Source of the DNA: Nitrospira sp.
GTDB lineage: Bacteria; Nitrospirota; Nitrospiria; Nitrospirales; Nitrospiraceae
Assembly (NCBI GenBank): GCA_020853775.1
Contig: JADYYH010000012.1
Span: 1 to 64,000 of the forward strand
Reading direction: 5' to 3'
DNA: 64,000 nt
This document shows positions 1 through 64,000 of the stretch, one piece after another. Position 1 is the stretch's first letter. Every line of letters starts with the position of its first letter. Below the pieces are notes generated by a model, which worked only from the letters and a program-made list of their open reading frames with translations, did not search any database and was not told where the DNA came from. A program made the translations under genes and the position numbers.

Positions 1-70
1 AGCGCGCCACCACCGGCGTCAGGTTGTCATGGAATGCGAAGGTCACTTGCGGTATACCGTCTGTCGCCAT
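1..70 (-). CDS. N-terminus of an unknown leftward gene, cut by the window edge
   Basis: The complement of bases 68-70 is an ATG preceded on the minus strand by a clear GGAGG ribosome-binding site about seven bases upstream. The reading frame stays open to base 1, giving about 23 residues that begin MATDGIPQVTF. The good ribosome-binding site is the main reason to call it. No family can be assigned from so short a piece. It has the same orientation as the 22-kb module that ends at 3304, so it may or may not belong to that neighbourhood; the intervening TA pair argues for a separate unit. Confidence 0.55.
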   Translation of the reverse strand, partial: MATDGIPQVTFAFHDNLTPVVAR

Positions 71-334
71 CGGGTGCCTCCATCGCTGTACGTAGAAGCT
101 GCTTGGTCGCCGCTCCTATAGCACAGGGAGGAGCCTCGATGGCTTTTTTTATGACGCGAGTCGTGAATTTTCCGGGTTAGTGGGTTGTTACCTCAGAATT
201 TCTTTCTGCATGCCTCCTGCCTATGCGGCGATGGAGGTGGCATGGCGTCAATGAGAACCGTCTCTTGCCGTGTATGCCAATTGTGGCATACTATGAGGCA
301 TGGGTTTTTGAACGCATTCTATGGCGAGCCCTGA

Positions 335-673
335 ATGAAGCCGGTGCATTTCGTTGGATCATCGAGAGACGACCTCCGAGAGCTTCCAGAGGATGTGAGG
401 GAGACGGCGGGTTACCAGCTTTTCAAGGTTCAACAAGGGAAGGAACCGGATGACTGGAAACCGTTGTCTATGGTGGGTACTGGTGTTCAGGAAATTCGCC
501 TCTGGGAGGACAGCGGTACCTATCGTATTCTTTATGTGGCAAGGTTTGAGGAAGCCCTCTATGTGTTGCACGTTTTCGAAAAACGATCACAGAAAACGCC
601 TCACCGCGATATCCAGCTCGCCAAAGAGCGATATGCCGATTTGGTGAGGTGGAGAAAGGAACAACGGCGATGA
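335..673 (+). CDS. HigB/RelE-like toxin (phage Gp49-like family)
   Basis: This 112-residue protein fits the compact RelE-fold toxins of the Gp49-like group, which as HigB-type toxins cleave mRNA at the ribosome. Visible family signatures are the central strand segment EIRLWEDSGTYRILYVARF (about residues 53-71) and the C-terminal FEKRSQKTPHRDIQLAKER stretch (about 81-99), where the K-x-x-x-TP motif and a final basic helix are typical. It overlaps the following XRE-family gene by four bases (ATGA), the toxin-first order of higBA loci. The upstream 260 bases probably hold the autoregulated promoter, although I could not fix its elements. Family assignment is from motif recognition; target and activity are inferred. 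Confidence 0.85.
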   Translation: MKPVHFVGSSRDDLRELPEDVRETAGYQLFKVQQGKEPDDWKPLSMVGTGVQEIRLWEDSGTYRILYVARFEEALYVLHVFEKRSQKTPHRDIQLAKERYADLVRWRKEQRR

Positions 674-1014
674 CGCGTGCCACAGTGACCAAAAGCAGCG
701 GAAATATATTTCGAGACTTGGCTTTTTCCGACGAAAAGTCTGCAGAGTTGATTCTGAAGAGCAATCTGCTGCAAGCCGTTCAGGATACCGTCAAAAGCCG
801 AGGATGGAAGCAAGTGGAGGCGGCGATTCAGTTAGGGATTGATCAGGCCAAAATATCGAAGCTCATGGCCGGGCAGATGGCAGGATTTTCCATTGAGCGC
901 CTGGTTCATTTTCTTTCGCTGTTAGGTCAGGATGTCGTCGTAACGGTCCGCCAGGCTCCTCGTGGGAGACGGCGTGGGACAGTGAGAACAAAGGCGATCA
1001 AGATTTCTGTATAG
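670..1014 (+). CDS. HigA-like XRE-family antitoxin
   Basis: This 114-residue protein carries a helix-turn-helix around residues 43-70 (GWKQVEAAIQLGIDQAKISK), followed by a strand region and a basic tail rich in Arg and Lys. Such proteins neutralise the neighbouring HigB-like toxin and repress their own promoter. The ATG at 670 overlaps the toxin stop codon as ATGA, so translation is probably coupled. A longer frame opens at 649 inside the toxin gene but would need seven extra residues with no gain in similarity, so 670 is preferred. The last 20 residues are unusually basic (APRGRRRGTVRTKAIKI) and could aid DNA binding. Confidence 0.85.
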   Translation: MTRATVTKSSGNIFRDLAFSDEKSAELILKSNLLQAVQDTVKSRGWKQVEAAIQLGIDQAKISKLMAGQMAGFSIERLVHFLSLLGQDVVVTVRQAPRGRRRGTVRTKAIKISV

Positions 1015-1111
1015 TATTCCCTCGATTCACTGGGGACCGAGGTGTTCCTGGCAACATGTCCCGATCCAAATTAAAGCCGACGATTGGGCATGATTAAGGG
1101 GAGTACGTCTG

Positions 1112-1540
1112 TCAGACTCCCTTCTCCGGAACCCTAATCTCATTTTCGGCTGTCAACCATTCTTCTCGATGTCCAACAAGAAGCCATAGCTCAGTTCGTC
1201 GAGGCGGCCAATACGTCGCGATTATTGGGTCATTGGATCGGATCGTTCCCCCTCCCTCGATTTCTGCTGCACGAGTTACTGCATACCACGGGGTAGTCAC
1301 ACACCAAGGCGGCTGACTGTCGAACCAGCGCTGCATGGTCAACGCATTCATAGGTTCGTCTTGCGTGCTACAGACTCCAAAGACTTCTTCGGTGAGGAAA
1401 TGAACTTCCTCACCATCGATCCGTATCTCGACTACATAGTGCAGGGCTGCTCGACCATCGCTCTGCCGTTTCGCGAGACACACGAGGAAGTGTATCTGTT
1501 CAGCGCTCAGTAAAAAATCTTTTCCGAAGACGCTATCCAT
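1112..1540 (-). CDS. Hypothetical protein, 142 aa
   Basis: I do not recognise a family. The protein is soluble, without a signal peptide or membrane segment, and alternates beta-like stretches (for example HYVVEIRIDGEEVHFLTEEVFGV) with polar loops. It has several Trp residues in its C-terminal half (PPWCVTTPWY and TELWLLVGHREEW). A purine-rich GGTGAGAG sequence lies about nine bases upstream of the ATG at 1540. It converges on the HigA-like gene, and its stop codon lies within a weak GC-rich hairpin near 1098-1123 that could end transcription in either direction. The small size and accessory location suggest a mobile or lineage-specific gene. Confidence 0.55.
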   Translation of the reverse strand: MDSVFGKDFLLSAEQIHFLVCLAKRQSDGRAALHYVVEIRIDGEEVHFLTEEVFGVCSTQDEPMNALTMQRWFDSQPPWCVTTPWYAVTRAAEIEGGGTIRSNDPIIATYWPPRRTELWLLVGHREEWLTAENEIRVPEKGV

Positions 1541-2034
1541 AGATCGGTTCTCTCACCTGCAAGGGTAAAGAAGATCGAAATCGCTCTGATTGCCGTGGCG
1601 GCAGCGTTCAGGAAGGTTCGCGGTAACTTCGGCTAGGCCACTTCGATTCAGCTTTGCGATACGGGCGTGACGGAGGTTTGCGTATCACGAGGCGCTTGAA
1701 CAGAACTGCTAATGCAGCCAACGACAGCGTTGCGAATAGACGAGCAAGCATGTCTCACGATATCGCTCCACGACGAAAGTGTCAAACACGGGTTGGGTCC
1801 AGACGAGATTTAACTAGGCAGTTGGAACGAATGTGTGAGCCCTATTCATCTCCTTCGAGCACAGTGGCGGTATAATTCAGCACCTCACGGCCTTCTCGGC
1901 CAACTCCTGAATCTCCTGCGGAGACTGAGAGTCTTAGCACCTGAATGAGCACGTCTCTGGCTCAGACGCTGAAGAGCATCCGGAACTCGGGCGAGCCCGT
2001 GAAGGCGATTGCGATCACTATCGAGAAAGAACCA
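1541..2034. other. 494-bp stretch with no supported gene
   Basis: Two short rightward frames exist here (1654-1875 and the beginning of 1945-2205), but neither has a convincing ribosome-binding site or recognisable product, and the second runs antisense into the next gene. I see no repeat, tRNA or strong terminator. The stretch probably contains the promoter of the 142-aa gene on its left side. Confidence 0.4.
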
Positions 2035-2328
2035 CTAGCAATTCTGCTTTCGACCGTGCGTCGAAGGGATGATGCTCACTCCGCGGGCATTCACATACAC
2101 CGTCTTCCCCATCTGCTGTGTGATGGCGGGGAGAATGGTGTCCTTCATCAGCCCTTGCAGCGTAGCGAGCGTGGTTTCGTCAAAATAATTCCTGGAAAAT
2201 TCTAGTTCTGTGTGAAAGCAGCCGTCGCTAAACAGAAAACGTTTGGGGACGACTTTCAGCCTGATGTCTTGATAGCCGGCTGATTCGAGTGCCTCAATGA
2301 TGGCCTCGTTCTTCGTCAGATCTGACAT
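2035..2328 (-). CDS. Hypothetical protein, 97 aa
   Basis: This is a small soluble protein of unknown function. The ATG at 2328 is chosen over the longer frame starting at 2364 because an AGGAAAGG ribosome-binding site lies just upstream of it. The N-terminal part (TKNEAIIEALESAGYQDIRL) looks like a short helix-strand unit, followed by FLFSDGCFHTELEFSRNYF and an amphipathic helix. There is no signal peptide or membrane helix. It lies downstream of the hemerythrin-like gene on the same strand with a gap of about 110 bases, so the two may be co-transcribed. No homology-based function is offered. Confidence 0.5.
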   Translation of the reverse strand: MSDLTKNEAIIEALESAGYQDIRLKVVPKRFLFSDGCFHTELEFSRNYFDETTLATLQGLMKDTILPAITQQMGKTVYVNARGVSIIPSTHGRKQNC

Positions 2329-2440
2329 CGGACCTTTCCTCTCTCCGTCTATCTGTGATTTCAATAAGGGCTGGTCTGCTGATGCTTCGGTCGTCGAGCC
2401 TGTGAGCGCGGGCTTGGACTGCAGAGCGGGAGGTCTTCGT

Positions 2441-2923
2441 TCACATGTGATGAATTGAACGAGAGCAATCCCCTATGGAAGGCCGGAAATCAGTCATCTG
2501 TACAGCGACCATGGTGCGAGCCGCAATCTTCAGCTTATCGAATTCCGCGAAGAGCGTGTCTTCCTCTCGACGGATGCGTGTTTGCAACAGAAAGAGGATG
2601 TTCCCAATGTCCTGTGACGTGTGATGGTGCGTACCACCGATGTGGAACTGTTCAAAAAAGCTCATCACCTCTTTTGAGACGTCCGCCATGTCTTTCGCAA
2701 GGAAGTCCAACGTGTGCTTCAGCTCCACACTCCTTTCGGCGGCTTCGAACAAGGTGGGATACAAGAGCGTGTCTTCCAATTTGAGGTGGGCCAAGAGGTG
2801 TATTTTCGCCGCCCTCAGTTTCCTTTGCGCTTCCAGCTTTTCAACGCCAATCCACTGCGCTGCTTCCAACAAGTTCGAGATGAACACATGTTGCAATCTT
2901 AGTGTCGACGTTAAATTGGTCAT
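2441..2923 (-). CDS. Hemerythrin-like HHE-domain protein
   Basis: This 160-residue four-helix-bundle protein carries the spacing of metal ligands expected for hemerythrin HHE domains: H12 (RLQHVF), H42 and H46 with E50 (HLLAHLKLEDTLLYP), possibly H70, and E120/E121 (RIRREEDTLFAEFD). Such proteins bind a di-iron centre and act in oxygen, nitric oxide or iron handling; which applies here cannot be read from sequence. The ATG at 2923 follows a purine-rich GGAGCAGGAAG ribosome-binding site, so the 15 extra residues of the longer frame (to 2968) are dropped. It is cytoplasmic, with no signal peptide. Confidence 0.8.
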   Translation of the reverse strand: MTNLTSTLRLQHVFISNLLEAAQWIGVEKLEAQRKLRAAKIHLLAHLKLEDTLLYPTLFEAAERSVELKHTLDFLAKDMADVSKEVMSFFEQFHIGGTHHHTSQDIGNILFLLQTRIRREEDTLFAEFDKLKIAARTMVAVQMTDFRPSIGDCSRSIHHM

Positions 2924-3303
2924 GAGACTTCCTGCTCCTTCGTTCTGTCCATGGCTTAGCCGGCTCACGCTCAGCCGGAATCAGTGACGAATTGGGAGAA
3001 CATCATTCCCTCTGATAACCGTAGCAGTGATTGAAGAAATGTCTGTAGGCGGGAATCGGGTAGAACGCGAGGGAAATTCATAGGGGGCGTGGTTTTTTTG
3101 TCAGGTTTCCTCCTACGCTATGTGTCTGCTGCGATTGATGAGGGATAGCTTGGAGCAACCGTGAACCGAGGATGTTGGAAGGCTAGAGCGACAGAGGCTT
3201 CTGAGGCGCGGGAACCCTGCGGGAGACGGCAGTGTCATGAGCGTCGAGCCGCGGCAGGGTAAATGGGCAAACCTACGGCTCGCTGATTAAAAGTCAGCAG
3301 TAG
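2924..3303. other. 380-bp non-coding gap downstream of the 22-kb module
   Basis: No gene is supported. The segment separates the last gene of the large leftward module from the hemerythrin-like gene and must contain the promoter of the latter on the minus strand. A T-rich run lies at about 3092-3098, but I could not find a clear hairpin next to it. No repeat was recognised. Confidence 0.4.
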
Positions 3304-5028
3304 CTACGAATTCCCTTCTTCCCTCTTCTCCGCCACATCGAACTGCAGCCCGCTTGACCCTTCCCCTTTATCCGGTCCTTTGCGTCGGCCGATCCACAGA
3401 TGCGTTGAGCCGTCGATCCAGCGCGCATATTGATAGGTCCGGGTGACGCGCGCGCCTTCGCGCGGGACTTCTTCGTCGAACAGCAACAGTTCACGGTTCG
3501 GTTCGAGTAATCGTCCCTTGGAACGTTGCGCACCCTGGATGCCGCCCTCGCCGAATGCCGGCAGTGCCCCACGCTTGAGTCGCAGGGTGGTGCCGTCTTT
3601 CACCGGCAGCAACGGAATCCAGTAGTCCGGCACCGTCGTCCCGAGCCTGTAGATCAATGGATCGCCTTCACCGCCGGCGGAGGGTGGGGGAGGCTGTGCG
3701 GCCAACGTCTCTTGATACGCTTCATGACGATCCAACGGCCGGCCGGCGGCGCTTTCAACGACACGCTCAACGGCCCAGGCGACGTTAGCCATTTCATCCC
3801 GCAACAACGACAGGTCTTCCACCGGTTGGCTTTCCAGCAGCGGGCCCAGCACCGGCGGTAGGAAGAACAACTTCTGAGTGTCGTTTGTCAGGCTGAACAT
3901 GCGCCAGGGCGACGCGGGGCCATCCACTTCGCTGGCGTGCGGGACAAGGAAGCGTTCGCCAAAGGTGTTGGTGACGACAAGCGCGCGGATCTGGGAGAGG
4001 GTGCCCACCGCCAGTTCGAGTGGCAGCAGGAACCAGTCGTTACTGTATTCCAGGGCGAACTTTACGAGCAGCAGGCGAGCCAGGTCCTGCGGCGCCGCTT
4101 GGACACTCGCAAAGTTCACGGCGCCGTCTTCGAATTCCCATAAGCGCGCAGAAGGCATGCCGCGAAACGAGACCGGGGTTGGGAGGAACGCGTCGCTGAT
4201 GGATGTCGGACTTTCGATGGCACCCAGGCCGTTTCCCGAACCCGTCGTGAACGAAAACCAGTCTAGCCGTCCATCGAGATATTCCGGCGCGGTCAGCACC
4301 ACTTCGCTCGACGTCGTCTTGGCGGAGATACTCAGCGCATATTCCATCCGTTCAGGAATCCAGGCAGAAGAGGCGGCGCCCTGTTGAAAGAGACTATCCA
4401 CCCAGGCCAGCCAGGTCTTGAGGATGCCGATGATCTTTGCTTGATCCCCTGCGGCAATCTGATCCAACGGCGCGCCGCGAAATACATCATTTAATGTGTT
4501 GCCGGCCTGCAGCACTCTGAGGCGTGCGGCAAACTGCAGTCCATCGATGGTGCGGCCAGCCAGCACGCGGAGGAACGACAGGCTCGCGGCGTCGATCTGC
4601 TTGGCCTGTTCAGGAGTGGGAGCGGCTAGTACGTAGGCGCTTGCCAACCATTGCGCGCGGGAGGGACCGAGACGAGCCGTCTCCAGCAAGCGGAGGAGAT
4701 GCCGCCCGGATTCGGCCGCCAGTCGCCAATTGGGGCGCGAGTCGTCTGTCACCGGTTCCGCTTCCACCAACGTTTCCAATGCCAGGCTGTCGGCTGCGTA
4801 AGGTCTTGCCGGATGTGGCCCAGAGCGTGGCCCCGGTTGATAGCGGGTGATGGCAGCGGTGTCCACAATCACCTGCGCGGCAGCCGGTGATCCAGCATCG
4901 GCTCCGTTGAATTCGCCGAATTGCCATTGGCGTCCCAGCATCCAGAGCGGATCGTGGATGCGCGCCTGTAAACCATCCTGCAAGTCGGGGTTCTGGGTGC
5001 TGAGGTCGAGTCTGATTCGGGAGGCCAT
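3304..5028 (-). CDS. Unknown 574-aa protein, last gene of the eight-gene module
   Basis: The protein begins MASRIRLDL and has a conserved-looking N-terminal block around residues 14-45, including HDPLWMLGRQWQFGEFNGAD, which I recall from uncharacterised bacterial proteins but cannot tie to a function. The rest is a soluble mixed alpha/beta protein; near the C-terminus are FDEEVPREGARVTRTYQYARW and WIGRRKGPDKGEG. There is no signal peptide or membrane helix. The ATG at 5028 lies two bases after the stop of the 1772-aa gene, so translation is probably coupled; the longer frame to 5355 lies inside that gene and is rejected. The tight spacing implies the product works with its neighbours. Confidence 0.8.
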   Translation of the reverse strand: MASRIRLDLSTQNPDLQDGLQARIHDPLWMLGRQWQFGEFNGADAGSPAAAQVIVDTAAITRYQPGPRSGPHPARPYAADSLALETLVEAEPVTDDSRPNWRLAAESGRHLLRLLETARLGPSRAQWLASAYVLAAPTPEQAKQIDAASLSFLRVLAGRTIDGLQFAARLRVLQAGNTLNDVFRGAPLDQIAAGDQAKIIGILKTWLAWVDSLFQQGAASSAWIPERMEYALSISAKTTSSEVVLTAPEYLDGRLDWFSFTTGSGNGLGAIESPTSISDAFLPTPVSFRGMPSARLWEFEDGAVNFASVQAAPQDLARLLLVKFALEYSNDWFLLPLELAVGTLSQIRALVVTNTFGERFLVPHASEVDGPASPWRMFSLTNDTQKLFFLPPVLGPLLESQPVEDLSLLRDEMANVAWAVERVVESAAGRPLDRHEAYQETLAAQPPPPSAGGEGDPLIYRLGTTVPDYWIPLLPVKDGTTLRLKRGALPAFGEGGIQGAQRSKGRLLEPNRELLLFDEEVPREGARVTRTYQYARWIDGSTHLWIGRRKGPDKGEGSSGLQFDVAEKREEGNS

Positions 5029-5030
5029 AC

Positions 5031-8000
5031 CTATGCTCCTATTGCCGGATCGATCACGCTGGTGAAATCGAGGGTGCCGCCGGTAAACAGCAGCGCCGGG
5101 GCCGATGGGTCCTGCTCGCCGGAACCGACCGGCTGCAACGCGCACTTGCCGGCACGATCCCACGTGGCCATCCCATCGAATAGCGTAAAGGCCATGCCGC
5201 CCACGATCCGTCCTTCGAGTCCCACGGTTGCGGCCGGCACTTCGAGACGCACCCATCGGCCAGGCGGAGGCAATGGGCCCATGTACTGCCGGCTGACGGT
5301 GTTGTCGGTGCCCCACGGAATGAGGTTTTCGCCCCAATAGGCGCGATGCTCCCAAGTGCCGTCATGCCATTGCAACATGACTTGTCGGGGCATACGGGCG
5401 GGATCGAGGTAGATGTGTGCAAACAGGCGATCCCCCACATCGACGAACAGCGGACTCTTGGCGCCCTGAAAAAAATGTTGATGCATGCCGGCGGCGACAA
5501 CCGATTGATGGGCGCGCCTGCCGGAGAGTGGTTCCGGTTTCATGCGGATCCAGGTCCAGGTCTCGCCGTCGCCCAGAGGAGCGGCTCCTTCCGGCAGTTG
5601 GTCCTCGACCCAAATCACTTCGTCCCCGCTGTCTGGCGCGACGGCGCGCAGTCTAGCCAAGTCCATCGTCTGCTGCAGGACGGCCTCCAGGCTGTTCAGG
5701 TCCCAGGTCGTTCGCCGGTCCGCAGGCACGGCAAGCAGCAGCGCCTGCGGGGGTGCGCTGTTCGGTTGATCGTAGTGAAAGCTGACGCCGGTCGTCTCGC
5801 GGGGGCTCGGGACCGTCTCCACCCATTCGTCGATCAAGAGGCCGGCGAAGGGCTGATCGAAGCGGAGCGGTTGCGCCGACGACATTTGCGCCACGAGTGA
5901 CACACGCCCGCGTGGAAATGGCTGGTCCGGCTTGGGCGGTAGGGCCACCCAGCGATCCTGGGCCTGAAAGGGGAGTTGTCCGACGTGGAAACGGAGGGCG
6001 GCGCTGCCCACCGTTTCGCCATACAGCATCGCTTCGTTCAAGCGTGTGGCGCCAGGCCTGACGTAGGCGGCGCGCTGAAACCACGTGACGGCGGCCATGG
6101 GGTCTTGCCCTTGGAGCGAGAGACTCGCGGCGAACGTCTCATTCAGCTGCATAGCGTTGGTTGCGGTCATGCGAGGCAACGCCAGGAAATCCTGGCCGAA
6201 GATGATGCGGAATCGAGCCAGGTCGTGATCGCGCCGTTCTTCCGGTGTGGCATTCGCACGAACAAAGCCTTGGTCCGATTCGGTCACCCGGTTCAAGCGA
6301 CGTTGTGCCTCAAGCAGGACGGACCGCGCCTGGGTCAGCAGCATCGAGCGTTCTTCCGATCCTGTCCCGCCGATGTCGGTCGGCACCGCGCTCGGTATGC
6401 CGAAGCTCGCCAAGGCGAACAGGGTGCGGCGAACGTCGTCGAGATTGGCGGTCATATCGTCCGACGGCGGCGCAGGGAGGAGGCCATTCAGGAGTCGATG
6501 CACATCAGTCAGGGCTTGCACCGCCCGCGTGACGCGGCCGGCAAACTCCTCATGGTCCAGGCCTGAGTCGGCTGGTGATTCGGGCAACGACAGATCGCGG
6601 CCGTCGAGAGACCGGGCATTGCTAAGCAATCGGCGCACCGTGGTAGCGACCTCGCACCATTCCGTGACGCTCACAATATCCGCTCCCCAACCATTGTCGC
6701 GGTCGAATTGCAGTCGAATGATCGCATGCGCTGGGACCGTCGCGGGACGGGTCTGCTGCAGCACAAACCGCCAGCGTTGTTCGAGTGCGGCTTGCTGTGC
6801 TCTGGTGTTGCCTTCCGCGAGGTAGATGGCATCCAGCGGCGCCAGTCCAAGCGATGTCAACGAACTCTCAACGGTCTGATAGATCTGTGCGCTCTGCTCA
6901 TCGACGTAATCGGCCTTACAACGGACCTGGGCCGGATTGGGCAGGAGCGTTGCTACCCAGGCATTGAGTATCGGTTCGGCCTGGGCGCGTGCCGATGGTG
7001 CATTCGTCGGCCAGCTTGCCGGTGCTGTGCTGTCGGTTGCGGGGAAGAGGGTGCAGAGGCGATGCGTCAACCCGATACCGCTCCTCGGCGTGCGGATCAC
7101 CTCCAGCTCTGGCGGCGGCACTTCACCCGCAGCGATGGCATCCAATGTCGCGCCGGAACGAAGAGGATTGCCTTGCACGAGTTGGTAGACGCTTTCGGCC
7201 ACCACGCTGTCACCCACGGAGTCGACCAGATCGTCGAGTGTTTTGAGCACGTCCACGAGCGCCGTGAAATCCGCGCTGCCGGGAGGTGGAAATCCCAAGG
7301 TCGCGTTGCCGAACGGCACGGTGGTCACATCCCAGGAGGTCTGCGGCGCCTGGCGTTGCTGGCTTGCCGTCCACCGTCGATGCAGGGCCAGCCCATCGAC
7401 CACGGCGGCAGCCGGCAGCGATTTCAGCGCGTCATTCCATTGCGCGGCGAGGCGGGTCGTAAGGGTCGCTCGCGCGGCGATGAGATCGGCCATGGCCTTG
7501 CCGCGTTGCCCCCCTTCTTTGGCGAGAGCCTGGCGGTCGAGCTCGGCGGCGAGCGTGTCTTGTCGTGTTGCCATCTGCTGTGCAGCGGGAATCGAATCCG
7601 GATCAGCGGCATTGAGCAGTTTTGCCTGAGCCCGTTCCGCGAGCAGACGTGAGCCGTCCTGAGCGCTGACGACCTGCTGTGCGGCGGCTGCCTGGGCCAC
7701 GGCGGTGGCCTGCGCCTGAGTCAGCTGTTCCACGCGATTGTCCCAGTCATCGAGGTCCCGCGCTTCCAACAATTGGATGGCATAACGGCGCGCGGCAGGT
7801 TGGGTCACCTTGCCTTCCGGTTTCGCCGCCTGTTGTTGGGCCAGCACCTGAGCCGCCTGCGTCACCTGTGCTTGCGCGGCCTGCGCCTGTTGGGTCAGCG
7901 TGGCGATGGTGCCCAGTGCGGCGCGATAGGTTTGCGAGCGTCGCTCGCGTTCGGCCTGCAATCCCCGGGCGTCTTCGGCCCGGCGCAGGGCCTGGTCACG

Positions 8001-10349
8001 TTGCATCGTCAACAGCGTCACTTCTTGCGCCAGACGTTCGGTGCGCGTGATGGTGTCCCGGATGTCGGCGAAGCGGTCGGTGCCGGTGAAGCTGGTGAGT
8101 GCGCGGAAGCGTTGGATGTAGCGGTCCAGGCTGCGATCGTGGAGATGGCGTTCGAATCGATAGCCGAGCAGGGCGGTCAAGGACTGACCTTGGCGTACGC
8201 CGTCGAGCAGCCACTTGGCGCGATGGACCCGTTCAGACGAGAGGTCGACGGCAAAGGGGGAGGTGCCCGATGCGCGATTCGATTCCTGCGACAGGTAGCC
8301 GCTCCGCAGCACGGCGGCGGCTGCCGCATGTCCTAGCGACGGGGCATGGACGAAGCCCTTGTTCTGCGCCGAGCGCGAGATCGGCGCGGTAACGCCGGCG
8401 GGTGGTGCCGGGACCGGTTGGACCGGGGCCGCACGCCGGACCTGTTCGACCCAGCCATAGGCGCCGAGCCTGATGCCGGCGGGTGCTGCCTGTCGCATCG
8501 CGGCCAGCCGTCGAGTTGCCAGGGATGTGCCCCAGGCATCGAGGCGATAGGTGACGAGATCCATCGCCTCCGCGAGCAACTGTTGGCGAATCGGTTCGGG
8601 TAGGGTGCTCAATTCATCCATGGCCGGCTCGTGCGGGGTCGAAAGAGCGCGAGTCAGCAGGAGCGTGCGGAAAGCGTCAGTGAGCAGCCGTTGCGGCACC
8701 GGCGGTTGTCGGGTGGAGACGTCGGGAAATTCGCGCAACGTGTAGCGGCAGGTGTTGGCCTCCTGCGCCAGGAGCACGACGGGATTGGATTCCAGCGTGG
8801 TCTGGAGAGCCTGTGGGACTTGGCGACGGCGTGTCAGCCGTTGGGCTCGCCACCAAGCAGCCAGCACGTTATCCGGATCCTGATCCGTCGCCGAAACCCA
8901 CCGGTCGAGTGCCGCTACCGGCAGCAGGCCGTAGGGCTGTTTGTCGACTCGCAGGACCGGCAGTGGTCCGCGGGCCCTGACATACTTCGAGAAATGGTCG
9001 CGTAGCACGTCGGCTCCCGTTGCGCCGACCAGTTGTCGCAGCAGGGGACTGTCAGAGATTGCGAGCAGGGCTGCCTGCATAACTGAGGATCGGTGTTGTT
9101 CCGCTCCGTCGGCTCCGCGGACATGGGCAAAGACAGATGCCGGCAGACCTAGCGCCTGTACCAAGATTTCTCCATCGGAGCCGGAGCGGATGAGCGAGGC
9201 GCCCAGCTCGACGCCCATGCTGCCGGCCGCGTCGCGCCCGGTCGAGCGATAGCCCGCCGGTGAGTCTGCTGTATTATTCGTCGGCGCCTGTTGCTCGACG
9301 AGGGCGAGGTTGCCGGTGTAATGGTGGGCATCGAACAATTCGACCAATCGGCCGGCCGTGGTCGGGGCATCCCATGACGCCTTCAGTCCCAACACCACGA
9401 TGCGATCGAATCCTGCCTGTGCGTCCTCTTCGGTGATGGGGATACGTAAGCTCATGCCGATGGATTCAGCGCGGTCGAAATCCATGATCCACGTCATGCC
9501 GTCATCGACGGCCGGCAACCCATTGCTGCCGAGCGGGCCCGTGCTGCGTGGGTCAGGTCCGACCGCCACGGTCTCCGGGATTGCCTTGCCCCAGGCGGTG
9601 ACACGCGCGGCATCGCTACGATAGCCGACGGCGACCCAGCGATCCGGCAGGACCTGGGTGTGGGGCGCGCGGGTCCAACTGTCGTTGCGACGTGAGACCG
9701 TTCGGCCTTGGGCGGGATCGAGGACGCGAGCGATCCAGGCGGCGCGGGTCGTGCCGAATTGTTCGGTGAGTCGTTGCCAGTCCTGCCTGATGTGCTCCTG
9801 CCGGTCCGTGCCTGTGGGCGCAGCGGCGACATGGGCCCAAAACTCCCTGCCCCGGCGTTCTTCTTCTTCCGTGAGAGCCGGTTCGTGGCTGTCGAGATGG
9901 ATGTCGTCGGGATAGACGCGGAGCAGTAGATCGGTGCCTGGCCCTGTCCGTCTCGCGGCAAACCTGGTTTCCACGCGGACGGGAAACAGCAGCAGCGGAT
10001 GGGTCGTGGTAACCGTGCCGCTGAGGCGATCCGTGCCCAGCAGTCGAGCCGTTGCGGCATCGCGGGCGGCTCGATGTTCGTCGACCTGCGCCGACAGCGC
10101 GGCGACTTCGGCTTTCTTCCGAGTCACCGTCTCCTGGGTGGCCGTGATTTGGGCGTTGACCCGAGCCAATTCGGCCTGGTGGAGCGCCCGTTGTCTGATG
10201 AGCAGGGCGGCTCGCCGCTGGGCAGCTTGAGCCCGCGCGACGGCCCGGTCGTGCGCCGCCTGTAATTGGCGCAGTTGAGTCGCCCAGGCTCGGAGGAGTG
10301 CCGGGGGCACCCGTTCGGGAATATCTGGTCCTTCAGCGATCGGTCTCAC
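5031..10349 (-). CDS. Unknown giant protein, 1772 aa, with coiled-coil segments
   Basis: This is the largest gene of the module. It starts with GTG at 10349 behind an AGGAAAGGA ribosome-binding site. Residues about 20-100 form an Ala/Gln/Arg-rich coiled coil; next comes a region with HPLLLFPVRVETRF and LLLRVYPDDIHLDSHEP (about 115-160), blocks I recall in other uncharacterised proteins. A middle stretch (about residues 780-970) is again Ala/Gln-rich and heptad-like, preceded by LTALLGYRFERHLHDRSLD. The C-terminal part looks beta-rich (WEHRAYWGENLIPWG). No enzyme motif, signal peptide or membrane span is visible. It is probably a large scaffold or structural subunit; that is inference from size and coiled coils only. 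Confidence 0.85.
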   Translation of the reverse strand: MRPIAEGPDIPERVPPALLRAWATQLRQLQAAHDRAVARAQAAQRRAALLIRQRALHQAELARVNAQITATQETVTRKKAEVAALSAQVDEHRAARDAATARLLGTDRLSGTVTTTHPLLLFPVRVETRFAARRTGPGTDLLLRVYPDDIHLDSHEPALTEEEERRGREFWAHVAAAPTGTDRQEHIRQDWQRLTEQFGTTRAAWIARVLDPAQGRTVSRRNDSWTRAPHTQVLPDRWVAVGYRSDAARVTAWGKAIPETVAVGPDPRSTGPLGSNGLPAVDDGMTWIMDFDRAESIGMSLRIPITEEDAQAGFDRIVVLGLKASWDAPTTAGRLVELFDAHHYTGNLALVEQQAPTNNTADSPAGYRSTGRDAAGSMGVELGASLIRSGSDGEILVQALGLPASVFAHVRGADGAEQHRSSVMQAALLAISDSPLLRQLVGATGADVLRDHFSKYVRARGPLPVLRVDKQPYGLLPVAALDRWVSATDQDPDNVLAAWWRAQRLTRRRQVPQALQTTLESNPVVLLAQEANTCRYTLREFPDVSTRQPPVPQRLLTDAFRTLLLTRALSTPHEPAMDELSTLPEPIRQQLLAEAMDLVTYRLDAWGTSLATRRLAAMRQAAPAGIRLGAYGWVEQVRRAAPVQPVPAPPAGVTAPISRSAQNKGFVHAPSLGHAAAAAVLRSGYLSQESNRASGTSPFAVDLSSERVHRAKWLLDGVRQGQSLTALLGYRFERHLHDRSLDRYIQRFRALTSFTGTDRFADIRDTITRTERLAQEVTLLTMQRDQALRRAEDARGLQAERERRSQTYRAALGTIATLTQQAQAAQAQVTQAAQVLAQQQAAKPEGKVTQPAARRYAIQLLEARDLDDWDNRVEQLTQAQATAVAQAAAAQQVVSAQDGSRLLAERAQAKLLNAADPDSIPAAQQMATRQDTLAAELDRQALAKEGGQRGKAMADLIAARATLTTRLAAQWNDALKSLPAAAVVDGLALHRRWTASQQRQAPQTSWDVTTVPFGNATLGFPPPGSADFTALVDVLKTLDDLVDSVGDSVVAESVYQLVQGNPLRSGATLDAIAAGEVPPPELEVIRTPRSGIGLTHRLCTLFPATDSTAPASWPTNAPSARAQAEPILNAWVATLLPNPAQVRCKADYVDEQSAQIYQTVESSLTSLGLAPLDAIYLAEGNTRAQQAALEQRWRFVLQQTRPATVPAHAIIRLQFDRDNGWGADIVSVTEWCEVATTVRRLLSNARSLDGRDLSLPESPADSGLDHEEFAGRVTRAVQALTDVHRLLNGLLPAPPSDDMTANLDDVRRTLFALASFGIPSAVPTDIGGTGSEERSMLLTQARSVLLEAQRRLNRVTESDQGFVRANATPEERRDHDLARFRIIFGQDFLALPRMTATNAMQLNETFAASLSLQGQDPMAAVTWFQRAAYVRPGATRLNEAMLYGETVGSAALRFHVGQLPFQAQDRWVALPPKPDQPFPRGRVSLVAQMSSAQPLRFDQPFAGLLIDEWVETVPSPRETTGVSFHYDQPNSAPPQALLLAVPADRRTTWDLNSLEAVLQQTMDLARLRAVAPDSGDEVIWVEDQLPEGAAPLGDGETWTWIRMKPEPLSGRRAHQSVVAAGMHQHFFQGAKSPLFVDVGDRLFAHIYLDPARMPRQVMLQWHDGTWEHRAYWGENLIPWGTDNTVSRQYMGPLPPPGRWVRLEVPAATVGLEGRIVGGMAFTLFDGMATWDRAGKCALQPVGSGEQDPSAPALLFTGGTLDFTSVIDPAIGA

Positions 10350-10376
10350 GCTGCTGATCCTTTCCTTAACTGAAAC

Positions 10377-11186
10377 CTATGGCCCATCCCGTAAATGCGT
10401 GCTGACCTCGGCTTCGGCCGCCGTCAGCGCCTGCTGGGCTGCCGCCTGTTGCGCCTCCGCCTCAGGGATTTGTCTGGCGAGGTCGGCGAGCAGCGTCGTC
10501 AGTTCGTTACGCCTGGTGATCAAGCTTGCGAGGAGTGTCTCGGCGTCCTCCAGTTCGAACCGCGTGACTAGATGGGATTCTTCCAACGTTGTTGTGCGGG
10601 CCGAGAGTTCCGCGGCGATCTGCTGCAGGGCTTCCCTCGCCAGCGGGTCGCGTGTGATCTCTGCATTCATGCGCTCGATCTCGGCGAGCTTCGTGTGGAG
10701 TTCCTGCCGGCGGGGTTGCAGGGTGGCGATCGTGGCCTGGGTGGCTTGCACCGCGGCAGTCGCCGCCGCAATCTGGCGATCTACCGCCTGCACTTGCGCC
10801 TGGGCCTGCGCCACGCCCTGCTGCGCCTCGGTGACCTTCGCATGGGCTGCGGTTGCGGCGGTCTGGGCCTGGGTAAGTCTCTTTCGCAGTGCGGCGAGGC
10901 GTGCTCTCCAGGTGGCGGGGGGGATGCCTTGCGGTGGTTCGGAGGCATCGAGCAGGTCCTGTTGCGCCTCTGCGACTTGTGCGTCAGCCGCGGCGGCGGC
11001 GGCCTGTAACGGTGCGATGCGCGCCTGAGCCTGCGTGACACCGCTTTGCGCGTTGGTGCGCTGCGTCTGCGCCGCGGTCACCGCCTGTTGCTGGCTGGTG
11101 AGTTGGGTCGTCAACGTGGCCTGTTGCGCGGCCAAGGCTTGCAGGGCCGTTTGGAGTCTGGCGGTTTCTTGTTCCAAATAGGGCAT
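10377..11186 (-). CDS. Coiled-coil protein, 269 aa
   Basis: Almost the whole protein is an Ala/Gln/Thr-rich heptad pattern (for example LQTALQALAAQQATLTTQLT at about residues 11-30), broken once near residues 82-95 by a proline-containing loop (SEPPQGIPPATW). It ends in a second coiled-coil arm around residues 180-260. This predicts a long helical hairpin or rod, with no enzymatic domain. The ATG at 11186 has GGAAAGAG upstream; the longer frame to 11399 lies inside the 870-aa gene and is rejected. It sits 20 bases downstream of the 870-aa gene and 27 bases upstream of the 1772-aa gene, whose own N-terminus is also coiled coil, so the two products may pair. Confidence 0.85.
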   Translation of the reverse strand: MPYLEQETARLQTALQALAAQQATLTTQLTSQQQAVTAAQTQRTNAQSGVTQAQARIAPLQAAAAAADAQVAEAQQDLLDASEPPQGIPPATWRARLAALRKRLTQAQTAATAAHAKVTEAQQGVAQAQAQVQAVDRQIAAATAAVQATQATIATLQPRRQELHTKLAEIERMNAEITRDPLAREALQQIAAELSARTTTLEESHLVTRFELEDAETLLASLITRRNELTTLLADLARQIPEAEAQQAAAQQALTAAEAEVSTHLRDGP

Positions 11187-11206
11187 GGTCTCGTCTCTTT
11201 CCGCCG

Positions 11207-13819
11207 CTACTGTCTGGCGGGCAGCCAGGTTCTGGCATGGACCGCCACGCGGAACGGTGGTTGTCTGGTGATGGTGGCCATCTGCGCCGAGTTCTTTCCC
11301 CACTGAATCTGATCCACGATGCGGTTGTTCAGCAGTCCGTCGATCGGTACGTAGACGATCTGTTTCAGGGCGGCTTCGTCCGGCGCCAGGTGACCCCACG
11401 TCAGGTCGCTCCAGTGAGCGGGCGTGCCGCCAAAGGTCGTGGCGACGTCCATGCCGAATCGCGGTTCCGTCGGTTGTTCTTGCAGCACGAAGAACCAGCC
11501 CGGGTGTCCTCCGGCCTTGTTGTCCGCTCCACGTACCTGATCTTCGGTGAGGGGAAAGCCCAGCATGGTGATGTCGGGTGACTGCGTGGCACGAAATATC
11601 GGATAGCGTTCCGTGGTGCCGAGCTCACGCCTGGTGCCGTCCGCAGACCAGACGCTTTCCAAGGCATAGACCATGGCGCGCGGATAACGCCGCAAGAGGT
11701 CGCCGCGAATGAGGAGCACCATCTGTCCCACCACCGCGCCACGCGCGCTGTGAGAACCCAGACGGCTATCCGCGGCCCAGGAGGTGATCCTGGTGATGTC
11801 GAAACGGGCTTCGCGTTCTGCATCGGTAGTCAGGAGTTCATCGCCGCCGGCGTCCCAGAATTGCCGGAAGTAGGTGCCGCGTTGATCGGTCGGAAATCCA
11901 CGCCAGAGCAGTTCACGGCTCATCTCGTGGTTGAGCCCGACCAGGTAGGCTTCGATCAAAGCCGGATTGGTTTTTAAAAGCGCAATCGTATTTGAGGGCA
12001 CCAGGTCCATACCGGGCAACAACAGATCCGGTGCATAGTCGCGGAGGGGTTCGTACATCGGCTGCGGGAAACTCGGCGAGAACGTCGTCAACTCGGTGCT
12101 TTCAACCGTAGGCATCGTTTGCTTCACCGCGGCCAATACCGCATCTTTCGGTGACAGGCGCCGCAGCACTTCCGCCTTCACCTCCGACCATTCGCGCAAC
12201 GCCGGCACCTGCCGCTGCTTGGTCGCGACGGAAAATTGCATGAGCGGGCGAAAGGCCTGTCCTGCCGTGGAGGCGGGTGATGTGGCGGGGAGCCGAAGTG
12301 CGTCGAATGTGGCGGCGTGGGAGGCGATCGGTCCATTCATCCGGGTCAGGCGACGGAAGGCGCCAGTCACGGCCGGATGGCCATTGAGTAAGTTGCTGGT
12401 GGTGGCAGCCGGCGGCGTCGTGGGGGACGTGGCGATGCCCGCCAAAGCCTGCATCGCGGGTCCCGTGAGTTGCAGCAGCTTGGCCGGGTCGAGCGCTGCG
12501 AAGTGTTTCTTGGAGAGACTGACGCCTACGGATTCGGCTAACTGCGCCCGCTTGAGCCGCTGTCGATCCCGCCGTTGTTGTTCCAGCTGATCCCAGGCCG
12601 ACGCCATCAGTGATTCCTGCTCCTTGCGGATCACCATCGTGCCGATGCCGGCGGCAATGCGGTGGCGCGGATCCAGATTGAGATCGCGGAACCAGTGCGG
12701 CGGCTGGTCTGCGGGCGGCAGGCTGTCCCGGTCTACGTACCACTGTCCATAGAGCGGCGGGCCGAGGAGCGTGGGCGATCCGCTCGTATTGGACATCGTT
12801 GCCGGCGCATTGAGGATGGCGCCGAGGGCCGATTGGAACGTTTTGCGTGGCTGATCAGGCCAAGGCCGCGGCTGCGTCTCAGGAGTCTGCAGGGCTCCAC
12901 CGAGATCCAACAAGCTGCCGGGCGCACCCGGCGGCAATACCGGCATGCCCCAGCCTGGGGTGCGAATGTCCACCGGCCGCAGTCCCACGCTGGACGGCAG
13001 GGGCTGAGGTGTCAGGCGGCGCGCAAGTGATTCAAAGTCTCCTGCGATGCCGGTTCGGAACTCCCACTGGAAGAACACGGGTAGCGTGATTGAGCCCGGT
13101 GTCGCTGTTTTTACCCAGGCCGGTTTCAAAGCCTGTTCGTCCTCCGGTGTGATCGGCTCGCCGAGACCGGTTTTTCTTCCGACCTCGTAGGTTGGCACGA
13201 GGCAGGCATAGTACGCGGTATTGGGATCGAGGCGGCGCGGAGCCAGGAGCCGCGAGAGCGTGCGTTCCGGGTGGTTGTTGAGGATTTGTTGCAGCGTCGC
13301 ACGTGGTGAAGGATCGGGCGTCGAGCGCTGTTCCCCCACAATTTGAGCGTGGGCCCAGGCCCACGACTGGTCGAGATCCGGCAACTCTTCACGAGAGCAG
13401 GTGATGGTCGGCAAGGGCTGCTGGTTGGTCTTGAGGATCGCCCGTTCCTTGGGGACCACGATCAAGCAGATCCATGGACGCAACCGCCGCGCGCCATCGG
13501 GCGTTGCCGGGCTGAAGAGCCATGGGAAGTCAGGCCGATCGAACTCGATGGTCGGAAAATAGTTCGGCTCGAAATCGGTCATGTGGGCATGCGGTTCTGT
13601 ACGAATAATCTCTCGCGCGTCGAGGCCGGTGATATCGCCGGGGCCATAGAGTTGCACGTTGACGTCGATGGGCGCCCGGTCGTTCACTCGAAGACGAATG
13701 GGTAACGCGAGGCGGCCCGCCGTCGGCGGGCTTGAGGTACCAGGACCGGAGAGGCCCGCGAGAAGTCCTTGGCGAAGCCAGGAATAAAAGCGATAGGTGG
13801 CTGCGATTTGTTCAGGCAT
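11207..13819 (-). CDS. Unknown 870-aa soluble protein
   Basis: The protein begins MPEQIAATYRFYSWLRQGL and has a notable block at about residues 75-125 (THE pattern FEPNYFPTIEFDRPDFPWLF followed by RRLRPWICLIVVPKE). I remember this block from uncharacterised proteins but know no function for it. A second notable block is near the C-terminus (GGHPGWFFVLQEQPTEPRFG, about residues 770-790). It has no signal peptide, membrane helix or catalytic motif. It starts 20 bases after the second DUF6603-type gene and is followed 20 bases later by the coiled-coil gene, so all belong to one transcription unit. A structural or baseplate-like role is possible but unproven. Confidence 0.85.
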   Translation of the reverse strand: MPEQIAATYRFYSWLRQGLLAGLSGPGTSSPPTAGRLALPIRLRVNDRAPIDVNVQLYGPGDITGLDAREIIRTEPHAHMTDFEPNYFPTIEFDRPDFPWLFSPATPDGARRLRPWICLIVVPKERAILKTNQQPLPTITCSREELPDLDQSWAWAHAQIVGEQRSTPDPSPRATLQQILNNHPERTLSRLLAPRRLDPNTAYYACLVPTYEVGRKTGLGEPITPEDEQALKPAWVKTATPGSITLPVFFQWEFRTGIAGDFESLARRLTPQPLPSSVGLRPVDIRTPGWGMPVLPPGAPGSLLDLGGALQTPETQPRPWPDQPRKTFQSALGAILNAPATMSNTSGSPTLLGPPLYGQWYVDRDSLPPADQPPHWFRDLNLDPRHRIAAGIGTMVIRKEQESLMASAWDQLEQQRRDRQRLKRAQLAESVGVSLSKKHFAALDPAKLLQLTGPAMQALAGIATSPTTPPAATTSNLLNGHPAVTGAFRRLTRMNGPIASHAATFDALRLPATSPASTAGQAFRPLMQFSVATKQRQVPALREWSEVKAEVLRRLSPKDAVLAAVKQTMPTVESTELTTFSPSFPQPMYEPLRDYAPDLLLPGMDLVPSNTIALLKTNPALIEAYLVGLNHEMSRELLWRGFPTDQRGTYFRQFWDAGGDELLTTDAEREARFDITRITSWAADSRLGSHSARGAVVGQMVLLIRGDLLRRYPRAMVYALESVWSADGTRRELGTTERYPIFRATQSPDITMLGFPLTEDQVRGADNKAGGHPGWFFVLQEQPTEPRFGMDVATTFGGTPAHWSDLTWGHLAPDEAALKQIVYVPIDGLLNNRIVDQIQWGKNSAQMATITRQPPFRVAVHARTWLPARQ

Positions 13820-13839
13820 GTCTTGTCATTCCCGTTGAA

Positions 13840-16800
13840 TTACATCGTGACAGCTGTGCGCATCTGCCGCCGTTTGCGTGCCGGGGCCTGCCCGGCGGCC
13901 CCGAAGCGGGCGACCCGGGTCAACACCGCCGCCGAGAGGACATAGCCCGCCTTCGGGCGTTCCGGCGGGCGCGTCGGATCAATCAACACCGTCTCGTAGG
14001 CGATGGGGGCGGTGAGTCCCGCCTCGTCATCCACGGCCACGTCATCGGCTGCCACCGTGAGCCCGCCGGCAAGCGGCACAAACGCCGGCTGTGACAACTG
14101 CTCATCCTCCCGCAGGTCTTCATACTGCGCCAACGCGAAGGGTTCCTGCACCGGCGTCGTCCGCCAGGGTGCGGCCCCGGCGCGATCCGTCACCGTGACC
14201 GTCACCGTCGTGGGCCCGCCCACGAGTGGGGCGGTGCCCACCTTCGTGAGCCGCCGATTCAACGGCGCAATGCGCTCGCGCAGCGTCAGCTCCGCCCAGG
14301 GATGGACACGCAGTCCACTGGCCGGGGGCGGCGTCTCGCGAATCGTCACCACGGGGCTGCTACTACGAGGCACGGTTCCACTCCAATTGCGCCGGTCGGC
14401 CAGGGCCGCGGCGATCAGACCGATCACATCCACCGCCGCCGGGAGCGGGGGCGGGACCTTGCTGCCGAACGTCCGTGAGAAGGACACGGATACCGAGAAG
14501 AACAGCAGCGAGATCTTCGCCTTGCCCTCCACCTGCCAGGGCGTGGGGCCGGCTAATCGGCCCTTGAACGAGATGCCCATCAACAAGCGCCCGTGATACC
14601 GCAAGGCCAATGCCGCGCCGACCTCCACCTCAAAGGCCAAGGGCGCTAATTGAAGGATGGCATCGAAGCCAAGCATGCCGTCGAAGCTGAAGCCACCGCC
14701 GGCGGCATGGAGATCCACCCGCGCGCCGAACTGCACCGTATTGGAGGTGACGGCCAGATAGGCCTGGCAGCGCAACTGGAGCGAATCGCCATCGGCGAGC
14801 TGCAACGCCAACCGCTTCAAGGCGGGCAGGCCCGGCGGAGGCGCAAACCGCGGATGGAAGCCGCCGATCGCGAGCACGAACTGCGGCTGACGGCCCCAGC
14901 CGGCGCGTAAGGCCATGTCACCCGTCAGCGTGAATTGCAGGATCTTCGAATCATAGAGCGTGGCATCAAGTGCGACCGTCTCGGCGCTCACGTCCAATAC
15001 GCCCAAGGCATCCATGCGGATCTGCACGAGGGGATGGGACTGATCCGGCAACAAGACTTGCAAGCGACCTAACACGATCACCCGAATCGGCGCGGGGAGT
15101 TCGACGAGCAGGGCGAGATCGAGGGTGAGCAACGTCGGCGACCCCCAGCGGAGTTGCACCATGGGGCCAAACACATGGCGGCCCGCCGTCGGTGGAAAGA
15201 TTCGCCGCAGGTCACTGAAGATCTGCGGGACGTTCCGCAACGGATCAGTTGGAAACAAAATAGAATTGAGCGTGCCGGTCTTGAGGCCGTCGCGGAGCAC
15301 GTCGGTGCGGACAGTGCGATACAGCGCCACGAGGCCGCCGATGCCGGTGAGGGTGAAGCCTAAGCCGACGGGGATCGGCGCGAAGCCTTCGGCCGTCAGC
15401 AGAATCACGAGCGAGTAGCCCTTGCTGCCGTCGGGCAATTTCGTGGTGAGCAGGCCCAGGGCCTTGATGGCAATCGTCTCGGCCAGCTCCAGCTGCAACA
15501 TCCCGCTGTATTCGGCCCGTTGCGGATCGAAGCCCAGGAAGCCGCCGCCGGTCACGCCCGCCGCTTCAATCGCCAGGCCCAGGCCCGTCGGCGGTCTGAA
15601 GCCGAGGGAGAGGTCGGCCACTCCAAGGTTGCCGCCTGATCTGGGAAAAGTAAATGCAGCCTGCAGGCCGAAGCGCTCAACCATGACGGACACGGGCCCG
15701 ATTGTGACCTGCATCGTCGTCGCGATCACGGCGTGAATCGCACTGTCTTGCTGTGCAGGCCCTTCCCTTCCCTCCAGCGTGATCTGAAGCGAATCAATCT
15801 TGGCAACACCGGAGAGATTGATGTTGACCGGGATTGTCGCATCGAGGCCAGTCTCACCCTTAAAGTACAACCCTTGGCGAACTGACCATCCTCCCTCTAA
15901 GTCAAACGGTATAGTTGCGCCACCTGTAGGTAGGATTTGCGCAAGAAAGCCATCGGCCTGGGCCCCATCAATTACGACCTTACCCTGCTTCAGTTCGAAC
16001 GCCGCACCTACTTCGACAAAAGGCGATGGCGTCCTGCTCGCGGCCATGAGTTTGAGTGGTAGCCGCAGTGCGAATCGTTGGAGTTCTATCCGGCTGCCTC
16101 CGACCCGGCCGAACAGGATCATCGGCGAATTATCAGGAGTTTCTGCCTTGAGGCCCATGGCCATATCAATCGATGCCGCGGAAGCGGGCGGGTCGATCTT
16201 CAGCCCCTGTGTTGGGTGCAACAACAGTTCGATGCCGCCTTCAAAACGCGCCGAGGAGATAACAGTGCCCAACCACGGCCCCGCAATAGGCTCACTGATA
16301 TCGAGATCCTTCTGCGCGGGTACCCGGAGCCGAACTCGTAACGCCGGCGTTGCACCTGGCACAACCTCCAGACGAAATCGCCAGGCTTCCAGAATAGCGG
16401 GCAATCCCGGGGCTTCGATGATGAACGCTTCAGCATCAGGTCGATCGACCATCTGCTTGATTCTGCGGAACAACTCCAGACCATCGAATCCGGGATTGCC
16501 GAATCCATATAAGGTTTTCAAGTGTTGTATTGGATTTGAGAAGAGCTGAGGGATGCGATCGAACCGTACCTCCTTGCGGTGATGTACGGACAGGCTCGGA
16601 TCAGTTGGATCAGTGTCGATCGGGGTGTCATCGAACAGTCCCGCAAGTTCCAGCGCACTCTTAACTGCAGGCTGCCTTTCTTCGATGTAACTGATCAATG
16701 CCAGATGCAGGAGCCGGTGAGGAAGTTTCTCGACTACACCATGTAGGTTCGCTTTCTGCCCTGGAGTTAAGCTGCCCGTGTTCTGGATGACTTCGTCGAG

Positions 16801-17115
16801 CGCGCGACTAAGCTCCGCGAATGTGGTGCCGGCATGAACAAGAGATTCACTGAGGTTCTTGAGCGCCGAGACCAGCGCATGGTCGTCGCCACTCTCACTC
16901 GCATCGATCACGGACGCCACTACGGCAGGTAGTTGGGAACAGGCTGCAGCTGCAGACTGCAGTCCCCTGGTAACGCCGCCGGCACTCAATGGTAATCGGA
17001 GGCCGAGCTGCTCCATTGTCAGCTCCGCCTGGTTACCGTGCAGCCGGGTGGCAAACGGCGACAACGCCTCACCGACAATTCTGGCCAAGGTGTCGAATGC
17101 GGAGGGGGTACTCAC
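13840..17115 (-). CDS. DUF6603-type giant protein, copy 2 (1091 aa)
   Basis: The C-terminal half (from about residue 505) matches what I recognise as the DUF6603 family, rich in amphipathic beta strands, with landmarks such as GGGFLGFDPQRAEYSGMLQL, GFTLTGIGGLVALYRTVRTD and AIGGFHPRFAPPPGLPALKR. The N-terminal half is different: helical to about residue 165, then beta-rich. There is no signal peptide. The start is a GTG at 17115 overlapping the protease stop codon as GTGA, showing translational coupling. The 3' half (13866-15603) is nearly identical at DNA level to the 3' half of the first DUF6603-type gene. Function of the family is unknown to me. Confidence 0.85.
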   Translation of the reverse strand: MSTPSAFDTLARIVGEALSPFATRLHGNQAELTMEQLGLRLPLSAGGVTRGLQSAAAACSQLPAVVASVIDASESGDDHALVSALKNLSESLVHAGTTFAELSRALDEVIQNTGSLTPGQKANLHGVVEKLPHRLLHLALISYIEERQPAVKSALELAGLFDDTPIDTDPTDPSLSVHHRKEVRFDRIPQLFSNPIQHLKTLYGFGNPGFDGLELFRRIKQMVDRPDAEAFIIEAPGLPAILEAWRFRLEVVPGATPALRVRLRVPAQKDLDISEPIAGPWLGTVISSARFEGGIELLLHPTQGLKIDPPASAASIDMAMGLKAETPDNSPMILFGRVGGSRIELQRFALRLPLKLMAASRTPSPFVEVGAAFELKQGKVVIDGAQADGFLAQILPTGGATIPFDLEGGWSVRQGLYFKGETGLDATIPVNINLSGVAKIDSLQITLEGREGPAQQDSAIHAVIATTMQVTIGPVSVMVERFGLQAAFTFPRSGGNLGVADLSLGFRPPTGLGLAIEAAGVTGGGFLGFDPQRAEYSGMLQLELAETIAIKALGLLTTKLPDGSKGYSLVILLTAEGFAPIPVGLGFTLTGIGGLVALYRTVRTDVLRDGLKTGTLNSILFPTDPLRNVPQIFSDLRRIFPPTAGRHVFGPMVQLRWGSPTLLTLDLALLVELPAPIRVIVLGRLQVLLPDQSHPLVQIRMDALGVLDVSAETVALDATLYDSKILQFTLTGDMALRAGWGRQPQFVLAIGGFHPRFAPPPGLPALKRLALQLADGDSLQLRCQAYLAVTSNTVQFGARVDLHAAGGGFSFDGMLGFDAILQLAPLAFEVEVGAALALRYHGRLLMGISFKGRLAGPTPWQVEGKAKISLLFFSVSVSFSRTFGSKVPPPLPAAVDVIGLIAAALADRRNWSGTVPRSSSPVVTIRETPPPASGLRVHPWAELTLRERIAPLNRRLTKVGTAPLVGGPTTVTVTVTDRAGAAPWRTTPVQEPFALAQYEDLREDEQLSQPAFVPLAGGLTVAADDVAVDDEAGLTAPIAYETVLIDPTRPPERPKAGYVLSAAVLTRVARFGAAGQAPARKRRQMRTAVTM
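13866..15603 (-). repeat. Long direct repeat, copy A (within DUF6603-type gene 2)
   Basis: This 1738-bp segment aligns with 19975-21712 at a constant offset of 6109 bases without any net insertion or deletion. A sampled 60-base stretch differs at about five positions, so identity is roughly nine in ten or better by eye. Similarity stops abruptly near 15603. It marks a recent duplication or ongoing gene conversion. Confidence 0.9.
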
Positions 17116-19649
17116 GGCTTTCCTCCGAGACGCACCGCCTCCGCATCGAGTCCATCAAGATCCGTCCCGGGCCAACGGTGGACGAATTCACGGTAATACT
17201 CGATGTCTCCCCTCAGATGCTCGCCCCCGAACCGGTGGAGTATGGAGAGAAAGCGGCCAATCAATGTCGTGATAGTGAGGCCTTTGACTGTCGCCGGGAG
17301 TAATGCCACCGGAGTCTGATGGTTGTGCAACAGATGGCGCACCAACAGCGGACCGCCATATCTGCGCCAGACCGCACCGACGCGAGCATTCTGATTGATG
17401 AGGCCTAGGACTTCGTCGACATGGCGACTGATCAGGGCGGCGGCCAACATCAGCCCAGGTCTGGGCCCGAAGCGGCGCTGCCAGTCGCCGAGGCGGGAGA
17501 AGATGGTATGTGGGGTGTAGCCCAGCCCAGCTTCGTCCATTGAGATCGTGGGCCGGCCCTGTCCCCCACCACCGGAGTTTGGCGCTGGCGGTGTCTCGGC
17601 CAGAGCGGCTTGCGCGTTCACCTTACCCGCTCCCCAGATGTTCCCCCAACGAATTCCTGTCGACGGGTCAATGACGGGCGGCGTTTCCACAGCGGGGATA
17701 CCGTCGACTCGAGCCGAATGCTGCAAGTAGAGGCGTACTTGTTCGAAGGTCAGGTGGGGATTTGTTTCGAACATCAGCGCGACGAGCCCAGTCACGTGTG
17801 GCGCCGCCATACTGGTGCCGGTCTTGTCTACCACTTTCTGGTCGCAACACGATGACGGCTTATCCTTGTCATTGCGGCTGCGCGCCGCGACAACGTCGGA
17901 ACCAACGGCGGCAACCGTTGGTTTGACTTCGCCTGATGCTGTGCCAAGGGGATACGTAACGGGTCCGCGTGACGAACTGCTCGTGATCGTATTGCTTGAG
18001 TAGTTGGCAACGGTGATCGCATTACGCGAAGCGCCAGGAGACGATATGGTGTTGTCACGGCGCCGCGCGGGCGGATCGCCTTTCTCCGAGGGCAAGCGGA
18101 AGAACGGATAGCCTTCATCATGATTGGACTGGAACCGGATATCCCAGTTTGCCGTGACGGAGGAGGTGTTGGTCAGTAGCAGTTGCCAGATGCCGGGTCG
18201 AATATTGAGCAAAGGCATACACTTCCAGACGACAGTGCCATCGGTTATGGTATCGCCTAACGTTAGAGGCCAAATTGGTTCCGTAGCCGCAGACGTTCCC
18301 GCAGTCACGCATTCATAGAGGTGACCTCCTGGCGTTTGCCGTGGCACGACAGACGCCTGTGGGGCGTAGGCTGTTGAGGCCTGCCACTGCGGCGGAGTTG
18401 CGGAGATGGTGATATCGATATTTTTCTGGTTGCCGTGCCGAGAATCTCCACTGACAGGTGAAGTGATCGAGATCTGCATTCTGCCGATGGTGAACGGGGA
18501 TCCGGCACCACCCGGCGCAAACGGGCCGGTGGTATTGGTACTTGGAAATGCGGCACTGACTGGCGCGGTGAGCTGCACAGTGATCGAGGCGGCACCATCG
18601 TACCAGATGCTGATCGGGTCGGGACTAGTCGAATAGTCCGGCATGCGAAACGGCACCGTTGCGGAGCTTCCTGGTTGCCCAGCCGGCTGTAGGGTGCCAC
18701 TCTCATGGGTGTCCCCATAACCCTCATTGCCGGCGGCAGCGACGACTGCGAGCCCGGATGGGATGGGGTTGCCGCTTGGTCGCAGGATCCGGTCCACCGA
18801 GACATCGTTGTAGTCTCGGCCATCATGTGCCCCAAGGTCCCAACCCCAGCTGCAGTTAATGACGACCGGCTTGTTGGAGCCGTTAGGATGTTTATGACGC
18901 TCGCCTGCCTGCGCGCACCAGCGCAGCGCGTCGCGCGTATTGCTTGAGCTATTTGCGGGCAGTGAGATGGCCTTGACGATGACGAGATCAGCGAGCGGTG
19001 CCACGCCGACGTAGTGACCGGGAAACGAGCATCGATCGTCCTGGTTGCCGTTACCAGCCGCAATCCCGGCGACATGGGTGCCGTGGCCGTTGTCGTCGAT
19101 GCTCGCGAACGGTGGTTTGGCCTTAATTCCGGCATCGATGTCTTTGCTGTTATACACGCGGCCGATCTGTGCAAACCCGGTCGGCGGTGCGCTGCCCCCG
19201 GTCGTCGCCGACTGATCCCACAGCTCGAGGATCCGAGTCCCTGAGGGCGTCCGAAACGACTCATGAAAAATGTCTATACCCGTGTCAATCACCGCAACAA
19301 TGACTCCGGCTCCTTTACCCGAGAAGCCGGGCGGGACTTTCCATGGGACACGCATCTCGGTAATTGTTTTGTCGAGTAGCGGACGCGAATTGGGCTGCAT
19401 CGTCACACGCACGACGCCTGGAACCGCCAGCAACCGCTCCAGGTTGCGAAACTCAATCTGGCCGCTGACCTCACCATCGGAATTGTAACCCGTATTCAGC
19501 CCGGCACGTTGTAGTTCAGCAACATCGCCGGTGTATTCGACACTCACAGTCGCCTGACGGTCCCGGAGTTCCGGCGACTCTGTCGCGCGCGCGTGCCAGA
19601 CTTCGAACGCGTGCCGTAATGCGGATGCAAGTTTGTCTAGATCTGACAT
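17112..19649 (-). CDS. Subtilisin-like S8 serine protease with prodomain and inserted carbohydrate-binding-like domain
   Basis: The 845-residue product has the full S8 triad: D122 (VIVAVIDTGID), H189 (DDNGHGTHVAG) and S613 (GTSMAAPHV), with oxyanion N308 (AAAGNEG). Residues about 30-95 resemble an I9-like prodomain. Between His and Ser lies a long insert; residues about 422-478 (WQASTAYAPQASVVP and ITDGTVVWKC) resemble small carbohydrate-binding or tail-fibre beads. After about residue 690 comes a helical C-terminal tail unlike subtilases. No Sec signal is present. The ATG at 19649 has an AAGAAGGACA ribosome-binding site; the frame to 19703 is less likely. It probably processes itself and possibly neighbouring products; substrate unknown. 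Confidence 0.92.
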   Translation of the reverse strand: MSDLDKLASALRHAFEVWHARATESPELRDRQATVSVEYTGDVAELQRAGLNTGYNSDGEVSGQIEFRNLERLLAVPGVVRVTMQPNSRPLLDKTITEMRVPWKVPPGFSGKGAGVIVAVIDTGIDIFHESFRTPSGTRILELWDQSATTGGSAPPTGFAQIGRVYNSKDIDAGIKAKPPFASIDDNGHGTHVAGIAAGNGNQDDRCSFPGHYVGVAPLADLVIVKAISLPANSSSNTRDALRWCAQAGERHKHPNGSNKPVVINCSWGWDLGAHDGRDYNDVSVDRILRPSGNPIPSGLAVVAAAGNEGYGDTHESGTLQPAGQPGSSATVPFRMPDYSTSPDPISIWYDGAASITVQLTAPVSAAFPSTNTTGPFAPGGAGSPFTIGRMQISITSPVSGDSRHGNQKNIDITISATPPQWQASTAYAPQASVVPRQTPGGHLYECVTAGTSAATEPIWPLTLGDTITDGTVVWKCMPLLNIRPGIWQLLLTNTSSVTANWDIRFQSNHDEGYPFFRLPSEKGDPPARRRDNTISSPGASRNAITVANYSSNTITSSSSRGPVTYPLGTASGEVKPTVAAVGSDVVAARSRNDKDKPSSCCDQKVVDKTGTSMAAPHVTGLVALMFETNPHLTFEQVRLYLQHSARVDGIPAVETPPVIDPSTGIRWGNIWGAGKVNAQAALAETPPAPNSGGGGQGRPTISMDEAGLGYTPHTIFSRLGDWQRRFGPRPGLMLAAALISRHVDEVLGLINQNARVGAVWRRYGGPLLVRHLLHNHQTPVALLPATVKGLTITTLIGRFLSILHRFGGEHLRGDIEYYREFVHRWPGTDLDGLDAEAVRLGGKP

Positions 19650-19948
19650 ACTGTCCTTCTTGCGCCCTCTATCGAAATGATGGCGGCTCGATTCCCTCTC
19701 CACTTTCTCCCGTCGTCTAACTAGTCTTGCTGGTTGAGCCTAATAATCGGCATAGTGGCTGTGACTGTGCGTGACGATCTCTGAATTGTGACGGAGTGAA
19801 AAAATATTTATTCGCCTTTGAGGTGGTCAAACAGGATGACAACGGTTCGTGAAGAACGAGCGAAAGGTACTCCGCTGGTGAAAGACTGTCAAACTCGTCT
19901 CTGCGGCAAATACGTGCATTGTCATGGTGTAGACGACACCGATGCATC
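19650..19948 (-). other. 299-bp spacer inside the module
   Basis: This is the only sizeable gap in the eight-gene module. It is locally AT-rich, contains a possible sigma-70-type promoter (19803-19830, minus strand) and no supported gene. It would allow the protease and downstream genes to be expressed separately from the phospholipase and first DUF6603-type gene. Confidence 0.5.
19803..19830 (-). promoter_or_regulatory. Possible sigma-70-type promoter for the protease and downstream genes
   Basis: On the minus strand TTGACC (19825-19830) is followed after 16 bases by AATATT (19803-19808), a fair match to -35/-10 elements in an AT-rich patch. It lies about 150 bases upstream of the protease start. 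Called by eye only. Confidence 0.3.
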
Positions 19949-22900
19949 TTATGCGACGGCGGTTGTAGGCCCTCGCCGCCGTTTACGCGCCGGGGCTTGG
20001 CCGGCGGCGCCGAAGCGGGCGACCCGGGCCAACACTGCGGCGGAGAGGACATAGCCCAGCTTCGGCCGCTCCGGGGGCCGCGTCGGATCAATCACCACGG
20101 TCTCATAGGCAATCGGCGCGGCGAGGCCTGCCGCGTCATCCACCGCCAGATCGTCGGCGGCGACCGTGAGCCCGCCGGCAAGCGGCACAAACGCCGGCTG
20201 TGACAACTGCTCATCCTCCCGCAGGTCTTCATACTGGGCCAATGCGAAGGGCTCGTGCACCGGCGTCGTGCGCCAGGGTGCCGCCCCGGCGCGATCCGTC
20301 ACCGTGACCGTCACCGTCGTGGGCCCGCCGATAATCGGCGCCGTGCCCAGCTTCGTGAGCGGTCTGTTCAACGGCGCGATCCGCTCCCGCAGCGTCAGCT
20401 CTGCCCAGGGATGGACGCGCAGTCCGCTGGCCGGCGGCGGCGTCTCCCGGATCGTGACGACGGGGGCACTGCTTCGTGGCACGGTCCCGCTCCAATTGCG
20501 CCGGTCGGCCAGAGCGGCCGCCACCAGTCCCACCACATCCACCGCCGCCGGCAGTGGTGGCGCAGTCTTGCTGCCGAACGTCCGTGAGAAGGACACCGAC
20601 ACCGAGAAGAACAGCAGCGAGATCTTGGCCTTGCCCTCCACGTGCCAGGGCGTGGGGCCGGCTAATCGCCCCTTAAACGAGATGCCCATCAGTAGGCGGC
20701 CGTGATACCGCAGGGCCAGGGCCGCCCCCACGTCCACTTCAAAGGCCAAGGGGGTGAGCTGAATGAGCGCATCGAAGCCGAGCATGCCGTCGAAGCTGAA
20801 CCCGCCGCCCGCCGCATGCAGATCCACCCGCGCGCCGAACTGCACTGTGTTGGAGGTGACCGCCAGATAGGCCTGGCAGCGCAACTGGAGCGAGTCGCCG
20901 TCGGCCAGCTGCAGGGCCAGCCGCTTCAAGGCGGGCAGGCCGGGCGGGGGTGCAAAACGTGGGTGGAACCCGCCGATGGCCAGCACGAATTGCGGTTGCC
21001 GACCCCAGCCGGCGCGCAAGGCCATGTCACCCGTCAGCGTGAATTGCAGGATCTTCGAATCATAGAGCGTCGCATCCAAGGCGACGGTCTCGGCGCTCAC
21101 GTCCAGTACGCCCAAGGCATCCATCCGGATCTGGATGAGCGGATGGCTCTGGTTCGGCAACAGGACTTGCAGACGACCCAGCACGATCACCCGGATGGGA
21201 CTGGGTAGTTCGACGAGCAGAGCGAGATCGAGTGTGAGCAAGGTCGGCGTGCCCCAGCGCAGTTGGACCATCGGACCAAAGACATGGCGGCCAGCGGCGG
21301 GGGGGAACACGCGGCGCAGGTCACTGAAGATCTGTGGGGCGTTCCGCAGGGGATCAGGCGGGAACAGCACAGAGTTGAGCGTGCCCGTTTTGAGCCCCTC
21401 GCGCAGCACGTCGGTGCGCACGGTGCGGTGCAGGGCCACGAGGCCGCCGATGCCGGTGAGGGTGAAGCCGAGCCCGATGGGAATGGGCGCGAAGCCCTCG
21501 GCGGTCAAGAGAATCACCAGCGAGTAGCCCTTGCTCCCGTCGGGCAGTCTGGTGGTGAGCAGGCCCAGCGCCTTGATGGCCACCGTCTCGGCCAGCTCCA
21601 GCTGCAGCATGCCGCTGTATTCGGCCCGCTGCGGATCGAAGCCCAGGAAGCCGCCGCCGGTCACGCCTGCCGTTGCGATCGCCAGGCCCAATCCTGAAGG
21701 AGGCTTGAAGCGTGGCGAAAGTCCGAAGAGGCCGAGGTTTCCTTCGTGAAAGGACAGGCCGACCGTGACGCCGATCCGTTCGACGGTGGCGGTTACAGGG
21801 CCAAGCGCCAAGCGGCCGCTCAGGCTGGTTTCCGTATCGAGTCCTTCTTCTCGCACGTCGATGCCGACATGGGCTGCGTCCAACCGCAAGGGGCCGATGG
21901 CCTGTTGCAACGAGAGCTGCACATGTAACCCGCCGCTGCCGGAGAACGAGAGTCCCGTCTTGCTGCTCCAACGGAGTGTGAGGTCGAACGGGGCCTGGAC
22001 AGACTCACGCCCGACCGTGCCCTGAATAAAGCCGTCGGCATTCGCGAGTGAGAGATCGAACCGGAGCCCCAAGAGTGCAAGCTCCACAAATGCTTCCCTG
22101 CTGGTGGCTGAGGAGGCATCGAGTCCGCCTGCGACCGCGAACTGCTGATACCGCAGGGCTGACCCACCGGGCAGGCGCACCAGAGATTTGAGCTCGCCGG
22201 TCGGTTGACCATGCCGTAGTCCCAACGTGAGGCGGCCGTTGATCGCATCACCGAGTCCTGCCCCCTTGCGAAGTGTGAGGTCCCGATTGGGTTGCAGAAT
22301 CACCGCGAGCCGCTTGAGCACCTCCACGTTGCCGGACCATTCGATGCGTGTGTCTTCCAATCGGTGAAACGGCACCGCTCCTTCCGCCCGGCCTTGGATC
22401 AGAGGCGCGAGGCCGAGGCCCGCATCGTTCGCGCCTGCCGACGTGGGGGCTGCGCCGAAGAGGGAGAGTCCAAGCCGTACGCCGAAGGCCGTGCCGCGCT
22501 CTTCATATAAAAAGGTGATCAACTGCGACGCCGGATCGACACCCGCTCCGGTACGTCCCACCCAGGCTTCTTCCGCCTGAGGACTCAACGGCTGGATGCG
22601 ACTACGTATTCCGAGCGTCTGGAAGAGCTGGCTGACCCGGTTGAGAAAGAGAGTGGACTGGAAGTCCGGTGTATCCCAGCCATAGGCCTCGGTGAACAGT
22701 CGGTTTGGTTCCGTGACCAGCACTTTGAAGAGGTGATAGTGCACTGTGGCGCGCACGTGCTCCACCTGAAACGTCGCCGGATCGGCGGCGTAGTAGGGAT
22801 AGTCGATGATGTTTACCAGGTGGAGGACGGCATAAGCGAGCGGCGAAGCCTGCGCCAGGTAATTGGCCACGAGGAAGTCGAACAGCCGCCTGGGAAGTTC

Positions 22901-23266
22901 CTTGTGAATCTGCGTGCGCTCTACGTAGTCGCCAAAAGATGCCAGTCTGGCGGGCAGGGTGTGAGCCAGATCGTGAATCTGAGCGACGAGCGCTTCGATC
23001 GCCAGGGCGAGGTCGGCGATGCGGCCCGCCATGGTCACCTCGTCGTTCCATTCGGCATCGGAGGCGCCGATGACCGCGTCGAGTTTCGTGAGGAAATCAC
23101 CGAGATCGAGGGCGGCCAGACCGATGTCGTCGAGACCGGGCGGCAGATCCCAACCCAGCAACTTCAGAAACGCGCGCGCCTCCTCGATATCGCCGTGGAC
23201 GACGTCGAGGTACGACAGGAGCCGCCCGATCCCGGCGGTGGCGTTCTGGACTAGATGATCGGCCAT
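19949..23266 (-). CDS. DUF6603-type giant protein, copy 1 (1105 aa)
   Basis: Residues from about 519 to the end are almost the same as in the second DUF6603-type protein, including GGGFLGFDPQRAEYSGMLQL and AIGGFHPRFAPPPGLPALKR. The N-terminal half differs: residues 1-200 are largely helical (for example AFLKLLGWDLPPGLDDIGLA), followed by beta-rich repeats of the kind ALLGLRFDLSLANADGF. No signal peptide or membrane helix is seen. The ATG at 23266 overlaps the end of the phospholipase gene by 16 bases. Its long beta-strand content suggests an elongated or barrel-like shape, but that is inference. Biological role unknown. Confidence 0.85.
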   Translation of the reverse strand: MADHLVQNATAGIGRLLSYLDVVHGDIEEARAFLKLLGWDLPPGLDDIGLAALDLGDFLTKLDAVIGASDAEWNDEVTMAGRIADLALAIEALVAQIHDLAHTLPARLASFGDYVERTQIHKELPRRLFDFLVANYLAQASPLAYAVLHLVNIIDYPYYAADPATFQVEHVRATVHYHLFKVLVTEPNRLFTEAYGWDTPDFQSTLFLNRVSQLFQTLGIRSRIQPLSPQAEEAWVGRTGAGVDPASQLITFLYEERGTAFGVRLGLSLFGAAPTSAGANDAGLGLAPLIQGRAEGAVPFHRLEDTRIEWSGNVEVLKRLAVILQPNRDLTLRKGAGLGDAINGRLTLGLRHGQPTGELKSLVRLPGGSALRYQQFAVAGGLDASSATSREAFVELALLGLRFDLSLANADGFIQGTVGRESVQAPFDLTLRWSSKTGLSFSGSGGLHVQLSLQQAIGPLRLDAAHVGIDVREEGLDTETSLSGRLALGPVTATVERIGVTVGLSFHEGNLGLFGLSPRFKPPSGLGLAIATAGVTGGGFLGFDPQRAEYSGMLQLELAETVAIKALGLLTTRLPDGSKGYSLVILLTAEGFAPIPIGLGFTLTGIGGLVALHRTVRTDVLREGLKTGTLNSVLFPPDPLRNAPQIFSDLRRVFPPAAGRHVFGPMVQLRWGTPTLLTLDLALLVELPSPIRVIVLGRLQVLLPNQSHPLIQIRMDALGVLDVSAETVALDATLYDSKILQFTLTGDMALRAGWGRQPQFVLAIGGFHPRFAPPPGLPALKRLALQLADGDSLQLRCQAYLAVTSNTVQFGARVDLHAAGGGFSFDGMLGFDALIQLTPLAFEVDVGAALALRYHGRLLMGISFKGRLAGPTPWHVEGKAKISLLFFSVSVSFSRTFGSKTAPPLPAAVDVVGLVAAALADRRNWSGTVPRSSAPVVTIRETPPPASGLRVHPWAELTLRERIAPLNRPLTKLGTAPIIGGPTTVTVTVTDRAGAAPWRTTPVHEPFALAQYEDLREDEQLSQPAFVPLAGGLTVAADDLAVDDAAGLAAPIAYETVVIDPTRPPERPKLGYVLSAAVLARVARFGAAGQAPARKRRRGPTTAVA
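19975..21712 (-). repeat. Long direct repeat, copy B (within DUF6603-type gene 1)
   Basis: This is the partner of 13866-15603 at a constant 6109-base offset. The break near 21712 is abrupt: the next bases encode a different N-terminal half. Both repeat copies end close to the stop codon of their gene. Confidence 0.9.
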
Positions 23267-25509
23267 GGGAGCAGGTTTTTCTTATCGTCGACCTTGCAGG
23301 TGCTGAAGTCGAATTTCTGCGCCTTGCTGCGCAAAGTTGAGGTACGGATTTTGAGCGCAGCCAGATATTCCTTCGGGTCGGTCTCCGGCTTCCAAGGCAA
23401 CAGGTGCGGCGCATGGTCGGCCGGCGGCGCGAGTTCGTTCTTGATCGCATCCACATGGTGTGTGGCGGCATGTTCCCATTCGGCGACCCAGGTCATGGAA
23501 GTCGGGTCGGCGGGCAAGGTCTTGAGCTGATCCGGCAGCGAGGTCAGCCCCAGGTGCTCCTGCCACAATTCATGGCGCAGGGCCTTGACCACGCCGTTTT
23601 CCGGCAGTCCGGCGATGCCGCTGTACATCACCAGGTTGAGTTCCACGCTGCGCGACGGCTGACGTGAGCGGCTTGGGACGGCGTGCCGGGCCGTGCGGGT
23701 ATACATATCCCTGACGAGTTGAGGAATGTCCGCCACGTCGCCGAGCGTCTCCCTGATGGTCTCCAGCGTTTCCTTGAAGTCGAAAATCAGTTTGTAGGCG
23801 ACGAAGAGCAGGATGAGCAACGTCTTGAGATCGAAGAGTATCTGTTTGAAGACGAAGAAAAAGAGATACCAGAACAACTCCCAGAGAAACTTGCCGGGAT
23901 CGTTCGTGAGCTTCGCTTTGTCGATGAGCCGGTCGAGGAGGGCGCCGCCCACGATCAGGCCGATCTCATGGTAGTTGAGGGAGGTACCGTCGAGGTTCGC
24001 GCTCCCCACCGTGGCCCACACGTCGTCGATGATGGCGACCTTGCTGTGGACATACACCGGCATCACGTCGTAGCGCCGAGGATTCCCCGCGCCGCCGCTG
24101 CCTGCTTTCTCCGATCGGCTCCAGAGAGTGTAGGCGCCGAAATGATGTCCGCCTATCTTGGCGGCGCTACGGAGCTGGTTGACGTTGTCGATCTGGCGGT
24201 CCGGATAGCCCGGTAGGTCGGGGCGCAGGTTCAGGACCAGAATGATCTGCAACCGGGGTTTGGTCGTATCTTTCATCCTCGCGATGAGCGCATCCACGAT
24301 CTCGGGAGAGGTGAAGTACTGGTTCTCGATGTAGATGTACCGCTGAGCATTGGCGATGGCGCGCTCGTAGGCTTCGAGGATGCCGGTTTCGCCGTAGGGC
24401 AGGTCTTCGCCGCTGGGATTGACGCGCTTGATCGAACCGCCAGGCAGCGTGCGCAGGACCTGCACCGAAGCCACGTCGCCGTCGGGCGTGACCGGCAGGT
24501 CGGGAAAGGTCTTTGGCGGAGGGATGAGCATCGGCTTGCCGGTGGCATTCCAGATGCTCGCGAAGGTCTTCTCGATGTGTGACACCGCCGGGCCCTTGAG
24601 ATCGGTGTTGACGTCGTGCATGAGCGAGCCCTTGTGGCGCGCGTCGCGGATGGCGTGGCGTGAATCGCTGAAGTAGTACTGTTTGAGCGGCGACCCCATG
24701 AGGATGGCGTGGTCCCCATCCACCACGATGGCCTTGGCATGCAGCAGGGCGAATCCCTTGTTATAGGCGTTGGTGCGTACGCCCGGCGTCTGTTTGAAAA
24801 ACTCCGCCACTTCCGTCACGGTGTCTTCCGCAGACAGCGGCAGGTTCGTAACCAGGACATTCACCGGCTTCCCGCTCTTATTCTTGAGCACCTCTTCCAG
24901 CGTGGTCTCCGCCGCCTGCTTGCATCCGGTGGAGGGAGGATTCAACGGGTCGAAGCTGCTTTTGAATTTGCTGAGGAAGCCATTGTCGACATCGAAAAAC
25001 AGCGTCATCAGGTTGATGGATTCGGTGGCCCCCTCGGCGGCATCGGTCACCTCGGGGAACATCTTGGCCCCGTCGATCAGGTGCGTGATGCGGTTGTGGT
25101 GGTAGAGCGCGACGGGCTCTCCGACTGCGGGGTTCAAGGTCGTATGGGTGACGAGCCAGCCCTCGATGTTGTTACGGTGGATGGTGATGGTGCCGACCTC
25201 GTGGTTCGAGTCGGTGACATCTTTTGCTTCCTTGGTTTCGTGCAGGAGGCGCGTGCCGAAGAGCGCCGGGTCCGCGTGGATGGGGCCGAATATCTGGGCG
25301 ACGAGGTCGGGATTCCGATCGACCTTCCAGGTGCGGTAGGCGTCCGGCGAGTATGAAATGAGAAAGGTGCCGTCGCCTTCTGTCTTGCCGACGCCCAGCA
25401 CGTCGTCTTCGCTGAAAAAAGGATCGAAGTCGAGCGCGCGAACGGTCAAGCCGGCGATGCCGGCCCCCCGCTCATCGATGACGCGTCCATGGATGCTGAT
25501 GTTGGCCAT
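23251..25509 (-). CDS. Phospholipase D-like protein with N-terminal transthyretin-like domain and hydrophobic segment
   Basis: This 752-residue first gene of the module has two HKD motifs: H257-K259-D264 (LLHAKAIVVDGDHAILMGSP) and H488-K490-D495 (YVHSKVAIIDDVWATVGSAN), the paired arrangement of phospholipase D enzymes that hydrolyse or transfer phosphodiester bonds. Residues 1-60 (GRVIDERGAGIAGLTVRALD, then TEGDGTFLISY) look like a carboxypeptidase-regulatory/transthyretin-like beta sandwich. Residues 541-577 are very hydrophobic and aromatic (FLWELFWYLFFFVFKQILF), probably a membrane hairpin or re-entrant helix. No signal peptide is present. The C-terminal 170 residues are unique. The substrate could be lipid or nucleic acid; membrane lipid is favoured by the hydrophobic segment. 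Confidence 0.92.
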   Translation of the reverse strand: MANISIHGRVIDERGAGIAGLTVRALDFDPFFSEDDVLGVGKTEGDGTFLISYSPDAYRTWKVDRNPDLVAQIFGPIHADPALFGTRLLHETKEAKDVTDSNHEVGTITIHRNNIEGWLVTHTTLNPAVGEPVALYHHNRITHLIDGAKMFPEVTDAAEGATESINLMTLFFDVDNGFLSKFKSSFDPLNPPSTGCKQAAETTLEEVLKNKSGKPVNVLVTNLPLSAEDTVTEVAEFFKQTPGVRTNAYNKGFALLHAKAIVVDGDHAILMGSPLKQYYFSDSRHAIRDARHKGSLMHDVNTDLKGPAVSHIEKTFASIWNATGKPMLIPPPKTFPDLPVTPDGDVASVQVLRTLPGGSIKRVNPSGEDLPYGETGILEAYERAIANAQRYIYIENQYFTSPEIVDALIARMKDTTKPRLQIILVLNLRPDLPGYPDRQIDNVNQLRSAAKIGGHHFGAYTLWSRSEKAGSGGAGNPRRYDVMPVYVHSKVAIIDDVWATVGSANLDGTSLNYHEIGLIVGGALLDRLIDKAKLTNDPGKFLWELFWYLFFFVFKQILFDLKTLLILLFVAYKLIFDFKETLETIRETLGDVADIPQLVRDMYTRTARHAVPSRSRQPSRSVELNLVMYSGIAGLPENGVVKALRHELWQEHLGLTSLPDQLKTLPADPTSMTWVAEWEHAATHHVDAIKNELAPPADHAPHLLPWKPETDPKEYLAALKIRTSTLRSKAQKFDFSTCKVDDKKNLLPWPII

Positions 25510-25840
25510 AGGTTCCGTCAGGTGACCGAAACCTACGCCGCTCGCACGACCCTGTCAACCGCTGACACGCGTGGGAATACGTGTATTGATGTGGGGGGTA
25601 TGGGATTTCGTTCAGCGCATAATCTTCCCTCAGCTCAGCGGCGACGATTCGATGGACGACGAGTTGCTCGTGCGGACGCAGCAGTGATGCGAAGCGCTTA
25701 TAGCGTATGGTATATGAATTGGAGCGAGGAGCAATGGGGAACGTCCTCGCTGATGGCCAGTGGTCGAAGGGTGAGGGGACGCGTCAAGCGCCATGCACGA
25801 CACTGTCTACAGCGGCCGTCACGTGCCGGAAAATTCTCGC
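25510..25840. other. 331-bp intergenic stretch upstream of the module
   Basis: It contains the possible module promoter near its left end and no supported gene. Short rightward frames across it have no recognisable product. Confidence 0.4.
25530..25558 (-). promoter_or_regulatory. Possible promoter of the eight-gene module
   Basis: On the minus strand a perfect TTGACA (25553-25558) is followed after 17 bases by TAGGTT (25530-25535), a weak -10. It would place the transcription start only about 13 bases before the phospholipase ATG. Called by eye. Confidence 0.35.
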
Positions 25841-25977
25841 AAATAAAGACTCCCGACCCCTTTGTTTTCCGCAGAACGTGATAGGCGAGGTCTCCAGCAG
25901 CAAGGCGCGGACGGCGTGGCATGGCCGAACTTGTACCAAAAGGACCCCGACGCTGTCAATAAAAGACTCCCGACCCC
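25841..25977 (-). repeat. Remnant of the RAYT element (solo end with flanking short repeats)
   Basis: Bases 25873-25977 repeat 28260-28364 base for base as far as I can compare, that is the first 17 codons of the transposase and the right end of the intact element. A second copy of the terminal word AAAGACTCCCGACCCC lies at 25845-25860 in the same orientation, so the remnant is bounded by direct rather than inverted copies. The rest of the transposase gene is absent. It is an internally deleted element or a rearrangement footprint. Confidence 0.85.
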
Positions 25978-26589
25978 ATTTGTTTGCCTCGACTCGAGGT
26001 GGAGTTCAACGAGTCAGGGAAGTCGTTCGTGTTTCCGTGTCGATGCGTAGCCGCACAAGCGTATGGCATGCACTATGACCACCCCGGAACGATCTATGCC
26101 CAACTGGACTCGGCCTTGTGGCGTGCCGGTACACGCTGGTGTCCGCGACTCAAAGATCTCTCAGAAATCAAACTTGTGAACGTGGAGTTGCAGACGAAAC
26201 GATGAAGAGCCACAGAGGCCCACTGATCGGAACGGCACGTGGCTTCCTGTGTAGGCGGGTGAAGCCTCGCATGAGATCGCTTGCTTGCGTTCTCAATCCG
26301 CAACATTCGTATGTCCGAGGCCGATTCCCCGCACCACAACCAGGTGCCAGCAAAGGTATCCGACCCCGTAACCTCATATCCACGCATGGGTACTCACGGA
26401 ACGACGGCGATGCACGGTTCAAGACCCCAAACTGTTGCGCTTAACTTCATCAGGCCACACAGATTCAAATCCTCGAATCAAACTGATTCAGCAGTACCCG
26501 CATGACGGGCTGATCGAAGCAAGGAGGGGCCGCCCTCACGGCTCAGAGTCATATTGCAAGACGCGATCCTCATTATTGTTCGGACGGTG
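25978..26589. other. 612-bp stretch without a confident gene
   Basis: Several short frames overlap on both strands. The most protein-like is 25984-26205 (+, 73 aa, with YGMHYDHPGTIYAQLDSALW), which starts right after the RAYT remnant and could be the 3' part of a gene truncated by that element. It lacks a ribosome-binding site. Frames at 26118-26444 (+) and 26168-26422 (-) overlap each other and match nothing I know. Probably decayed DNA. Confidence 0.35.
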
Positions 26590-27045
26590 TCAATGAAGCG
26601 TAATCGTAATGGTGAGAGCTTCACTGGTGAGCGTGAATACGGCATCTTGAAATTTGGGAGGCCCGAAATGCCCTTTGACATTTCGTGAGGTGCCGGTGGG
26701 TTCTTTGGGAATGCCGAGGAAGTTGGTATCGAGCTGTCCATTGACGTTCTGATCGTGCAGCACCGCCACTGCGTACTTGCCAGGTGAAAGGTCCGCAATC
26801 GTCACGGTGCTTGTGCGTTGATCAGAAATCGGTTCCACAAGAGACCGATGTGCACGCTCACGACTCGCTGGAAAGCCGTCCTCTGTCGAAAAGATGTTCA
26901 CGATAAGTTGGCCCTGTCGGCTAATAAGCCCGTTTACTTGGATCGTCAGCGGACCTCCACGTTGATTCTGATCACGCGGATGTGTCTGCGCATGAACGAA
27001 GTGATCCTGTAAGATCACAAGCAGAAGCGCCAACCAGATGGCCAT
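26590..27045 (-). CDS. DUF2141-family secreted protein
   Basis: The 151-residue product begins MAIWLALLLVILQDHFVHAQ, a Sec signal peptide with probable cleavage after the Ala-Gln region, so it is likely periplasmic or exported. The mature part shows the DUF2141 signature: LTIQVNGLISRQGQLIVNIF near the start, LSPGKYAVAVLHDQNVNGQL, and LGIPKEPTG near the end. The family is an immunoglobulin-like beta sandwich of unknown function. The ATG at 27045 lies two bases after the stop of the methyltransferase gene, indicating an operon; a longer frame to 27075 would overlap that gene. Confidence 0.85.
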   Translation of the reverse strand: MAIWLALLLVILQDHFVHAQTHPRDQNQRGGPLTIQVNGLISRQGQLIVNIFSTEDGFPASRERAHRSLVEPISDQRTSTVTIADLSPGKYAVAVLHDQNVNGQLDTNFLGIPKEPTGTSRNVKGHFGPPKFQDAVFTLTSEALTITITLH

Positions 27046-27047
27046 CC

Positions 27048-27539
27048 TCAGATCCACCTCCTGACTGTCTGGCAATACTGGCGGTATTGGTCACCGAAGC
27101 GTTGCTCAAGATAGTCTTCTTCCGGGATGATTGCGAGATAGAAAACGGCGATCCATGCGGGAAACGCGAACAGAGAAACCCATAGGTTCATCAGGAGGAG
27201 TCCAAGACCAATCTGAAAAAGACCAAGCCCCAAGTACATGGGATTCCGTGATAGGCGGTAGGGACCTTTCTCGATTAGTTGAGGTGTGGGGGTGCGAGGA
27301 GATGGGTTCTGGTGTGTTCGTTTAAATTCCAACACGGCGAGGGCATTAATCGTCAAGCCGAGGAGGCAGAGAACACCTCCAATGAGACGCCACATCAAGG
27401 TGTTGCCGACCCAAAAGAAGAATTCAAAACCCAACCAATGTATCAGCAGACCCACTCCAAGCGCTGCCAATAAGATCAGTGGTGGAGGAATCTGCACAAC
27501 TGCTGAGTCTGACGGTGAGGAGCGATGTTTCTCATACAT
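27048..27539 (-). CDS. Isoprenylcysteine carboxyl methyltransferase-like (PEMT/ICMT) membrane protein
   Basis: This 163-residue protein has four to five hydrophobic segments (about residues 20-40, 45-70, 97-115, 118-137) and the family signature GPYRLSRNPMYLG at about residues 91-103, followed by EEDYLEQRFGDQYRQYCQTV near the end, the SAM-binding C-terminal pattern of small membrane methyltransferases. Bacterial members methylate unknown lipids or small hydrophobic molecules, so the true substrate is unclear. It is the first gene of a two-gene leftward unit with the DUF2141 protein. It sits between the two RAYT copies. Confidence 0.85.
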   Translation of the reverse strand: MYEKHRSSPSDSAVVQIPPPLILLAALGVGLLIHWLGFEFFFWVGNTLMWRLIGGVLCLLGLTINALAVLEFKRTHQNPSPRTPTPQLIEKGPYRLSRNPMYLGLGLFQIGLGLLLMNLWVSLFAFPAWIAVFYLAIIPEEDYLEQRFGDQYRQYCQTVRRWI

Positions 27540-27615
27540 CTGAGAGCAGCCTTACATTCAGGCTATTGGAATAACAAAGGCAGCAATAGGAGGTCAGAGT
27601 GCAATTTCTGAACAG

Positions 27616-27636
27616 AAAAGGGGTCGGGAGTCTTTT
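27616..27636 (+). repeat. Left 21-bp terminal inverted repeat of the RAYT element
   Basis: Perfect inverse of 28348-28368; ends with a T-run overlapping the transposase stop region. Confidence 0.9.
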
Positions 27637-27637
27637 T

Positions 27638-28309
27638 TTAGGACCGTTTCGGCCGTCCCCGTGGACGCAGGGTGGATTCCATCCCAAACCGCTTGGCCAT
27701 GCGCCGGACCCAAGCCTCCTCCCCGAAGGGGCGGCCGCGTTGCACGCTGAGACGGAGCGCTTCCAATTCCGACAGGGTCTGCGGGCGATTCACACGCGCG
27801 ATCCAGTCCCGTGGGCGTTCGACGGGCCAGTCACTGAGCCAAGCCGTCAGTTTGGCGTCTCCCTGCGCACGTCGCCACAAACTCGACCATTGCCACGATT
27901 CCGCCCGGTCCACGAACTTCGCCCGGAGTGCATTGCGTTCGACATAGCGCGCGACCGTCAAGAAATGCTCATCGGTCTGGACGGGAAACGATTTGAAGCG
28001 GCCTTGATAGACGGGGCCGGTTCCCGCGGTGTGGTGGTAAGCATGCCAGCGTTGCGTATGGGTGACGGTGATCCAGCGGAGCACTTCAGAAAGCTCACCG
28101 TCATGCCGAGGCCAGAGCAGCAGGTGCCAGTGATTCGGCATCAAGCAATACGCGACAATGCGGATGCGGGAGCTGGCCTGAGCTTCGGCCAGCGTTTTTT
28201 CAAACGCGGCGTAGTCAGCGGGCTTCTCAAACAAGGAGAGTCGCCCGACACGGCGGTTCAGAACGTGATAGGCGAGGTCTCCAGCAGCAAGGCGCGGACG
28301 GCGTGGCAT
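27638..28309 (-). CDS. REP-associated tyrosine transposase (RAYT, Y1/HUH family)
   Basis: This 223-residue protein has the HUH metal-binding motif in LMPNHWHLLLWPRHDGELSE (about residues 58-77) and a likely catalytic tyrosine in FLTVARYVERNALRAKF (about 118-134). The start MPRRPRLAAGDLAYHVLNR is typical of RAYTs. These enzymes nick single-stranded REP-type palindromes and are thought to disperse them. The gene lies within perfect inverted repeats and appears intact. The C-terminal part (SSLWRRAQGD and WPVERPRDW) also fits the family. Its N-terminal codons are repeated in the remnant at 25873-25922. Confidence 0.92.
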   Translation of the reverse strand: MPRRPRLAAGDLAYHVLNRRVGRLSLFEKPADYAAFEKTLAEAQASSRIRIVAYCLMPNHWHLLLWPRHDGELSEVLRWITVTHTQRWHAYHHTAGTGPVYQGRFKSFPVQTDEHFLTVARYVERNALRAKFVDRAESWQWSSLWRRAQGDAKLTAWLSDWPVERPRDWIARVNRPQTLSELEALRLSVQRGRPFGEEAWVRRMAKRFGMESTLRPRGRPKRS

Positions 28310-28347
28310 GGCCGAACTTGTACCAAAAGGACCCCGACGCTGTCAAT

Positions 28348-28368
28348 AAAAGACTCCCGACCCCTTTT
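28348..28368 (-). repeat. Right 21-bp terminal inverted repeat of the RAYT element
   Basis: Perfect inverse of 27616-27636. Its core also appears at 25845-25863 and 25961-25977. Confidence 0.9.
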
Positions 28369-28444
28369 ATTCGCCCATATCTTAATTGACGACGGTAAAC
28401 TGTTGCAGAGTGCTGTACTACTTGCCGTACCCGGAGGGACGGGG

Positions 28445-28672
28445 ATGGACTGGAAAGCCTACATTTCGACCGACCCACAAATTACGCATGGGGCTGTGTG
28501 CTTTCGAGGCACGCGCATACCGGTATCGGTGGTGTTGGACAATCTCGCTTCTGGCGAAACGCTTGAGCCTATTCTCGATCACTACTCCTCGCTTCGGCCT
28601 GAGCATATTTCCGCAGCGCTCGGCTATGCCGCGGACTTGGCGAGAGAACGTATCGTTCCCATCCCCGCTTAA
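28445..28672 (+). CDS. DUF433-family antitoxin-like protein
   Basis: The 75-residue product shows the DUF433 pattern: YISTDPQITHGAVCFRGTRI at about residues 5-24 and a second half with VVLDNLASGETLEPILDHYS ending in a helix. These proteins form a winged or helix-turn-helix fold and typically pair as VapB45-like antitoxins with a PIN-like DUF5615 toxin encoded downstream. Here the downstream toxin gene is truncated (28682-28759), so this antitoxin is orphaned. The ATG at 28445 gives the normal family length; upstream in-frame codons run into the RAYT element and are not part of the gene. Confidence 0.85.
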   Translation: MDWKAYISTDPQITHGAVCFRGTRIPVSVVLDNLASGETLEPILDHYSSLRPEHISAALGYAADLARERIVPIPA

Positions 28673-28681
28673 GCGCGTAGG

Positions 28682-28759
28682 ATGCTCATCCGATTCAAAC
28701 TCGACGAGAACCTTCCTCGCATCCGCACTTGGAACTCATTGCAACGATCACGACCATAG
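28682..28759 (+). pseudogene. Truncated PIN-like (DUF5615) toxin remnant
   Basis: Nine bases after the DUF433 gene an ATG opens MLIRFKLDENLPRIRT and reaches a stop after 25 codons. The beginning RFKLDENLP is the N-terminal signature of DUF5615 PIN-like toxins, which should be about 110 residues. The continuation in another frame (THCNDHDHSVL) faintly resembles the next conserved block, so a frameshift or small deletion followed by decay is likely. Confidence 0.65.
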
Positions 28760-28829
28760 CGTATTGTTCACGAACGGGAGCGGCGTGTTTTACAGACTGA
28801 AATTGTCGGACCCGGCTCTTCTGCAGATC

Positions 28830-28849
28830 CGCCTAAACATCGTTAGGCG
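28830..28849 (+). promoter_or_regulatory. Short perfect hairpin just upstream of a start codon
   Basis: CGCCTAA and TTAGGCG flank a six-base loop, ending about ten bases before the ATG at 28859. The hairpin could mask the ribosome-binding site of the 216-aa gene. The arms also resemble the GTTRRRY-type core of integron attC sites, but the element is far too short to be one. Confidence 0.35.
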
Positions 28850-28858
28850 TAGCGACAA

Positions 28859-29509
28859 ATGATGCGAATTTGCCCGAATCCGATGCCATGGCACGATGTC
28901 TTCGAGCGGCTGACGGCTTACGCCCAGAGGCATCAGTGTGTTCCGTCAGTCCCGCCGTCCCCTTTGATCCTCGCAGGGTGGGCCTACAGCAACGATACCG
29001 AGAAGCTGCGGCGCTGGGAGGAAACAGTTACGTGGGCCACCCGCAACGGTTGTCCTGACTTCGTAGCGGTCCTGGACGAGGACTTCTACTGCGTCGACGA
29101 GCCAACATCCTACACTGTAGGGCCGCTTGGTGGCCCGATGTATCGGCCGTGGGATTTCGAGGCAAAGGAGCGGCCATCGCCAGAGCAGCTCGCCGCGCAC
29201 TTCACAACACTCATGTCCCGCTGGCAAGAGATCGTAGGGCCCGAACTCGGACGCGCAACGCGGCCGCTCGCATTCTCGGGAGTTAAAGTTCGCCGCCTGC
29301 TTGTTCAGGCTGATGCCGCCGTCTCCCCACCGTGGGGTGGCTGGTCACACCTCTCTGCCGTAGAGTCAGAACGGCGGTTGTTCACGCGGTTCCGCGCGTC
29401 GGTCAACAGAGCGATCGCTCCTCAAGAGGTTGATCACGTTGATTTCATAACAGGCGGGCACGCCGAACATGGCGCTCCAGGGGACTCACCGCAAACGGCG
29501 CGCCCCTGA
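28859..29509 (+). CDS. Hypothetical protein, 216 aa
   Basis: I do not recognise this family. It is a soluble protein without signal peptide or membrane helix. Notable parts are PPSPLILAGWAYSNDTEKLR (about residues 32-51), CPDFVAVLDEDFYCVDEPTS, and PRPLAFSGVKVRRLL-like segments in the second half. Two adjacent ATGs (28859 and 28862) could serve as start; no good ribosome-binding site is visible and a small hairpin lies just upstream. The last 20 residues look degenerate and may be a new reading frame after truncation. It lies in a region of broken toxin-antitoxin genes, so it may be cargo of past insertions. Confidence 0.55.
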   Translation: MMRICPNPMPWHDVFERLTAYAQRHQCVPSVPPSPLILAGWAYSNDTEKLRRWEETVTWATRNGCPDFVAVLDEDFYCVDEPTSYTVGPLGGPMYRPWDFEAKERPSPEQLAAHFTTLMSRWQEIVGPELGRATRPLAFSGVKVRRLLVQADAAVSPPWGGWSHLSAVESERRLFTRFRASVNRAIAPQEVDHVDFITGGHAEHGAPGDSPQTARP

Positions 29510-29543
29510 GCGTTGACGGTTGCCGAGAGGGGTAGTGTAACTC

Positions 29544-29933
29544 ATGCTTCACCCTAATCAATTTACGGTCAACGATGTCTGGATTGGTTTTCGGCTCAAT
29601 GATGCGGCTATTGCAACGGAACGAGACGGCGACTTTGATTGCCTCGCCTTGATGGACGCGGCGAGCTGCTACATTGTCGGTATGGAAATGTATTCCGCCC
29701 GTGCCACCGGTCCGTCCAAGCCAGAGTCGCGCCGCTTGCTGCAACAAGGGCATGACCGCGCAGGCACATTGCCCTCAATGTTGTTCGTGGCGGAAGGACA
29801 GATTCCCGAAGCGTTGTGTCAGGAAGCCGCTCGCCTCAACATCGAGGTGGTCATTGTTCCGGAGGATGACCTGCTCGTGTTCATCGGCGTCGCACGTGAC
29901 GGGTATAAGGAGCGGTTCGGGAGAACGCAGTGA
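29544..29933 (+). CDS. Hypothetical protein, 129 aa
   Basis: This soluble protein of unknown family begins MLHPNQFTVNDVWIGFRLND and contains FDCLALMDAASCYIVGMEMY (about residues 31-50), a beta-alpha pattern reminiscent of DDE/RNase H-like cores but without confirmed catalytic residues. The C-terminal part, LNIEVVIVPEDDLLVFIGVA, suggests another strand pair. A GAGAGGGG sequence about 12 bases upstream may be the ribosome-binding site. It precedes the HicB-like gene by 39 bases on the same strand. Function cannot be given. Confidence 0.6.
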   Translation: MLHPNQFTVNDVWIGFRLNDAAIATERDGDFDCLALMDAASCYIVGMEMYSARATGPSKPESRRLLQQGHDRAGTLPSMLFVAEGQIPEALCQEAARLNIEVVIVPEDDLLVFIGVARDGYKERFGRTQ

Positions 29934-29972
29934 CGGCCACTCGCTCGAGCGGGGGAATCGGGGACGGCGCGG

Positions 29973-30185
29973 TTGTGTAGAACAGAGCTGCTCTTCATAG
30001 TTGAAGAGGCACCGGAGGGTGGTTTCATTGCTCGATCCCTTGGGCGATCGATTTTTACGGAGGCCGATACACTCGCCGAACTTCCAGCAAAAGTTCGCGA
30101 TGCGGTCCGCTGTCATTTTGAGGAAGGAGCCGCTCCCAAGGTGGTCCGCCTCCATCATGTTCGGGAGGAAGTTATCGCCGTATGA
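29973..30185 (+). CDS. HicB-like antitoxin (small protein often misnamed 2-oxoisovalerate dehydrogenase)
   Basis: This 70-residue protein shows the pattern of short HicB-type partners: LLFIVEEAPEGGFIARSLGR at about residues 6-25 (edge strand, EGGF turn), then ADTLAELPAKVRDAVRCHFE and a final strand RLHHVREEVIAV. Such proteins bind and neutralise HicA mRNA-interferases. The frame uses a TTG start at 29973. Its stop codon overlaps the start of the hicA-like remnant (ATGA at 30182-30185), the normal coupling of these pairs. Since the partner is broken, this antitoxin is probably non-essential now. Confidence 0.75.
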   Translation: MCRTELLFIVEEAPEGGFIARSLGRSIFTEADTLAELPAKVRDAVRCHFEEGAAPKVVRLHHVREEVIAV

Positions 30186-30420
30186 GGCTTCCTCGGGATT
30201 TGTCGGGAGGCGATCTCGCCCAAATTCTTCGGAAGTTAGGTTATTCAATCACGCGACAAACCGGCAGCCATCTTCGGCTGACGACTACTGAACATGGCGA
30301 GCATCATATTACGATTCCGTGACACAACCCTCTGCATCGGAGCGCTGGCCGACATTCTCGCTGATGTCGCGACACGCTTCCCATCCACTCTTGGACGATC
30401 ACAGCATGAAATGGTAGGAT
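30182..30420 (+). pseudogene. Broken HicA-like toxin gene
   Basis: Frame one reads MRLPRDLSGGDLAQILRKLG followed by YSITRQTGSHLRLTTTEHGE and reaches a stop at 30320-30322. The remaining HicA-like part, IGALADILADVATRF, continues in the next frame. The GSH motif and the order helix, two strands, helix are those of HicA/YcfA double-stranded-RNA-binding-fold toxins. A single-base change plus a stop where HicA normally reads His-Asn-Pro inactivates it. The true 3' end is unclear because the tail is also degraded. Confidence 0.7.
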
Positions 30421-30426
30421 GCCACT

Positions 30427-30645
30427 ATGCTGATCACCACTGGAAAGGTTCTCGGCGGGATAATCAAACTCGACGAGAAAAGTCTGCCGGAAGGGGCGAT
30501 TGTGACGGTGTTGGTTCCGGAGGGCGACGAAACCTTCGAATTGCAGCCGGAAGAAGAGCTTCAGCTACTCGCTGCGATTGCGGAGGCGGAGCGAGGTGAG
30601 GCAAGCGACGCCTCGCAAGTCCTCAAGCAGATCCCTCGATCGTGA
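30427..30645 (+). CDS. Small antitoxin-like protein preceding a ParE-type toxin
   Basis: The 72-residue acidic product begins MLITTGKVLGGIIKLDEKSL and continues PEGAIVTVLVPEGDETFEL, followed by an acidic helix (EEELQLLAAIAEAERGE) and a short tail. The N-terminal part resembles AbrB/SpoVT-like or similar strand-rich DNA-binding antitoxins; the helix is the expected toxin-wrapping segment. It overlaps the next gene by four bases (GTGA at 30642-30645), consistent with an antitoxin-toxin operon. The exact family is uncertain; the role rests mainly on context. Confidence 0.75.
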   Translation: MLITTGKVLGGIIKLDEKSLPEGAIVTVLVPEGDETFELQPEEELQLLAAIAEAERGEASDASQVLKQIPRS

Positions 30646-30953
30646 GCGGCCCAGTTCCTGTCCGCATCGTCCGGAGCGCCGCCCGGGCAATTCAAGAAGC
30701 CGCCGAATGGTGGGTCGCCAATCGTCCGAAGGCTCCGGATGGTTTTGCGATTGAGCTGGAGCGGGCGATCCAACTTCTTTCATCCCAGCCGACCATCGGC
30801 GCACGAGCCCGCAACGTGAGGCTGACCGGGGTTCGCCGCATGCATCTCACCCGTGTTCATTACTATCTCTACTACCGTGTGATTGCTGAACCGGTGGTGG
30901 TTGAGGTGCTTGCGCTCTGGCATACCAGTCGGGGCTCCTCGCCCGATCTTTGA
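30642..30953 (+). CDS. ParE/RelE-superfamily toxin
   Basis: This 103-residue protein has the ParE layout: an N-terminal strand (PVPVRIVRSAARAIQEAAEW), two helices to about residue 50, then LTGVRRMHLTRVHYYLYYRV and a closing strand VVVEVLALWHTSRG with the H-x-x-R-x end typical of the family. ParE toxins poison DNA gyrase; related members cleave RNA, so the target is inferred only as one of these. The start is GTG at 30642, overlapping the antitoxin stop codon. It appears intact, making this the only complete pair in this TA cluster. Confidence 0.9.
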   Translation: MSGPVPVRIVRSAARAIQEAAEWWVANRPKAPDGFAIELERAIQLLSSQPTIGARARNVRLTGVRRMHLTRVHYYLYYRVIAEPVVVEVLALWHTSRGSSPDL

Positions 30954-31045
30954 TTGTAAAAAGCTCAATAGATCTCAAGCTCCTTCACTCGCTCTCGGGC
31001 CACGAATCATTTGACTGATCCTTCCCGACCCTTTATCGTCGCGCC

Positions 31046-31624
31046 ATGGGTGTGGACGAGCTCCTCTTTCGCGCTATCAACGGTGTGTCCGGGCAGTCGA
31101 GCCTGATCGATTGGGTCGGCATCGAATTAGCCAAGCCAGGTAATTTGCTGTATCCCATCTTGCTGGCCGCAGCCTACTGGGCCTGGGTCAATTGGCGGGA
31201 ATGTCTGATCGGCGGGGCGATGCTGGCGGGCGTGGTCGGCGCGACGGACGCACTCGGGACTCAATTGAAGGGCCTGGTTCAGCGTCCGCGCCCCTGTGTC
31301 ACGCTTGCGGATGTGCATCAATTGCTGGGCTGCGGCGGGGCCTTTTCTTTTCCTTCCAATCACGCGGCCAACACGGCGGCGGCTGCCGCATTCTTCCAAG
31401 TGCTCTATCCCAAATCAGGCTGGATCGGCTGGCCGCTGGTGGCGGCCATTGGCATTTCGCGCGTCTACATTGGGGCCCATTACCTGACGGATGTGATCGG
31501 AGGATGGGTGGTGGGGGGATTGATCGGGGCCGGTGTGGCCTGGTTTCTTCGCCGCTGGTCTCGCTTCAGGCCGGTGACTGCATCGGCTTCTTCCTCGCAA
31601 GCTCAGGCCGGCTCACTTTCCTGA
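31046..31624 (+). CDS. PAP2-family membrane phosphatase
   Basis: The 192-residue integral membrane protein carries the three PAP2 motifs: KGLVQRPRP (about residues 73-81), FSFPSNHAANT (about 99-109) and SRVYIGAHYLTDVIGGW (about 137-153), with membrane segments between them. Such enzymes dephosphorylate lipid phosphates, including undecaprenyl pyrophosphate recycling for cell-wall synthesis or phosphatidate; the substrate cannot be told. The Ser-rich tail is cytoplasmic or disordered. It converges on the CobW-type gene with only five bases between stops. It marks the left edge of the housekeeping part of the window. Confidence 0.92.
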   Translation: MGVDELLFRAINGVSGQSSLIDWVGIELAKPGNLLYPILLAAAYWAWVNWRECLIGGAMLAGVVGATDALGTQLKGLVQRPRPCVTLADVHQLLGCGGAFSFPSNHAANTAAAAAFFQVLYPKSGWIGWPLVAAIGISRVYIGAHYLTDVIGGWVVGGLIGAGVAWFLRRWSRFRPVTASASSSQAQAGSLS

Positions 31625-31629
31625 CGTGA

Positions 31630-32589
31630 CTATCCCGCAAGGCAGGCGAGGAGGGACGCTCGATAGTATTCCTGGTCGTAGTTGCGCCCGATCAGTACCA
31701 GAACATGATCCGGTTCATCGAGTAGCATGACCGGAGCGATCGTGCTGGTGCGTGGTGGAAAAAACTGAAACTCCTGCAGTTCGGGTTCCCCCGCAAAACG
31801 AAAAAACCCCTTGGCCCGTTCCATGCCCTCCGGCAACGACTTCGTCCATTCCATGAACTTTGTGCGATCGAGTGGCGTTGGTAGCCGCACCGTGGTCACC
31901 ATCGGGTGGTGGGATGCGCGGGTGTCATGTTTCTCTCCCGGTGCGGGCGGTTTCCCGAATTCCACATTGGTCGGGAGCGATCTAGTCGCGGAGGCTGCGA
32001 GAAGGGCCGCCACGTCGAGCCTGGCGTGATTGGTTTCCCATAGCCGGCCGTAGGGATTCAGGCGCGTGATAGTTTGGCGAAACTGCTCCCAATGACCGGG
32101 GATGTAGAGATCCCGTTTGTTGAGGATCAGGTCATCGGCATACCGAATTGCGTTGCGGGTGACGAGTTCCGCCATGCCGGTATCGGGCAGGGGTACGGGA
32201 TGCAACATCGCGAAGATCCGTTCAAGCTTCGCGATACGTGATACGTAGGCATCCGTCACGGCATCGACCACTTCCGCCGGGTCCGCCATGCCGGAGCATT
32301 CGAGCACGATCACCGTGGATTGGTAGTCCTGCACGAGCTGAGTGATACTCCAGGCGAGGTCGTCTTTGGTGTCGCAACAGATGCAGCCACCGGCGAGGTT
32401 CAGGACCTGCTCCGCAATGGTGCCTGCGCGTGGGCCGTCGATGCTGACCTCGCCCGCTTCGTTCATCAGCACGCCGACTTTGTGGCCCTGGCTGTTCCAA
32501 TATTCGAGGAGGCGCATGAGCAGCGTTGTCTTGCCGGCGCCGAGTGATCCGCAGAGCATGTAGAAGGGGATGGGCAATGTCTGTGTCAT
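31630..32589 (-). CDS. CobW/COG0523-family metal-chaperone GTPase
   Basis: The 319-residue protein has a Walker A loop CGSLGAGKTT at about residues 13-22, the metal-binding GGCICCD motif (the CxCC signature, about 66-72), a Walker B region VIVLECSGMADPAEV and the guanine specificity motif LNKRDL at about residues 154-159. These COG0523 proteins load metals, often zinc or cobalt, into client enzymes. The C-terminal domain is the usual CobW C-terminal part, here ending with FRFAGEPELQEFQFFP. The ATG at 32589 is chosen because upstream in-frame residues look non-coding. A cation-efflux gene follows upstream on the same strand, which fits metal homeostasis. Confidence 0.9.
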   Translation of the reverse strand: MTQTLPIPFYMLCGSLGAGKTTLLMRLLEYWNSQGHKVGVLMNEAGEVSIDGPRAGTIAEQVLNLAGGCICCDTKDDLAWSITQLVQDYQSTVIVLECSGMADPAEVVDAVTDAYVSRIAKLERIFAMLHPVPLPDTGMAELVTRNAIRYADDLILNKRDLYIPGHWEQFRQTITRLNPYGRLWETNHARLDVAALLAASATRSLPTNVEFGKPPAPGEKHDTRASHHPMVTTVRLPTPLDRTKFMEWTKSLPEGMERAKGFFRFAGEPELQEFQFFPPRTSTIAPVMLLDEPDHVLVLIGRNYDQEYYRASLLACLAG

Positions 32590-32754
32590 GCGGCCCATTG
32601 TAGCTGCTGACGGTGTGAGTCGGCTAGGTGGCGTTGCCGCAGGCAGCGGGTACCAAGGAAATCCCACGATCACAGACAGATGGTCGGGCAGGTTTCCCGG
32701 CGGATGGTCAAACAGTCCGCCCAGCGCGGCCGCAGCGAGCGAGGGGCGAGAATG

Positions 32755-33696
32755 CTAATGGTGGCTGTGCAGGAATTCCGTATGCGAATGCTGGTCGTGG
32801 AGTTTGGAGAGGTCGCAGTGGACGGCTTCGGGATGGCAGCATTCCGTTTCGAGTTGGATCGTCAGGTGCTTGATTTTGAAATCGCTGGTCACTCGGTTAC
32901 GGATCGTTTGGAGCAGGTCGGTCGTGAGGGCTTGATCGCCGCCGTCCACCTGCACATGCGTCGTCATCATAATGAGGCGTGGTTCGACCGCCCAGATGTG
33001 GAGGTCATGGACGTTCTTCACGCCGGGGATGGATTCGATGGTGGCTGCGACCAGCGCCGGGCTCACGCCGGGCGGGGTGGACTCCAGCAGGACTTCAAGT
33101 GATTCTTTAAACAGCGGCCAGGCTCCTCTGACGATTGCCACGACGACGAACAAGCTTACCAACGGGTCGAGCACGGACCAGCCGGTGAACATGATAATGC
33201 CGCCGCTCACGACCACCCCGAGCGAGACCCAGGCATCGCTCAGCATGTGCCAGAAGGCGCTGCGGATATTGAGGTCATCTTTCGCGCCATGTTGGAGCAG
33301 CAAGGCAATCGACAGGTTGGCCGCAAAACTGATCAAGGCGATCAGCATGACCCATCCTCCCGGCACCGGGACGGGGGTCATCAGGCGTTCGAGACTGACG
33401 AGTGTGAGGCCGCCGGCGGTGAGCAGCAGGATGAAGGAATTGAGGAACGCGGCGATGATCCCGGCCCGGTGATAGCCGAAGGTGCGGTTGTCGGTGGCCG
33501 GTCTGGCTGTTAGCACGTGGGCATAGAGCGCGAGAAAGAGGGAGCCTTGATCGACGAGGTTGTGACCTGCGTCCCCGATCAGGCCGATGCTGTTGGTGAG
33601 AAAGCCGCCGGCAAACTCCGCGACGACGATGACGGCATTGACGGCCAGGGCAATTCTGAGCTGCGAGCGGAGTTCATGGTAGGTGTGGGGAAGCAT
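32755..33696 (-). CDS. Cation diffusion facilitator (zinc/cobalt/cadmium efflux)
   Basis: This is a CDF transporter with six predicted membrane helices. The metal-binding site is visible as IGDAGHNLVDQ in helix 2 and FWHMLSDAWVSLG in helix 5 (HxxxD), followed by a cytoplasmic C-terminal domain including HDLHIWAV and an His-rich end (DQHSHTEFLHSHH). These proteins exchange divalent metal for protons. The ATG at 33696 gives 313 residues; an upstream TTG at 33732 would add 12 residues but has no ribosome-binding site. The end His-rich tail may bind zinc. It lies next to a CobW-type GTPase, suggesting coordinated metal handling. Confidence 0.92.
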   Translation of the reverse strand: MLPHTYHELRSQLRIALAVNAVIVVAEFAGGFLTNSIGLIGDAGHNLVDQGSLFLALYAHVLTARPATDNRTFGYHRAGIIAAFLNSFILLLTAGGLTLVSLERLMTPVPVPGGWVMLIALISFAANLSIALLLQHGAKDDLNIRSAFWHMLSDAWVSLGVVVSGGIIMFTGWSVLDPLVSLFVVVAIVRGAWPLFKESLEVLLESTPPGVSPALVAATIESIPGVKNVHDLHIWAVEPRLIMMTTHVQVDGGDQALTTDLLQTIRNRVTSDFKIKHLTIQLETECCHPEAVHCDLSKLHDQHSHTEFLHSHH

Positions 33697-33819
33697 CGGC
33701 TTCAGTGTCTCACGGGAGACGGAGGAGGGCAAGCCGTCGTGACGTCTTCAAGTGACCACGGGCCAGCACTCGGGATCTTCCAGGACCAAGCGGGCAGGGC
33801 GAACGTGCGGGGTGAGGAG

Positions 33820-35604
33820 CTATTGCATAGCTGCGAGGGCCTTGAGTTCCTCGCCGGTGATCGTTTCTTTTTCGAGCAGGACCTGGGCTGCGTGTCGCAG
33901 TGTCGCCTCCTGGTCCTTGATGAGGTTGCGTGCCCGTTCGTACTGTTCGTCGATCAAGAGTCGAACTTCGCAGTCGATCTCCCGGGAGGTTTGCTCACTG
34001 TAGTCGCCGGGCGTCTGCGACGGACCGGTCTGGAGAAAGATCGACTGCCGGTCCCGCTCCAAGCTGACCTGCCCGAGCTTCTCGCTCATGCCGTAGGCTT
34101 TTATCATGCTCTTGGCGATATCGGTGGCTTTGCGCAAATCGTCCTGGGCACCGGTGGAGACCTCGCCGTAGATGACTTCCTCAGCGGCGCGCCCACCCAG
34201 CAAAATGGCGATCCGGTTCTTGAGCTCCGACTCCGTCATGAGAAAGCGGTCTTCGGTCGGAAGCTGCATGGTGTAGCCGAGCGCAGCAATACCTCGAGGG
34301 ATAATTGAGATTTTGTGGACCGCATCGCCGCCAGGGATCGACATGGCCACCAGCGCGTGGCCGACTTCGTGGTGTGCCACGCGAGCCCGTTCCATTGTAT
34401 TCAGCACCCGATTTTTCTTTTCCAAACCACCGATGACGCGCTCCACCGCTTCCTGCAGTTCAGAGAAACTCACGGTGTCTTTGTTGCGACGAACGGCGAG
34501 CAGCGCCGCTTCGTTGAGCAGGTTGGCGAGATCGGCGCCGACGAAGCCGGGCGTCATGGCGGCGATGGTTTCAAGATCTGCCTGGTTGGCGAGGGTGATG
34601 CTGCGGGCGTGCACTTTCAAAATGGCGAGGCGGCCGATCTTATCGGGCCGATCCACCAGCACCTGACGGTCGAAGCGGCCGGCTCGCAGCAGCGCGGGGT
34701 CTAGGATTTCCGGCCGGTTGGTGGCGGCGACGAGAATCACGCCGACGCGCGAGTCGAACCCATCCATCTCAACCAGCAGTTGGTTCAGGGTCTGTTCCCG
34801 TTCCTCATGGGCCATGGGGCCGACGCCCCGCGCTTTGCCCAGCGCGTCGAGCTCGTCGAGGAAGATAATGCAAGGCGCTTTGCTCTTGGCTTGTTCGAAC
34901 AGGTCGCGGACGCGTGCCGCGCCGACGCCGACAAACATTTCCACGAACTCCGATCCGCTGATCGAAAAAAACGGCACGGCGGCTTCGCCGGCCACGGCCT
35001 TGGCGAGCAGGGTCTTGCCGGTGCCCGGGGGGCCGACAAGCAGAATGCCTTTGGGAATTTTTCCGCCGAGGCGTCGGAACTTCTCCGGCGTTTTGAGGAA
35101 TTCGATGATCTCTTCCAGTTCCTGTTTCGCCTCGTCGACCCCCGCCACATCCGCGAAGGTGACCTTCACTTCCTTCTCCACGTAAATCTTCGCTTTGCTT
35201 TGCCCGACCGTCATGAACCCCTGGCTCTGGCCCATGCGACGGAGCAGGAACCACCAGACGCCGAAGAAGAGCACGATCGGCACGATCCAGGACAGCACAT
35301 CGCGGAACAGGGTGCTTTCGATGACGCCCGTCACCTTCACCTGATGTTGCGCAAGATTCCTGAGCAGATCCGGGTCTTCGATCCGGATCGTATGGAAAAC
35401 CTTGTCCTCCTTCATCTTCCCGTGAATGATCTGCGGCGAGACCGCCACCTCGGTGACCTTGTTCGCTTCCACGGCGGATTTGAAATCACTGTAGGGGATT
35501 TCGGTGGGGTTAAACAGGGACGGCAGGAAGGTCTGGATCAAGATCAGGACCCAGAGGGCGATGAACATGTACCAAATGGAGAATTGTCGTTGTTTAGGAT
35601 CCAT
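33820..35604 (-). CDS. ftsH: FtsH-family membrane ATP-dependent zinc metalloprotease
   Basis: The 594-residue protein has two membrane helices (about 12-30 and 104-121) around a short periplasmic domain, then an AAA+ module with Walker A GPPGTGKT (191-198), Walker [11 protein letters not shown] (246-255) and the SRH arginine region [11 protein letters not shown] (305-314). The zinc site is HEVGH at 412-416 where most family members read HEAGH. The third zinc ligand is probably Asp in [10 protein letters not shown] near residue 490. FtsH degrades unassembled membrane proteins and regulators. It is slightly shorter than E. coli FtsH (644 aa), lacking the disordered tail. Confidence 0.95.
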
Positions 35605-35716
35605 CGTGAGAATGAACGATCGAGTGATCAGGGCTCCAGTGGTGGCAAGCCAGCGGCGGTTCGCGATTGCAACACTTCGTCAGCACATCACGAAACGACC
35701 GGTTCAGTCAATGGGG

Positions 35717-36583
35717 TCAGTTTTTCTTCGGTCTCAGGCGTTCGGACAGTACTGGATATTGCGCCGAGGACACCCCGAAATTGCCGGTCGCCACATCTGC
35801 CGCGACGACCCGCAGGGTGATGCCATCGGGGGCGTCTTTGGACATCGGTACAAAAAACGGGGCTTCGAAGCGACTCTTCTCTCCGGCGTAAAACATCTGC
35901 AACCGCTCGACGATGCGATCTCCGATCAGCAGTTCTGCGTAGATATGCATCTTACGGGAGTCCCAATCGCTGTGCGGCCGGACGAGGGCACCGGAGAGTG
36001 TTCGCACCGAGGCCCGGAGCATCACATCTTCGTTGGCGATCAGGGGCTCGCCGGGTTTGGGATGTTCAACCTGCACCAGGTAGCCATACAAGTGCAGCAC
36101 GATGCCGTCGTTCGTCAGGTCGTGGCCGGGAATCAGTAACACGGTGGTGCTCGCCCGCTGCAACGCCTGGGGGTAGGCTAAGGGGCCCTCGGCAGTGATT
36201 TCCACCAGGGTCGGGCGGGTTAATTCAAGCGTGGCGCTGAACACAGCGGCCGGCCGGCTGCTGTAAACCGGTTCGTCCATCAAGTGGGGCGTGCGCATGA
36301 TCTGGGTCTGGTCGCCCGGTTCGCCCTGCTGGAGGCCGGAGACCAGCAACCGGCCGGTGGCCACGTCCGTCATGGTGACGCGCGCGCCGCCGACCTCATG
36401 GCCCAGGACCAATGAGCGGTGCGCGACGACGCGCACAAGGACGGTCGTGGGCTGGGGATCGTTGTAGTGGGTTTTGCTTTCGAGTTCGGACTCGGAGGGT
36501 TCCGGCGTAAATGCCGCGCCCGCACTGCTCAGCAGTACGAGGAGGCAGGTGCCGATCAGTCGGATGAAGAGGGGGCGACTCAT
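35717..36583 (-). CDS. Exported hypothetical protein, 288 aa
   Basis: A signal peptide is visible at residues 1-24 (LFIRLIGTCLLVLLSSAGAA), so the mature protein is periplasmic or surface-exposed. The remainder looks beta-rich, with repeated Ig-like strand patterns such as VLVRVVAHRSLVLGHEVGGA and RVTMTDVATGRLLVSGLQQG, then HIYAELLIGDRIVERLQMFY. This may be a pair of Ig-like or carboxypeptidase-regulatory-like domains. I know no named family. It overlaps the metG stop codon by four bases, so it is expressed with tmk-holB-metG; the connection with translation is not obvious. It has no membrane helix beyond the signal. Confidence 0.8.
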   Translation of the reverse strand: MSRPLFIRLIGTCLLVLLSSAGAAFTPEPSESELESKTHYNDPQPTTVLVRVVAHRSLVLGHEVGGARVTMTDVATGRLLVSGLQQGEPGDQTQIMRTPHLMDEPVYSSRPAAVFSATLELTRPTLVEITAEGPLAYPQALQRASTTVLLIPGHDLTNDGIVLHLYGYLVQVEHPKPGEPLIANEDVMLRASVRTLSGALVRPHSDWDSRKMHIYAELLIGDRIVERLQMFYAGEKSRFEAPFFVPMSKDAPDGITLRVVAADVATGNFGVSSAQYPVLSERLRPKKN

Positions 36584-38658
36584 TTCACTTTGGTGCCGGG
36601 CTCCACGTCTTCGACAAAGGTGGCGAGCCCTCGCACTTCGCTGTCGCCCGCCGCGAGGACCATGCCCTGCGACTCAATGCCCATGAGCTTCGCCGGTTTG
36701 AGGTTCGCCACGATGACGATGGTTTTCCCGATCAGGGCTTCCGGTTCGTATTTCTTGCCGATGCCGGCCACGATTTGCCGTTGCTCGGTCCCGAGGCTGA
36801 CTTGAAGCTTCAGCAACTTCTCCGATTTCGGCACACGTTCCGCCGCCAGGACCTTGGCCGCTTTGAGTTGCACCTTCATGAAGTCGTCGATAGTGATCTG
36901 AGCCGGCTGCGTGGCGACAGGGGCAGTAGCCGGTATGGTGGCCGAAGCAGGGGATTGTGGTGCAGCGGACAGGGTCTCGCTAGAAGCCTTTGACTTCAAC
37001 TCCGAGGGGTTTTTAATCGCTTCTTCATTCACGCGAACGTCTCCTTTTATCAGTTTGGTCTCTAGTGTGCCCTTAAAACTTATCGATCCCCCGGTGGTCT
37101 CAATCCTTGGGAAAAGTGACAAGCCTCTTTCAATGCGTTCGCCAATTCGGAGATTGCCGGCCCACCTTTCATGTTCGCTATTATTCTTTAATGCATCGAC
37201 GGGCACCGCTCCTAACCCCAGCCTTCGGTGTATCGAGTCGGCAGCGGTAGGCATGAATGGATAGAGGTAGCGAGCTATGTGTCTCAAGGTCTCTGCTGCC
37301 GTATAGAGTACTGTAGCTACTTTTTCTTTTTCGCGTTCTTGCTTTGCAAGATTCCACGGGGCCATTTGTTCTAAGTAAAGATTGGCTCGATTTACAAGCT
37401 TCCAAATTTCTCTAAGACCTACATGGAATTCCATTAGGTTAAAAGCAGCTTCAATTCGACCAAAAAGTCCCAGAGCGATTTGTTTCAGCTCCTCTTCTTC
37501 GGGATGAGATCCAAGCCAAGTCGGTTGTGGGATTCTGCCGTCAGTAAGCCGCTCTAATAATGTTAATGTTCTACTCACGAGGTTTCCAAGATCGTTGGCG
37601 AGATCACTATTGATTCTCGAAACCATCCCGCTGTGCGAAAAATCACCATCCTGCCCGAAGGGCACTTCGCGGAGGAGGAAGTAGCGGAACGCATCGGTGC
37701 CGAACTGGTCGACCATCTTGTTGGGATCGACAACATTGCCTCGGCTCTTCGACATCTTCTCGCCGTCCACCGTCCACCAGCCGTGGGCAAAGATCGAGTG
37801 CGGCAACGGCTTTTCAAGCGCCATCAACATAGTGGACCAGTAGACGGCGTGCGTGGTGAGGATGTCCTTGCCGACTAGATGGACGTCGGCGGGCCAGTAA
37901 CGCAAGCCGGCTGGTTGTCCCTGGGGCAGATATTCAAGCGCCGACATATAATTCACGAGCGCGTCGAACCAGACGTAGGTCACGTAGTCCTTGTCGAAGG
38001 GGAGTTCGATGCCCCAGGAGAGGCGAGATTTGGGTCGCGAGATTGAGAGGTCGCCCAGCTTTTGTGTTTTGAGGAAACCTAGTACTTCGTGTCGCCGTGA
38101 ATCTGGCCGAATGAATTCTTTATTCGCCCAAATGTGATCGATCAACCGATTCTGGTATTGACCCATCTTGAAAAAATAATTGTGCTCGCTCAACTGCTCG
38201 ATCGGCCGTTTGCAATCCGGGCAGAGCCCGCCGACGACATCTTTTTCCGTCCAGAACCGTTCGTCGTATGTGCAGTACCAGCCTGTGTAATCTGCCTTAT
38301 AGATCAACTGCTTATCGAACAGTTGTTGAAGATATCGTTGAACCACGGATTGGTGTGGTTTGTCGGTGGTGCGGATGAAAGCGTTGTGGGAAATGTTCAA
38401 CCGATCCCAGAGGTTGGTGAACTGCGGCGCGAGGCGGTCGCAATGGGCTTGCGGATCGATGCCGGCCTTCGCGGCGGCTTGCTGCACCTTCTGTCCGTGC
38501 TCATCGAGACCGGTCAGAAAAAACACGTCGCGTCCACGCAATCGCCAGTAGCGCGCGAGCACGTCGGCGGCGACGGTGGTGTAGGCGTGCCCGATGTGCG
38601 GCACGTCGTTGACGTAATAAATCGGCGTCGTGATGTAGAAGGTCTTCTGCGTACTCAT
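36580..38658 (-). CDS. metG: Methionyl-tRNA synthetase with C-terminal tRNA-binding domain
   Basis: This 692-residue class I synthetase attaches methionine to tRNA(Met). HIGH is at residues 21-24 (PHIGHAYTTV) and KMSKS is at about residues 300-306 (GEKMSKSRGNV). Zinc-knuckle residues CPDC are near residue 146-149. After the anticodon-binding helices comes an Ala/Pro/Ser-rich linker (about 560-590), then a Trbp111/EMAP-like domain (ITIDDFMKVQLKAAKVLAAE to the end) that improves tRNA binding. The gene shows tracts of much lower GC (about 37000-37620 and 38041-38400) than its other parts, discussed as a finding. It lies between holB and the exported protein gene. Confidence 0.97.
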   Translation of the reverse strand: MSTQKTFYITTPIYYVNDVPHIGHAYTTVAADVLARYWRLRGRDVFFLTGLDEHGQKVQQAAAKAGIDPQAHCDRLAPQFTNLWDRLNISHNAFIRTTDKPHQSVVQRYLQQLFDKQLIYKADYTGWYCTYDERFWTEKDVVGGLCPDCKRPIEQLSEHNYFFKMGQYQNRLIDHIWANKEFIRPDSRRHEVLGFLKTQKLGDLSISRPKSRLSWGIELPFDKDYVTYVWFDALVNYMSALEYLPQGQPAGLRYWPADVHLVGKDILTTHAVYWSTMLMALEKPLPHSIFAHGWWTVDGEKMSKSRGNVVDPNKMVDQFGTDAFRYFLLREVPFGQDGDFSHSGMVSRINSDLANDLGNLVSRTLTLLERLTDGRIPQPTWLGSHPEEEELKQIALGLFGRIEAAFNLMEFHVGLREIWKLVNRANLYLEQMAPWNLAKQEREKEKVATVLYTAAETLRHIARYLYPFMPTAADSIHRRLGLGAVPVDALKNNSEHERWAGNLRIGERIERGLSLFPRIETTGGSISFKGTLETKLIKGDVRVNEEAIKNPSELKSKASSETLSAAPQSPASATIPATAPVATQPAQITIDDFMKVQLKAAKVLAAERVPKSEKLLKLQVSLGTEQRQIVAGIGKKYEPEALIGKTIVIVANLKPAKLMGIESQGMVLAAGDSEVRGLATFVEDVEPGTKVK

Positions 38659-38705
38659 GTGTGTGGGGTGAAGATAGCAAGAGGTCGACGATGAAAGCTA
38701 GCGGC

Positions 38706-39737
38706 CTATCGTGGCCGGTCAGCGATGCCGGCCGGGGTAAGTAGTTGTCGGACTCTGAGCAGGATGGTTTCGAGCGCGATTTGAAGGTTCAGGTTCCGAT
38801 GCGCTTGGCGTTCCATTTTTTCGAGGTCGCCGATCAGGTCCAGCAGGTCGTCGATGTCGATGCGCTCCGCAAGTGTCTGCATGTCGGCCCGTTGATCGAG
38901 GTTGAGGATATGATCGGATCCGGCGCCGACGGCGATGAGCAGGATGTCGCGCAGCCACCGAAGCAGCCAATCAAATGCCTCCGGTCCGCGATCCCCTTTG
39001 GCCAGCGCTTCTGCGGCAGCCAGGACGGTTGCGAACGAGTGCAGCCCCTTGGCTGAGAAGATGGCCGCAAATTCCTTCTGGCTGGTTCGCGCCTGTTCCA
39101 GATCGCATTCGAGGGCGCGCCCGAGCTGCCCGTCGCTCAGTAGTGCGAGGAAGTGCGCATCGGCCGGAGGCAGTTCGCGCTTCAAAATGACCGCGGCTTC
39201 CACTTGAGTTTGCGCCGGGGCGGTGAGTCGCAGGGCCTGGCAGCGTGAACGGATGGTGGCCGGCAAAGCATAGGGCCGACTCGACACGAGAATGAACAGG
39301 CTGTGGTCGGGCGGCTCTTCCAGTGTTTTGAGCAGGGCATTGGCGGCACCGATGGTCATGCGATCCGCTTCGTCGATCAGGCAGATTTTGCGATTGCCGA
39401 TCAGCGGCCGGTAGATCATTTGATGCTCGATGTCTCGAATGGACTCAATCTTGATCTGGGGATTGGCCATCTCTTGATCCGGTTCGATCACCAGAAAATC
39501 CGGATGCGTGCGCGCATCCACCTGCTGGCAGGCCCGGCAGGTGCCGCAGGCGTCCGGCTGCCGGCCGTCCGACACCGTCTCGCAGAGCAGGGTTTGTGCC
39601 AATCGCAGGGCGAGCAGGCGTTTGCCGATGCGATCGTCACCGTGAAACAGGTAGGCATGGGCCAACCTGTTTTGTAAGATAGCCGATCGCAGAAGGGTCT
39701 TCGCGTGCTCGTGTCCGATGATGTCAGCGAAGGGCAT
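38706..39737 (-). CDS. holB: DNA polymerase III delta-prime subunit
   Basis: The 343-residue protein has the clamp-loader AAA+ layout: N-terminal FADIIGHEHAKTLLRSAI, a degenerate P-loop FHGDDRIGKRLLA (about residues 32-44), four cysteines around CGTCRACQQ (zinc module) and the sensor-1-type region CLIDEADRMTIGAANALLKT (about 118-137). The delta-prime subunit helps load the beta clamp but does not hydrolyse ATP, consistent with the altered P-loop. The C-terminal collar domain is the helical part ending DLLDLIGDLEKMERQAHRN. The start overlaps the end of tmk by 14 bases, the common tmk-holB arrangement. Confidence 0.93.
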   Translation of the reverse strand: MPFADIIGHEHAKTLLRSAILQNRLAHAYLFHGDDRIGKRLLALRLAQTLLCETVSDGRQPDACGTCRACQQVDARTHPDFLVIEPDQEMANPQIKIESIRDIEHQMIYRPLIGNRKICLIDEADRMTIGAANALLKTLEEPPDHSLFILVSSRPYALPATIRSRCQALRLTAPAQTQVEAAVILKRELPPADAHFLALLSDGQLGRALECDLEQARTSQKEFAAIFSAKGLHSFATVLAAAEALAKGDRGPEAFDWLLRWLRDILLIAVGAGSDHILNLDQRADMQTLAERIDIDDLLDLIGDLEKMERQAHRNLNLQIALETILLRVRQLLTPAGIADRPR

Positions 39738-40443
39738 GGCGGACCTGTCTCGCGCGGGAGGTCATGCGCGGCGTTGCGGTCTGATGGTCGGCGGGATGGA
39801 GCCGTGTGAGGATCGGTGCGACAATCCGGGCGACTGTGCGGGCGACGGTCTCTTTGGATGCGCGCGAAGGAATAACTTTGATACGTGCGGGATGACGCTT
39901 CGCCAGGTCGAGGAAACCGGCGCGAACTTTTTGGTGGAACCGGAGCGATTCACGGTCGAGGCGATTCGTTTCGCTGGCGGATCGCCGCCGTGCCAGTCCG
40001 GTCGCCACGGGAAGATCGAACAGCAGCGTGAGGTGTGGTGTCACGGCGTGAGTCGCGAGCCGATTGAGTCGTTCCAGCAGGGGCACATTCAGTCCGCGCG
40101 CATACCCCTGGTAGGCCAGCGTCGAATCGCTGAACCGGTCGCAGAGGACGATGGCGCCGCGCGCCAGTGCCGGCTCGATCACCTGGGTCACATGCTGGCG
40201 TCGCGCTGCGAGCACGAGAAACGCTTCGGTTTCCGGCGCCACCGGCTCGTCGGCGCGATCGAGTAGGACCGACCGGACTTTTTCCGCAAGCGGGGTTCCG
40301 CCCGGTTCGCGAGTCTCGACGGTGACGTGTCCCTGGCTCCGGAGGTATTCTCCGAGGAGCCTGGCCTGGGTGGATTTTCCGCACCCCTCGCCCCCCTCCA
40401 GCGTAATGAACAGACCTCGCGGAGGCCGGTTGTGTTTCATCAT
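39724..40443 (-). CDS. tmk: Thymidylate kinase
   Basis: This 239-residue P-loop kinase phosphorylates dTMP to dTDP. Key elements are LEGGEGCGKSTQARLLGEYL (P-loop, residues 15-34), REPGGTPLAEKVR, DRFSDSTLAYQGYARGL (DR motif) and a lid segment RRSASETNRLDRESLRFHQK. The longer upstream frame has no family similarity, so the ATG pair at 40443/40440 is used. It has a basic C-terminal extension (DHQTATPRMTSRARQVRHAL), 20-30 residues longer than average. It heads the leftward tmk-holB-metG unit and is divergent from the DUF502 gene. Confidence 0.95.
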   Translation of the reverse strand: MMKHNRPPRGLFITLEGGEGCGKSTQARLLGEYLRSQGHVTVETREPGGTPLAEKVRSVLLDRADEPVAPETEAFLVLAARRQHVTQVIEPALARGAIVLCDRFSDSTLAYQGYARGLNVPLLERLNRLATHAVTPHLTLLFDLPVATGLARRRSASETNRLDRESLRFHQKVRAGFLDLAKRHPARIKVIPSRASKETVARTVARIVAPILTRLHPADHQTATPRMTSRARQVRHALR

Positions 40444-40577
40444 GATTCGAACCTGAAAATCCCGGGGAGAAAGAGGGCGGATCCTATTCCAAGTGATTGA
40501 AAATAGCAAGAAAAGGCTTGCGACGACCGGCACAAGACCAGTATCATGACGCTCTACCCGGGACCCCTCAGCCGCGC
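40444..40577. promoter_or_regulatory. Divergent intergenic region between tmk and the DUF502 gene
   Basis: Two units leave this 134-bp gap in opposite directions, so promoters for both should lie here. An AT-rich patch is at about 40493-40513. No clear consensus pair was identified by eye. Confidence 0.4.
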
Positions 40578-41252
40578 ATGGTACAAGCTTCATTAAAACG
40601 GTATTTTCTCACCGGTTTGCTGGTGATGATCCCCATTTGGGGCACCATCCTGATTCTGAAGACGCTGTTCGTCAGCCTGGATGGGATTCTTGGCGACGCC
40701 GCCGCCCGATTGGTGACTCCAGGCTACTACGTACCAGGTCTGGGTATCATCGCGCTCATCCTGCTCATTTTCATGACCGGGCTCTTCGCGGCGAATTTTA
40801 TCGGCCGCCACGTGGTTCGGCAGTGGGAGGCGTTGCTCAATCGCGTGCCGGTGGTCCGCGGCATTTATTCCACCATCAAGTCGATGATGGACATTCTGTC
40901 GTTCGCGGAGCGCGAGAGTTATCGCCGTGTCGTGCTGATTCAGTTTCCCAAGAACGGTCATTACTGTTTTGCATTTGTGACCGGTGTGACGAAGGGCGAA
41001 ATGCAGCAACTGTCCCCGGATCCGCTCGTGCACGTCTACGTGCCGACCTCGCCCAATCCCACGTCCGGGTATTTCCTGTTGGTGCCTGAGCGCGAAGTGA
41101 TCGCCGTGGACATCACGGTCGAAGAGGCCATGAAGCTGATTGTGTCGGGCGGGCTCTACACCCCGAATCCGTCGTCGGGTGCCTCCTCGCCGGCCGGCGG
41201 CAAAACGTGGGCCCCGATCAAGCAACCTGACGCGCGCGTACAAGTCGGTTGA
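40578..41252 (+). CDS. DUF502-family membrane protein
   Basis: The 224-residue protein has two hydrophobic segments near its N-terminus (LTGLLVMIPIWGTILILKTL, about residues 11-30, and LGIIALILLIFMTGLFAANF, about 55-74), followed by the DUF502 body with VPVVRGIYSTIKSMMDILSF and PNPTSGYFLLVPEREVIAVD. Family members are inner-membrane proteins of unknown function; no catalytic residues are known. The C-terminal 35 residues are Pro/Ser-rich. The ATG at 40578 is selected because the frame upstream is unrelated. It is followed by glmU, but no functional link is established. Confidence 0.9.
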   Translation: MVQASLKRYFLTGLLVMIPIWGTILILKTLFVSLDGILGDAAARLVTPGYYVPGLGIIALILLIFMTGLFAANFIGRHVVRQWEALLNRVPVVRGIYSTIKSMMDILSFAERESYRRVVLIQFPKNGHYCFAFVTGVTKGEMQQLSPDPLVHVYVPTSPNPTSGYFLLVPEREVIAVDITVEEAMKLIVSGGLYTPNPSSGASSPAGGKTWAPIKQPDARVQVG

Positions 41253-41302
41253 TCGCGGCTTCACTCGACAACCCTCTGCCGATTACGTATGGTGAGACTG
41301 CT

Positions 41303-42916
41303 ATGACTCATGCTTCGCACGACTACGCATCGTCTGCTTCCATTCCCGGACTCGGCGTCATCATCATGGCGGCGGGTCTCGGCAAGCGTATGAAATCGGC
41401 GCTGGCCAAAGTGCTCCATCCGGTGGCCGGGCAACCGATGGTCATGTATGTGCTCGACATCGCCTGCGGCCTGGCAGAGCAGGGTGTGGCGGTGGTGGTC
41501 GGTCATCAGGGCGCCGATGTCCGCAAGGTGGTCGAGGCGGTCGGCGGGCAGGTGGCTGTGGCGGAGCAGACGAAGCAGTTAGGGACAGGCCATGCCGTGC
41601 TGCAAGCGCGGCCGGTATTCGGCGAGGCTACCCATCGCAAACCGACCCGCTATTTGATTTTGAACGGCGACACGCCGTTGTTGACGGAAGCGACGGTGCG
41701 GGAACTGCTCGCGATGCACGATGAGCAAGGCGCCGCCGTGACGCTGTTGACCGCGGTGCTCGACGATGCCTCCGGCTATGGGCGCGTCATTCGCCACCGC
41801 CGTGAAGAATGGCTGCAGGGAGCTGCGGACAACCGGGTGCAGAGCATCGTGGAAGACAAGGATGCCTCTCCCGCCGAGCGCAGCGTGCGCGAGATCAACG
41901 TGGGAACCTATGTCGTCGACGGGGAGTTTCTCTTTCCCGCACTCGATAAGCTCGATCCGCGCAATGCGCAGGGCGAATACTATCTGACCGACATCGTGCA
42001 GATGGCCGTGCAGCAAGGGCGTACCGTCTCGGCGTTACGCCTGCGGGACATCGACGAAGGATTAGGGATCAACAGCCGCGTACAGTTGGCCGAGGCGGAA
42101 CAGGTTATTCGCCGGCGGATCCGGGAGCGTTGGTTGGAGGCCGGCGTGACGATGCGGGAGCCGGCGTCCACGTGGATCGATGCCGAGGTGACGATCGGGC
42201 GCGACACGTTGCTGTACCCGAACGTGTCGCTCGAGGGCCGGACGGTGATCGGCGAGAACACGGTTGTGCACTCGGGCTCGAGAATCACCGATTGTACCAT
42301 TGGCCATCGGGTGGAGATTCTGGACCACTGCATTCTGCGTGAGTCGCAGGTGGAGGACGACTCACACCTCGGACCGTTCGTGCACTTGCGGCCCGGCGTG
42401 ATGGTTCGGCGCAAGGGGAAGGTCGGCAACTTCGTCGAGATGAAAAAAACCGAACTCGGCGAAGGGGCAAAGGCCAACCATCTCAGTTACCTCGGCGACG
42501 CGACGATCGGCAGCGGCGTCAATATCGGCGCCGGAACAATTACCTGCAACTATGACGGATATAAAAAATTTCAGACTGTGATTGGCGACGGGGTGTTCAT
42601 CGGCAGTGATGTGCAACTGGTGGCGCCGGTGACTGTCGGACAGGGCTCCGTGATCGCCGCCGGCGCGACCGTCACGCGGGACGTTCCCGCGGATGCGCTT
42701 GTGATTTCGCGAGTGCCGCAGATCACGCGCGAGGGATGGGCCGCGCGGCGACGCGCCTTGCAGAGCGGGCAGGTGCCGCCTCCTGCACCGAAGCCTGCGC
42801 CCGCGGCGAAGCCTCGCACGAGGACGAAGCCTGTGAAGGGGACATCGAAGCCGAAGGCTCAGACCCGTACCGCCAAGAAGAAGCAACCGGCAGTTCAACG
42901 TTCGAAACGGAGGTAA
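41303..42916 (+). CDS. glmU: Bifunctional GlmU with a basic C-terminal tail
   Basis: This 537-residue enzyme acetylates glucosamine-1-phosphate and couples it to UTP to give UDP-GlcNAc for peptidoglycan and lipopolysaccharide. The N-terminal uridylyltransferase domain has IMAAGLGKRMKSALAKVLHP (about residues 20-39) and LILNGDTPLL; the C-terminal left-handed beta helix starts at about residue 265 and contains LRPGVMVRRKGKVGNFVEMK and NYDGYKKFQT. After residue about 483 there is a Pro/Ala/Lys/Arg-rich extension of about 53 residues absent from typical 455-460-residue GlmU. The ATG at 41303 is used; glmS follows ten bases downstream. Confidence 0.97.
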   Translation: MTHASHDYASSASIPGLGVIIMAAGLGKRMKSALAKVLHPVAGQPMVMYVLDIACGLAEQGVAVVVGHQGADVRKVVEAVGGQVAVAEQTKQLGTGHAVLQARPVFGEATHRKPTRYLILNGDTPLLTEATVRELLAMHDEQGAAVTLLTAVLDDASGYGRVIRHRREEWLQGAADNRVQSIVEDKDASPAERSVREINVGTYVVDGEFLFPALDKLDPRNAQGEYYLTDIVQMAVQQGRTVSALRLRDIDEGLGINSRVQLAEAEQVIRRRIRERWLEAGVTMREPASTWIDAEVTIGRDTLLYPNVSLEGRTVIGENTVVHSGSRITDCTIGHRVEILDHCILRESQVEDDSHLGPFVHLRPGVMVRRKGKVGNFVEMKKTELGEGAKANHLSYLGDATIGSGVNIGAGTITCNYDGYKKFQTVIGDGVFIGSDVQLVAPVTVGQGSVIAAGATVTRDVPADALVISRVPQITREGWAARRRALQSGQVPPPAPKPAPAAKPRTRTKPVKGTSKPKAQTRTAKKKQPAVQRSKRR

Positions 42917-42925
42917 CGACACCCT

Positions 42926-44758
42926 ATGTGTGGCATCGTCGGCTACGTAGGAAATCAGGATGCAGTCCCGATTTTGTTGAACGGGTTGTCGAAGCTGGAG
43001 TATCGCGGGTACGACTCGGCCGGCGTGGCGATCCAGCGCGGGGAAAAGATCGACATTCGGCGCAGCGTTGGAAAGCTGGTCAATCTCCAAAAATCGCTGG
43101 AGCAGAAGGCGATTGCCGGCATGTGCGGTATCGGCCATACACGCTGGGCGACGCACGGAAAGCCCTCCGAGCAGAATGCCCATCCGCATCGTTCCGAGAG
43201 CTGCGTGCTCGTGCACAATGGCATCATCGAGAACTACGTCGAGCTCAAGCAGCGTCTCCTGAAGGACGGGTACAAGTTTCAGTCCGAAACGGACACGGAA
43301 GTCGTCGCGCACTTGATCGATACACACATGAAGAAAGGCAAGCTGCATCTGGCGGACGCGGTCCGTGCGACGGCCAAGGAAATTCGTGGCAGTTATGCCA
43401 TCGCAGTGATTTCGGAGCGCGAGCCCGGTGTGTTGATTGCCGCGCGATCCGGTTGTCCGCTGGTTATCGGTCGTACGGCGGAGGCCTCGTTTGTCGGCTC
43501 GGACGTGATGGCGATGTTGTCCCACACCAGAGATGTGACGTTCTTGGAAGAGGGCGATGTCGTCGAGGTCACGGCGGGCGGTGTTGCCTTTACGGATCTG
43601 GACGGGCGGGCGGTGACCCGCAAGAAAACCAAGGTGACCTGGGATGCGTCTGCGGCCGAAAAAAGCGGCTATCCCCATTTCATGTTGAAGGAAATTCACG
43701 AGCAGCCCCAGACCATTTTGGACACCATCCGGGGCCGTTATTCCTATGAGAGCGGCGAAGCCGACCTGCCGGATATCGGCCTGACGCCGAAGCAATTTGC
43801 CGAGGTGGGGCGCATCTGGATCGTGGCCTGCGGCACGAGCTGGCATGCAGGGCTCGTGGGAAAATATCTGCTGGAAGAAATGGTTCGCACGCCGGTGCAG
43901 GTCGATATCGGCAGTGAGTTCCGGTATCGCGATCCCTTGATTGAAAAGAACGACCTGTTCATCACGATCTCGCAATCGGGGGAAACCGCTGACACCTTGG
44001 CGGCCGCCCGGGAAGCCAAGCAAAAGGGCGCGCGTGTCGTGTCGATCGTCAATGTCGTGGGGAGCACGCTCGCCCGTGAATCGGACGGCGTGTTGTATAC
44101 CCACTGCGGCCCTGAGATTGGCGTCGCCTCGACGAAGGCGTTCACCAGCCAGTTGGCGGCGCTCTACATGCTGGCCTTGCATCTCGGCCGGGTCCGGGGT
44201 GTACTGAATGCAGCGGACGGGAAGGCCTGGCTTGACAGGCTGGTCACGGTGCCGGCGCTGGTGAAGCATGTGCTGGGTCGTGAGGCGGAGATTCTGGCGA
44301 TTGCCAAGCGGTACTATAAGAAACCGGATTTTCTGTACCTGGCGCGCGGCATCAACTTTCCGATCGCGCTTGAGGGGGCACTGAAGCTCAAGGAAATTTC
44401 CTATATCCATGCGGAGGGCTACGCCGCCGGAGAAATGAAGCATGGGCCGATTGCGCTGATCGATAAAGACATGCCGGTGGTGGTATTGGCGCCCCGAGAC
44501 CGGTTATATGAGAAGACGGTCAGCAACCTCATGGAGGTGAAGGCGCGCCGGGCTCCGGTAATTGCCTTTGTGGCGGAAGGCGAACGCGAGTTGGGCAAGA
44601 TCGCCGACGCGGTGTTCACCATTCCTGATGTGCATGCGCTGCTCTCGCCCATACTCTTTACGATTCCGCTGCAGTTGCTGGCCTATCACATTGCGGTGCT
44701 GCGCGGGGAAGATGTGGATCAGCCGCGTAATCTCGCAAAGAGCGTGACGGTCGAATGA
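42926..44758 (+). CDS. glmS: Glutamine-fructose-6-phosphate aminotransferase
   Basis: The 610-residue protein makes glucosamine-6-phosphate, the first step toward UDP-GlcNAc. It starts MCGIVGYVGNQDAVPILLNG, so Cys2 becomes the N-terminal nucleophile of the class II glutamine amidotransferase domain (about residues 2-220). Two SIS domains follow (about 290-420 and 460-595), with SQSGETADTLAAAREAKQKG in the first and ARGINFPIALEGALKLKEIS in the second; it ends LAKSVTVE, typical of GlmS. No glmS ribozyme is expected in front because the upstream gap is only ten bases. It forms one unit with glmU. Confidence 0.98.
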   Translation: MCGIVGYVGNQDAVPILLNGLSKLEYRGYDSAGVAIQRGEKIDIRRSVGKLVNLQKSLEQKAIAGMCGIGHTRWATHGKPSEQNAHPHRSESCVLVHNGIIENYVELKQRLLKDGYKFQSETDTEVVAHLIDTHMKKGKLHLADAVRATAKEIRGSYAIAVISEREPGVLIAARSGCPLVIGRTAEASFVGSDVMAMLSHTRDVTFLEEGDVVEVTAGGVAFTDLDGRAVTRKKTKVTWDASAAEKSGYPHFMLKEIHEQPQTILDTIRGRYSYESGEADLPDIGLTPKQFAEVGRIWIVACGTSWHAGLVGKYLLEEMVRTPVQVDIGSEFRYRDPLIEKNDLFITISQSGETADTLAAAREAKQKGARVVSIVNVVGSTLARESDGVLYTHCGPEIGVASTKAFTSQLAALYMLALHLGRVRGVLNAADGKAWLDRLVTVPALVKHVLGREAEILAIAKRYYKKPDFLYLARGINFPIALEGALKLKEISYIHAEGYAAGEMKHGPIALIDKDMPVVVLAPRDRLYEKTVSNLMEVKARRAPVIAFVAEGERELGKIADAVFTIPDVHALLSPILFTIPLQLLAYHIAVLRGEDVDQPRNLAKSVTVE

Positions 44759-44768
44759 GGTGCAAAGG

Positions 44769-44838
44769 AGGGGCTCCCGTGCTCGCGCAACGCGCGGCCT
44801 CGGAAGGCCCTCGTTGGACGCGCGCAGTAGGAGCCCCT
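44769..44838. repeat. 70-bp imperfect palindrome (possible REP-like or RNA hairpin element)
   Basis: Outer arms AGGGGCTCC (44769-44777) and GGAGCCCCT (44830-44838) are perfectly complementary. An inner stem pairs GCGCAACG with CGTTGGACGC-type sequence and GGCC with GGCC around the loop TCGGAA (about 44800-44805). The element lies in the 117-bp gap between glmS and gatC. It lacks a T-run, so a simple terminator is less likely than a REP/BIME-like or RNA-processing element. Confidence 0.7.
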
Positions 44839-44875
44839 GCCTTCGCACCATCTCGGTAAGAATAAGGAGTGTAGA

Positions 44876-45169
44876 GTGGAGATCACGAAGCAGGAAGTCG
44901 AAAAGGTGGCCAAGCTGGCGCGGTTGGCGTTGAGCGAGGCGGAGACGACGGCGTTTTCACAGCAGTTGAATCAGATCGTGACCTATGTTCAGAAGCTCAA
45001 GACCTTCTCGACAGAAGAGGTGGCGCCCACCTCGACCGTGTTGGGACAGACCAATGTTTTTCGTCCGGACGAGGTGCAGGCATCTTTGTCGCCGGAGCAG
45101 GCGTTAGGGAATGCTCCTGATGCGGAGGCGAACTGTTTCCGGGTGCCAAAAATCATTCAAGAATCCTAA
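44876..45169 (+). CDS. gatC: GatC subunit of Glu/Asp-tRNA amidotransferase
   Basis: The 97-residue protein begins MEITKQEVEKVAKLARLALS, the hallmark start of GatC, and carries the mid-part VTYVQKLKTFSTEEVAPTST. GatC holds GatA and GatB together in the enzyme that converts Glu-tRNA(Gln) or Asp-tRNA(Asn) to the amidated form. The start is a GTG at 44876 with AAGGAG about eight bases upstream. It is separated from gatA by panD and from gatB by further genes, unlike the usual gatCAB order. Confidence 0.95.
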   Translation: MEITKQEVEKVAKLARLALSEAETTAFSQQLNQIVTYVQKLKTFSTEEVAPTSTVLGQTNVFRPDEVQASLSPEQALGNAPDAEANCFRVPKIIQES

Positions 45170-45194
45170 GCGACGTAAGGAGTACGAGCCGACT

Positions 45195-45560
45195 ATGTTT
45201 CGACAAATGTTGCGGGCGAAGATACATCGAGCGACGGTGACCGAGGCGTGCCTGGAATATGAAGGCAGTCTCACGGTGGATGAGGATCTGTTGGATGCGG
45301 CGGGCATTCTTCCGTACGAAGCGATCGTCTGTTCCAATCTCAACAATGGCGAGCGGTTTATGACCTACGCCATGAAGGGCAAGCGGGGGAAGGGCGAGAT
45401 CGTATTGAACGGCCCGACTGCCCGCAAGGCTGCGGTGGGTGATCAGATCATTATTTTCTGTTACGAGTATTACAGCGACGAAGAGATCAAGCGGCATAAG
45501 CCGAAGATCATCCTGGTTGACGGAAAAAACCGGATTGCCCGCAAGGTTGCGAAGCGCTGA
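45195..45560 (+). CDS. panD: Aspartate 1-decarboxylase proenzyme
   Basis: This 121-residue protein makes beta-alanine for pantothenate. It is a pyruvoyl enzyme that cleaves itself at Gly-Ser; here [11 protein letters not shown] contains the G24-S25 site. Other family features are [20 protein letters not shown] at the start and [20 protein letters not shown], with Tyr-58-type residue in this block. The ATG at 45195 is preceded by AAGGAG; the longer frame upstream is in gatC. Its stop overlaps the gatA start (TGATG), showing coupling. Confidence 0.97.
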
Positions 45561-47035
45561 TGGCATTAACGGCCATACATAAAATGACGCTGGCTGAGCT
45601 GCAGCGGAAATTTACCGCCGGCGATGTGTCGGCCACGGAAATTGTGCGCGCGTATTTTTTGCGCGTGGCGCATGTTGAACCCAAGGTCAATGCGTACCTG
45701 ACGCAGTGTAAGGATGCGGCTGTGGCGCAGGCGGAGCGGCTCGATCAGTCCTTGAAAGGCTGGCGTAAAACGACCCCGCTGATGGCTATGCCTCTGGCGG
45801 TGAAGGATAATATCTGCACGGAAGGTGTGCGTACGACCTGTGCCTCCCGGATGCTGGAGACGTTTGTGCCGCCCTATGATGCGACCGTGGTCGCCAAGTT
45901 GCGCGCGCAGAACTATCTGCTGGTGGGCAAGACGAACCTGGATGAATTTGCGATGGGCTCATCCACCGAAAATTCGGCCTACGGGGCCAGCCGTAATCCC
46001 TGGAACATCCAGACCGTTCCCGGTGGGTCCAGCGGCGGGTCTGCGGCCGCTGTCGCGGCGGATGAATGTGTGGCGGCGTTGGGCTCCGATACCGGTGGAT
46101 CCATCCGACAGCCGGCGGCCTTTTGCGGCGTCGTCGGCCTGAAGCCGACCTATGGTCGCGTCTCCCGCTATGGATTGGTGGCCTTCGCTTCCTCTCTAGA
46201 CCAGATCGGTCCCATCACGAAGGATGTCACGGATGCGGCCATCCTCTTGGGCGCCATCGCAGGCCATGATCCTCGTGATTCGACGTCGGCGAACGTGCCG
46301 GTTCCCGATTATCTCAAGGCGCTCAAGCGGAAGGATTTGAAGCGTCTGAAGGTCGGCGTGCCTGCCGAATACTTCGCCGACGGTCTCGATCCTGAAGTGG
46401 AGCAAGCCGTTCGCACCGCTATTGAGGGGTTACGGGAATTGGGTGCCGACATTCGCGAAATCAAGCTGCCGACGACGGATGCCGCAGTGGCGACCTACTA
46501 CGTCATCGCGACCGCAGAGGCCAGCTCGAACCTGGCCCGTTACGACGGGGTCAAGTTCGGCCTCCGCGCAAGCGACAGCAAAGATCTGCTGGAGATGTAC
46601 CTGAGGACCAGGGCGGAGGGGTTCGGCCCGGAAGTCAAACGCCGGATCATGCTGGGCACCTATGTGTTGAGCGCCGGGTACTACGACGCCTACTACGGCA
46701 AAGCGCAGGCGGTGCGGACCTTGATCCGCCGGGAATTTGAAGCGGCCTTCGAGACGGTCGATCTGATCGTGACGCCGGTCACGCCGACCACGGCCTTCAA
46801 GTTCGGGGAAAAGTCGCAGGACCCATTACAGATGTATTTGTCCGACATCTACACGATCTCGGCAAATCTGGCCGGTCTTCCCGCCATCTCGCTGCCCTGT
46901 GGATTCGGTAAAGCAGGGATGCCGATCGGACTCCAGTTGATCGGTCGGCCGTTTGAAGAGGACACCCTGTTGCGGGGGGCCCATGCCTACGAGCAGGCGA
47001 CAAACTGGCGGTCCAAGAAGCCGCAGGTGCGGTAA
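45560..47035 (+). CDS. gatA: GatA subunit (amidase) of Glu/Asp-tRNA amidotransferase
   Basis: The 491-residue amidase has the Ser-cisSer-Lys triad: Lys in [13 protein letters not shown] (about residue 79), cis-Ser in [20 protein letters not shown] and the nucleophile Ser in [16 protein letters not shown] (about residues 175-190). It generates ammonia from glutamine for transamidation of misacylated tRNA. The C-terminal part with [20 protein letters not shown] fits the amidase family. The ATG at 45560 overlaps the panD stop codon. The usual partner gatB comes only after two membrane-associated genes. Confidence 0.97.
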
Positions 47036-47053
47036 GCCGGAAAGGGAGTGCCC

Positions 47054-47455
47054 ATGATTGTCGAAGTCGCCGCCATTCTCGTCGCGATCGCGTTTGCGGT
47101 GCTGGTGGGATACCTCGTTCCGCTGTTGATTCAGGTACGCAAAACCGCTGCTGAGGCGGAGCAGCTCGTGACGAAGATGAATACCGACCTGCCGATCCTG
47201 GTCACGGAATTGCGGGCGATGAGTCAAAACCTGAACGATCTGACCGAACAGGCGCGCGGCGGGGTGGAGCATGCGGCTGTGTTACTGCACGCCGTGGGGG
47301 AGGTCGGCGAATCGGTCAATCAAGTGCATAGTCTGGTGCGAGGTTCCGGAGGAAACTTGCTGGCCAATGTGGCGAGCGTGGTGGCGGGGCTTCGTGCAGC
47401 AAAGCAAGTGGTCACGGAACGCTTGAAAGAGGGAGGACATCACAATGGCGGATAA
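47054..47455 (+). CDS. DUF948-family membrane-anchored protein
   Basis: This 133-residue protein has one N-terminal membrane helix (ILVAIAFAVLVGYLVPLLIQ, about residues 8-27) followed by an amphipathic coiled-coil-like region typical of DUF948 proteins, with repeated LxxLxxx patterns (DLPILVTELRAMSQNLNDLT). Family members are small envelope-stress-related proteins of unknown role and commonly precede YtxH genes. The ATG at 47054 has a purine-rich AAAGGGA upstream; a GTG at 47048 would add two residues. Its end overlaps the YtxH gene by 11 bases. Confidence 0.85.
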   Translation: MIVEVAAILVAIAFAVLVGYLVPLLIQVRKTAAEAEQLVTKMNTDLPILVTELRAMSQNLNDLTEQARGGVEHAAVLLHAVGEVGESVNQVHSLVRGSGGNLLANVASVVAGLRAAKQVVTERLKEGGHHNGG

Positions 47456-47765
47456 TCACGGTCCATCGTCGGCGGCAGTGCTGTTGGGGTTTTTGAGCGG
47501 CGCGGCATTAGGCGCGGTGGCGGCGATCTTGCTGACGCCACGAACCGGTCAGGAATCGCGTGACATGTTGCGGGGGTATGCGCGGCGGGCGGAAGACGGG
47601 TTGCGGGATCTGGTCGGGGAAGCGGGCGAACGGTTCGAGGGCGCGGTCGAAGAGGGACGCGACTTTATCGAATCGAAGAAATCGGTCCTGCGTGAGGCCT
47701 TCGATGCAGGGCGGGAAGCCATGCGGCGGGAGCGTGAGCAGTTCACCAAGGGAGAGCAGAGTTGA
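47445..47765 (+). CDS. YtxH-domain protein
   Basis: The 106-residue product begins with a glycine/alanine-rich membrane helix ([20 protein letters not shown], about residues 12-31), followed by [11 protein letters not shown], the conserved join of YtxH proteins, and a long charged helix rich in Glu and Arg. YtxH proteins are general-stress envelope proteins of unknown biochemistry. It is coupled to the DUF948 gene upstream (11-base overlap) and to gatB downstream (TTGA overlap). No catalytic residue is visible. Confidence 0.88.
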
Positions 47766-49195
47766 GCGTGACGTACGAAGTCGTCATCGGGGTGGAAGTG
47801 CATGCGCAGTTGCGCACGCAGTCCAAGTTGTTCTGCCCGTGCGGGACCACGTTTGGTCGAACCGCCAATTCGCAGACCTGCCCGGTTTGCCTGGGGTTGC
47901 CGGGAAGCCTGCCGGTCATCAACGAGAAAGCCGTGGAGATGGCGGTGCGCGCCGGACTGGCGATGAACGGGACGATCGGGGTGCGTAATCGGTTCGCCCG
48001 TAAAAACTACTTCTATCCCGACTTGCCCAAGGGCTATCAGATTTCCCAGTATGAAGCGCCGATTTGTGAGCATGGATGGATCGAAATCGCCCCCGGCGGG
48101 ACCCGGAAACGCGTGCGTATCAGGCGCGCCCATTTGGAAGAGGATGCCGGAAAGAATCTGCATGAAGCCGGCAGTGGCATGAGTCTCGTGGATTTAAATC
48201 GCGCCGGGACCCCGCTGCTCGAGATCGTGACCGAACCGGATCTGAGTTCCTCCGAAGAGGTGGTGGCGTACTTGAAGGCCTTGCGCGAGCTTCTGATGTA
48301 CCTCGATGTGTGCGATGGGAACATGGAGGAAGGCAGCTTTCGCTGCGAACCGAATCTCTCCTTGCGCCCCGTCGGCCAGCAGGCGTTCGGTACGAAGGTG
48401 GAGTTGAAGAACATCAATTCCTTCAAGTTCGTGAAAGACGCGGTGGATTACGAAATCAAACGGCAGACCAAGGTGCTGAACGAGGGCGGCAAGATCTATC
48501 AGGAAACCCGGCTCTGGAATCACGAGCGCGGTGAAACGGCGGTGATGCGCAGCAAGGAAGAGGCGCACGACTACCGGTATTTTCCCGACCCGGATCTGGT
48601 TCCCCTGGAAATTTCGGCTGATTGGATCGAGCAACTGCGTGAGGGATTGCCGGAGTTGGCCGCCACGAAGCAACAACGGTTTGTCGCGGAGTATGGCATC
48701 CCTGAATATGACGCCGGCATTCTGACCTCCAGCAAAGCCCTCTCGGTGTATTTTGATGCCTGCGTCAAACTGTATCCCCATCCAAAGACCGTCAGCAATT
48801 GGGTGATGGGCGAGCTGTTGCGTGAATTGAATCAGGCCGGCATTCAGGCGGACACTTCACCCGTGACGCCGGACCGGTTGGTCGAATTGCTGACTCTGGT
48901 CGATCAAGGCGCGGTGAGTTTGAAGGTGGCCCGGGATATATTTCCCGAGATGTATGCCTCCGGAAAATCGCCGGCGCAGATCGTCAAGGACAAGGGGCTG
49001 ACGCAGGTATCGGATGAAGGTGCATTGGTGTCAATAATTGATGAAGTCTTGAAGAAAAACCCCGCACAGGTCGCGCAATTTAAGGAAGGCAAGCAGCAGG
49101 TGCTGGGCTTCCTCGTGGGACAGGTGATGAAGGCATCCGGCGGGAAGGCCAATCCCGGCAAGGTGAATGAGTTACTGAAAAAAACCTTGGGCTGA
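47762..49195 (+). CDS. gatB: GatB subunit of Glu/Asp-tRNA amidotransferase
   Basis: The 477-residue kinase-like subunit phosphorylates the tRNA-bound Glu or Asp and passes it ammonia from GatA. Landmarks are [20 protein letters not shown] near residues 7-26, the zinc cysteines [19 protein letters not shown], the tRNA/ATP region [12 protein letters not shown] and [18 protein letters not shown], and a C-terminal YqeY-like helical domain. A TTG start at 47762 lies six to seven bases after an AGGGAGA ribosome-binding site and overlaps the YtxH stop codon; a GTG at 47768 is a possible alternative. Confidence 0.97.
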
Positions 49196-50557
<1,362 letters not shown>

Positions 50558-50562
50558 CGACT

Positions 50563-50925
50563 GTGATCATTAAGCCGAACCGTGGTCGCGACTGGTTGGA
50601 TTGGCAGCGGAAGCTGTGTTCTGCCGGAAAGTGGGTGGGGCTCGGGGCGCTGTTCCTCATGATGGGCGCATTGCTGTTCGGGGAGATGGGCATCTCCCGG
50701 TATCTGCATCTGCGCGAGCATGCCGAACAGTTGGATCACGAGCTTGCCGATTTGCAGCGGTTGAATGGCGAACTGCGGGCGGACCTGGACCGCGTCCAGT
50801 ATGACTCGACCCGCATCGAGGAGCTGGCTCGCGAGCGGTTGGGCTATGTGCGAAAAGGGGAAACTGTGTATCAACTCGCCCCGCTTGGAGAAAAGGAACG
50901 GTTCCCGACCGTGAAAACACCATGA
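50563..50925 (+). CDS. ftsB: FtsB/DivIC-family septum formation protein
   Basis: This 120-residue protein has a short cytoplasmic N-terminus, one membrane helix (WVGLGALFLMMGALLFGEMG, about residues 24-43) and a periplasmic coiled coil (LREHAEQLDHELADLQRLNG, about 49-68), ending with LARERLGYVRKGETVY, the FtsB/DivIC C-terminal signature. It stabilises the FtsQLB divisome complex. The GTG start at 50563 has no strong ribosome-binding site but follows eno by five bases. Its end overlaps the era start. Position after enolase supports the family. Confidence 0.9.
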   Translation: MIIKPNRGRDWLDWQRKLCSAGKWVGLGALFLMMGALLFGEMGISRYLHLREHAEQLDHELADLQRLNGELRADLDRVQYDSTRIEELARERLGYVRKGETVYQLAPLGEKERFPTVKTP

Positions 50926-51806
50926 AATTCGGCAGTGTGGCCATTATCGGACGTTCGAATGTCGGGAAATCCACTCTCCTGAATCGTCTGCTGAAGGAGA
51001 AAATCGCCATCGTCTCTGACAAGCCGCAAACCACCAGGACGCGGATCCTGGGGGTGGCGCATGTGGAAGGGGCCCAGATCGTGTTTCTCGACACGCCGGG
51101 ATTCCACGAGCCGCGCCATTTGCTGAATCGTCGTATGGTGCGGACGACGTTGGATACCTTCGACGATGCCGATGTGCTGTACGTGGTCGTCGAGGCGACA
51201 TCTCAGCCAGGTCCCGGCGATCTGGCTGTGATCGAACATGTGAAGCAGGCGGTCGCCAAGCAGGCGCGGCCGGTGGTGCTCGTGATCAATAAAGTCGATC
51301 TGGTGAATAAGTCGCGGCTGCTGCCTCTCATGGAACAGTATCTGCGCCTTTTCCCCTGGACCGAACTGGTCCCGGTCTCGGCGCAAACGGCCGACAATAC
51401 CGATCGGCTATTGAGCGTCACGGTGTCGTTGCTGGCCGAAGGGGAAGCCACCTATAGTGAGGATATGATCACGGATCAGTCCATGCGGACCCTCGCGGCC
51501 GAGCTGATCCGTGAAAAGATTCTGCAGCAGACCTACGAAGAGATTCCCCACTCGGTGGCCGTCGAGATCGAAGAGTTTGTGGAAACGAAAAAGTTGATCA
51601 AGATCGGGGCCGTGGTGATTGTCGAAAAAGAATCGCAGAAAGGTATCCTGATCGGGAAGCAGGGCGAGCGGCTCAAGTCGGTGGGAACCGCCGCCCGGGA
51701 AGATATGGAACGGTTGTTCGGGACGAAAGTGTTTGTGAAGTTGTGGGTGAAGGTGCGCGAATCGTGGCGAGAGGACGAACAAACCCTCGCGGAGTTGGGT
51801 TATTAA
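50922..51806 (+). CDS. era: GTPase Era
   Basis: The 294-residue GTPase assists 16S rRNA maturation and 30S assembly. G1 is IIGRSNVGKSTLLN (about residues 8-21), G3 is DTPGFHEP, G4 is INKVDLVN, and the C-terminal KH domain includes VVIVEKESQKGILIGKQGER. It overlaps the ftsB stop by four bases. The DTPGF motif and the ERLKSVGTAAREDMERLFGT segment are diagnostic of Era. The putative mgtE start follows after about 65 bases on the same strand. Confidence 0.97.
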   Translation: MKFGSVAIIGRSNVGKSTLLNRLLKEKIAIVSDKPQTTRTRILGVAHVEGAQIVFLDTPGFHEPRHLLNRRMVRTTLDTFDDADVLYVVVEATSQPGPGDLAVIEHVKQAVAKQARPVVLVINKVDLVNKSRLLPLMEQYLRLFPWTELVPVSAQTADNTDRLLSVTVSLLAEGEATYSEDMITDQSMRTLAAELIREKILQQTYEEIPHSVAVEIEEFVETKKLIKIGAVVIVEKESQKGILIGKQGERLKSVGTAAREDMERLFGTKVFVKLWVKVRESWREDEQTLAELGY

Positions 51807-51870
51807 CGATCTCACTATCCAACCGTCCGAACCGGCGCGACTCCCAGAAAAGGAGCCGCTCGGGAAAGAT

Positions 51871-53250
51871 GTGTCTCGCGATGCCGCCGGTAACGGCCAG
51901 ACCAAATCCGACGTGCGCCTGGTCTCCATCCAGCGCCTCTTGCGGCGAGGGGCGATTACCAACCTGGCCAAAATGCTCGCGCGCATGCATCCGGCGGACA
52001 TTGCCAATGTGATCGATCACCTCTCCTTGCAGAAAGAAAAGCGGGAAATTTTCGAGCTGGTGCGGGGAGACGTGAAGCGCGGGCAGGTGCTCAGCGAATT
52101 GGACGGGGAGAGCATTACCTTGGTGCTGTCCGATCTGTTGCCGTCCGACGCCGCCTGGCTGTTGAAAGACCTCGGCTCCGACGATATCGCTCATATTCTG
52201 AGTGTCATTCCGAACGATCGCGCCAAGGAGATCCTGGCGCTGATGCGGACGGAAGACTCCACTGAAATCGCCGACCTCTTGAAGTACCCCAAGGGCACGG
52301 CCGGCGGCATCATGACTACGGAGTTTTTCGCCCTGTCCGAGGATGCGACGGCGCAGGAAGCGATTCGCCGGTTGCAGCAGGCGACCGACGCTGAAATGGT
52401 GTTCTACATTTATGTGACCGATAAGGAAGACCGCCTTGTCGGAGTGTTGTCACTTCGCCAATTGCTGACCGTTCCCCCGGCCACTCCGCTCAAGAACATC
52501 ATGACTCGTGACCTGATCAGCGTCGCGGTCGATATGGACCAGGAGGAAGTCTCGCGCCAGGTGGCGAGTTATAACTTGCTCGCGATTCCGGTCGTCGAGA
52601 AAGACGGGAAACTGGTCGGCATCATCACCGTTGACGACGTCGTGGACGTCATCCGTGAAGAAGCGACCGAAGACATGTTGAAGATGGCCGGCGCTATTGA
52701 GGAGGACGCGATGTTCAAGTCCTCCAGCATGGCCGCCGCGCGTGTCCGCTTGCCATGGCTGTTTACCAATCTGGTGGGGAGCCTGCTTTCCGGGATGCTG
52801 CTCTGGATGTTTCGGTACACGATTCAAGAGGTTGTCGCCATCGTCAGTTTCATCCCCGTCATCGCGGCGATGGGCGGCAACGTCGGGCTGCAGTCCTCCA
52901 CACTCATCATTCGAGGGCTGGCGACCGGACTCGTGGAACTCACCGATGTCTGGAAGATTTTCTTTCGTGAAGCGAAGATCGCCTTCTTGATGGGAATTGC
53001 CTGTAGCCTCATGCTGACGGTGGTCGGGTGGTTGTGGCACCAGGTGTTTCTCGGCATGGTGGTAGGAGTGTCGCTCATTACGGCGTTCCTTGTCTCAACG
53101 AGTATGGCCACGGTGATGCCGATCGTGCTGAAGCGAATGGGGGTGGATCCTGCGGTGGCGGCCGGTCCGTTTGTGACGACGGCCAATGATATCACCGGGA
53201 TTGCGATTTACCTCACCCTGGCGACGGTCTTCCTCGAGCAAATCCGATAA
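51871..53250 (+). CDS. mgtE: MgtE-type magnesium transporter
   Basis: The 459-residue protein has the MgtE architecture: N-terminal helical domain (about residues 20-130) with many acidic residues, paired CBS domains (about 140-265; LVGVLSLRQLLTV and LVGIITVDDVVDV), and five membrane helices with the pore motif PVIAAMGGNVGLQSST in the first third of that part. These transporters import Mg2+ and close when cytosolic Mg2+ is high. The GTG at 51871 is used because the upstream in-frame region gives no extra family match. No upstream Mg riboswitch is recognised. Confidence 0.95.
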   Translation: MSRDAAGNGQTKSDVRLVSIQRLLRRGAITNLAKMLARMHPADIANVIDHLSLQKEKREIFELVRGDVKRGQVLSELDGESITLVLSDLLPSDAAWLLKDLGSDDIAHILSVIPNDRAKEILALMRTEDSTEIADLLKYPKGTAGGIMTTEFFALSEDATAQEAIRRLQQATDAEMVFYIYVTDKEDRLVGVLSLRQLLTVPPATPLKNIMTRDLISVAVDMDQEEVSRQVASYNLLAIPVVEKDGKLVGIITVDDVVDVIREEATEDMLKMAGAIEEDAMFKSSSMAAARVRLPWLFTNLVGSLLSGMLLWMFRYTIQEVVAIVSFIPVIAAMGGNVGLQSSTLIIRGLATGLVELTDVWKIFFREAKIAFLMGIACSLMLTVVGWLWHQVFLGMVVGVSLITAFLVSTSMATVMPIVLKRMGVDPAVAAGPFVTTANDITGIAIYLTLATVFLEQIR

Positions 53251-53305
53251 CGATGCGGTGCGAGCCTCCTCGTTCCTATGTAATTTCTCGGCGCAGGGTG
53301 AAGAG

Positions 53306-54064
53306 ATGCCGCTGGTAAAGACGGCCGGAATCGTGCTGCATAGCCGGAAGTGGGGCGACGCCGACCGGATTGTCACCTGTTACACACTACGGTTGGGGAA
53401 ACTCCGCGGAGTTGCGCGGGGCGCACGTCGGCTGAAGAGCCGCTTGGGCGGCATGATCGAGCCCTTTACCCTCTGCCAGCTGGATCTATTTGAGAAGCCC
53501 GGGGACTCGTTGTACCGCATCTCGCAGGTCGCTCTGGATGAACCGTTCGCGAAACTTCGCAGCGATCTGGCATTGATGACTGCCGCCGGCCGAATGGTCA
53601 ATCTCGTGGGCGCCGTCATGGCGGAAGGAGACCCCGAACCGCGCGTTTTTGAGATGCTGGAATCAGGCTTGCGGACGTTGCTGGAGAGCCGGGACGCGGC
53701 CTGGACCACGTTGTTGTTTCAAATTCGCTTGCTGGGAGTTACCGGATTTCGTCCGCAAACCGAACAGTGCGCGACGTGCGGACAAGTGCACCGAACTCCT
53801 CTTCCGCAATTTTCTCCGCTGGCCGGAGGGATGGTGTGTGAGCGCTGCGCGAGTCGTCAGCCGTTTCGGTGTACGGCCCTGTCCCGTGGCAGCGTGGCCT
53901 TTCTCCAGCAAGCCTTACACATGCAGCCGGCACTGCTGAGTCGGTTGCACGCAGCAGGGCAAGTGCGGGCGGAAGTCGAATCGGTGATCGAGAGTTATGT
54001 CACCGTGGTGGCAGGTCGGCGTTTGCCGGCTGTGGATTTTCTGACCAGCGGCGGACCTGCGTAA
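53306..54064 (+). CDS. recO: DNA repair protein RecO
   Basis: The 252-residue protein has an N-terminal OB-fold with MPLVKTAGIVLHSRKWGDAD and YTLRLGKLRGVARGARRLKS (about 26-45), a helical middle, and a zinc site made of Cys pairs in QCATCGQVH and CERCASRQ (about 150-190). RecO promotes RecA loading in the RecF pathway. The ATG at 53306 is chosen; an earlier in-frame start at 53186 lies inside mgtE and lacks similarity. Length and order after mgtE are normal. Confidence 0.95.
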   Translation: MPLVKTAGIVLHSRKWGDADRIVTCYTLRLGKLRGVARGARRLKSRLGGMIEPFTLCQLDLFEKPGDSLYRISQVALDEPFAKLRSDLALMTAAGRMVNLVGAVMAEGDPEPRVFEMLESGLRTLLESRDAAWTTLLFQIRLLGVTGFRPQTEQCATCGQVHRTPLPQFSPLAGGMVCERCASRQPFRCTALSRGSVAFLQQALHMQPALLSRLHAAGQVRAEVESVIESYVTVVAGRRLPAVDFLTSGGPA

Positions 54065-54122
54065 GACGCGATGGGACCGCCCCGGGGCCGGCTATTGAAG
54101 AAGCGAGGGAGCGTTGATTGCT

Positions 54123-54479
54123 ATGGGTGAACCGGTGCTCGAGCCCGTCGATATGGAATGGGTCGAGAAGGGTGTCTTAAGCATTACGTGGAGTGATGGG
54201 CACAAGGCCCGCTACCCGGTCCGATATCTCCGTCAGCATTGTCCCTGCGCCGCCTGCACGGATGAATGGACGGGGGAATTGCGCCTCAAGCCTGATGATG
54301 TGCCGCTGGTCATCATGTTGCAAGATATTCAACCGGTGGGACGGTATGCCTTTCAATTTACGTGGAGTGATGGGCACGATACCGGAATCTACTCCTATTC
54401 GTTCCTTCGCCGGCTGTGCCAGTGTGATGTCTGTCAGCCGGTGAAACCGGCGGAACCACGATCTCGGCGGTTGCTGTGA
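54123..54479 (+). CDS. DUF971-family protein
   Basis: The 118-residue protein fits DUF971, the gamma-butyrobetaine hydroxylase N-terminal-like fold. Signatures: LSITWSDGHKARYPVRYLRQ (about residues 19-38) followed by CPCAAC, and a repeat-like FTWSDGHDTGIYSYSFLRRL later, then CQCDVC at the end. The eight cysteines in CxCxxC clusters suggest metal or iron-sulfur binding. Some members associate with iron-sulfur assembly factors. An in-frame TTG at 54114 is a possible earlier start. It is followed by the lipoprotein gene overlapping by a few bases. Confidence 0.9.
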   Translation: MGEPVLEPVDMEWVEKGVLSITWSDGHKARYPVRYLRQHCPCAACTDEWTGELRLKPDDVPLVIMLQDIQPVGRYAFQFTWSDGHDTGIYSYSFLRRLCQCDVCQPVKPAEPRSRRLL

Positions 54480-54526
54480 TCGATACGCATGCTGCGCACA
54501 GACTGGAGAGGGAAAGGCGGGATTGG

Positions 54527-54988
54527 ATGAACGTCTCGAAACTTGCTTTCGTGGGCCTGTGGCTGGTGATCGGACTCGTGTCCGTGGCCTGTTCAGGAAT
54601 CCCTCCGCTGGACCAGCAGAAACGCCTGGTTCAGGCTGGAGACCTTCGGATTCAACAATTGACGCCGCGAGCCTTTGTCGAGAGCTGGGGCGAGCCCACC
54701 TACACCCATCAGCAGTTTACGCACTTTTTCGGCATGCCGGATGGTCAACTGATTCCTCAAGCGCGCATGGCGCTTGGTGAATCGCCCCAGGGATGGGAAA
54801 CGGGCCTCGCTGCGGGTGATGCCTTCTTCATGGCCTACGCAGATCGCGGAGTCTATCTCGTGTTTCTTGATGGCGTGCTCGTGTACCATGAGGCTGTGTC
54901 AGCCGAAAAAGTACATGCTGTCGGCAAAACCTGGAAATTCGAATCCCAGTTCAAGACGCGACTTGAATCGTCCCCCGGTTTGAAATAG
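54527..54988 (+). CDS. Lipoprotein, 153 aa
   Basis: The N-terminus MNVSKLAFVGLWLVIGLVSV is followed by ACSG, a plausible lipobox (SVAC) for signal peptidase II, so the mature protein is anchored via Cys about 23. The rest is soluble and beta-rich: LTPRAFVESWGEPTYTHQQF and FMAYADRGVYLVFLDGVLVY. This SmpA/OmlA-like pattern (helix plus strands with a W-G-x-P motif) resembles outer-membrane assembly lipoproteins, but I only note the similarity. The ATG at 54527 fits the signal; the start at 54476 would bury it. It is co-oriented with glgA six bases downstream. Confidence 0.75.
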   Translation: MNVSKLAFVGLWLVIGLVSVACSGIPPLDQQKRLVQAGDLRIQQLTPRAFVESWGEPTYTHQQFTHFFGMPDGQLIPQARMALGESPQGWETGLAAGDAFFMAYADRGVYLVFLDGVLVYHEAVSAEKVHAVGKTWKFESQFKTRLESSPGLK

Positions 54989-54993
54989 GCGCA

Positions 54994-56529
54994 GTGTCTT
55001 CTCCCATGAACCTAACTCCCGATCAGCCTCCCCTGAACATTTGTATGGTGGCATCAGAGGTCGTGCCGTTGGCAAAAACGGGCGGCCTTGCTGACGTCGT
55101 GGGCGCGTTGGCCGTTGAATTTGCCAAGCTGGGACACGATGTCTGCGTCATGTTGCCGGCGTATCGACACGTCGATGCGCTGGGGTATCAGATGACGGAA
55201 GGTGTCCGCTTCTCTGTTCCCAGCGGGCATGGCCCGATTGATATGCGAGTGCAGGAAGTGTTCGCGCCGCCGCTGCACGTGCAAGGAGCTGGGCGCCTGC
55301 GCATCTTTGTCGTTCGACACGATCCGTATTTTTCCCGCTCTGGCCTGTATCAAGAAGCTGGCCGCGACTATTCCGACAACCTGGATCGGTTTGCGTCTTT
55401 CTGTCGCACCGTCATGGAGATGCTCATTCATCTCGGCGAGCACGAAGGATGGCAAGCGGATCTCCTGCACGTTCACGATTGGCAAGCCGCTCTCTGTGCG
55501 GTCTATCTGCGGACGTTGTATCAAGGGCGGCCGTCATTGAGTCGCACCCGTAGCGTGTTGACCATCCATAATCTCGGCTATCAGGGGCTATTTCCCGCGG
55601 CGCAGTTTTCTTCGACGGGATTGCCGTTGCACCTGTTCACGCCTGCCGCACTCGAGTTTTATGGACAGGTGAATGTGTTGAAGGGCGGGCTGGTCTTCGC
55701 TGATCTGCTGACGACGGTCAGCCCCACCTACAGCCAGGAAATACAACGCGCGGAATATGGGTGCGGCCTGGAGGGGGTCATCACTGAGCGGAAAGGGGTG
55801 CTGTCCGGTATTGTCAACGGGATCGATACGGAAATCTGGAACCCGGCTGCTGACCCATACGTGATAGCTCCCTATCATGCATCGGACCTCGCGGGGAAGG
55901 CTCGCTGCAAGAAGGCGCTGCAACGGGAATTGGGACTCCGTCCGCTGAAGTGCCCGCTGCTCGGGGTGATTGCCAGACTGACCAGCCAAAAAGGCATCGA
56001 TCTCGTCATCGACGTACTTCCCGAGCTCATGGAGCTTGATGTGCAAGTTGTCATTCTCGGCACCGGGGAGCCGCACTATGAGCAACAGGTGGGTGAATGG
56101 GCCGGGCGTTATCCAGGAAAAATTGCCGTCCGGACTGTGTTTGATGAAGGATTGGCTCACCGGATTGAAGCGGGGGCGGATATGTTTATCATGCCATCTC
56201 GCTACGAGCCTTGCGGTCTCAGCCAACTGTATAGTCTGCGGTATGGGACGGTGCCTGTTGTGAGAAAAACCGGCGGGTTGGCCGACACAGTCGTCGCCTA
56301 TACACCGCGAGCCTTCAATGAATCCAGGGCCACCGGTTTTAGTTTTACGGATTCCAGTTCCGCGTCGCTCCTGACCAGTCTGTTACTCGCATTGTCTGTG
56401 TATCGAAAGAAGGCGGATTGGCAGCGCATTGTGAAGACCGGAATGACGCAGGATCTCTCCTGGAGTCGGTCGGCGACGACCTACGTGCACTTATTCCGGG
56501 ATGTGATTTCTCAAGGGGGCGATCAGTGA
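54994..56529 (+). CDS. glgA: Glycogen synthase (ADP-glucose type)
   Basis: The 511-residue GT5 enzyme elongates glycogen from ADP-glucose. The nucleotide-sugar motif is VPLAKTGGLADVVGALAVEF (about residues 24-43). Other GlgA landmarks are LLHVHDWQAALCAVYLRTLY, FPAAQFSSTGLPLHLFTPAA and MPSRYEPCGLSQLYSLRYGT near the C-terminal GT-B domain, with VVRKTGGLADTVVAY the acceptor-side repeat. The GTG at 54994 is the start; an ATG 12 bases on is an alternative. The stop comes 35 bases before the stop of the convergent lipoprotein gene. Confidence 0.96.
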   Translation: MSSPMNLTPDQPPLNICMVASEVVPLAKTGGLADVVGALAVEFAKLGHDVCVMLPAYRHVDALGYQMTEGVRFSVPSGHGPIDMRVQEVFAPPLHVQGAGRLRIFVVRHDPYFSRSGLYQEAGRDYSDNLDRFASFCRTVMEMLIHLGEHEGWQADLLHVHDWQAALCAVYLRTLYQGRPSLSRTRSVLTIHNLGYQGLFPAAQFSSTGLPLHLFTPAALEFYGQVNVLKGGLVFADLLTTVSPTYSQEIQRAEYGCGLEGVITERKGVLSGIVNGIDTEIWNPAADPYVIAPYHASDLAGKARCKKALQRELGLRPLKCPLLGVIARLTSQKGIDLVIDVLPELMELDVQVVILGTGEPHYEQQVGEWAGRYPGKIAVRTVFDEGLAHRIEAGADMFIMPSRYEPCGLSQLYSLRYGTVPVVRKTGGLADTVVAYTPRAFNESRATGFSFTDSSSASLLTSLLLALSVYRKKADWQRIVKTGMTQDLSWSRSATTYVHLFRDVISQGGDQ

Positions 56530-56564
56530 AGCGGGTGGGTGCGCGTGAGGGAGGGGTTGGAAGA

Positions 56565-57053
56565 TTATCGAAGAGCCGCTTGCAGCGTCAGTTCCAGCTG
56601 GGTGAGCCGCTCCCGCGCCTGTGTAGTATAGTAGGCATAATCAGATTCTGCGTGGCCGTGTAATACTTCCCGAAACTGATGTCTTGCCACATTTAAGTCG
56701 CCGGCCGACATGGCCAGATTCCCTGCATGCAAACCGCAGGATGCCGCCATGGCGTGAACATCCACCGCCAGGCGCGAAGACGGTTGGGCGACCATATTTT
56801 TCAGACCGGCAGGCAGGATGGTGTCGAGCGACGACCGCGTGGTTTGAGCGCGACTGACGTCTTGTAACTTCGTGGCGTCCAGCAAGGCGACTCGGCTGTC
56901 ATTAGCCGAGAGGCAATGGGTGTAGGTGCTCCAGACATCCATGAATCGGACATTATCGTAGCGCACAGAAGTGAGGGCGGGGTTGGATTGGCACCCCATG
57001 GCTGTGAGCGCTGCGAGCAGTAAGATGATGTGGTGTAACGTTCCGAATCGCAT
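56565..57053 (-). CDS. Lipoprotein, 162 aa
   Basis: The predicted N-terminus MRFGTLHHIILLLAALTAMG is followed directly by Cys, giving a lipobox AMGC at residues 18-21. The mature part is alpha-helical, with LDTILPAGLKNMVAQPSSRL and LHAGNLAMSAGDLNVARHQF, then EVLHGHAESDYAYYTTQARE, a TPR-like helical pair. I see no catalytic motif. The start at 57053 fits the signal sequence; the frame upstream to 57101 is less likely. It faces glgA convergently. Function unknown. Confidence 0.7.
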   Translation of the reverse strand: MRFGTLHHIILLLAALTAMGCQSNPALTSVRYDNVRFMDVWSTYTHCLSANDSRVALLDATKLQDVSRAQTTRSSLDTILPAGLKNMVAQPSSRLAVDVHAMAASCGLHAGNLAMSAGDLNVARHQFREVLHGHAESDYAYYTTQARERLTQLELTLQAALR

Positions 57054-57626
57054 GGTGCCAGTCTTTTCCAACCTACGGTCTGCCTTGCCTTGTCTCGGCA
57101 ATCAGTGATTGAGCAAGTCCCGCGCCACTCGTTTCATGTGTAAGTCATTGAATTGACTAGTGTGCATTCTCATCCTTGGGCCAGAGGCTGTCTCAATTAG
57201 AGTTCACTGTGGGGAATACGACACGGATCATGAGAGCCGTTGTCGCTCACGCGAGGTAGCCGGTGAACCGGAAGCTGGAATTCAGGATGCCAGGGTAGAT
57301 CGTGAGCGGATGAAAATCTGTCGATATGGCCAATGGCGATTGCGCTCCATGACGCCTCACCGACAACGGAGGCGCGAAGTAGTTGATCTATCACAAATTT
57401 GTTCATTTTGTTCATGAGGATGCGCGGAGGGATTCGGCCCACGCCTATCGGTGACACCACCGGTGCATGAAGAATCGGTAGCGCCGGGGCTTCAGCTCCG
57501 CTAGTATCTGCCCTGGTCTGGGGAACGTGCCGACAATATTGTTGGGACTTGCTGGCCCCCGTATGATACGAAGAACGATCCGTCGACGAACGACATGGAC
57601 AATCCTGAGGAAAGGTTCCTGCGCCA
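57054..57626. other. 573-bp intergenic region upstream of the PEP mutase gene
   Basis: It lies between divergent genes and should contain the promoters of both the lipoprotein and the phosphonate genes. Frames present on either strand are without ribosome-binding sites and match no known protein. I found no convincing consensus promoter, tRNA or IS end. A CAAATTTG-centred AT-rich patch is at about 57393-57416. Confidence 0.4.
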
Positions 57627-59261
57627 ATGAATTCGAGACAACCGCTGACCAAAACTCGCCAATTTCGACATTTGCTCCTCTCTGAGCAACTGGAGTTTAT
57701 TTGTGAAGCGCACAATGGACTCAGTGCCAAAATTGTAGAGGAGGCGGGGTTTCCGGGAATTTGGGCCAGCGGCCTGTCCATTTCCGCCCAGTTCGGCGTG
57801 CGTGACAACAATGAAGCGAGTTGGACGCAGGTTCTTGAAGATCTGGAATTCATGTCCGACGCCACCCAAATTCCGATTCTCCTCGATGGTGATACGGGCT
57901 ACGGGAATTTCAACAATATGCAGCGGCTCATCCGGAAGCTGGAACAGCGCAACATCGCTGCGGTGTGCATTGAGGATAAACTCTTTCCCAAGACCAATAG
58001 TTTTTTGAAGGGCGATGCGCAGCCGATGGCCGATATGCATGAATTCTGCGGCAAAATCAAAGCCGGCAAGGACGCGCAAACCGATCCTGATTTCTGCATT
58101 ATCGCCAGGGTGGAGGCCTTCATCTGTGGCTGGGGTTTGACGGAGGCATTACGTCGGGCTGAAGCGTATCACCAAGCCGGCGCCGATGGGATCCTGATCC
58201 ATAGTGCGCTTTCGGTTCCTGATGAAATCCTGGCCTTCAAGCGGGAATGGGGAAATCGATGTCCTGTGGTCATCGTCCCCACGAAGTATTATTCCACGCC
58301 GACGGATGTCTTTCGGCAACACGGATTCTCGATGGTGATCTGGGCGAACCACATGCTTCGTGCGGCGGTGTCGGTCATGCAAAAAACCGCGCGGGCCTTG
58401 AAACAGAGCGAAAATCTGCTTTCCATCGAAGACAAGGTCGCCCCTGTTTCAGAAATCTTCCGTTTGCAGAATGCCGCGGAGCTGCTGGAGGCTGAGGAAC
58501 GCTACCTTCCCCGCGGTGCCGAGGGCACGTCAGCAGTGGTATTGGCGGCTTCTCGCGGCGAGGAATTGGGAGAGCTTACCGAGGATCAGCCCAAGACCAT
58601 GGTCAAGATTCAGGGGACGTCGATCCTGTCACACATCGTTGATGCGTACAATGCCGTGGGGATGAAGGATATTCTGGTCGTGCGTGGGTACAAAAAGGAA
58701 GCCGTCAACCTGCCAAACCTGACCTATGTCGACAACCCAGAGTATTCGCAAACCGGCGAGTTGGCCTCGTTGTCCCTGGCGCTGCAATCGAGAAAAGGGC
58801 TCTTTCAGCCGACGATCATTTCGTATGGCGATGTGTTGTTCAACAAGTACATCCCGCAGGCGCTGTGCCAAGAGCCGGATGATTGCGTGATTTTCGTCGA
58901 TAGCAACTGGCGGGACCAAACGAGTTATGCGCGCTTAGGCGGGTTTGTCGAGTGCACGATTCCCAATTCGCGAAAGGCCTTCAATGCGAAAGTGTATCTC
59001 AAGCAGTTAGGAAATCGGATTCCGACTGACGCCATTCACGGAGTGTGGATGGGATTTCTTAAGCTCTCTCCGTCCGCAGCCTGCAATATCAACAATCTTC
59101 TCATAGAGATGCTGGCAGACCCGCAGAATGGCAAGGCCGGCATTCCACAGTTGCTACAGGAACTGTTGCGGCGAGGATATCCCGTCCGGGTGTTGTATAC
59201 CGTGGGCCACTGGCTGGATATCAATAGCCTTGATGATGTGGTGCAGGCCGGAAATTTTTGA
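57627..59261 (+). CDS. pepM: PEP mutase fused to a nucleotidyltransferase (PepM-PntC-like)
   Basis: Residues 1 to about 290 are phosphoenolpyruvate mutase, which makes phosphonopyruvate and forms the C-P bond: [20 protein letters not shown] at about 85-104 and the diagnostic [18 protein letters not shown] with EDK-x8-NS at 116-126. Residues from about 304 form a sugar-nucleotidyltransferase domain ([20 protein letters not shown] and [20 protein letters not shown]), like the CTP:phosphonate cytidylyltransferase PntC. The fused enzyme could activate a phosphonate as its CMP derivative for transfer to a glycan or lipid. The ATG at 57627 follows AGGAAAGG. The decarboxylase gene comes 102 bases later. 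Confidence 0.93.
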
Positions 59262-59363
59262 TGGCTCATTCCACCTGCCGGTGGGAGGTCTTGGCGGACT
59301 CGGCCTGGATTCGCAGTCTCTCTCGCTGTTTCGTCATGACGTCGTGGTTTGGAGAAATAGGGC

Positions 59364-60491
59364 ATGATTGATCCGAGGAAATTTGTCGAATGTCTGCAGG
59401 CGAACAATATTGATTTTTTCACCGGCGTGCCCGATTCGCTGCTCAAGGAGTTTTGCGCGTGCCTGGAGCAGGTGCCTCAAGCCGGCCGGCACATCATCAG
59501 CGCCAATGAGGGTGGCGCCGTGGCGATTGCGTTGGGCTATCATCTCGCCACCGGAAAAATACCAATAGTCTATTTGCAAAATTCGGGGCTGGGAAACATC
59601 ATCAATCCGTTGTTATCCCTGGCCGATGCGGAAGTGTACTCGGTGCCTCTTTTGCTTGTGATTGGTTGGCGAGGTGAGACGGGGGTGCATGACGAGCCTC
59701 AACATAAGAAGCAGGGGCGTGTCATGCTGTCGATGCTGGACGCTATGGAGATTCCTTATTCGATTGTAGGCCCGGAGGTAAATGCGGCTGAAGACGCATT
59801 AAGTGAGGCCCTGGCCTATGTCCAAAAGCATCATGCGCCGTTCGCACTCGTCATAAAGAAGGGGACATTCAGTACGTTCACCGGCGACAAGAAGGATACA
59901 GCCTCCTTCGAATTGACTCGAGAAGCAGCGATTCAGCAGGTGTTGGATTTTTTGGACGAGCGCGATCTTGTCGTATCCACCACCGGCATGGCCTCGCGGG
60001 AAGTGTATGAACATAGGGTGAGAAAAGGAGAAGGGCACGAGCGGGATTTTTTAACGGTGGGGGGAATGGGACATGCTTCCCAGATCGCGTTGGGGGTCGC
60101 CCTTCAACGGCCAGACCGTTCCGTCTATTGTCTGGACGGAGATGGCGCACTTCTCATGCACATGGGGGCTCTTCCCATCGCTGGAGTATTGAAACCGGCC
60201 AATTTAAAGCATATTGTCTTGAATAATGGCGCGCACGATTCAGTGGGTGGGCAACCGACGGTAGGACTCAATATAGACATTCTTGGTATCGCCCGAGCCT
60301 GTTCCTACCAGCTGGTGGTTCAGGCCGAGACGCCGCAGGAACTGCAGGCCTGTCTTCAAGAGCTGCGGCGATCGAAAGGCCCATGCCTGCTGGAGATTCG
60401 AATACGCCCAGGAGCCAGAAAAGATCTGGGACGGCCAGCAACCACTCCAGTTGAGAACAAGCACGCCTTCATGAATTTTATCCAAGGCTGA
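59364..60491 (+). CDS. ppd: Phosphonopyruvate decarboxylase
   Basis: The 375-residue thiamine-diphosphate enzyme converts phosphonopyruvate to phosphonoacetaldehyde, the step that makes PEP mutase thermodynamically productive. N-terminal features are NIDFFTGVPDSLLKEFCACL and ANEGGAVAIALGYHLATGK (catalytic Glu for ThDP). The ThDP-binding segment is CLDGDGALLMHMGALPIAGV near residues 254-273, then VLNNGAHDSVGGQPTVGLNI. Length is typical for the aepY/Fom2 class. It follows pepM on the same strand. No aminotransferase for 2-aminoethylphosphonate follows within the window. Confidence 0.93.
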   Translation: MIDPRKFVECLQANNIDFFTGVPDSLLKEFCACLEQVPQAGRHIISANEGGAVAIALGYHLATGKIPIVYLQNSGLGNIINPLLSLADAEVYSVPLLLVIGWRGETGVHDEPQHKKQGRVMLSMLDAMEIPYSIVGPEVNAAEDALSEALAYVQKHHAPFALVIKKGTFSTFTGDKKDTASFELTREAAIQQVLDFLDERDLVVSTTGMASREVYEHRVRKGEGHERDFLTVGGMGHASQIALGVALQRPDRSVYCLDGDGALLMHMGALPIAGVLKPANLKHIVLNNGAHDSVGGQPTVGLNIDILGIARACSYQLVVQAETPQELQACLQELRRSKGPCLLEIRIRPGARKDLGRPATTPVENKHAFMNFIQG

Positions 60492-60694
60492 GTATTGATT
60501 TGGGATGGAGCGGCCAATAGGCGACGGAGCGAGGAGTTCAAATATAATGAACAGCGCTAGACCTGTTCTGTTCCTTGTACGGGAGTAGTTGCAGGTATTC
60601 CTGCTGAACCGTGGCCGGGATGATGTGTTGGCGAGTATCGGAAGCAGTGCAGTTGGAATAGCTATTGACGTACTGGAAGCTTTTGCTCCGAGGA
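60492..60694. other. 203-bp gap between convergent ppd and the LuxR-type gene
   Basis: No gene is seen. A short palindrome GCAGGTATTCCTGC at about 60592-60605 could help termination, but it has no T-run. An isolated TATAAT at about 60542 has no -35 partner and is not called a promoter. Confidence 0.4.
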
Positions 60695-61306
60695 TTAGGA
60701 TTTAAAGATCTGAACGAGCACCCCTGTTCGGGTGGTGGAGTTCGTTTTTCTCATAATGTGCTTAATGTGTTCTTTGACCGTCTGTTCGGTAATATTCAGC
60801 GCATTCGCTATTTCCTTATTGGTCCATCCTTTAGCGAGATTCTCGACCACCGATTGCTCCCTATTGGTCAGCTGAAATCGTTCCTTGGCCTGGTCAGTAT
60901 TGAGTTGTTGTCGACGACCCAGCTCTTCTAATGTGACCACAAGACGCGCATACTGAACACCACCTCTATCTGGAAGCCCAAATCCTCGCAGGAGCACCGG
61001 TTGATTCGGATTCCCCGCGATTTTTTTGACCTCGAATTGCTCCCAATCCTTTGCTTCTGTGCGAACTTGGAGGGCTTTTAAGATTTCGGTGCAGAGTTCA
61101 GTCAGAGCCGATGGGAGCACTCCTTGAGCCGCTTTGGCCGGAGCGCCACCTCTTTCTGCCATATTGATGAGCTTGGATAGTTCGGCGGCTTGCCGGTTCA
61201 TATGTAGGAGTTGCATGGACGAAGACAGAACGACGATCCCCGCGCCAGTCCGTTGGTCCGCCAAGTTGTCCGCAGTTTCTTGCGAGGTGATAGCGATTTG
61301 GGCCAC
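60695..61306 (-). CDS. LuxR-family DNA-binding regulator with PAS-like N-terminus
   Basis: The 203-residue protein has an N-terminal segment GAGIVVLSSSMQLLHMNRQA (about residues 22-41) that resembles a PAS fold rather than a phosphorylated receiver, and a C-terminal LuxR-type helix-turn-helix (LTNREQSVVENLAKGWTNKE at about 146-165, then TEQTVKEHIKHIMRK). It lies between the phosphonate genes and the polysaccharide export genes with divergent orientation to the latter, a common arrangement for regulators of such loci. It probably senses a small signal and controls them; that is inference. No Asp-phosphorylation motif is seen. Confidence 0.9.
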   Translation of the reverse strand: MAQIAITSQETADNLADQRTGAGIVVLSSSMQLLHMNRQAAELSKLINMAERGGAPAKAAQGVLPSALTELCTEILKALQVRTEAKDWEQFEVKKIAGNPNQPVLLRGFGLPDRGGVQYARLVVTLEELGRRQQLNTDQAKERFQLTNREQSVVENLAKGWTNKEIANALNITEQTVKEHIKHIMRKTNSTTRTGVLVQIFKS

Positions 61307-61773
61307 GGCAGTACTCCGTAAGATGCTGAATGTTTCTCGACAATCGGTCGATTTCTGGTAACCTACAGTGTGTCGGCGTCACTAGTAATGCTACATAATA
61401 CTTTCGAGGTAGTCAAATGATACCTTGGAGGGGGCGGTCCGTACATCATTGGTATTGTCCAGTGAGACCATTGATTCTATACTTCAAAACAGTGCTGAAC
61501 TTCTTTAGTATAAGAACAGCTTTTGATTCGTCCGTAATTGTCCATTCCTCACAGTTCATCGTTCTTTAGAAGGCATACATTACCCTGAGTCCCATAGCTG
61601 TCCTGGTTGTTTGTGTAAATTAAACAGATGGTTATGTATGCCACGGCATTAACTTTGGGTGATCTGTGTGTCACCGACGATTAACAGGCTCTGTTCAGGT
61701 GCAGTGCATGGATTTGGGAACAATATTTAATTGCTGCTAAGGGGCAACTGGAATTCTTTCAGGAGAACAAGTC
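61307..61773. other. 467-bp AT-rich divergent promoter region of the polysaccharide export locus
   Basis: This region lies between the regulator and the first Wza-like gene. It is markedly AT-rich compared with its neighbours and should contain the promoters for both directions. I examined it for sigma-54 type GG-N10-GC elements and saw none with the right spacing. No gene is supported inside. Confidence 0.45.
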
Positions 61774-62475
61774 ATGAAAGCTAAGGTCTTGTTTGGCGTA
61801 ATGATGCTTGCTGGAAGTTGTGTCACTGTGGCATTTGCCGGCCAGTTTGATCAGGTCCCCAAGGTGAGTTTGGTGGCGGGGGCTCCTGCCACGGCACCCT
61901 CTTCAGGGATGCGCCATGGGGGAGACGGAGCGGAGAAGTCTTCGTTGACCGTCACGCCGGATTACATTATGGGTCCCGAAGATGTTCTTGAAATTACCGT
62001 GTGGAAAAATGCGGACCTCTCGAAGCAAGTTCAGGTTCGGCCTGACGGTAGAATTTCTCTTCCCCTGATTGGTGACGTTTCAGCTGTAGGACGGACTGCT
62101 GCACAGCTAACGGAAGAAATCTCTGCACGCTTAAAGTCTTATATGGAGAACCCCACAGTTTCCATTCTGGTTCGCGAAGTGAATAGCTATCAAATCTACG
62201 TCCTGGGGGAGGTGAACGCGCCGGGGAAGTACCCACTGAAAAGCAAGACCACCCTATTGCAGGCCATAACCATAGCTCATGGATTTACCCAAGTGGCCGC
62301 CCGTAACAAGATCGTGGTTTTTAGATTTGGAAAAGATGGCGAGGGGCTGAACAAAATTAAAGCCAGTTATGACGATATCGTCTTGAGGGATGGGTCGGAT
62401 CAAAACATCGAACTCAAGCCGGGAGATCAGATCGTGGTGCCATCCGAAACTATGGTCGTATTGCCATCCAGATAA
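61774..62475 (+). CDS. Polysaccharide export (Wza-like) periplasmic protein 1
   Basis: The 233-residue protein starts with a signal peptide (MKAKVLFGVMMLAGSCVTVA, cleavage near FAG). The polysaccharide-export domain begins at MGPEDVLEITVWKNADLSKQ (about residues 66-85), followed by VQVRPDGRISLPLIGDVSAV, then an SLBB domain with YQIYVLGEVNAPGKYPLKSK (about 148-167). Such proteins form the outer-membrane channel for capsular or exopolysaccharide. No lipobox is apparent, unlike the second copy, so it may stay periplasmic. The ATG at 61774 has an AGGAG ribosome-binding site. The next paralogue follows 60 bases downstream. Confidence 0.93.
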   Translation: MKAKVLFGVMMLAGSCVTVAFAGQFDQVPKVSLVAGAPATAPSSGMRHGGDGAEKSSLTVTPDYIMGPEDVLEITVWKNADLSKQVQVRPDGRISLPLIGDVSAVGRTAAQLTEEISARLKSYMENPTVSILVREVNSYQIYVLGEVNAPGKYPLKSKTTLLQAITIAHGFTQVAARNKIVVFRFGKDGEGLNKIKASYDDIVLRDGSDQNIELKPGDQIVVPSETMVVLPSR

Positions 62476-62535
62476 TTGGCGGTCATCGAGTAGGCCGACG
62501 ACATTTCGTATCGACGAGCCAAAGGAGTTAGGAAA

Positions 62536-63159
62536 GTGAAAACTTTCGGTTGCAGACGGTTACGGGGGGGGGTATGTATTGTTTTCAGTGTGCTTCTCAC
62601 TCTCCCTGGATGTTGGATAGGCAATGAGCAAATAGACTTTAACGTTACCTATATCCCACCGAACGAGTTTTTGTTAGGCCCTGAAGATGTACTTGTTGTA
62701 AATGTATGGAGAAACCAGGAGCTTTCACGGGAGGTCATTATACGACCCGATGGAAAGATTTCCATGCCATTGATCGGAGACGTTCAGGCGGCAGGCATGA
62801 CATCCAATGTCTTGGCGAAGCGAATCGCTGATGGTCTGGCTGAGTTCATGTCAAATCCCACCGTTTCAGTTCAGGTTAAAGAGGTCAATAGCTACTACGT
62901 GTATGTTCTCGGAGAGGTCTCGAAGCCAGGTAAGGTTCCCTTAAAATCGTATGCTACAGTTTTGCAAGGCATATCATTAGCCGGCGGCTTTACGACGTTT
63001 GCCTCGAGAAATAAGATTCATGTATTGCGGGTCGTCCCAAATGGCCAAGGTCAACCAAAGCAGGTCCAGATCCCGGTTCCCTATGAAGACATTTTGCAAG
63101 GTAAGAATTCGGAGGGAAATTTTTTCCTCAAGGCTGGTGATGTCATTGTTGTGCCGTGA
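62536..63159 (+). CDS. Polysaccharide export (Wza-like) lipoprotein 2
   Basis: The 207-residue product begins with a lipoprotein signal ending LLTLPGCW, so Cys at about residue 26 is probably lipid-modified and the protein is anchored in the outer membrane. The export domain has LLGPEDVLVVNVWRNQELSR and IIRPDGKISMPLIGDVQAAG; the SLBB-like part has YYVYVLGEVSKPGKVPLKSY. The start is a GTG at 62536 preceded by GGAG. It is a paralogue of the preceding gene with the same domain plan. Together they likely form a translocation channel for the same polymer. A barrel gene follows seven bases downstream. Confidence 0.93.
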   Translation: MKTFGCRRLRGGVCIVFSVLLTLPGCWIGNEQIDFNVTYIPPNEFLLGPEDVLVVNVWRNQELSREVIIRPDGKISMPLIGDVQAAGMTSNVLAKRIADGLAEFMSNPTVSVQVKEVNSYYVYVLGEVSKPGKVPLKSYATVLQGISLAGGFTTFASRNKIHVLRVVPNGQGQPKQVQIPVPYEDILQGKNSEGNFFLKAGDVIVVP

Positions 63160-63166
63160 TCAGTTT

Positions 63167-64000
63167 TTGAGGGTCGGTAAATTTGCACTACTGAGTTTGG
63201 CACTAGTTTTTGTGTCTGACTGGCACGTGCCAAAATCTTTGGCTCAGCAAATACGTATCGTGCCATCAATTTCGGTTCTTGAGCAATACGACAGTAACGT
63301 GTTCTTTACTCCGAAATCTCAGTTGCCGGCAGGGACAAAGGCCGATGATCTTATTACCACGCTCACGCCTCAGCTGAACTTCATGCAGAACACTAACCTG
63401 GTAAAGGCGAATCTCTCCCTGGGAGCAGTTGTTCAGAAGTTTGCACATAATTCCGAACTCGATAACGTGGGGTTTAACGCATCGACCGGAATTGATCTCT
63501 CTCAGGCCGTAAATAGAGTTTTGCCACGGATGACAGCGTTACGCGTATTTGGAACATATCGGTATAGTCCATCGACTCCAGCCTTCGGTGCTGGCGGTCT
63601 TGGGGGAGGAGTTGGAGGCGGCGGAGGGTTCGGGATGGGTGGTGTTGGCATTTCCGGACCGGTTGATTCTGGCCTTCTTACGCAACGCATTCGGACCACT
63701 ATGTATAGTGTTGGTTTGGCCGATTCGTATTCACTTTCCCCGACTACAAACTTCCAGACCACCTACATGTATTCGCAGCTGAGTTTTGGCGGTTCGTATA
63801 CGCCGACTTCTGCGACTGCAGGTCAATCATCGCAAACGGTATTTGACACAAGTACACATTCCATTACAGCGGGTCCGTCATCGAGAATCACCGCCATCGA
63901 CACGTTGACGGTGAAGTATATGTTTACTCAAACTTCGCAGGCGCAGTTTGGCAATTATACGACGCATGGTGGAACTGTCGGATGGGGGCGTGCCTGGACA
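63167..64000 (+). CDS. Outer-membrane beta-barrel protein of the polysaccharide locus, truncated by the window
   Basis: The frame is open from a TTG at 63167 to the window end (278 codons). The first 26 residues (MRVGKFALLSLALVFVSDWH then VPKSLAQ) form a signal peptide; the next segment IVPSISVLEQYDSNVFFTPK is the start of alternating strand patterns of a large outer-membrane barrel. The family resembles barrel proteins associated with exopolysaccharide or PEP-CTERM systems (TIGR03016-like); I give this only as resemblance. A Gly-rich loop (GAGGLGGGVGGGGGFGMGGV, about residues 143-162) is unusual. No strong ribosome-binding site is seen; translation may be coupled to the gene upstream. An alternative TTG lies at 63149. 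Confidence 0.75.
   Translation, partial: MRVGKFALLSLALVFVSDWHVPKSLAQQIRIVPSISVLEQYDSNVFFTPKSQLPAGTKADDLITTLTPQLNFMQNTNLVKANLSLGAVVQKFAHNSELDNVGFNASTGIDLSQAVNRVLPRMTALRVFGTYRYSPSTPAFGAGGLGGGVGGGGGFGMGGVGISGPVDSGLLTQRIRTTMYSVGLADSYSLSPTTNFQTTYMYSQLSFGGSYTPTSATAGQSSQTVFDTSTHSITAGPSSRITAIDTLTVKYMFTQTSQAQFGNYTTHGGTVGWGRAWT

What the first reader, a model, noticed from the sequence alone, without database searches (positions are those of the whole stretch)
3304..25509. Eight-gene 22-kb module combining phospholipase D, subtilisin, two DUF6603-type giants and four unknown proteins
Seen directly: eight leftward genes with gaps of 2-27 bases or overlaps (one 299-base spacer), giving products of 752, 1105, 845, 1091, 870, 269, 1772 and 574 residues. 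Catalytic motifs are intact in the HKD phospholipase (two HKD motifs) and the S8 protease (Asp, His, Ser). None of the eight has a Sec signal peptide. No sheath, tube, spike or AAA+ gene of a contractile system is present within the window. Established knowledge: phospholipase D effectors and S8 proteases occur in bacterial antagonism and defence. Inference: the module encodes a large assembly that delivers or regulates lipid and protein hydrolysis. I know of no described system with this combination.
Basis: partly seen in the sequence, partly recalled or inferred. Interest (0 to 1): 0.85.

Follow-up and report, generated by a model that had tools for sequence, protein, structure and literature searches.

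The report
Modular carrier with swappable hydrolases
A set of large, unstudied proteins that occurs together in at least a dozen bacterial phyla and in salt-loving archaea appears to form a common chassis that carries interchangeable fat- and protein-cutting enzymes, each held by its own matching adaptor protein, and this would be a widespread protein machine that nobody seems to have described.

Summary
The eight-gene module is real and is one system. Its core order (DUF6603, G5, [G6], G7, G8) recurs on one strand in nearly every relative examined, across 12 bacterial phyla and Halobacteria, chromosomal and plasmid-borne. In 270 related genomes G5 and G8 are inherited almost strictly together. 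The gene just upstream of DUF6603 is an exchangeable hydrolase: PhoD-like, S8, M64, HKD phospholipase D, and singletons (M14, trypsin-like, alpha/beta hydrolase, lipase).

The key finding is that DUF6603 proteins are two-part. The N-terminal ~430 residues track the class of the hydrolase (29/30 non-redundant cases; 3 class changes on their tree, the minimum), although the hydrolases are unrelated to one another. The C-terminal domain tracks the host locus (14/30; 13 changes). Tandem copies within a locus are 22-29% identical at the N-terminus (one cut locus 42% on 33 positions) and 91-100% at the C-terminus. This is the signature of a cargo-specific adaptor on a common dock. G5 and G8 carry exchangeable attachment domains. 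No core protein has an N-terminal signal-like segment; no contractile sheath is required.

Best reading: a Sec-independent carrier that loads different hydrolases through DUF6603 adaptors. Delivery to other cells or surfaces is inferred. No literature was found.

The parts
23251..25509 (-). Cargo 1: HKD phospholipase D-family hydrolase (752 aa), two intact HKD motifs, one internal TM-like stretch (residues 557-575)
19949..23266 (-). DUF6603-a (1105 aa), adaptor paired with the phospholipase D
   Evidence: N-terminus clusters with other PLD-paired copies
20213..21910 (-). DUF6603 domain (common dock) of DUF6603-a
   Evidence: 93% identical to that of DUF6603-b over residues 500-1080
17112..19649 (-). 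Cargo 2: S8 subtilisin-like protease (845 aa), catalytic Asp122/His189/Ser613 motifs intact
13840..17115 (-). DUF6603-b (1091 aa), adaptor paired with the S8 protease
   Evidence: model pLDDT 82
15826..17115 (-). N-terminal part (residues 1-430) of DUF6603-b: helical bundle (1-225) plus start of beta region; hydrolase-specific adaptor
14104..15810 (-). DUF6603 domain (amphipathic beta meander, common dock) of DUF6603-b
11207..13819 (-). G5 (870 aa), core chassis protein, no Pfam family, confident model without a PDB fold match
12095..12307 (-). Variable loop of G5 (residues 505-575); relatives carry TM helices, Laminin_G_3 or FG-GAP domains here
10377..11186 (-). G6 (269 aa) coiled-coil protein, lineage-restricted
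5031..10349 (-). G7 (1772 aa), core chassis protein, no family
7455..8081 (-). ~205-aa coil insertion in G7 (residues 757-965), present in 29 of 29 scored loci with G6 and absent in 42 of 43 without
3304..5028 (-). G8 (574 aa), core chassis protein, no family; fused to G7 in seven other loci

Best explanation
The locus encodes a modular, Sec-independent hydrolase carrier. G5, G7 and G8 (here with the coiled-coil partner G6) build a conserved chassis. The C-terminal domain of DUF6603, an amphipathic beta meander, docks on that chassis. The N-terminal part of each DUF6603 protein (a helical bundle plus beta region) binds one specific hydrolase encoded just upstream. This window loads two cargoes, a phospholipase D and a subtilisin-like protease. 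Exchangeable attachment modules in loops of G5 and G8 (lectin-like, FG-GAP, PA14/F5-8C, lamin-tail-type, or TM helices) anchor or aim the complex. Shown by sequence evidence: core conservation, hydrolase exchange, hydrolase-specific N-terminus and locus-homogenised C-terminus. Inferred: physical docking, one assembled particle, and action on membranes or proteins of other cells or external material. Rough confidence: adaptor/cargo logic 0.85; one assembly 0.75; outward-acting carrier 0.5.
For: The order hydrolase-D66-G5-G7-G8 holds with median gaps of 18, 18 and 2 bases within the core. All 13 plasmids with G5 also carry G8; of 44 class genomes with a solid G5 match, 43 have G8 and the exception ends on a 4.6-kb contig. 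Cargo exchange: PhoD 22, S8 13, M64 8, PLD 8, plus M14, trypsin-like, DUF4056 and lipase_3. Adaptor logic: N-terminal best hit shares hydrolase class in 29/30 non-redundant copies against 14/30 for the C-terminus (label shuffles mean 9.6, maximum 19); 3 class changes on the N-terminal tree (the minimum) against 13 on the C-terminal tree. N-termini of all four classes are homologous (hhalign 99.7-100%) while the hydrolases are not. Hydrolase identity tracks N-terminal identity (Spearman 0.90 S8, 0.93 M64, 0.94 PLD, 0.49 PhoD). Tandem DUF6603 copies: N 22-29% identical (42% over 33 positions in one cut locus), C 91-100%. Fusions: alpha/beta hydrolase-DUF6603, G7-G8 in seven loci. G6 pairs with the G7 coil. 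Attachment domains. No N-terminal signal-like segment in 385 core ORFs.
Against: No direct evidence of assembly, secretion or targets. DUF6603 could be a membrane protein inserted by an unknown route. TM helices in some G5 and PLD proteins also fit a membrane-bound complex of the producer itself. Within PhoD loci the hydrolase-N-terminus correlation is weaker (0.49). The loci counted are not fully independent, and the hydrolase partner was assigned by position.
Confidence: 0.62

Rival explanations
1. The complex is a cell-associated enzyme scaffold of the producer: the chassis holds hydrolases at its own membrane or surface for lipid or protein turnover, nutrient scavenging or envelope stress, with no delivery to other cells.
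For: TM-like helices in the G5 loop of seven loci and in the PLD cargo; six Nitrospira-type loci have OmpA-type lipoproteins and mostly MscL and a DUF481-like protein upstream (identified by eye); no signal peptides; the enzymes are ordinary degradative classes; no immunity genes.
Against: Lectin-like, FG-GAP, PA14 and F5/8C inserts are typical of external recognition; cargo exchange across phyla and patchy distribution within the genus are unusual for housekeeping scaffolds.
Confidence: 0.25
2. It is an anti-phage or other defence system in which the hydrolases are effectors triggered inside the cell.
For: Large proteins without signal peptides, patchy distribution, effector exchange; local PADLOC matches of the PLD to DrmC and of the protease to subtilase/IetS models.
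Against: PADLOC matches reflect only the generic catalytic motifs, and no core protein other than the coiled coil G6 matches any PADLOC model; no sensor NTPase or nuclease in the core; lectin-like inserts do not fit.
Confidence: 0.1
3. It is an orphan effector cluster of a contractile injection system (eCIS or T6SS) encoded elsewhere in the genome.
For: Sheath-family genes are common in the genus, including in the window's own genome; M64 and DUF4056 proteins are also listed as T6SS effectors or effector candidates in Salmonella (PMC11669294).
Against: G069 and G076, single-contig 99%-complete genomes, carry the core but no PF04984 match; no core protein matches PHROGs; the four-gene chassis is unnecessary for cargo of a contractile system.
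Confidence: 0.05
4. The genes are an incidental cluster of unrelated enzymes and structural proteins.
For: Pfam gives unrelated enzyme families.
Against: Conserved order in 12 bacterial phyla plus archaea, co-inheritance, fusions, cargo-specific N-termini.
Confidence: 0.01

Closest known systems
T6SS cargo adaptor/chaperone proteins (Tap/DUF4123, EagR/DUF1795) with polymorphic effectors
   Same: Cargo-specific adaptor encoded beside an exchangeable toxic or hydrolytic effector, loading it on a conserved machine; M64 and DUF4056 proteins occur in both settings.
   Different: No DUF4123, DUF1795, VgrG, Hcp or PAAR match in the window module; here adaptor and dock are two parts of one DUF6603 protein and the chassis is a different set of proteins.
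Extracellular contractile injection systems (eCIS, phage-tail-like particles)
   Same: Widespread in the same kinds of hosts (own knowledge), no Sec signals, exchangeable enzyme cargo and binding domains.
   Different: No sheath, tube or spike family in the module; core present in complete genomes without any sheath-family match.
Tc (ABC) toxin complexes
   Same: Very large non-Sec proteins forming a carrier with exchangeable enzyme cargo and surface-binding inserts (own knowledge of Tc complexes).
   Different: No Tc, SpvB or RHS family match; cargo is a separate gene with its own adaptor; hydrolases rather than cytoskeletal toxins.
DUF6603 (Pfam PF20248)
   Same: Both giants match over the full domain, E about 1e-130.
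   Different: The family has no described function and was not mentioned in any searched paper.

Membership tests
DUF6603 (PF20248) | Match over the curated cut-off across the domain | tested here: met
   440 and 426 bits against a cut-off of 27, nearly full profile
HKD phospholipase D superfamily | Two HxKxxxxD motifs | tested here: met
   Residues 257-264 and 488-495; PLDc and PLDc_2 over cut-off
S8 subtilases | Asp/His/Ser catalytic motifs and domain match | tested here: met
   DTGI, HGTHVAG, GTSMAAP; PF00082 143.8 bits
Contractile injection system (eCIS/T6SS) component | Sheath gene present in the same genome | tested here: not met
   Present in the window's own genome, but G069 and G076, complete genomes with the core, have no PF04984 match, so it is not required
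Contractile injection system (eCIS/T6SS) component | Core proteins match phage or tail families | tested here: not met
   No PHROGs match for DUF6603-a, G5, G7 or G8; none in Pfam
T6SS adaptor families (DUF4123, DUF1795) | Sequence match | tested here: not met
   Pfam scan of all eight proteins, E up to 1
Tc toxin complexes | TcA/TcB/TcC family domains | tested here: not met
   No such Pfam or NCBIfam match; folds of G7 and G8 were not predicted
Polymorphic toxin-immunity systems | Immunity gene beside the toxin | tested here: not met
   No room for one between cargo and adaptor: the genes overlap by 4-16 bases in the window and similarly in most loci
Polymorphic effector systems in general (functional likeness) | Exchangeable effector on a conserved carrier with matching adaptor | tested here: met
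   At sequence level only:
Outer-membrane beta-barrel proteins | Signal peptide plus closed beta barrel | tested here: inconclusive
   Large amphipathic beta meander resembling porins/ApoB at Z 12-15 but rmsd 9-14 A; no signal-like segment; also present in haloarchaea, which lack an outer membrane of this kind
DISARM and other PADLOC defence systems | System core genes present | tested here: not met
   Only motif-level DrmC, subtilase and IetS matches and coiled-coil matches of G6

The most novel reading that the evidence does not exclude
A previously undescribed class of non-contractile, Sec-independent protein carriers, shared by many bacterial phyla and archaea, that loads interchangeable hydrolases through DUF6603 adaptors and delivers them to target cells or surfaces chosen by interchangeable binding domains.
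Probability: 0.4. Interest if true: 0.95.

Novelty: categorically new. Interest (0 to 1): 0.82.

Why it matters
Four giant protein families that travel as one unit through bacteria and archaea have no assigned function, and three have no Pfam family. The cargo-adaptor-dock logic read out here assigns DUF6603 a testable role, names the cargo of each locus, and makes a new assembly directly testable by pull-down and electron microscopy. If it is an outward-acting carrier it would add a new kind of protein delivery device beside contractile systems and Tc complexes.

Tried and rejected
Viral origin: the viral-contig scan found 35 pattern matches, none a relative; the single phage-collection hit is an UNVERIFIED faecal scaffold. 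Solved-structure sequence searches gave nothing credible for G5 or G7; G8 gave one weak match, 3kdq (E 3e-4 and 3e-3), in a poorly conserved region; DUF6603 gave only weak matches, mostly designed or coiled helical proteins, through its N-terminal helices. Fold comparison of G5 gave no match above Z 4.6 (CopC-like, 88 residues), which shows no relation and does not prove a new fold. DUF6603 matches to porins, ushers and ApoB have rmsd of 9 A or more and TM-scores under 0.3, so they are read only as a shared arrangement. Sheath co-occurrence is common in the genus but not obligatory. Hydrolase classes share no common docking domain detectable by profile comparison. The four core families are unrelated to one another (only a weak G7-G8 signal). 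NCBIfam added no name to ten upstream hydrolase-position proteins. Literature: DUF6603, PF20248 and combinations of terms returned no description; preprints and subscription papers were not searchable.
Full report
Observation. The eight leftward genes exist exactly as described. Pfam assigns only the phospholipase D, the S8 protease and the two DUF6603 domains; G5 (870 aa), G7 (1772) and G8 (574) match nothing credible in Pfam or NCBIfam, and G6 is generic coiled coil. The window is contig C12 of a 4.25-Mb draft genome; close named relatives of G5 are Nitrospira.

Recurrence. These fall in Pseudomonadota, Actinomycetota, Nitrospirota, Bacteroidota, Chloroflexota, Myxococcota, Acidobacteriota, Cyanobacteriota, Planctomycetota, Bacillota, Verrucomicrobiota, Gemmatimonadota and Halobacteria. 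Some MAG assignments may be contamination: the 'Gemmatimonadetes' contig L075 is 88% identical to the window, but the Gemmatirosa plasmid is a named strain. Phylum labels need 22 changes on the G5 tree where 12 is the minimum, which fits horizontal movement but does not prove it.

One system. Profiles of DUF6603, G5, G7 and G8 find the four genes side by side in nearly every locus with enough sequence, same order and strand, median gaps 18, 18 and 2 bases. In Streptomyces, Mesorhizobium and a Pyrinomonadaceae bacterium G7 and G8 are fused (seven loci, E below 1e-160). G8 and G5 co-occur in all 13 G5-bearing plasmids and in 43 of 44 class genomes with a solid G5 match, the exception lying on a 4.6-kb contig. 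Some near-complete genomes of the same genus lack the whole set, so it is accessory and gained or lost as a unit.

Exchangeable hydrolase. The gene just upstream of DUF6603 was extracted from 73 positions. It falls into four main classes: PhoD-like phosphoesterase (22), S8 (13), M64 (8), HKD phospholipase D (8), with singletons such as trypsin-like, M14 carboxypeptidase, DUF4056 and WD40 proteins. In one Micromonospora locus an alpha/beta hydrolase domain is fused to DUF6603 in one 2729-aa frame. The four classes share no domain by profile comparison.

DUF6603 is adaptor plus dock. Splitting DUF6603 proteins at the domain border (residue ~430 of the window copy), the N-terminal part has its best match in a protein paired with the same hydrolase class in 49 of 50 cases after close relatives are excluded (C-terminal part 17 of 50) and in 29 of 30 non-redundant cases (C-terminal 14 of 30; label shuffles mean 9.6, maximum 19). 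On the N-terminal tree the hydrolase class changes three times, the minimum for four classes; on the C-terminal tree 13 times. A clear example: the M64 locus of Kibdelosporangium and the S8 locus of Amycolatopsis have C-termini scoring about 1200 bits against each other, yet each N-terminus matches the Nitrospira protein of its own class. All four N-terminal classes are homologous along their length (hhalign 99.7-100%), so one adaptor family has diverged to fit unrelated enzymes. Within a class, hydrolase identity follows N-terminal identity more than C-terminal identity (Spearman 0.90/0.58 S8, 0.93/0.78 M64, 0.94/0.67 PLD, 0.49/0.35 PhoD); the window's own S8 is 33% identical to that of L038, the N-terminus 32%, the C-terminus 92%. 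In 13 loci with two DUF6603 copies the N-termini are 22-29% identical (42% over 33 positions in one cut locus) and the C-termini 91-100%, with a sharp switch near residue 500 in the window: the dock is homogenised within each locus while the adaptors stay apart.

Structures. DUF6603-b is predicted as a helical bundle (1-225) followed by a long antiparallel beta meander (240-885), mean pLDDT 82, pTM 0.60. Most strands have one hydrophobic and one polar face. Nearest solved folds are very large beta sheets or barrels (ApoB-100 Z 15.4, porins about 14, rmsd 9-12 A), so a lipid-binding or shell-like sheet is plausible, not shown. G5 is predicted well (pLDDT 83.6, pTM 0.75) and has no solved relative above Z 4.6. 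Its poorly predicted stretch (504-542) is where relatives carry inserts.

Attachment modules. The G5 loop carries Laminin_G_3 (L060), FG-GAP repeats (L129, L036) or TM-like helices (seven loci); G8 carries PA14 plus a sub-threshold F5/8C match (L101) or lamin-tail domains (haloarchaea). G6 occurs where G7 has a ~205-aa coil insertion (29 of 29 scored loci with G6; 42 of 43 without lack it), suggesting a coiled-coil pair. None of 385 core ORFs has a signal-like hydrophobic segment near its N-terminus.

Type II. The same genome (contig C87, L149) and four relatives hold a divergent version: DUF6603' (hhalign 99.7%), G5' (95%), and unrelated-looking G7' and kelch-bearing G8', with lipase_3 or phospholipase D upstream in some and a phage tail-collar-domain protein nearby in L149.

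Mechanism. Best supported: G5-G7-G8 (with G6 here) is a chassis; DUF6603 C-termini dock on it; DUF6603 N-termini hold cognate hydrolases; loop domains attach the complex. Sequence evidence shows the modular logic; docking, assembly and outward action are inferred. A contractile system is not needed: two complete genomes have the core without any sheath-family gene. M64 and DUF4056 proteins, which occur here in the cargo position, are reported as an M64 effector and a DUF4056 effector candidate of Salmonella T6SS (PMC11669294), which fits an effector role. The absence of immunity genes and the TM helices leave a producer-side scaffold as the main rival.

Novelty. No paper in the searched library mentions DUF6603 or PF20248. 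It works like polymorphic effector-adaptor systems but meets none of their sequence criteria.

Noticed in passing
L149 (own genome, contig C87:6000-25999), 307-13488: A divergent type II version of the module in the same genome, with kelch-bearing G8' and a phage tail-collar-domain protein (12388-13488) upstream of DUF6603'; among relatives L145-L148, L146 and L148 have lipase_3 and L147 a phospholipase D near DUF6603'.
   Followed up: partly
L043, L063, L064, L071, L077, L081, upstream of the hydrolase: Six Nitrospira-type loci carry OmpA-type lipoproteins upstream, most of them with an MscL channel gene and a DUF481-like outer membrane protein (recognised by eye); the window lacks them.
   Followed up: no
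G045:C23:30381-30749 and G068:C51:57093-57260: Orphan C-terminal pieces of G8 (84-88% identical) lie just downstream of intact operons, like debris of cassette exchange.
   Followed up: no
L047/L076 (G055 = CP092081): A complete Nitrospira chromosome where no DUF6603 gene was detected upstream of G5 and the G5 match starts at residue 53: an apparently decayed copy.
   Followed up: no
window 57627-60491: PEP mutase/nucleotidyltransferase fusion next to a TPP enzyme (phosphonopyruvate decarboxylase-like), followed at 61774 by a polysaccharide export protein: probable phosphonate-decorated glycan pathway.
   Followed up: no
window 27638-28309: IS200-like (Y1/REP-type) transposase about 2 kb upstream of the module; beyond it mostly housekeeping genes (metG, holB, tmk, glmS, gatA/B, eno, recO).
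   Followed up: no
window S8 protease residues 421-477 (in 17112-19649): A ~57-residue stretch inside the protease matches a phage 'head decoration' family (phrog_20658, E 6e-10).
   Followed up: no
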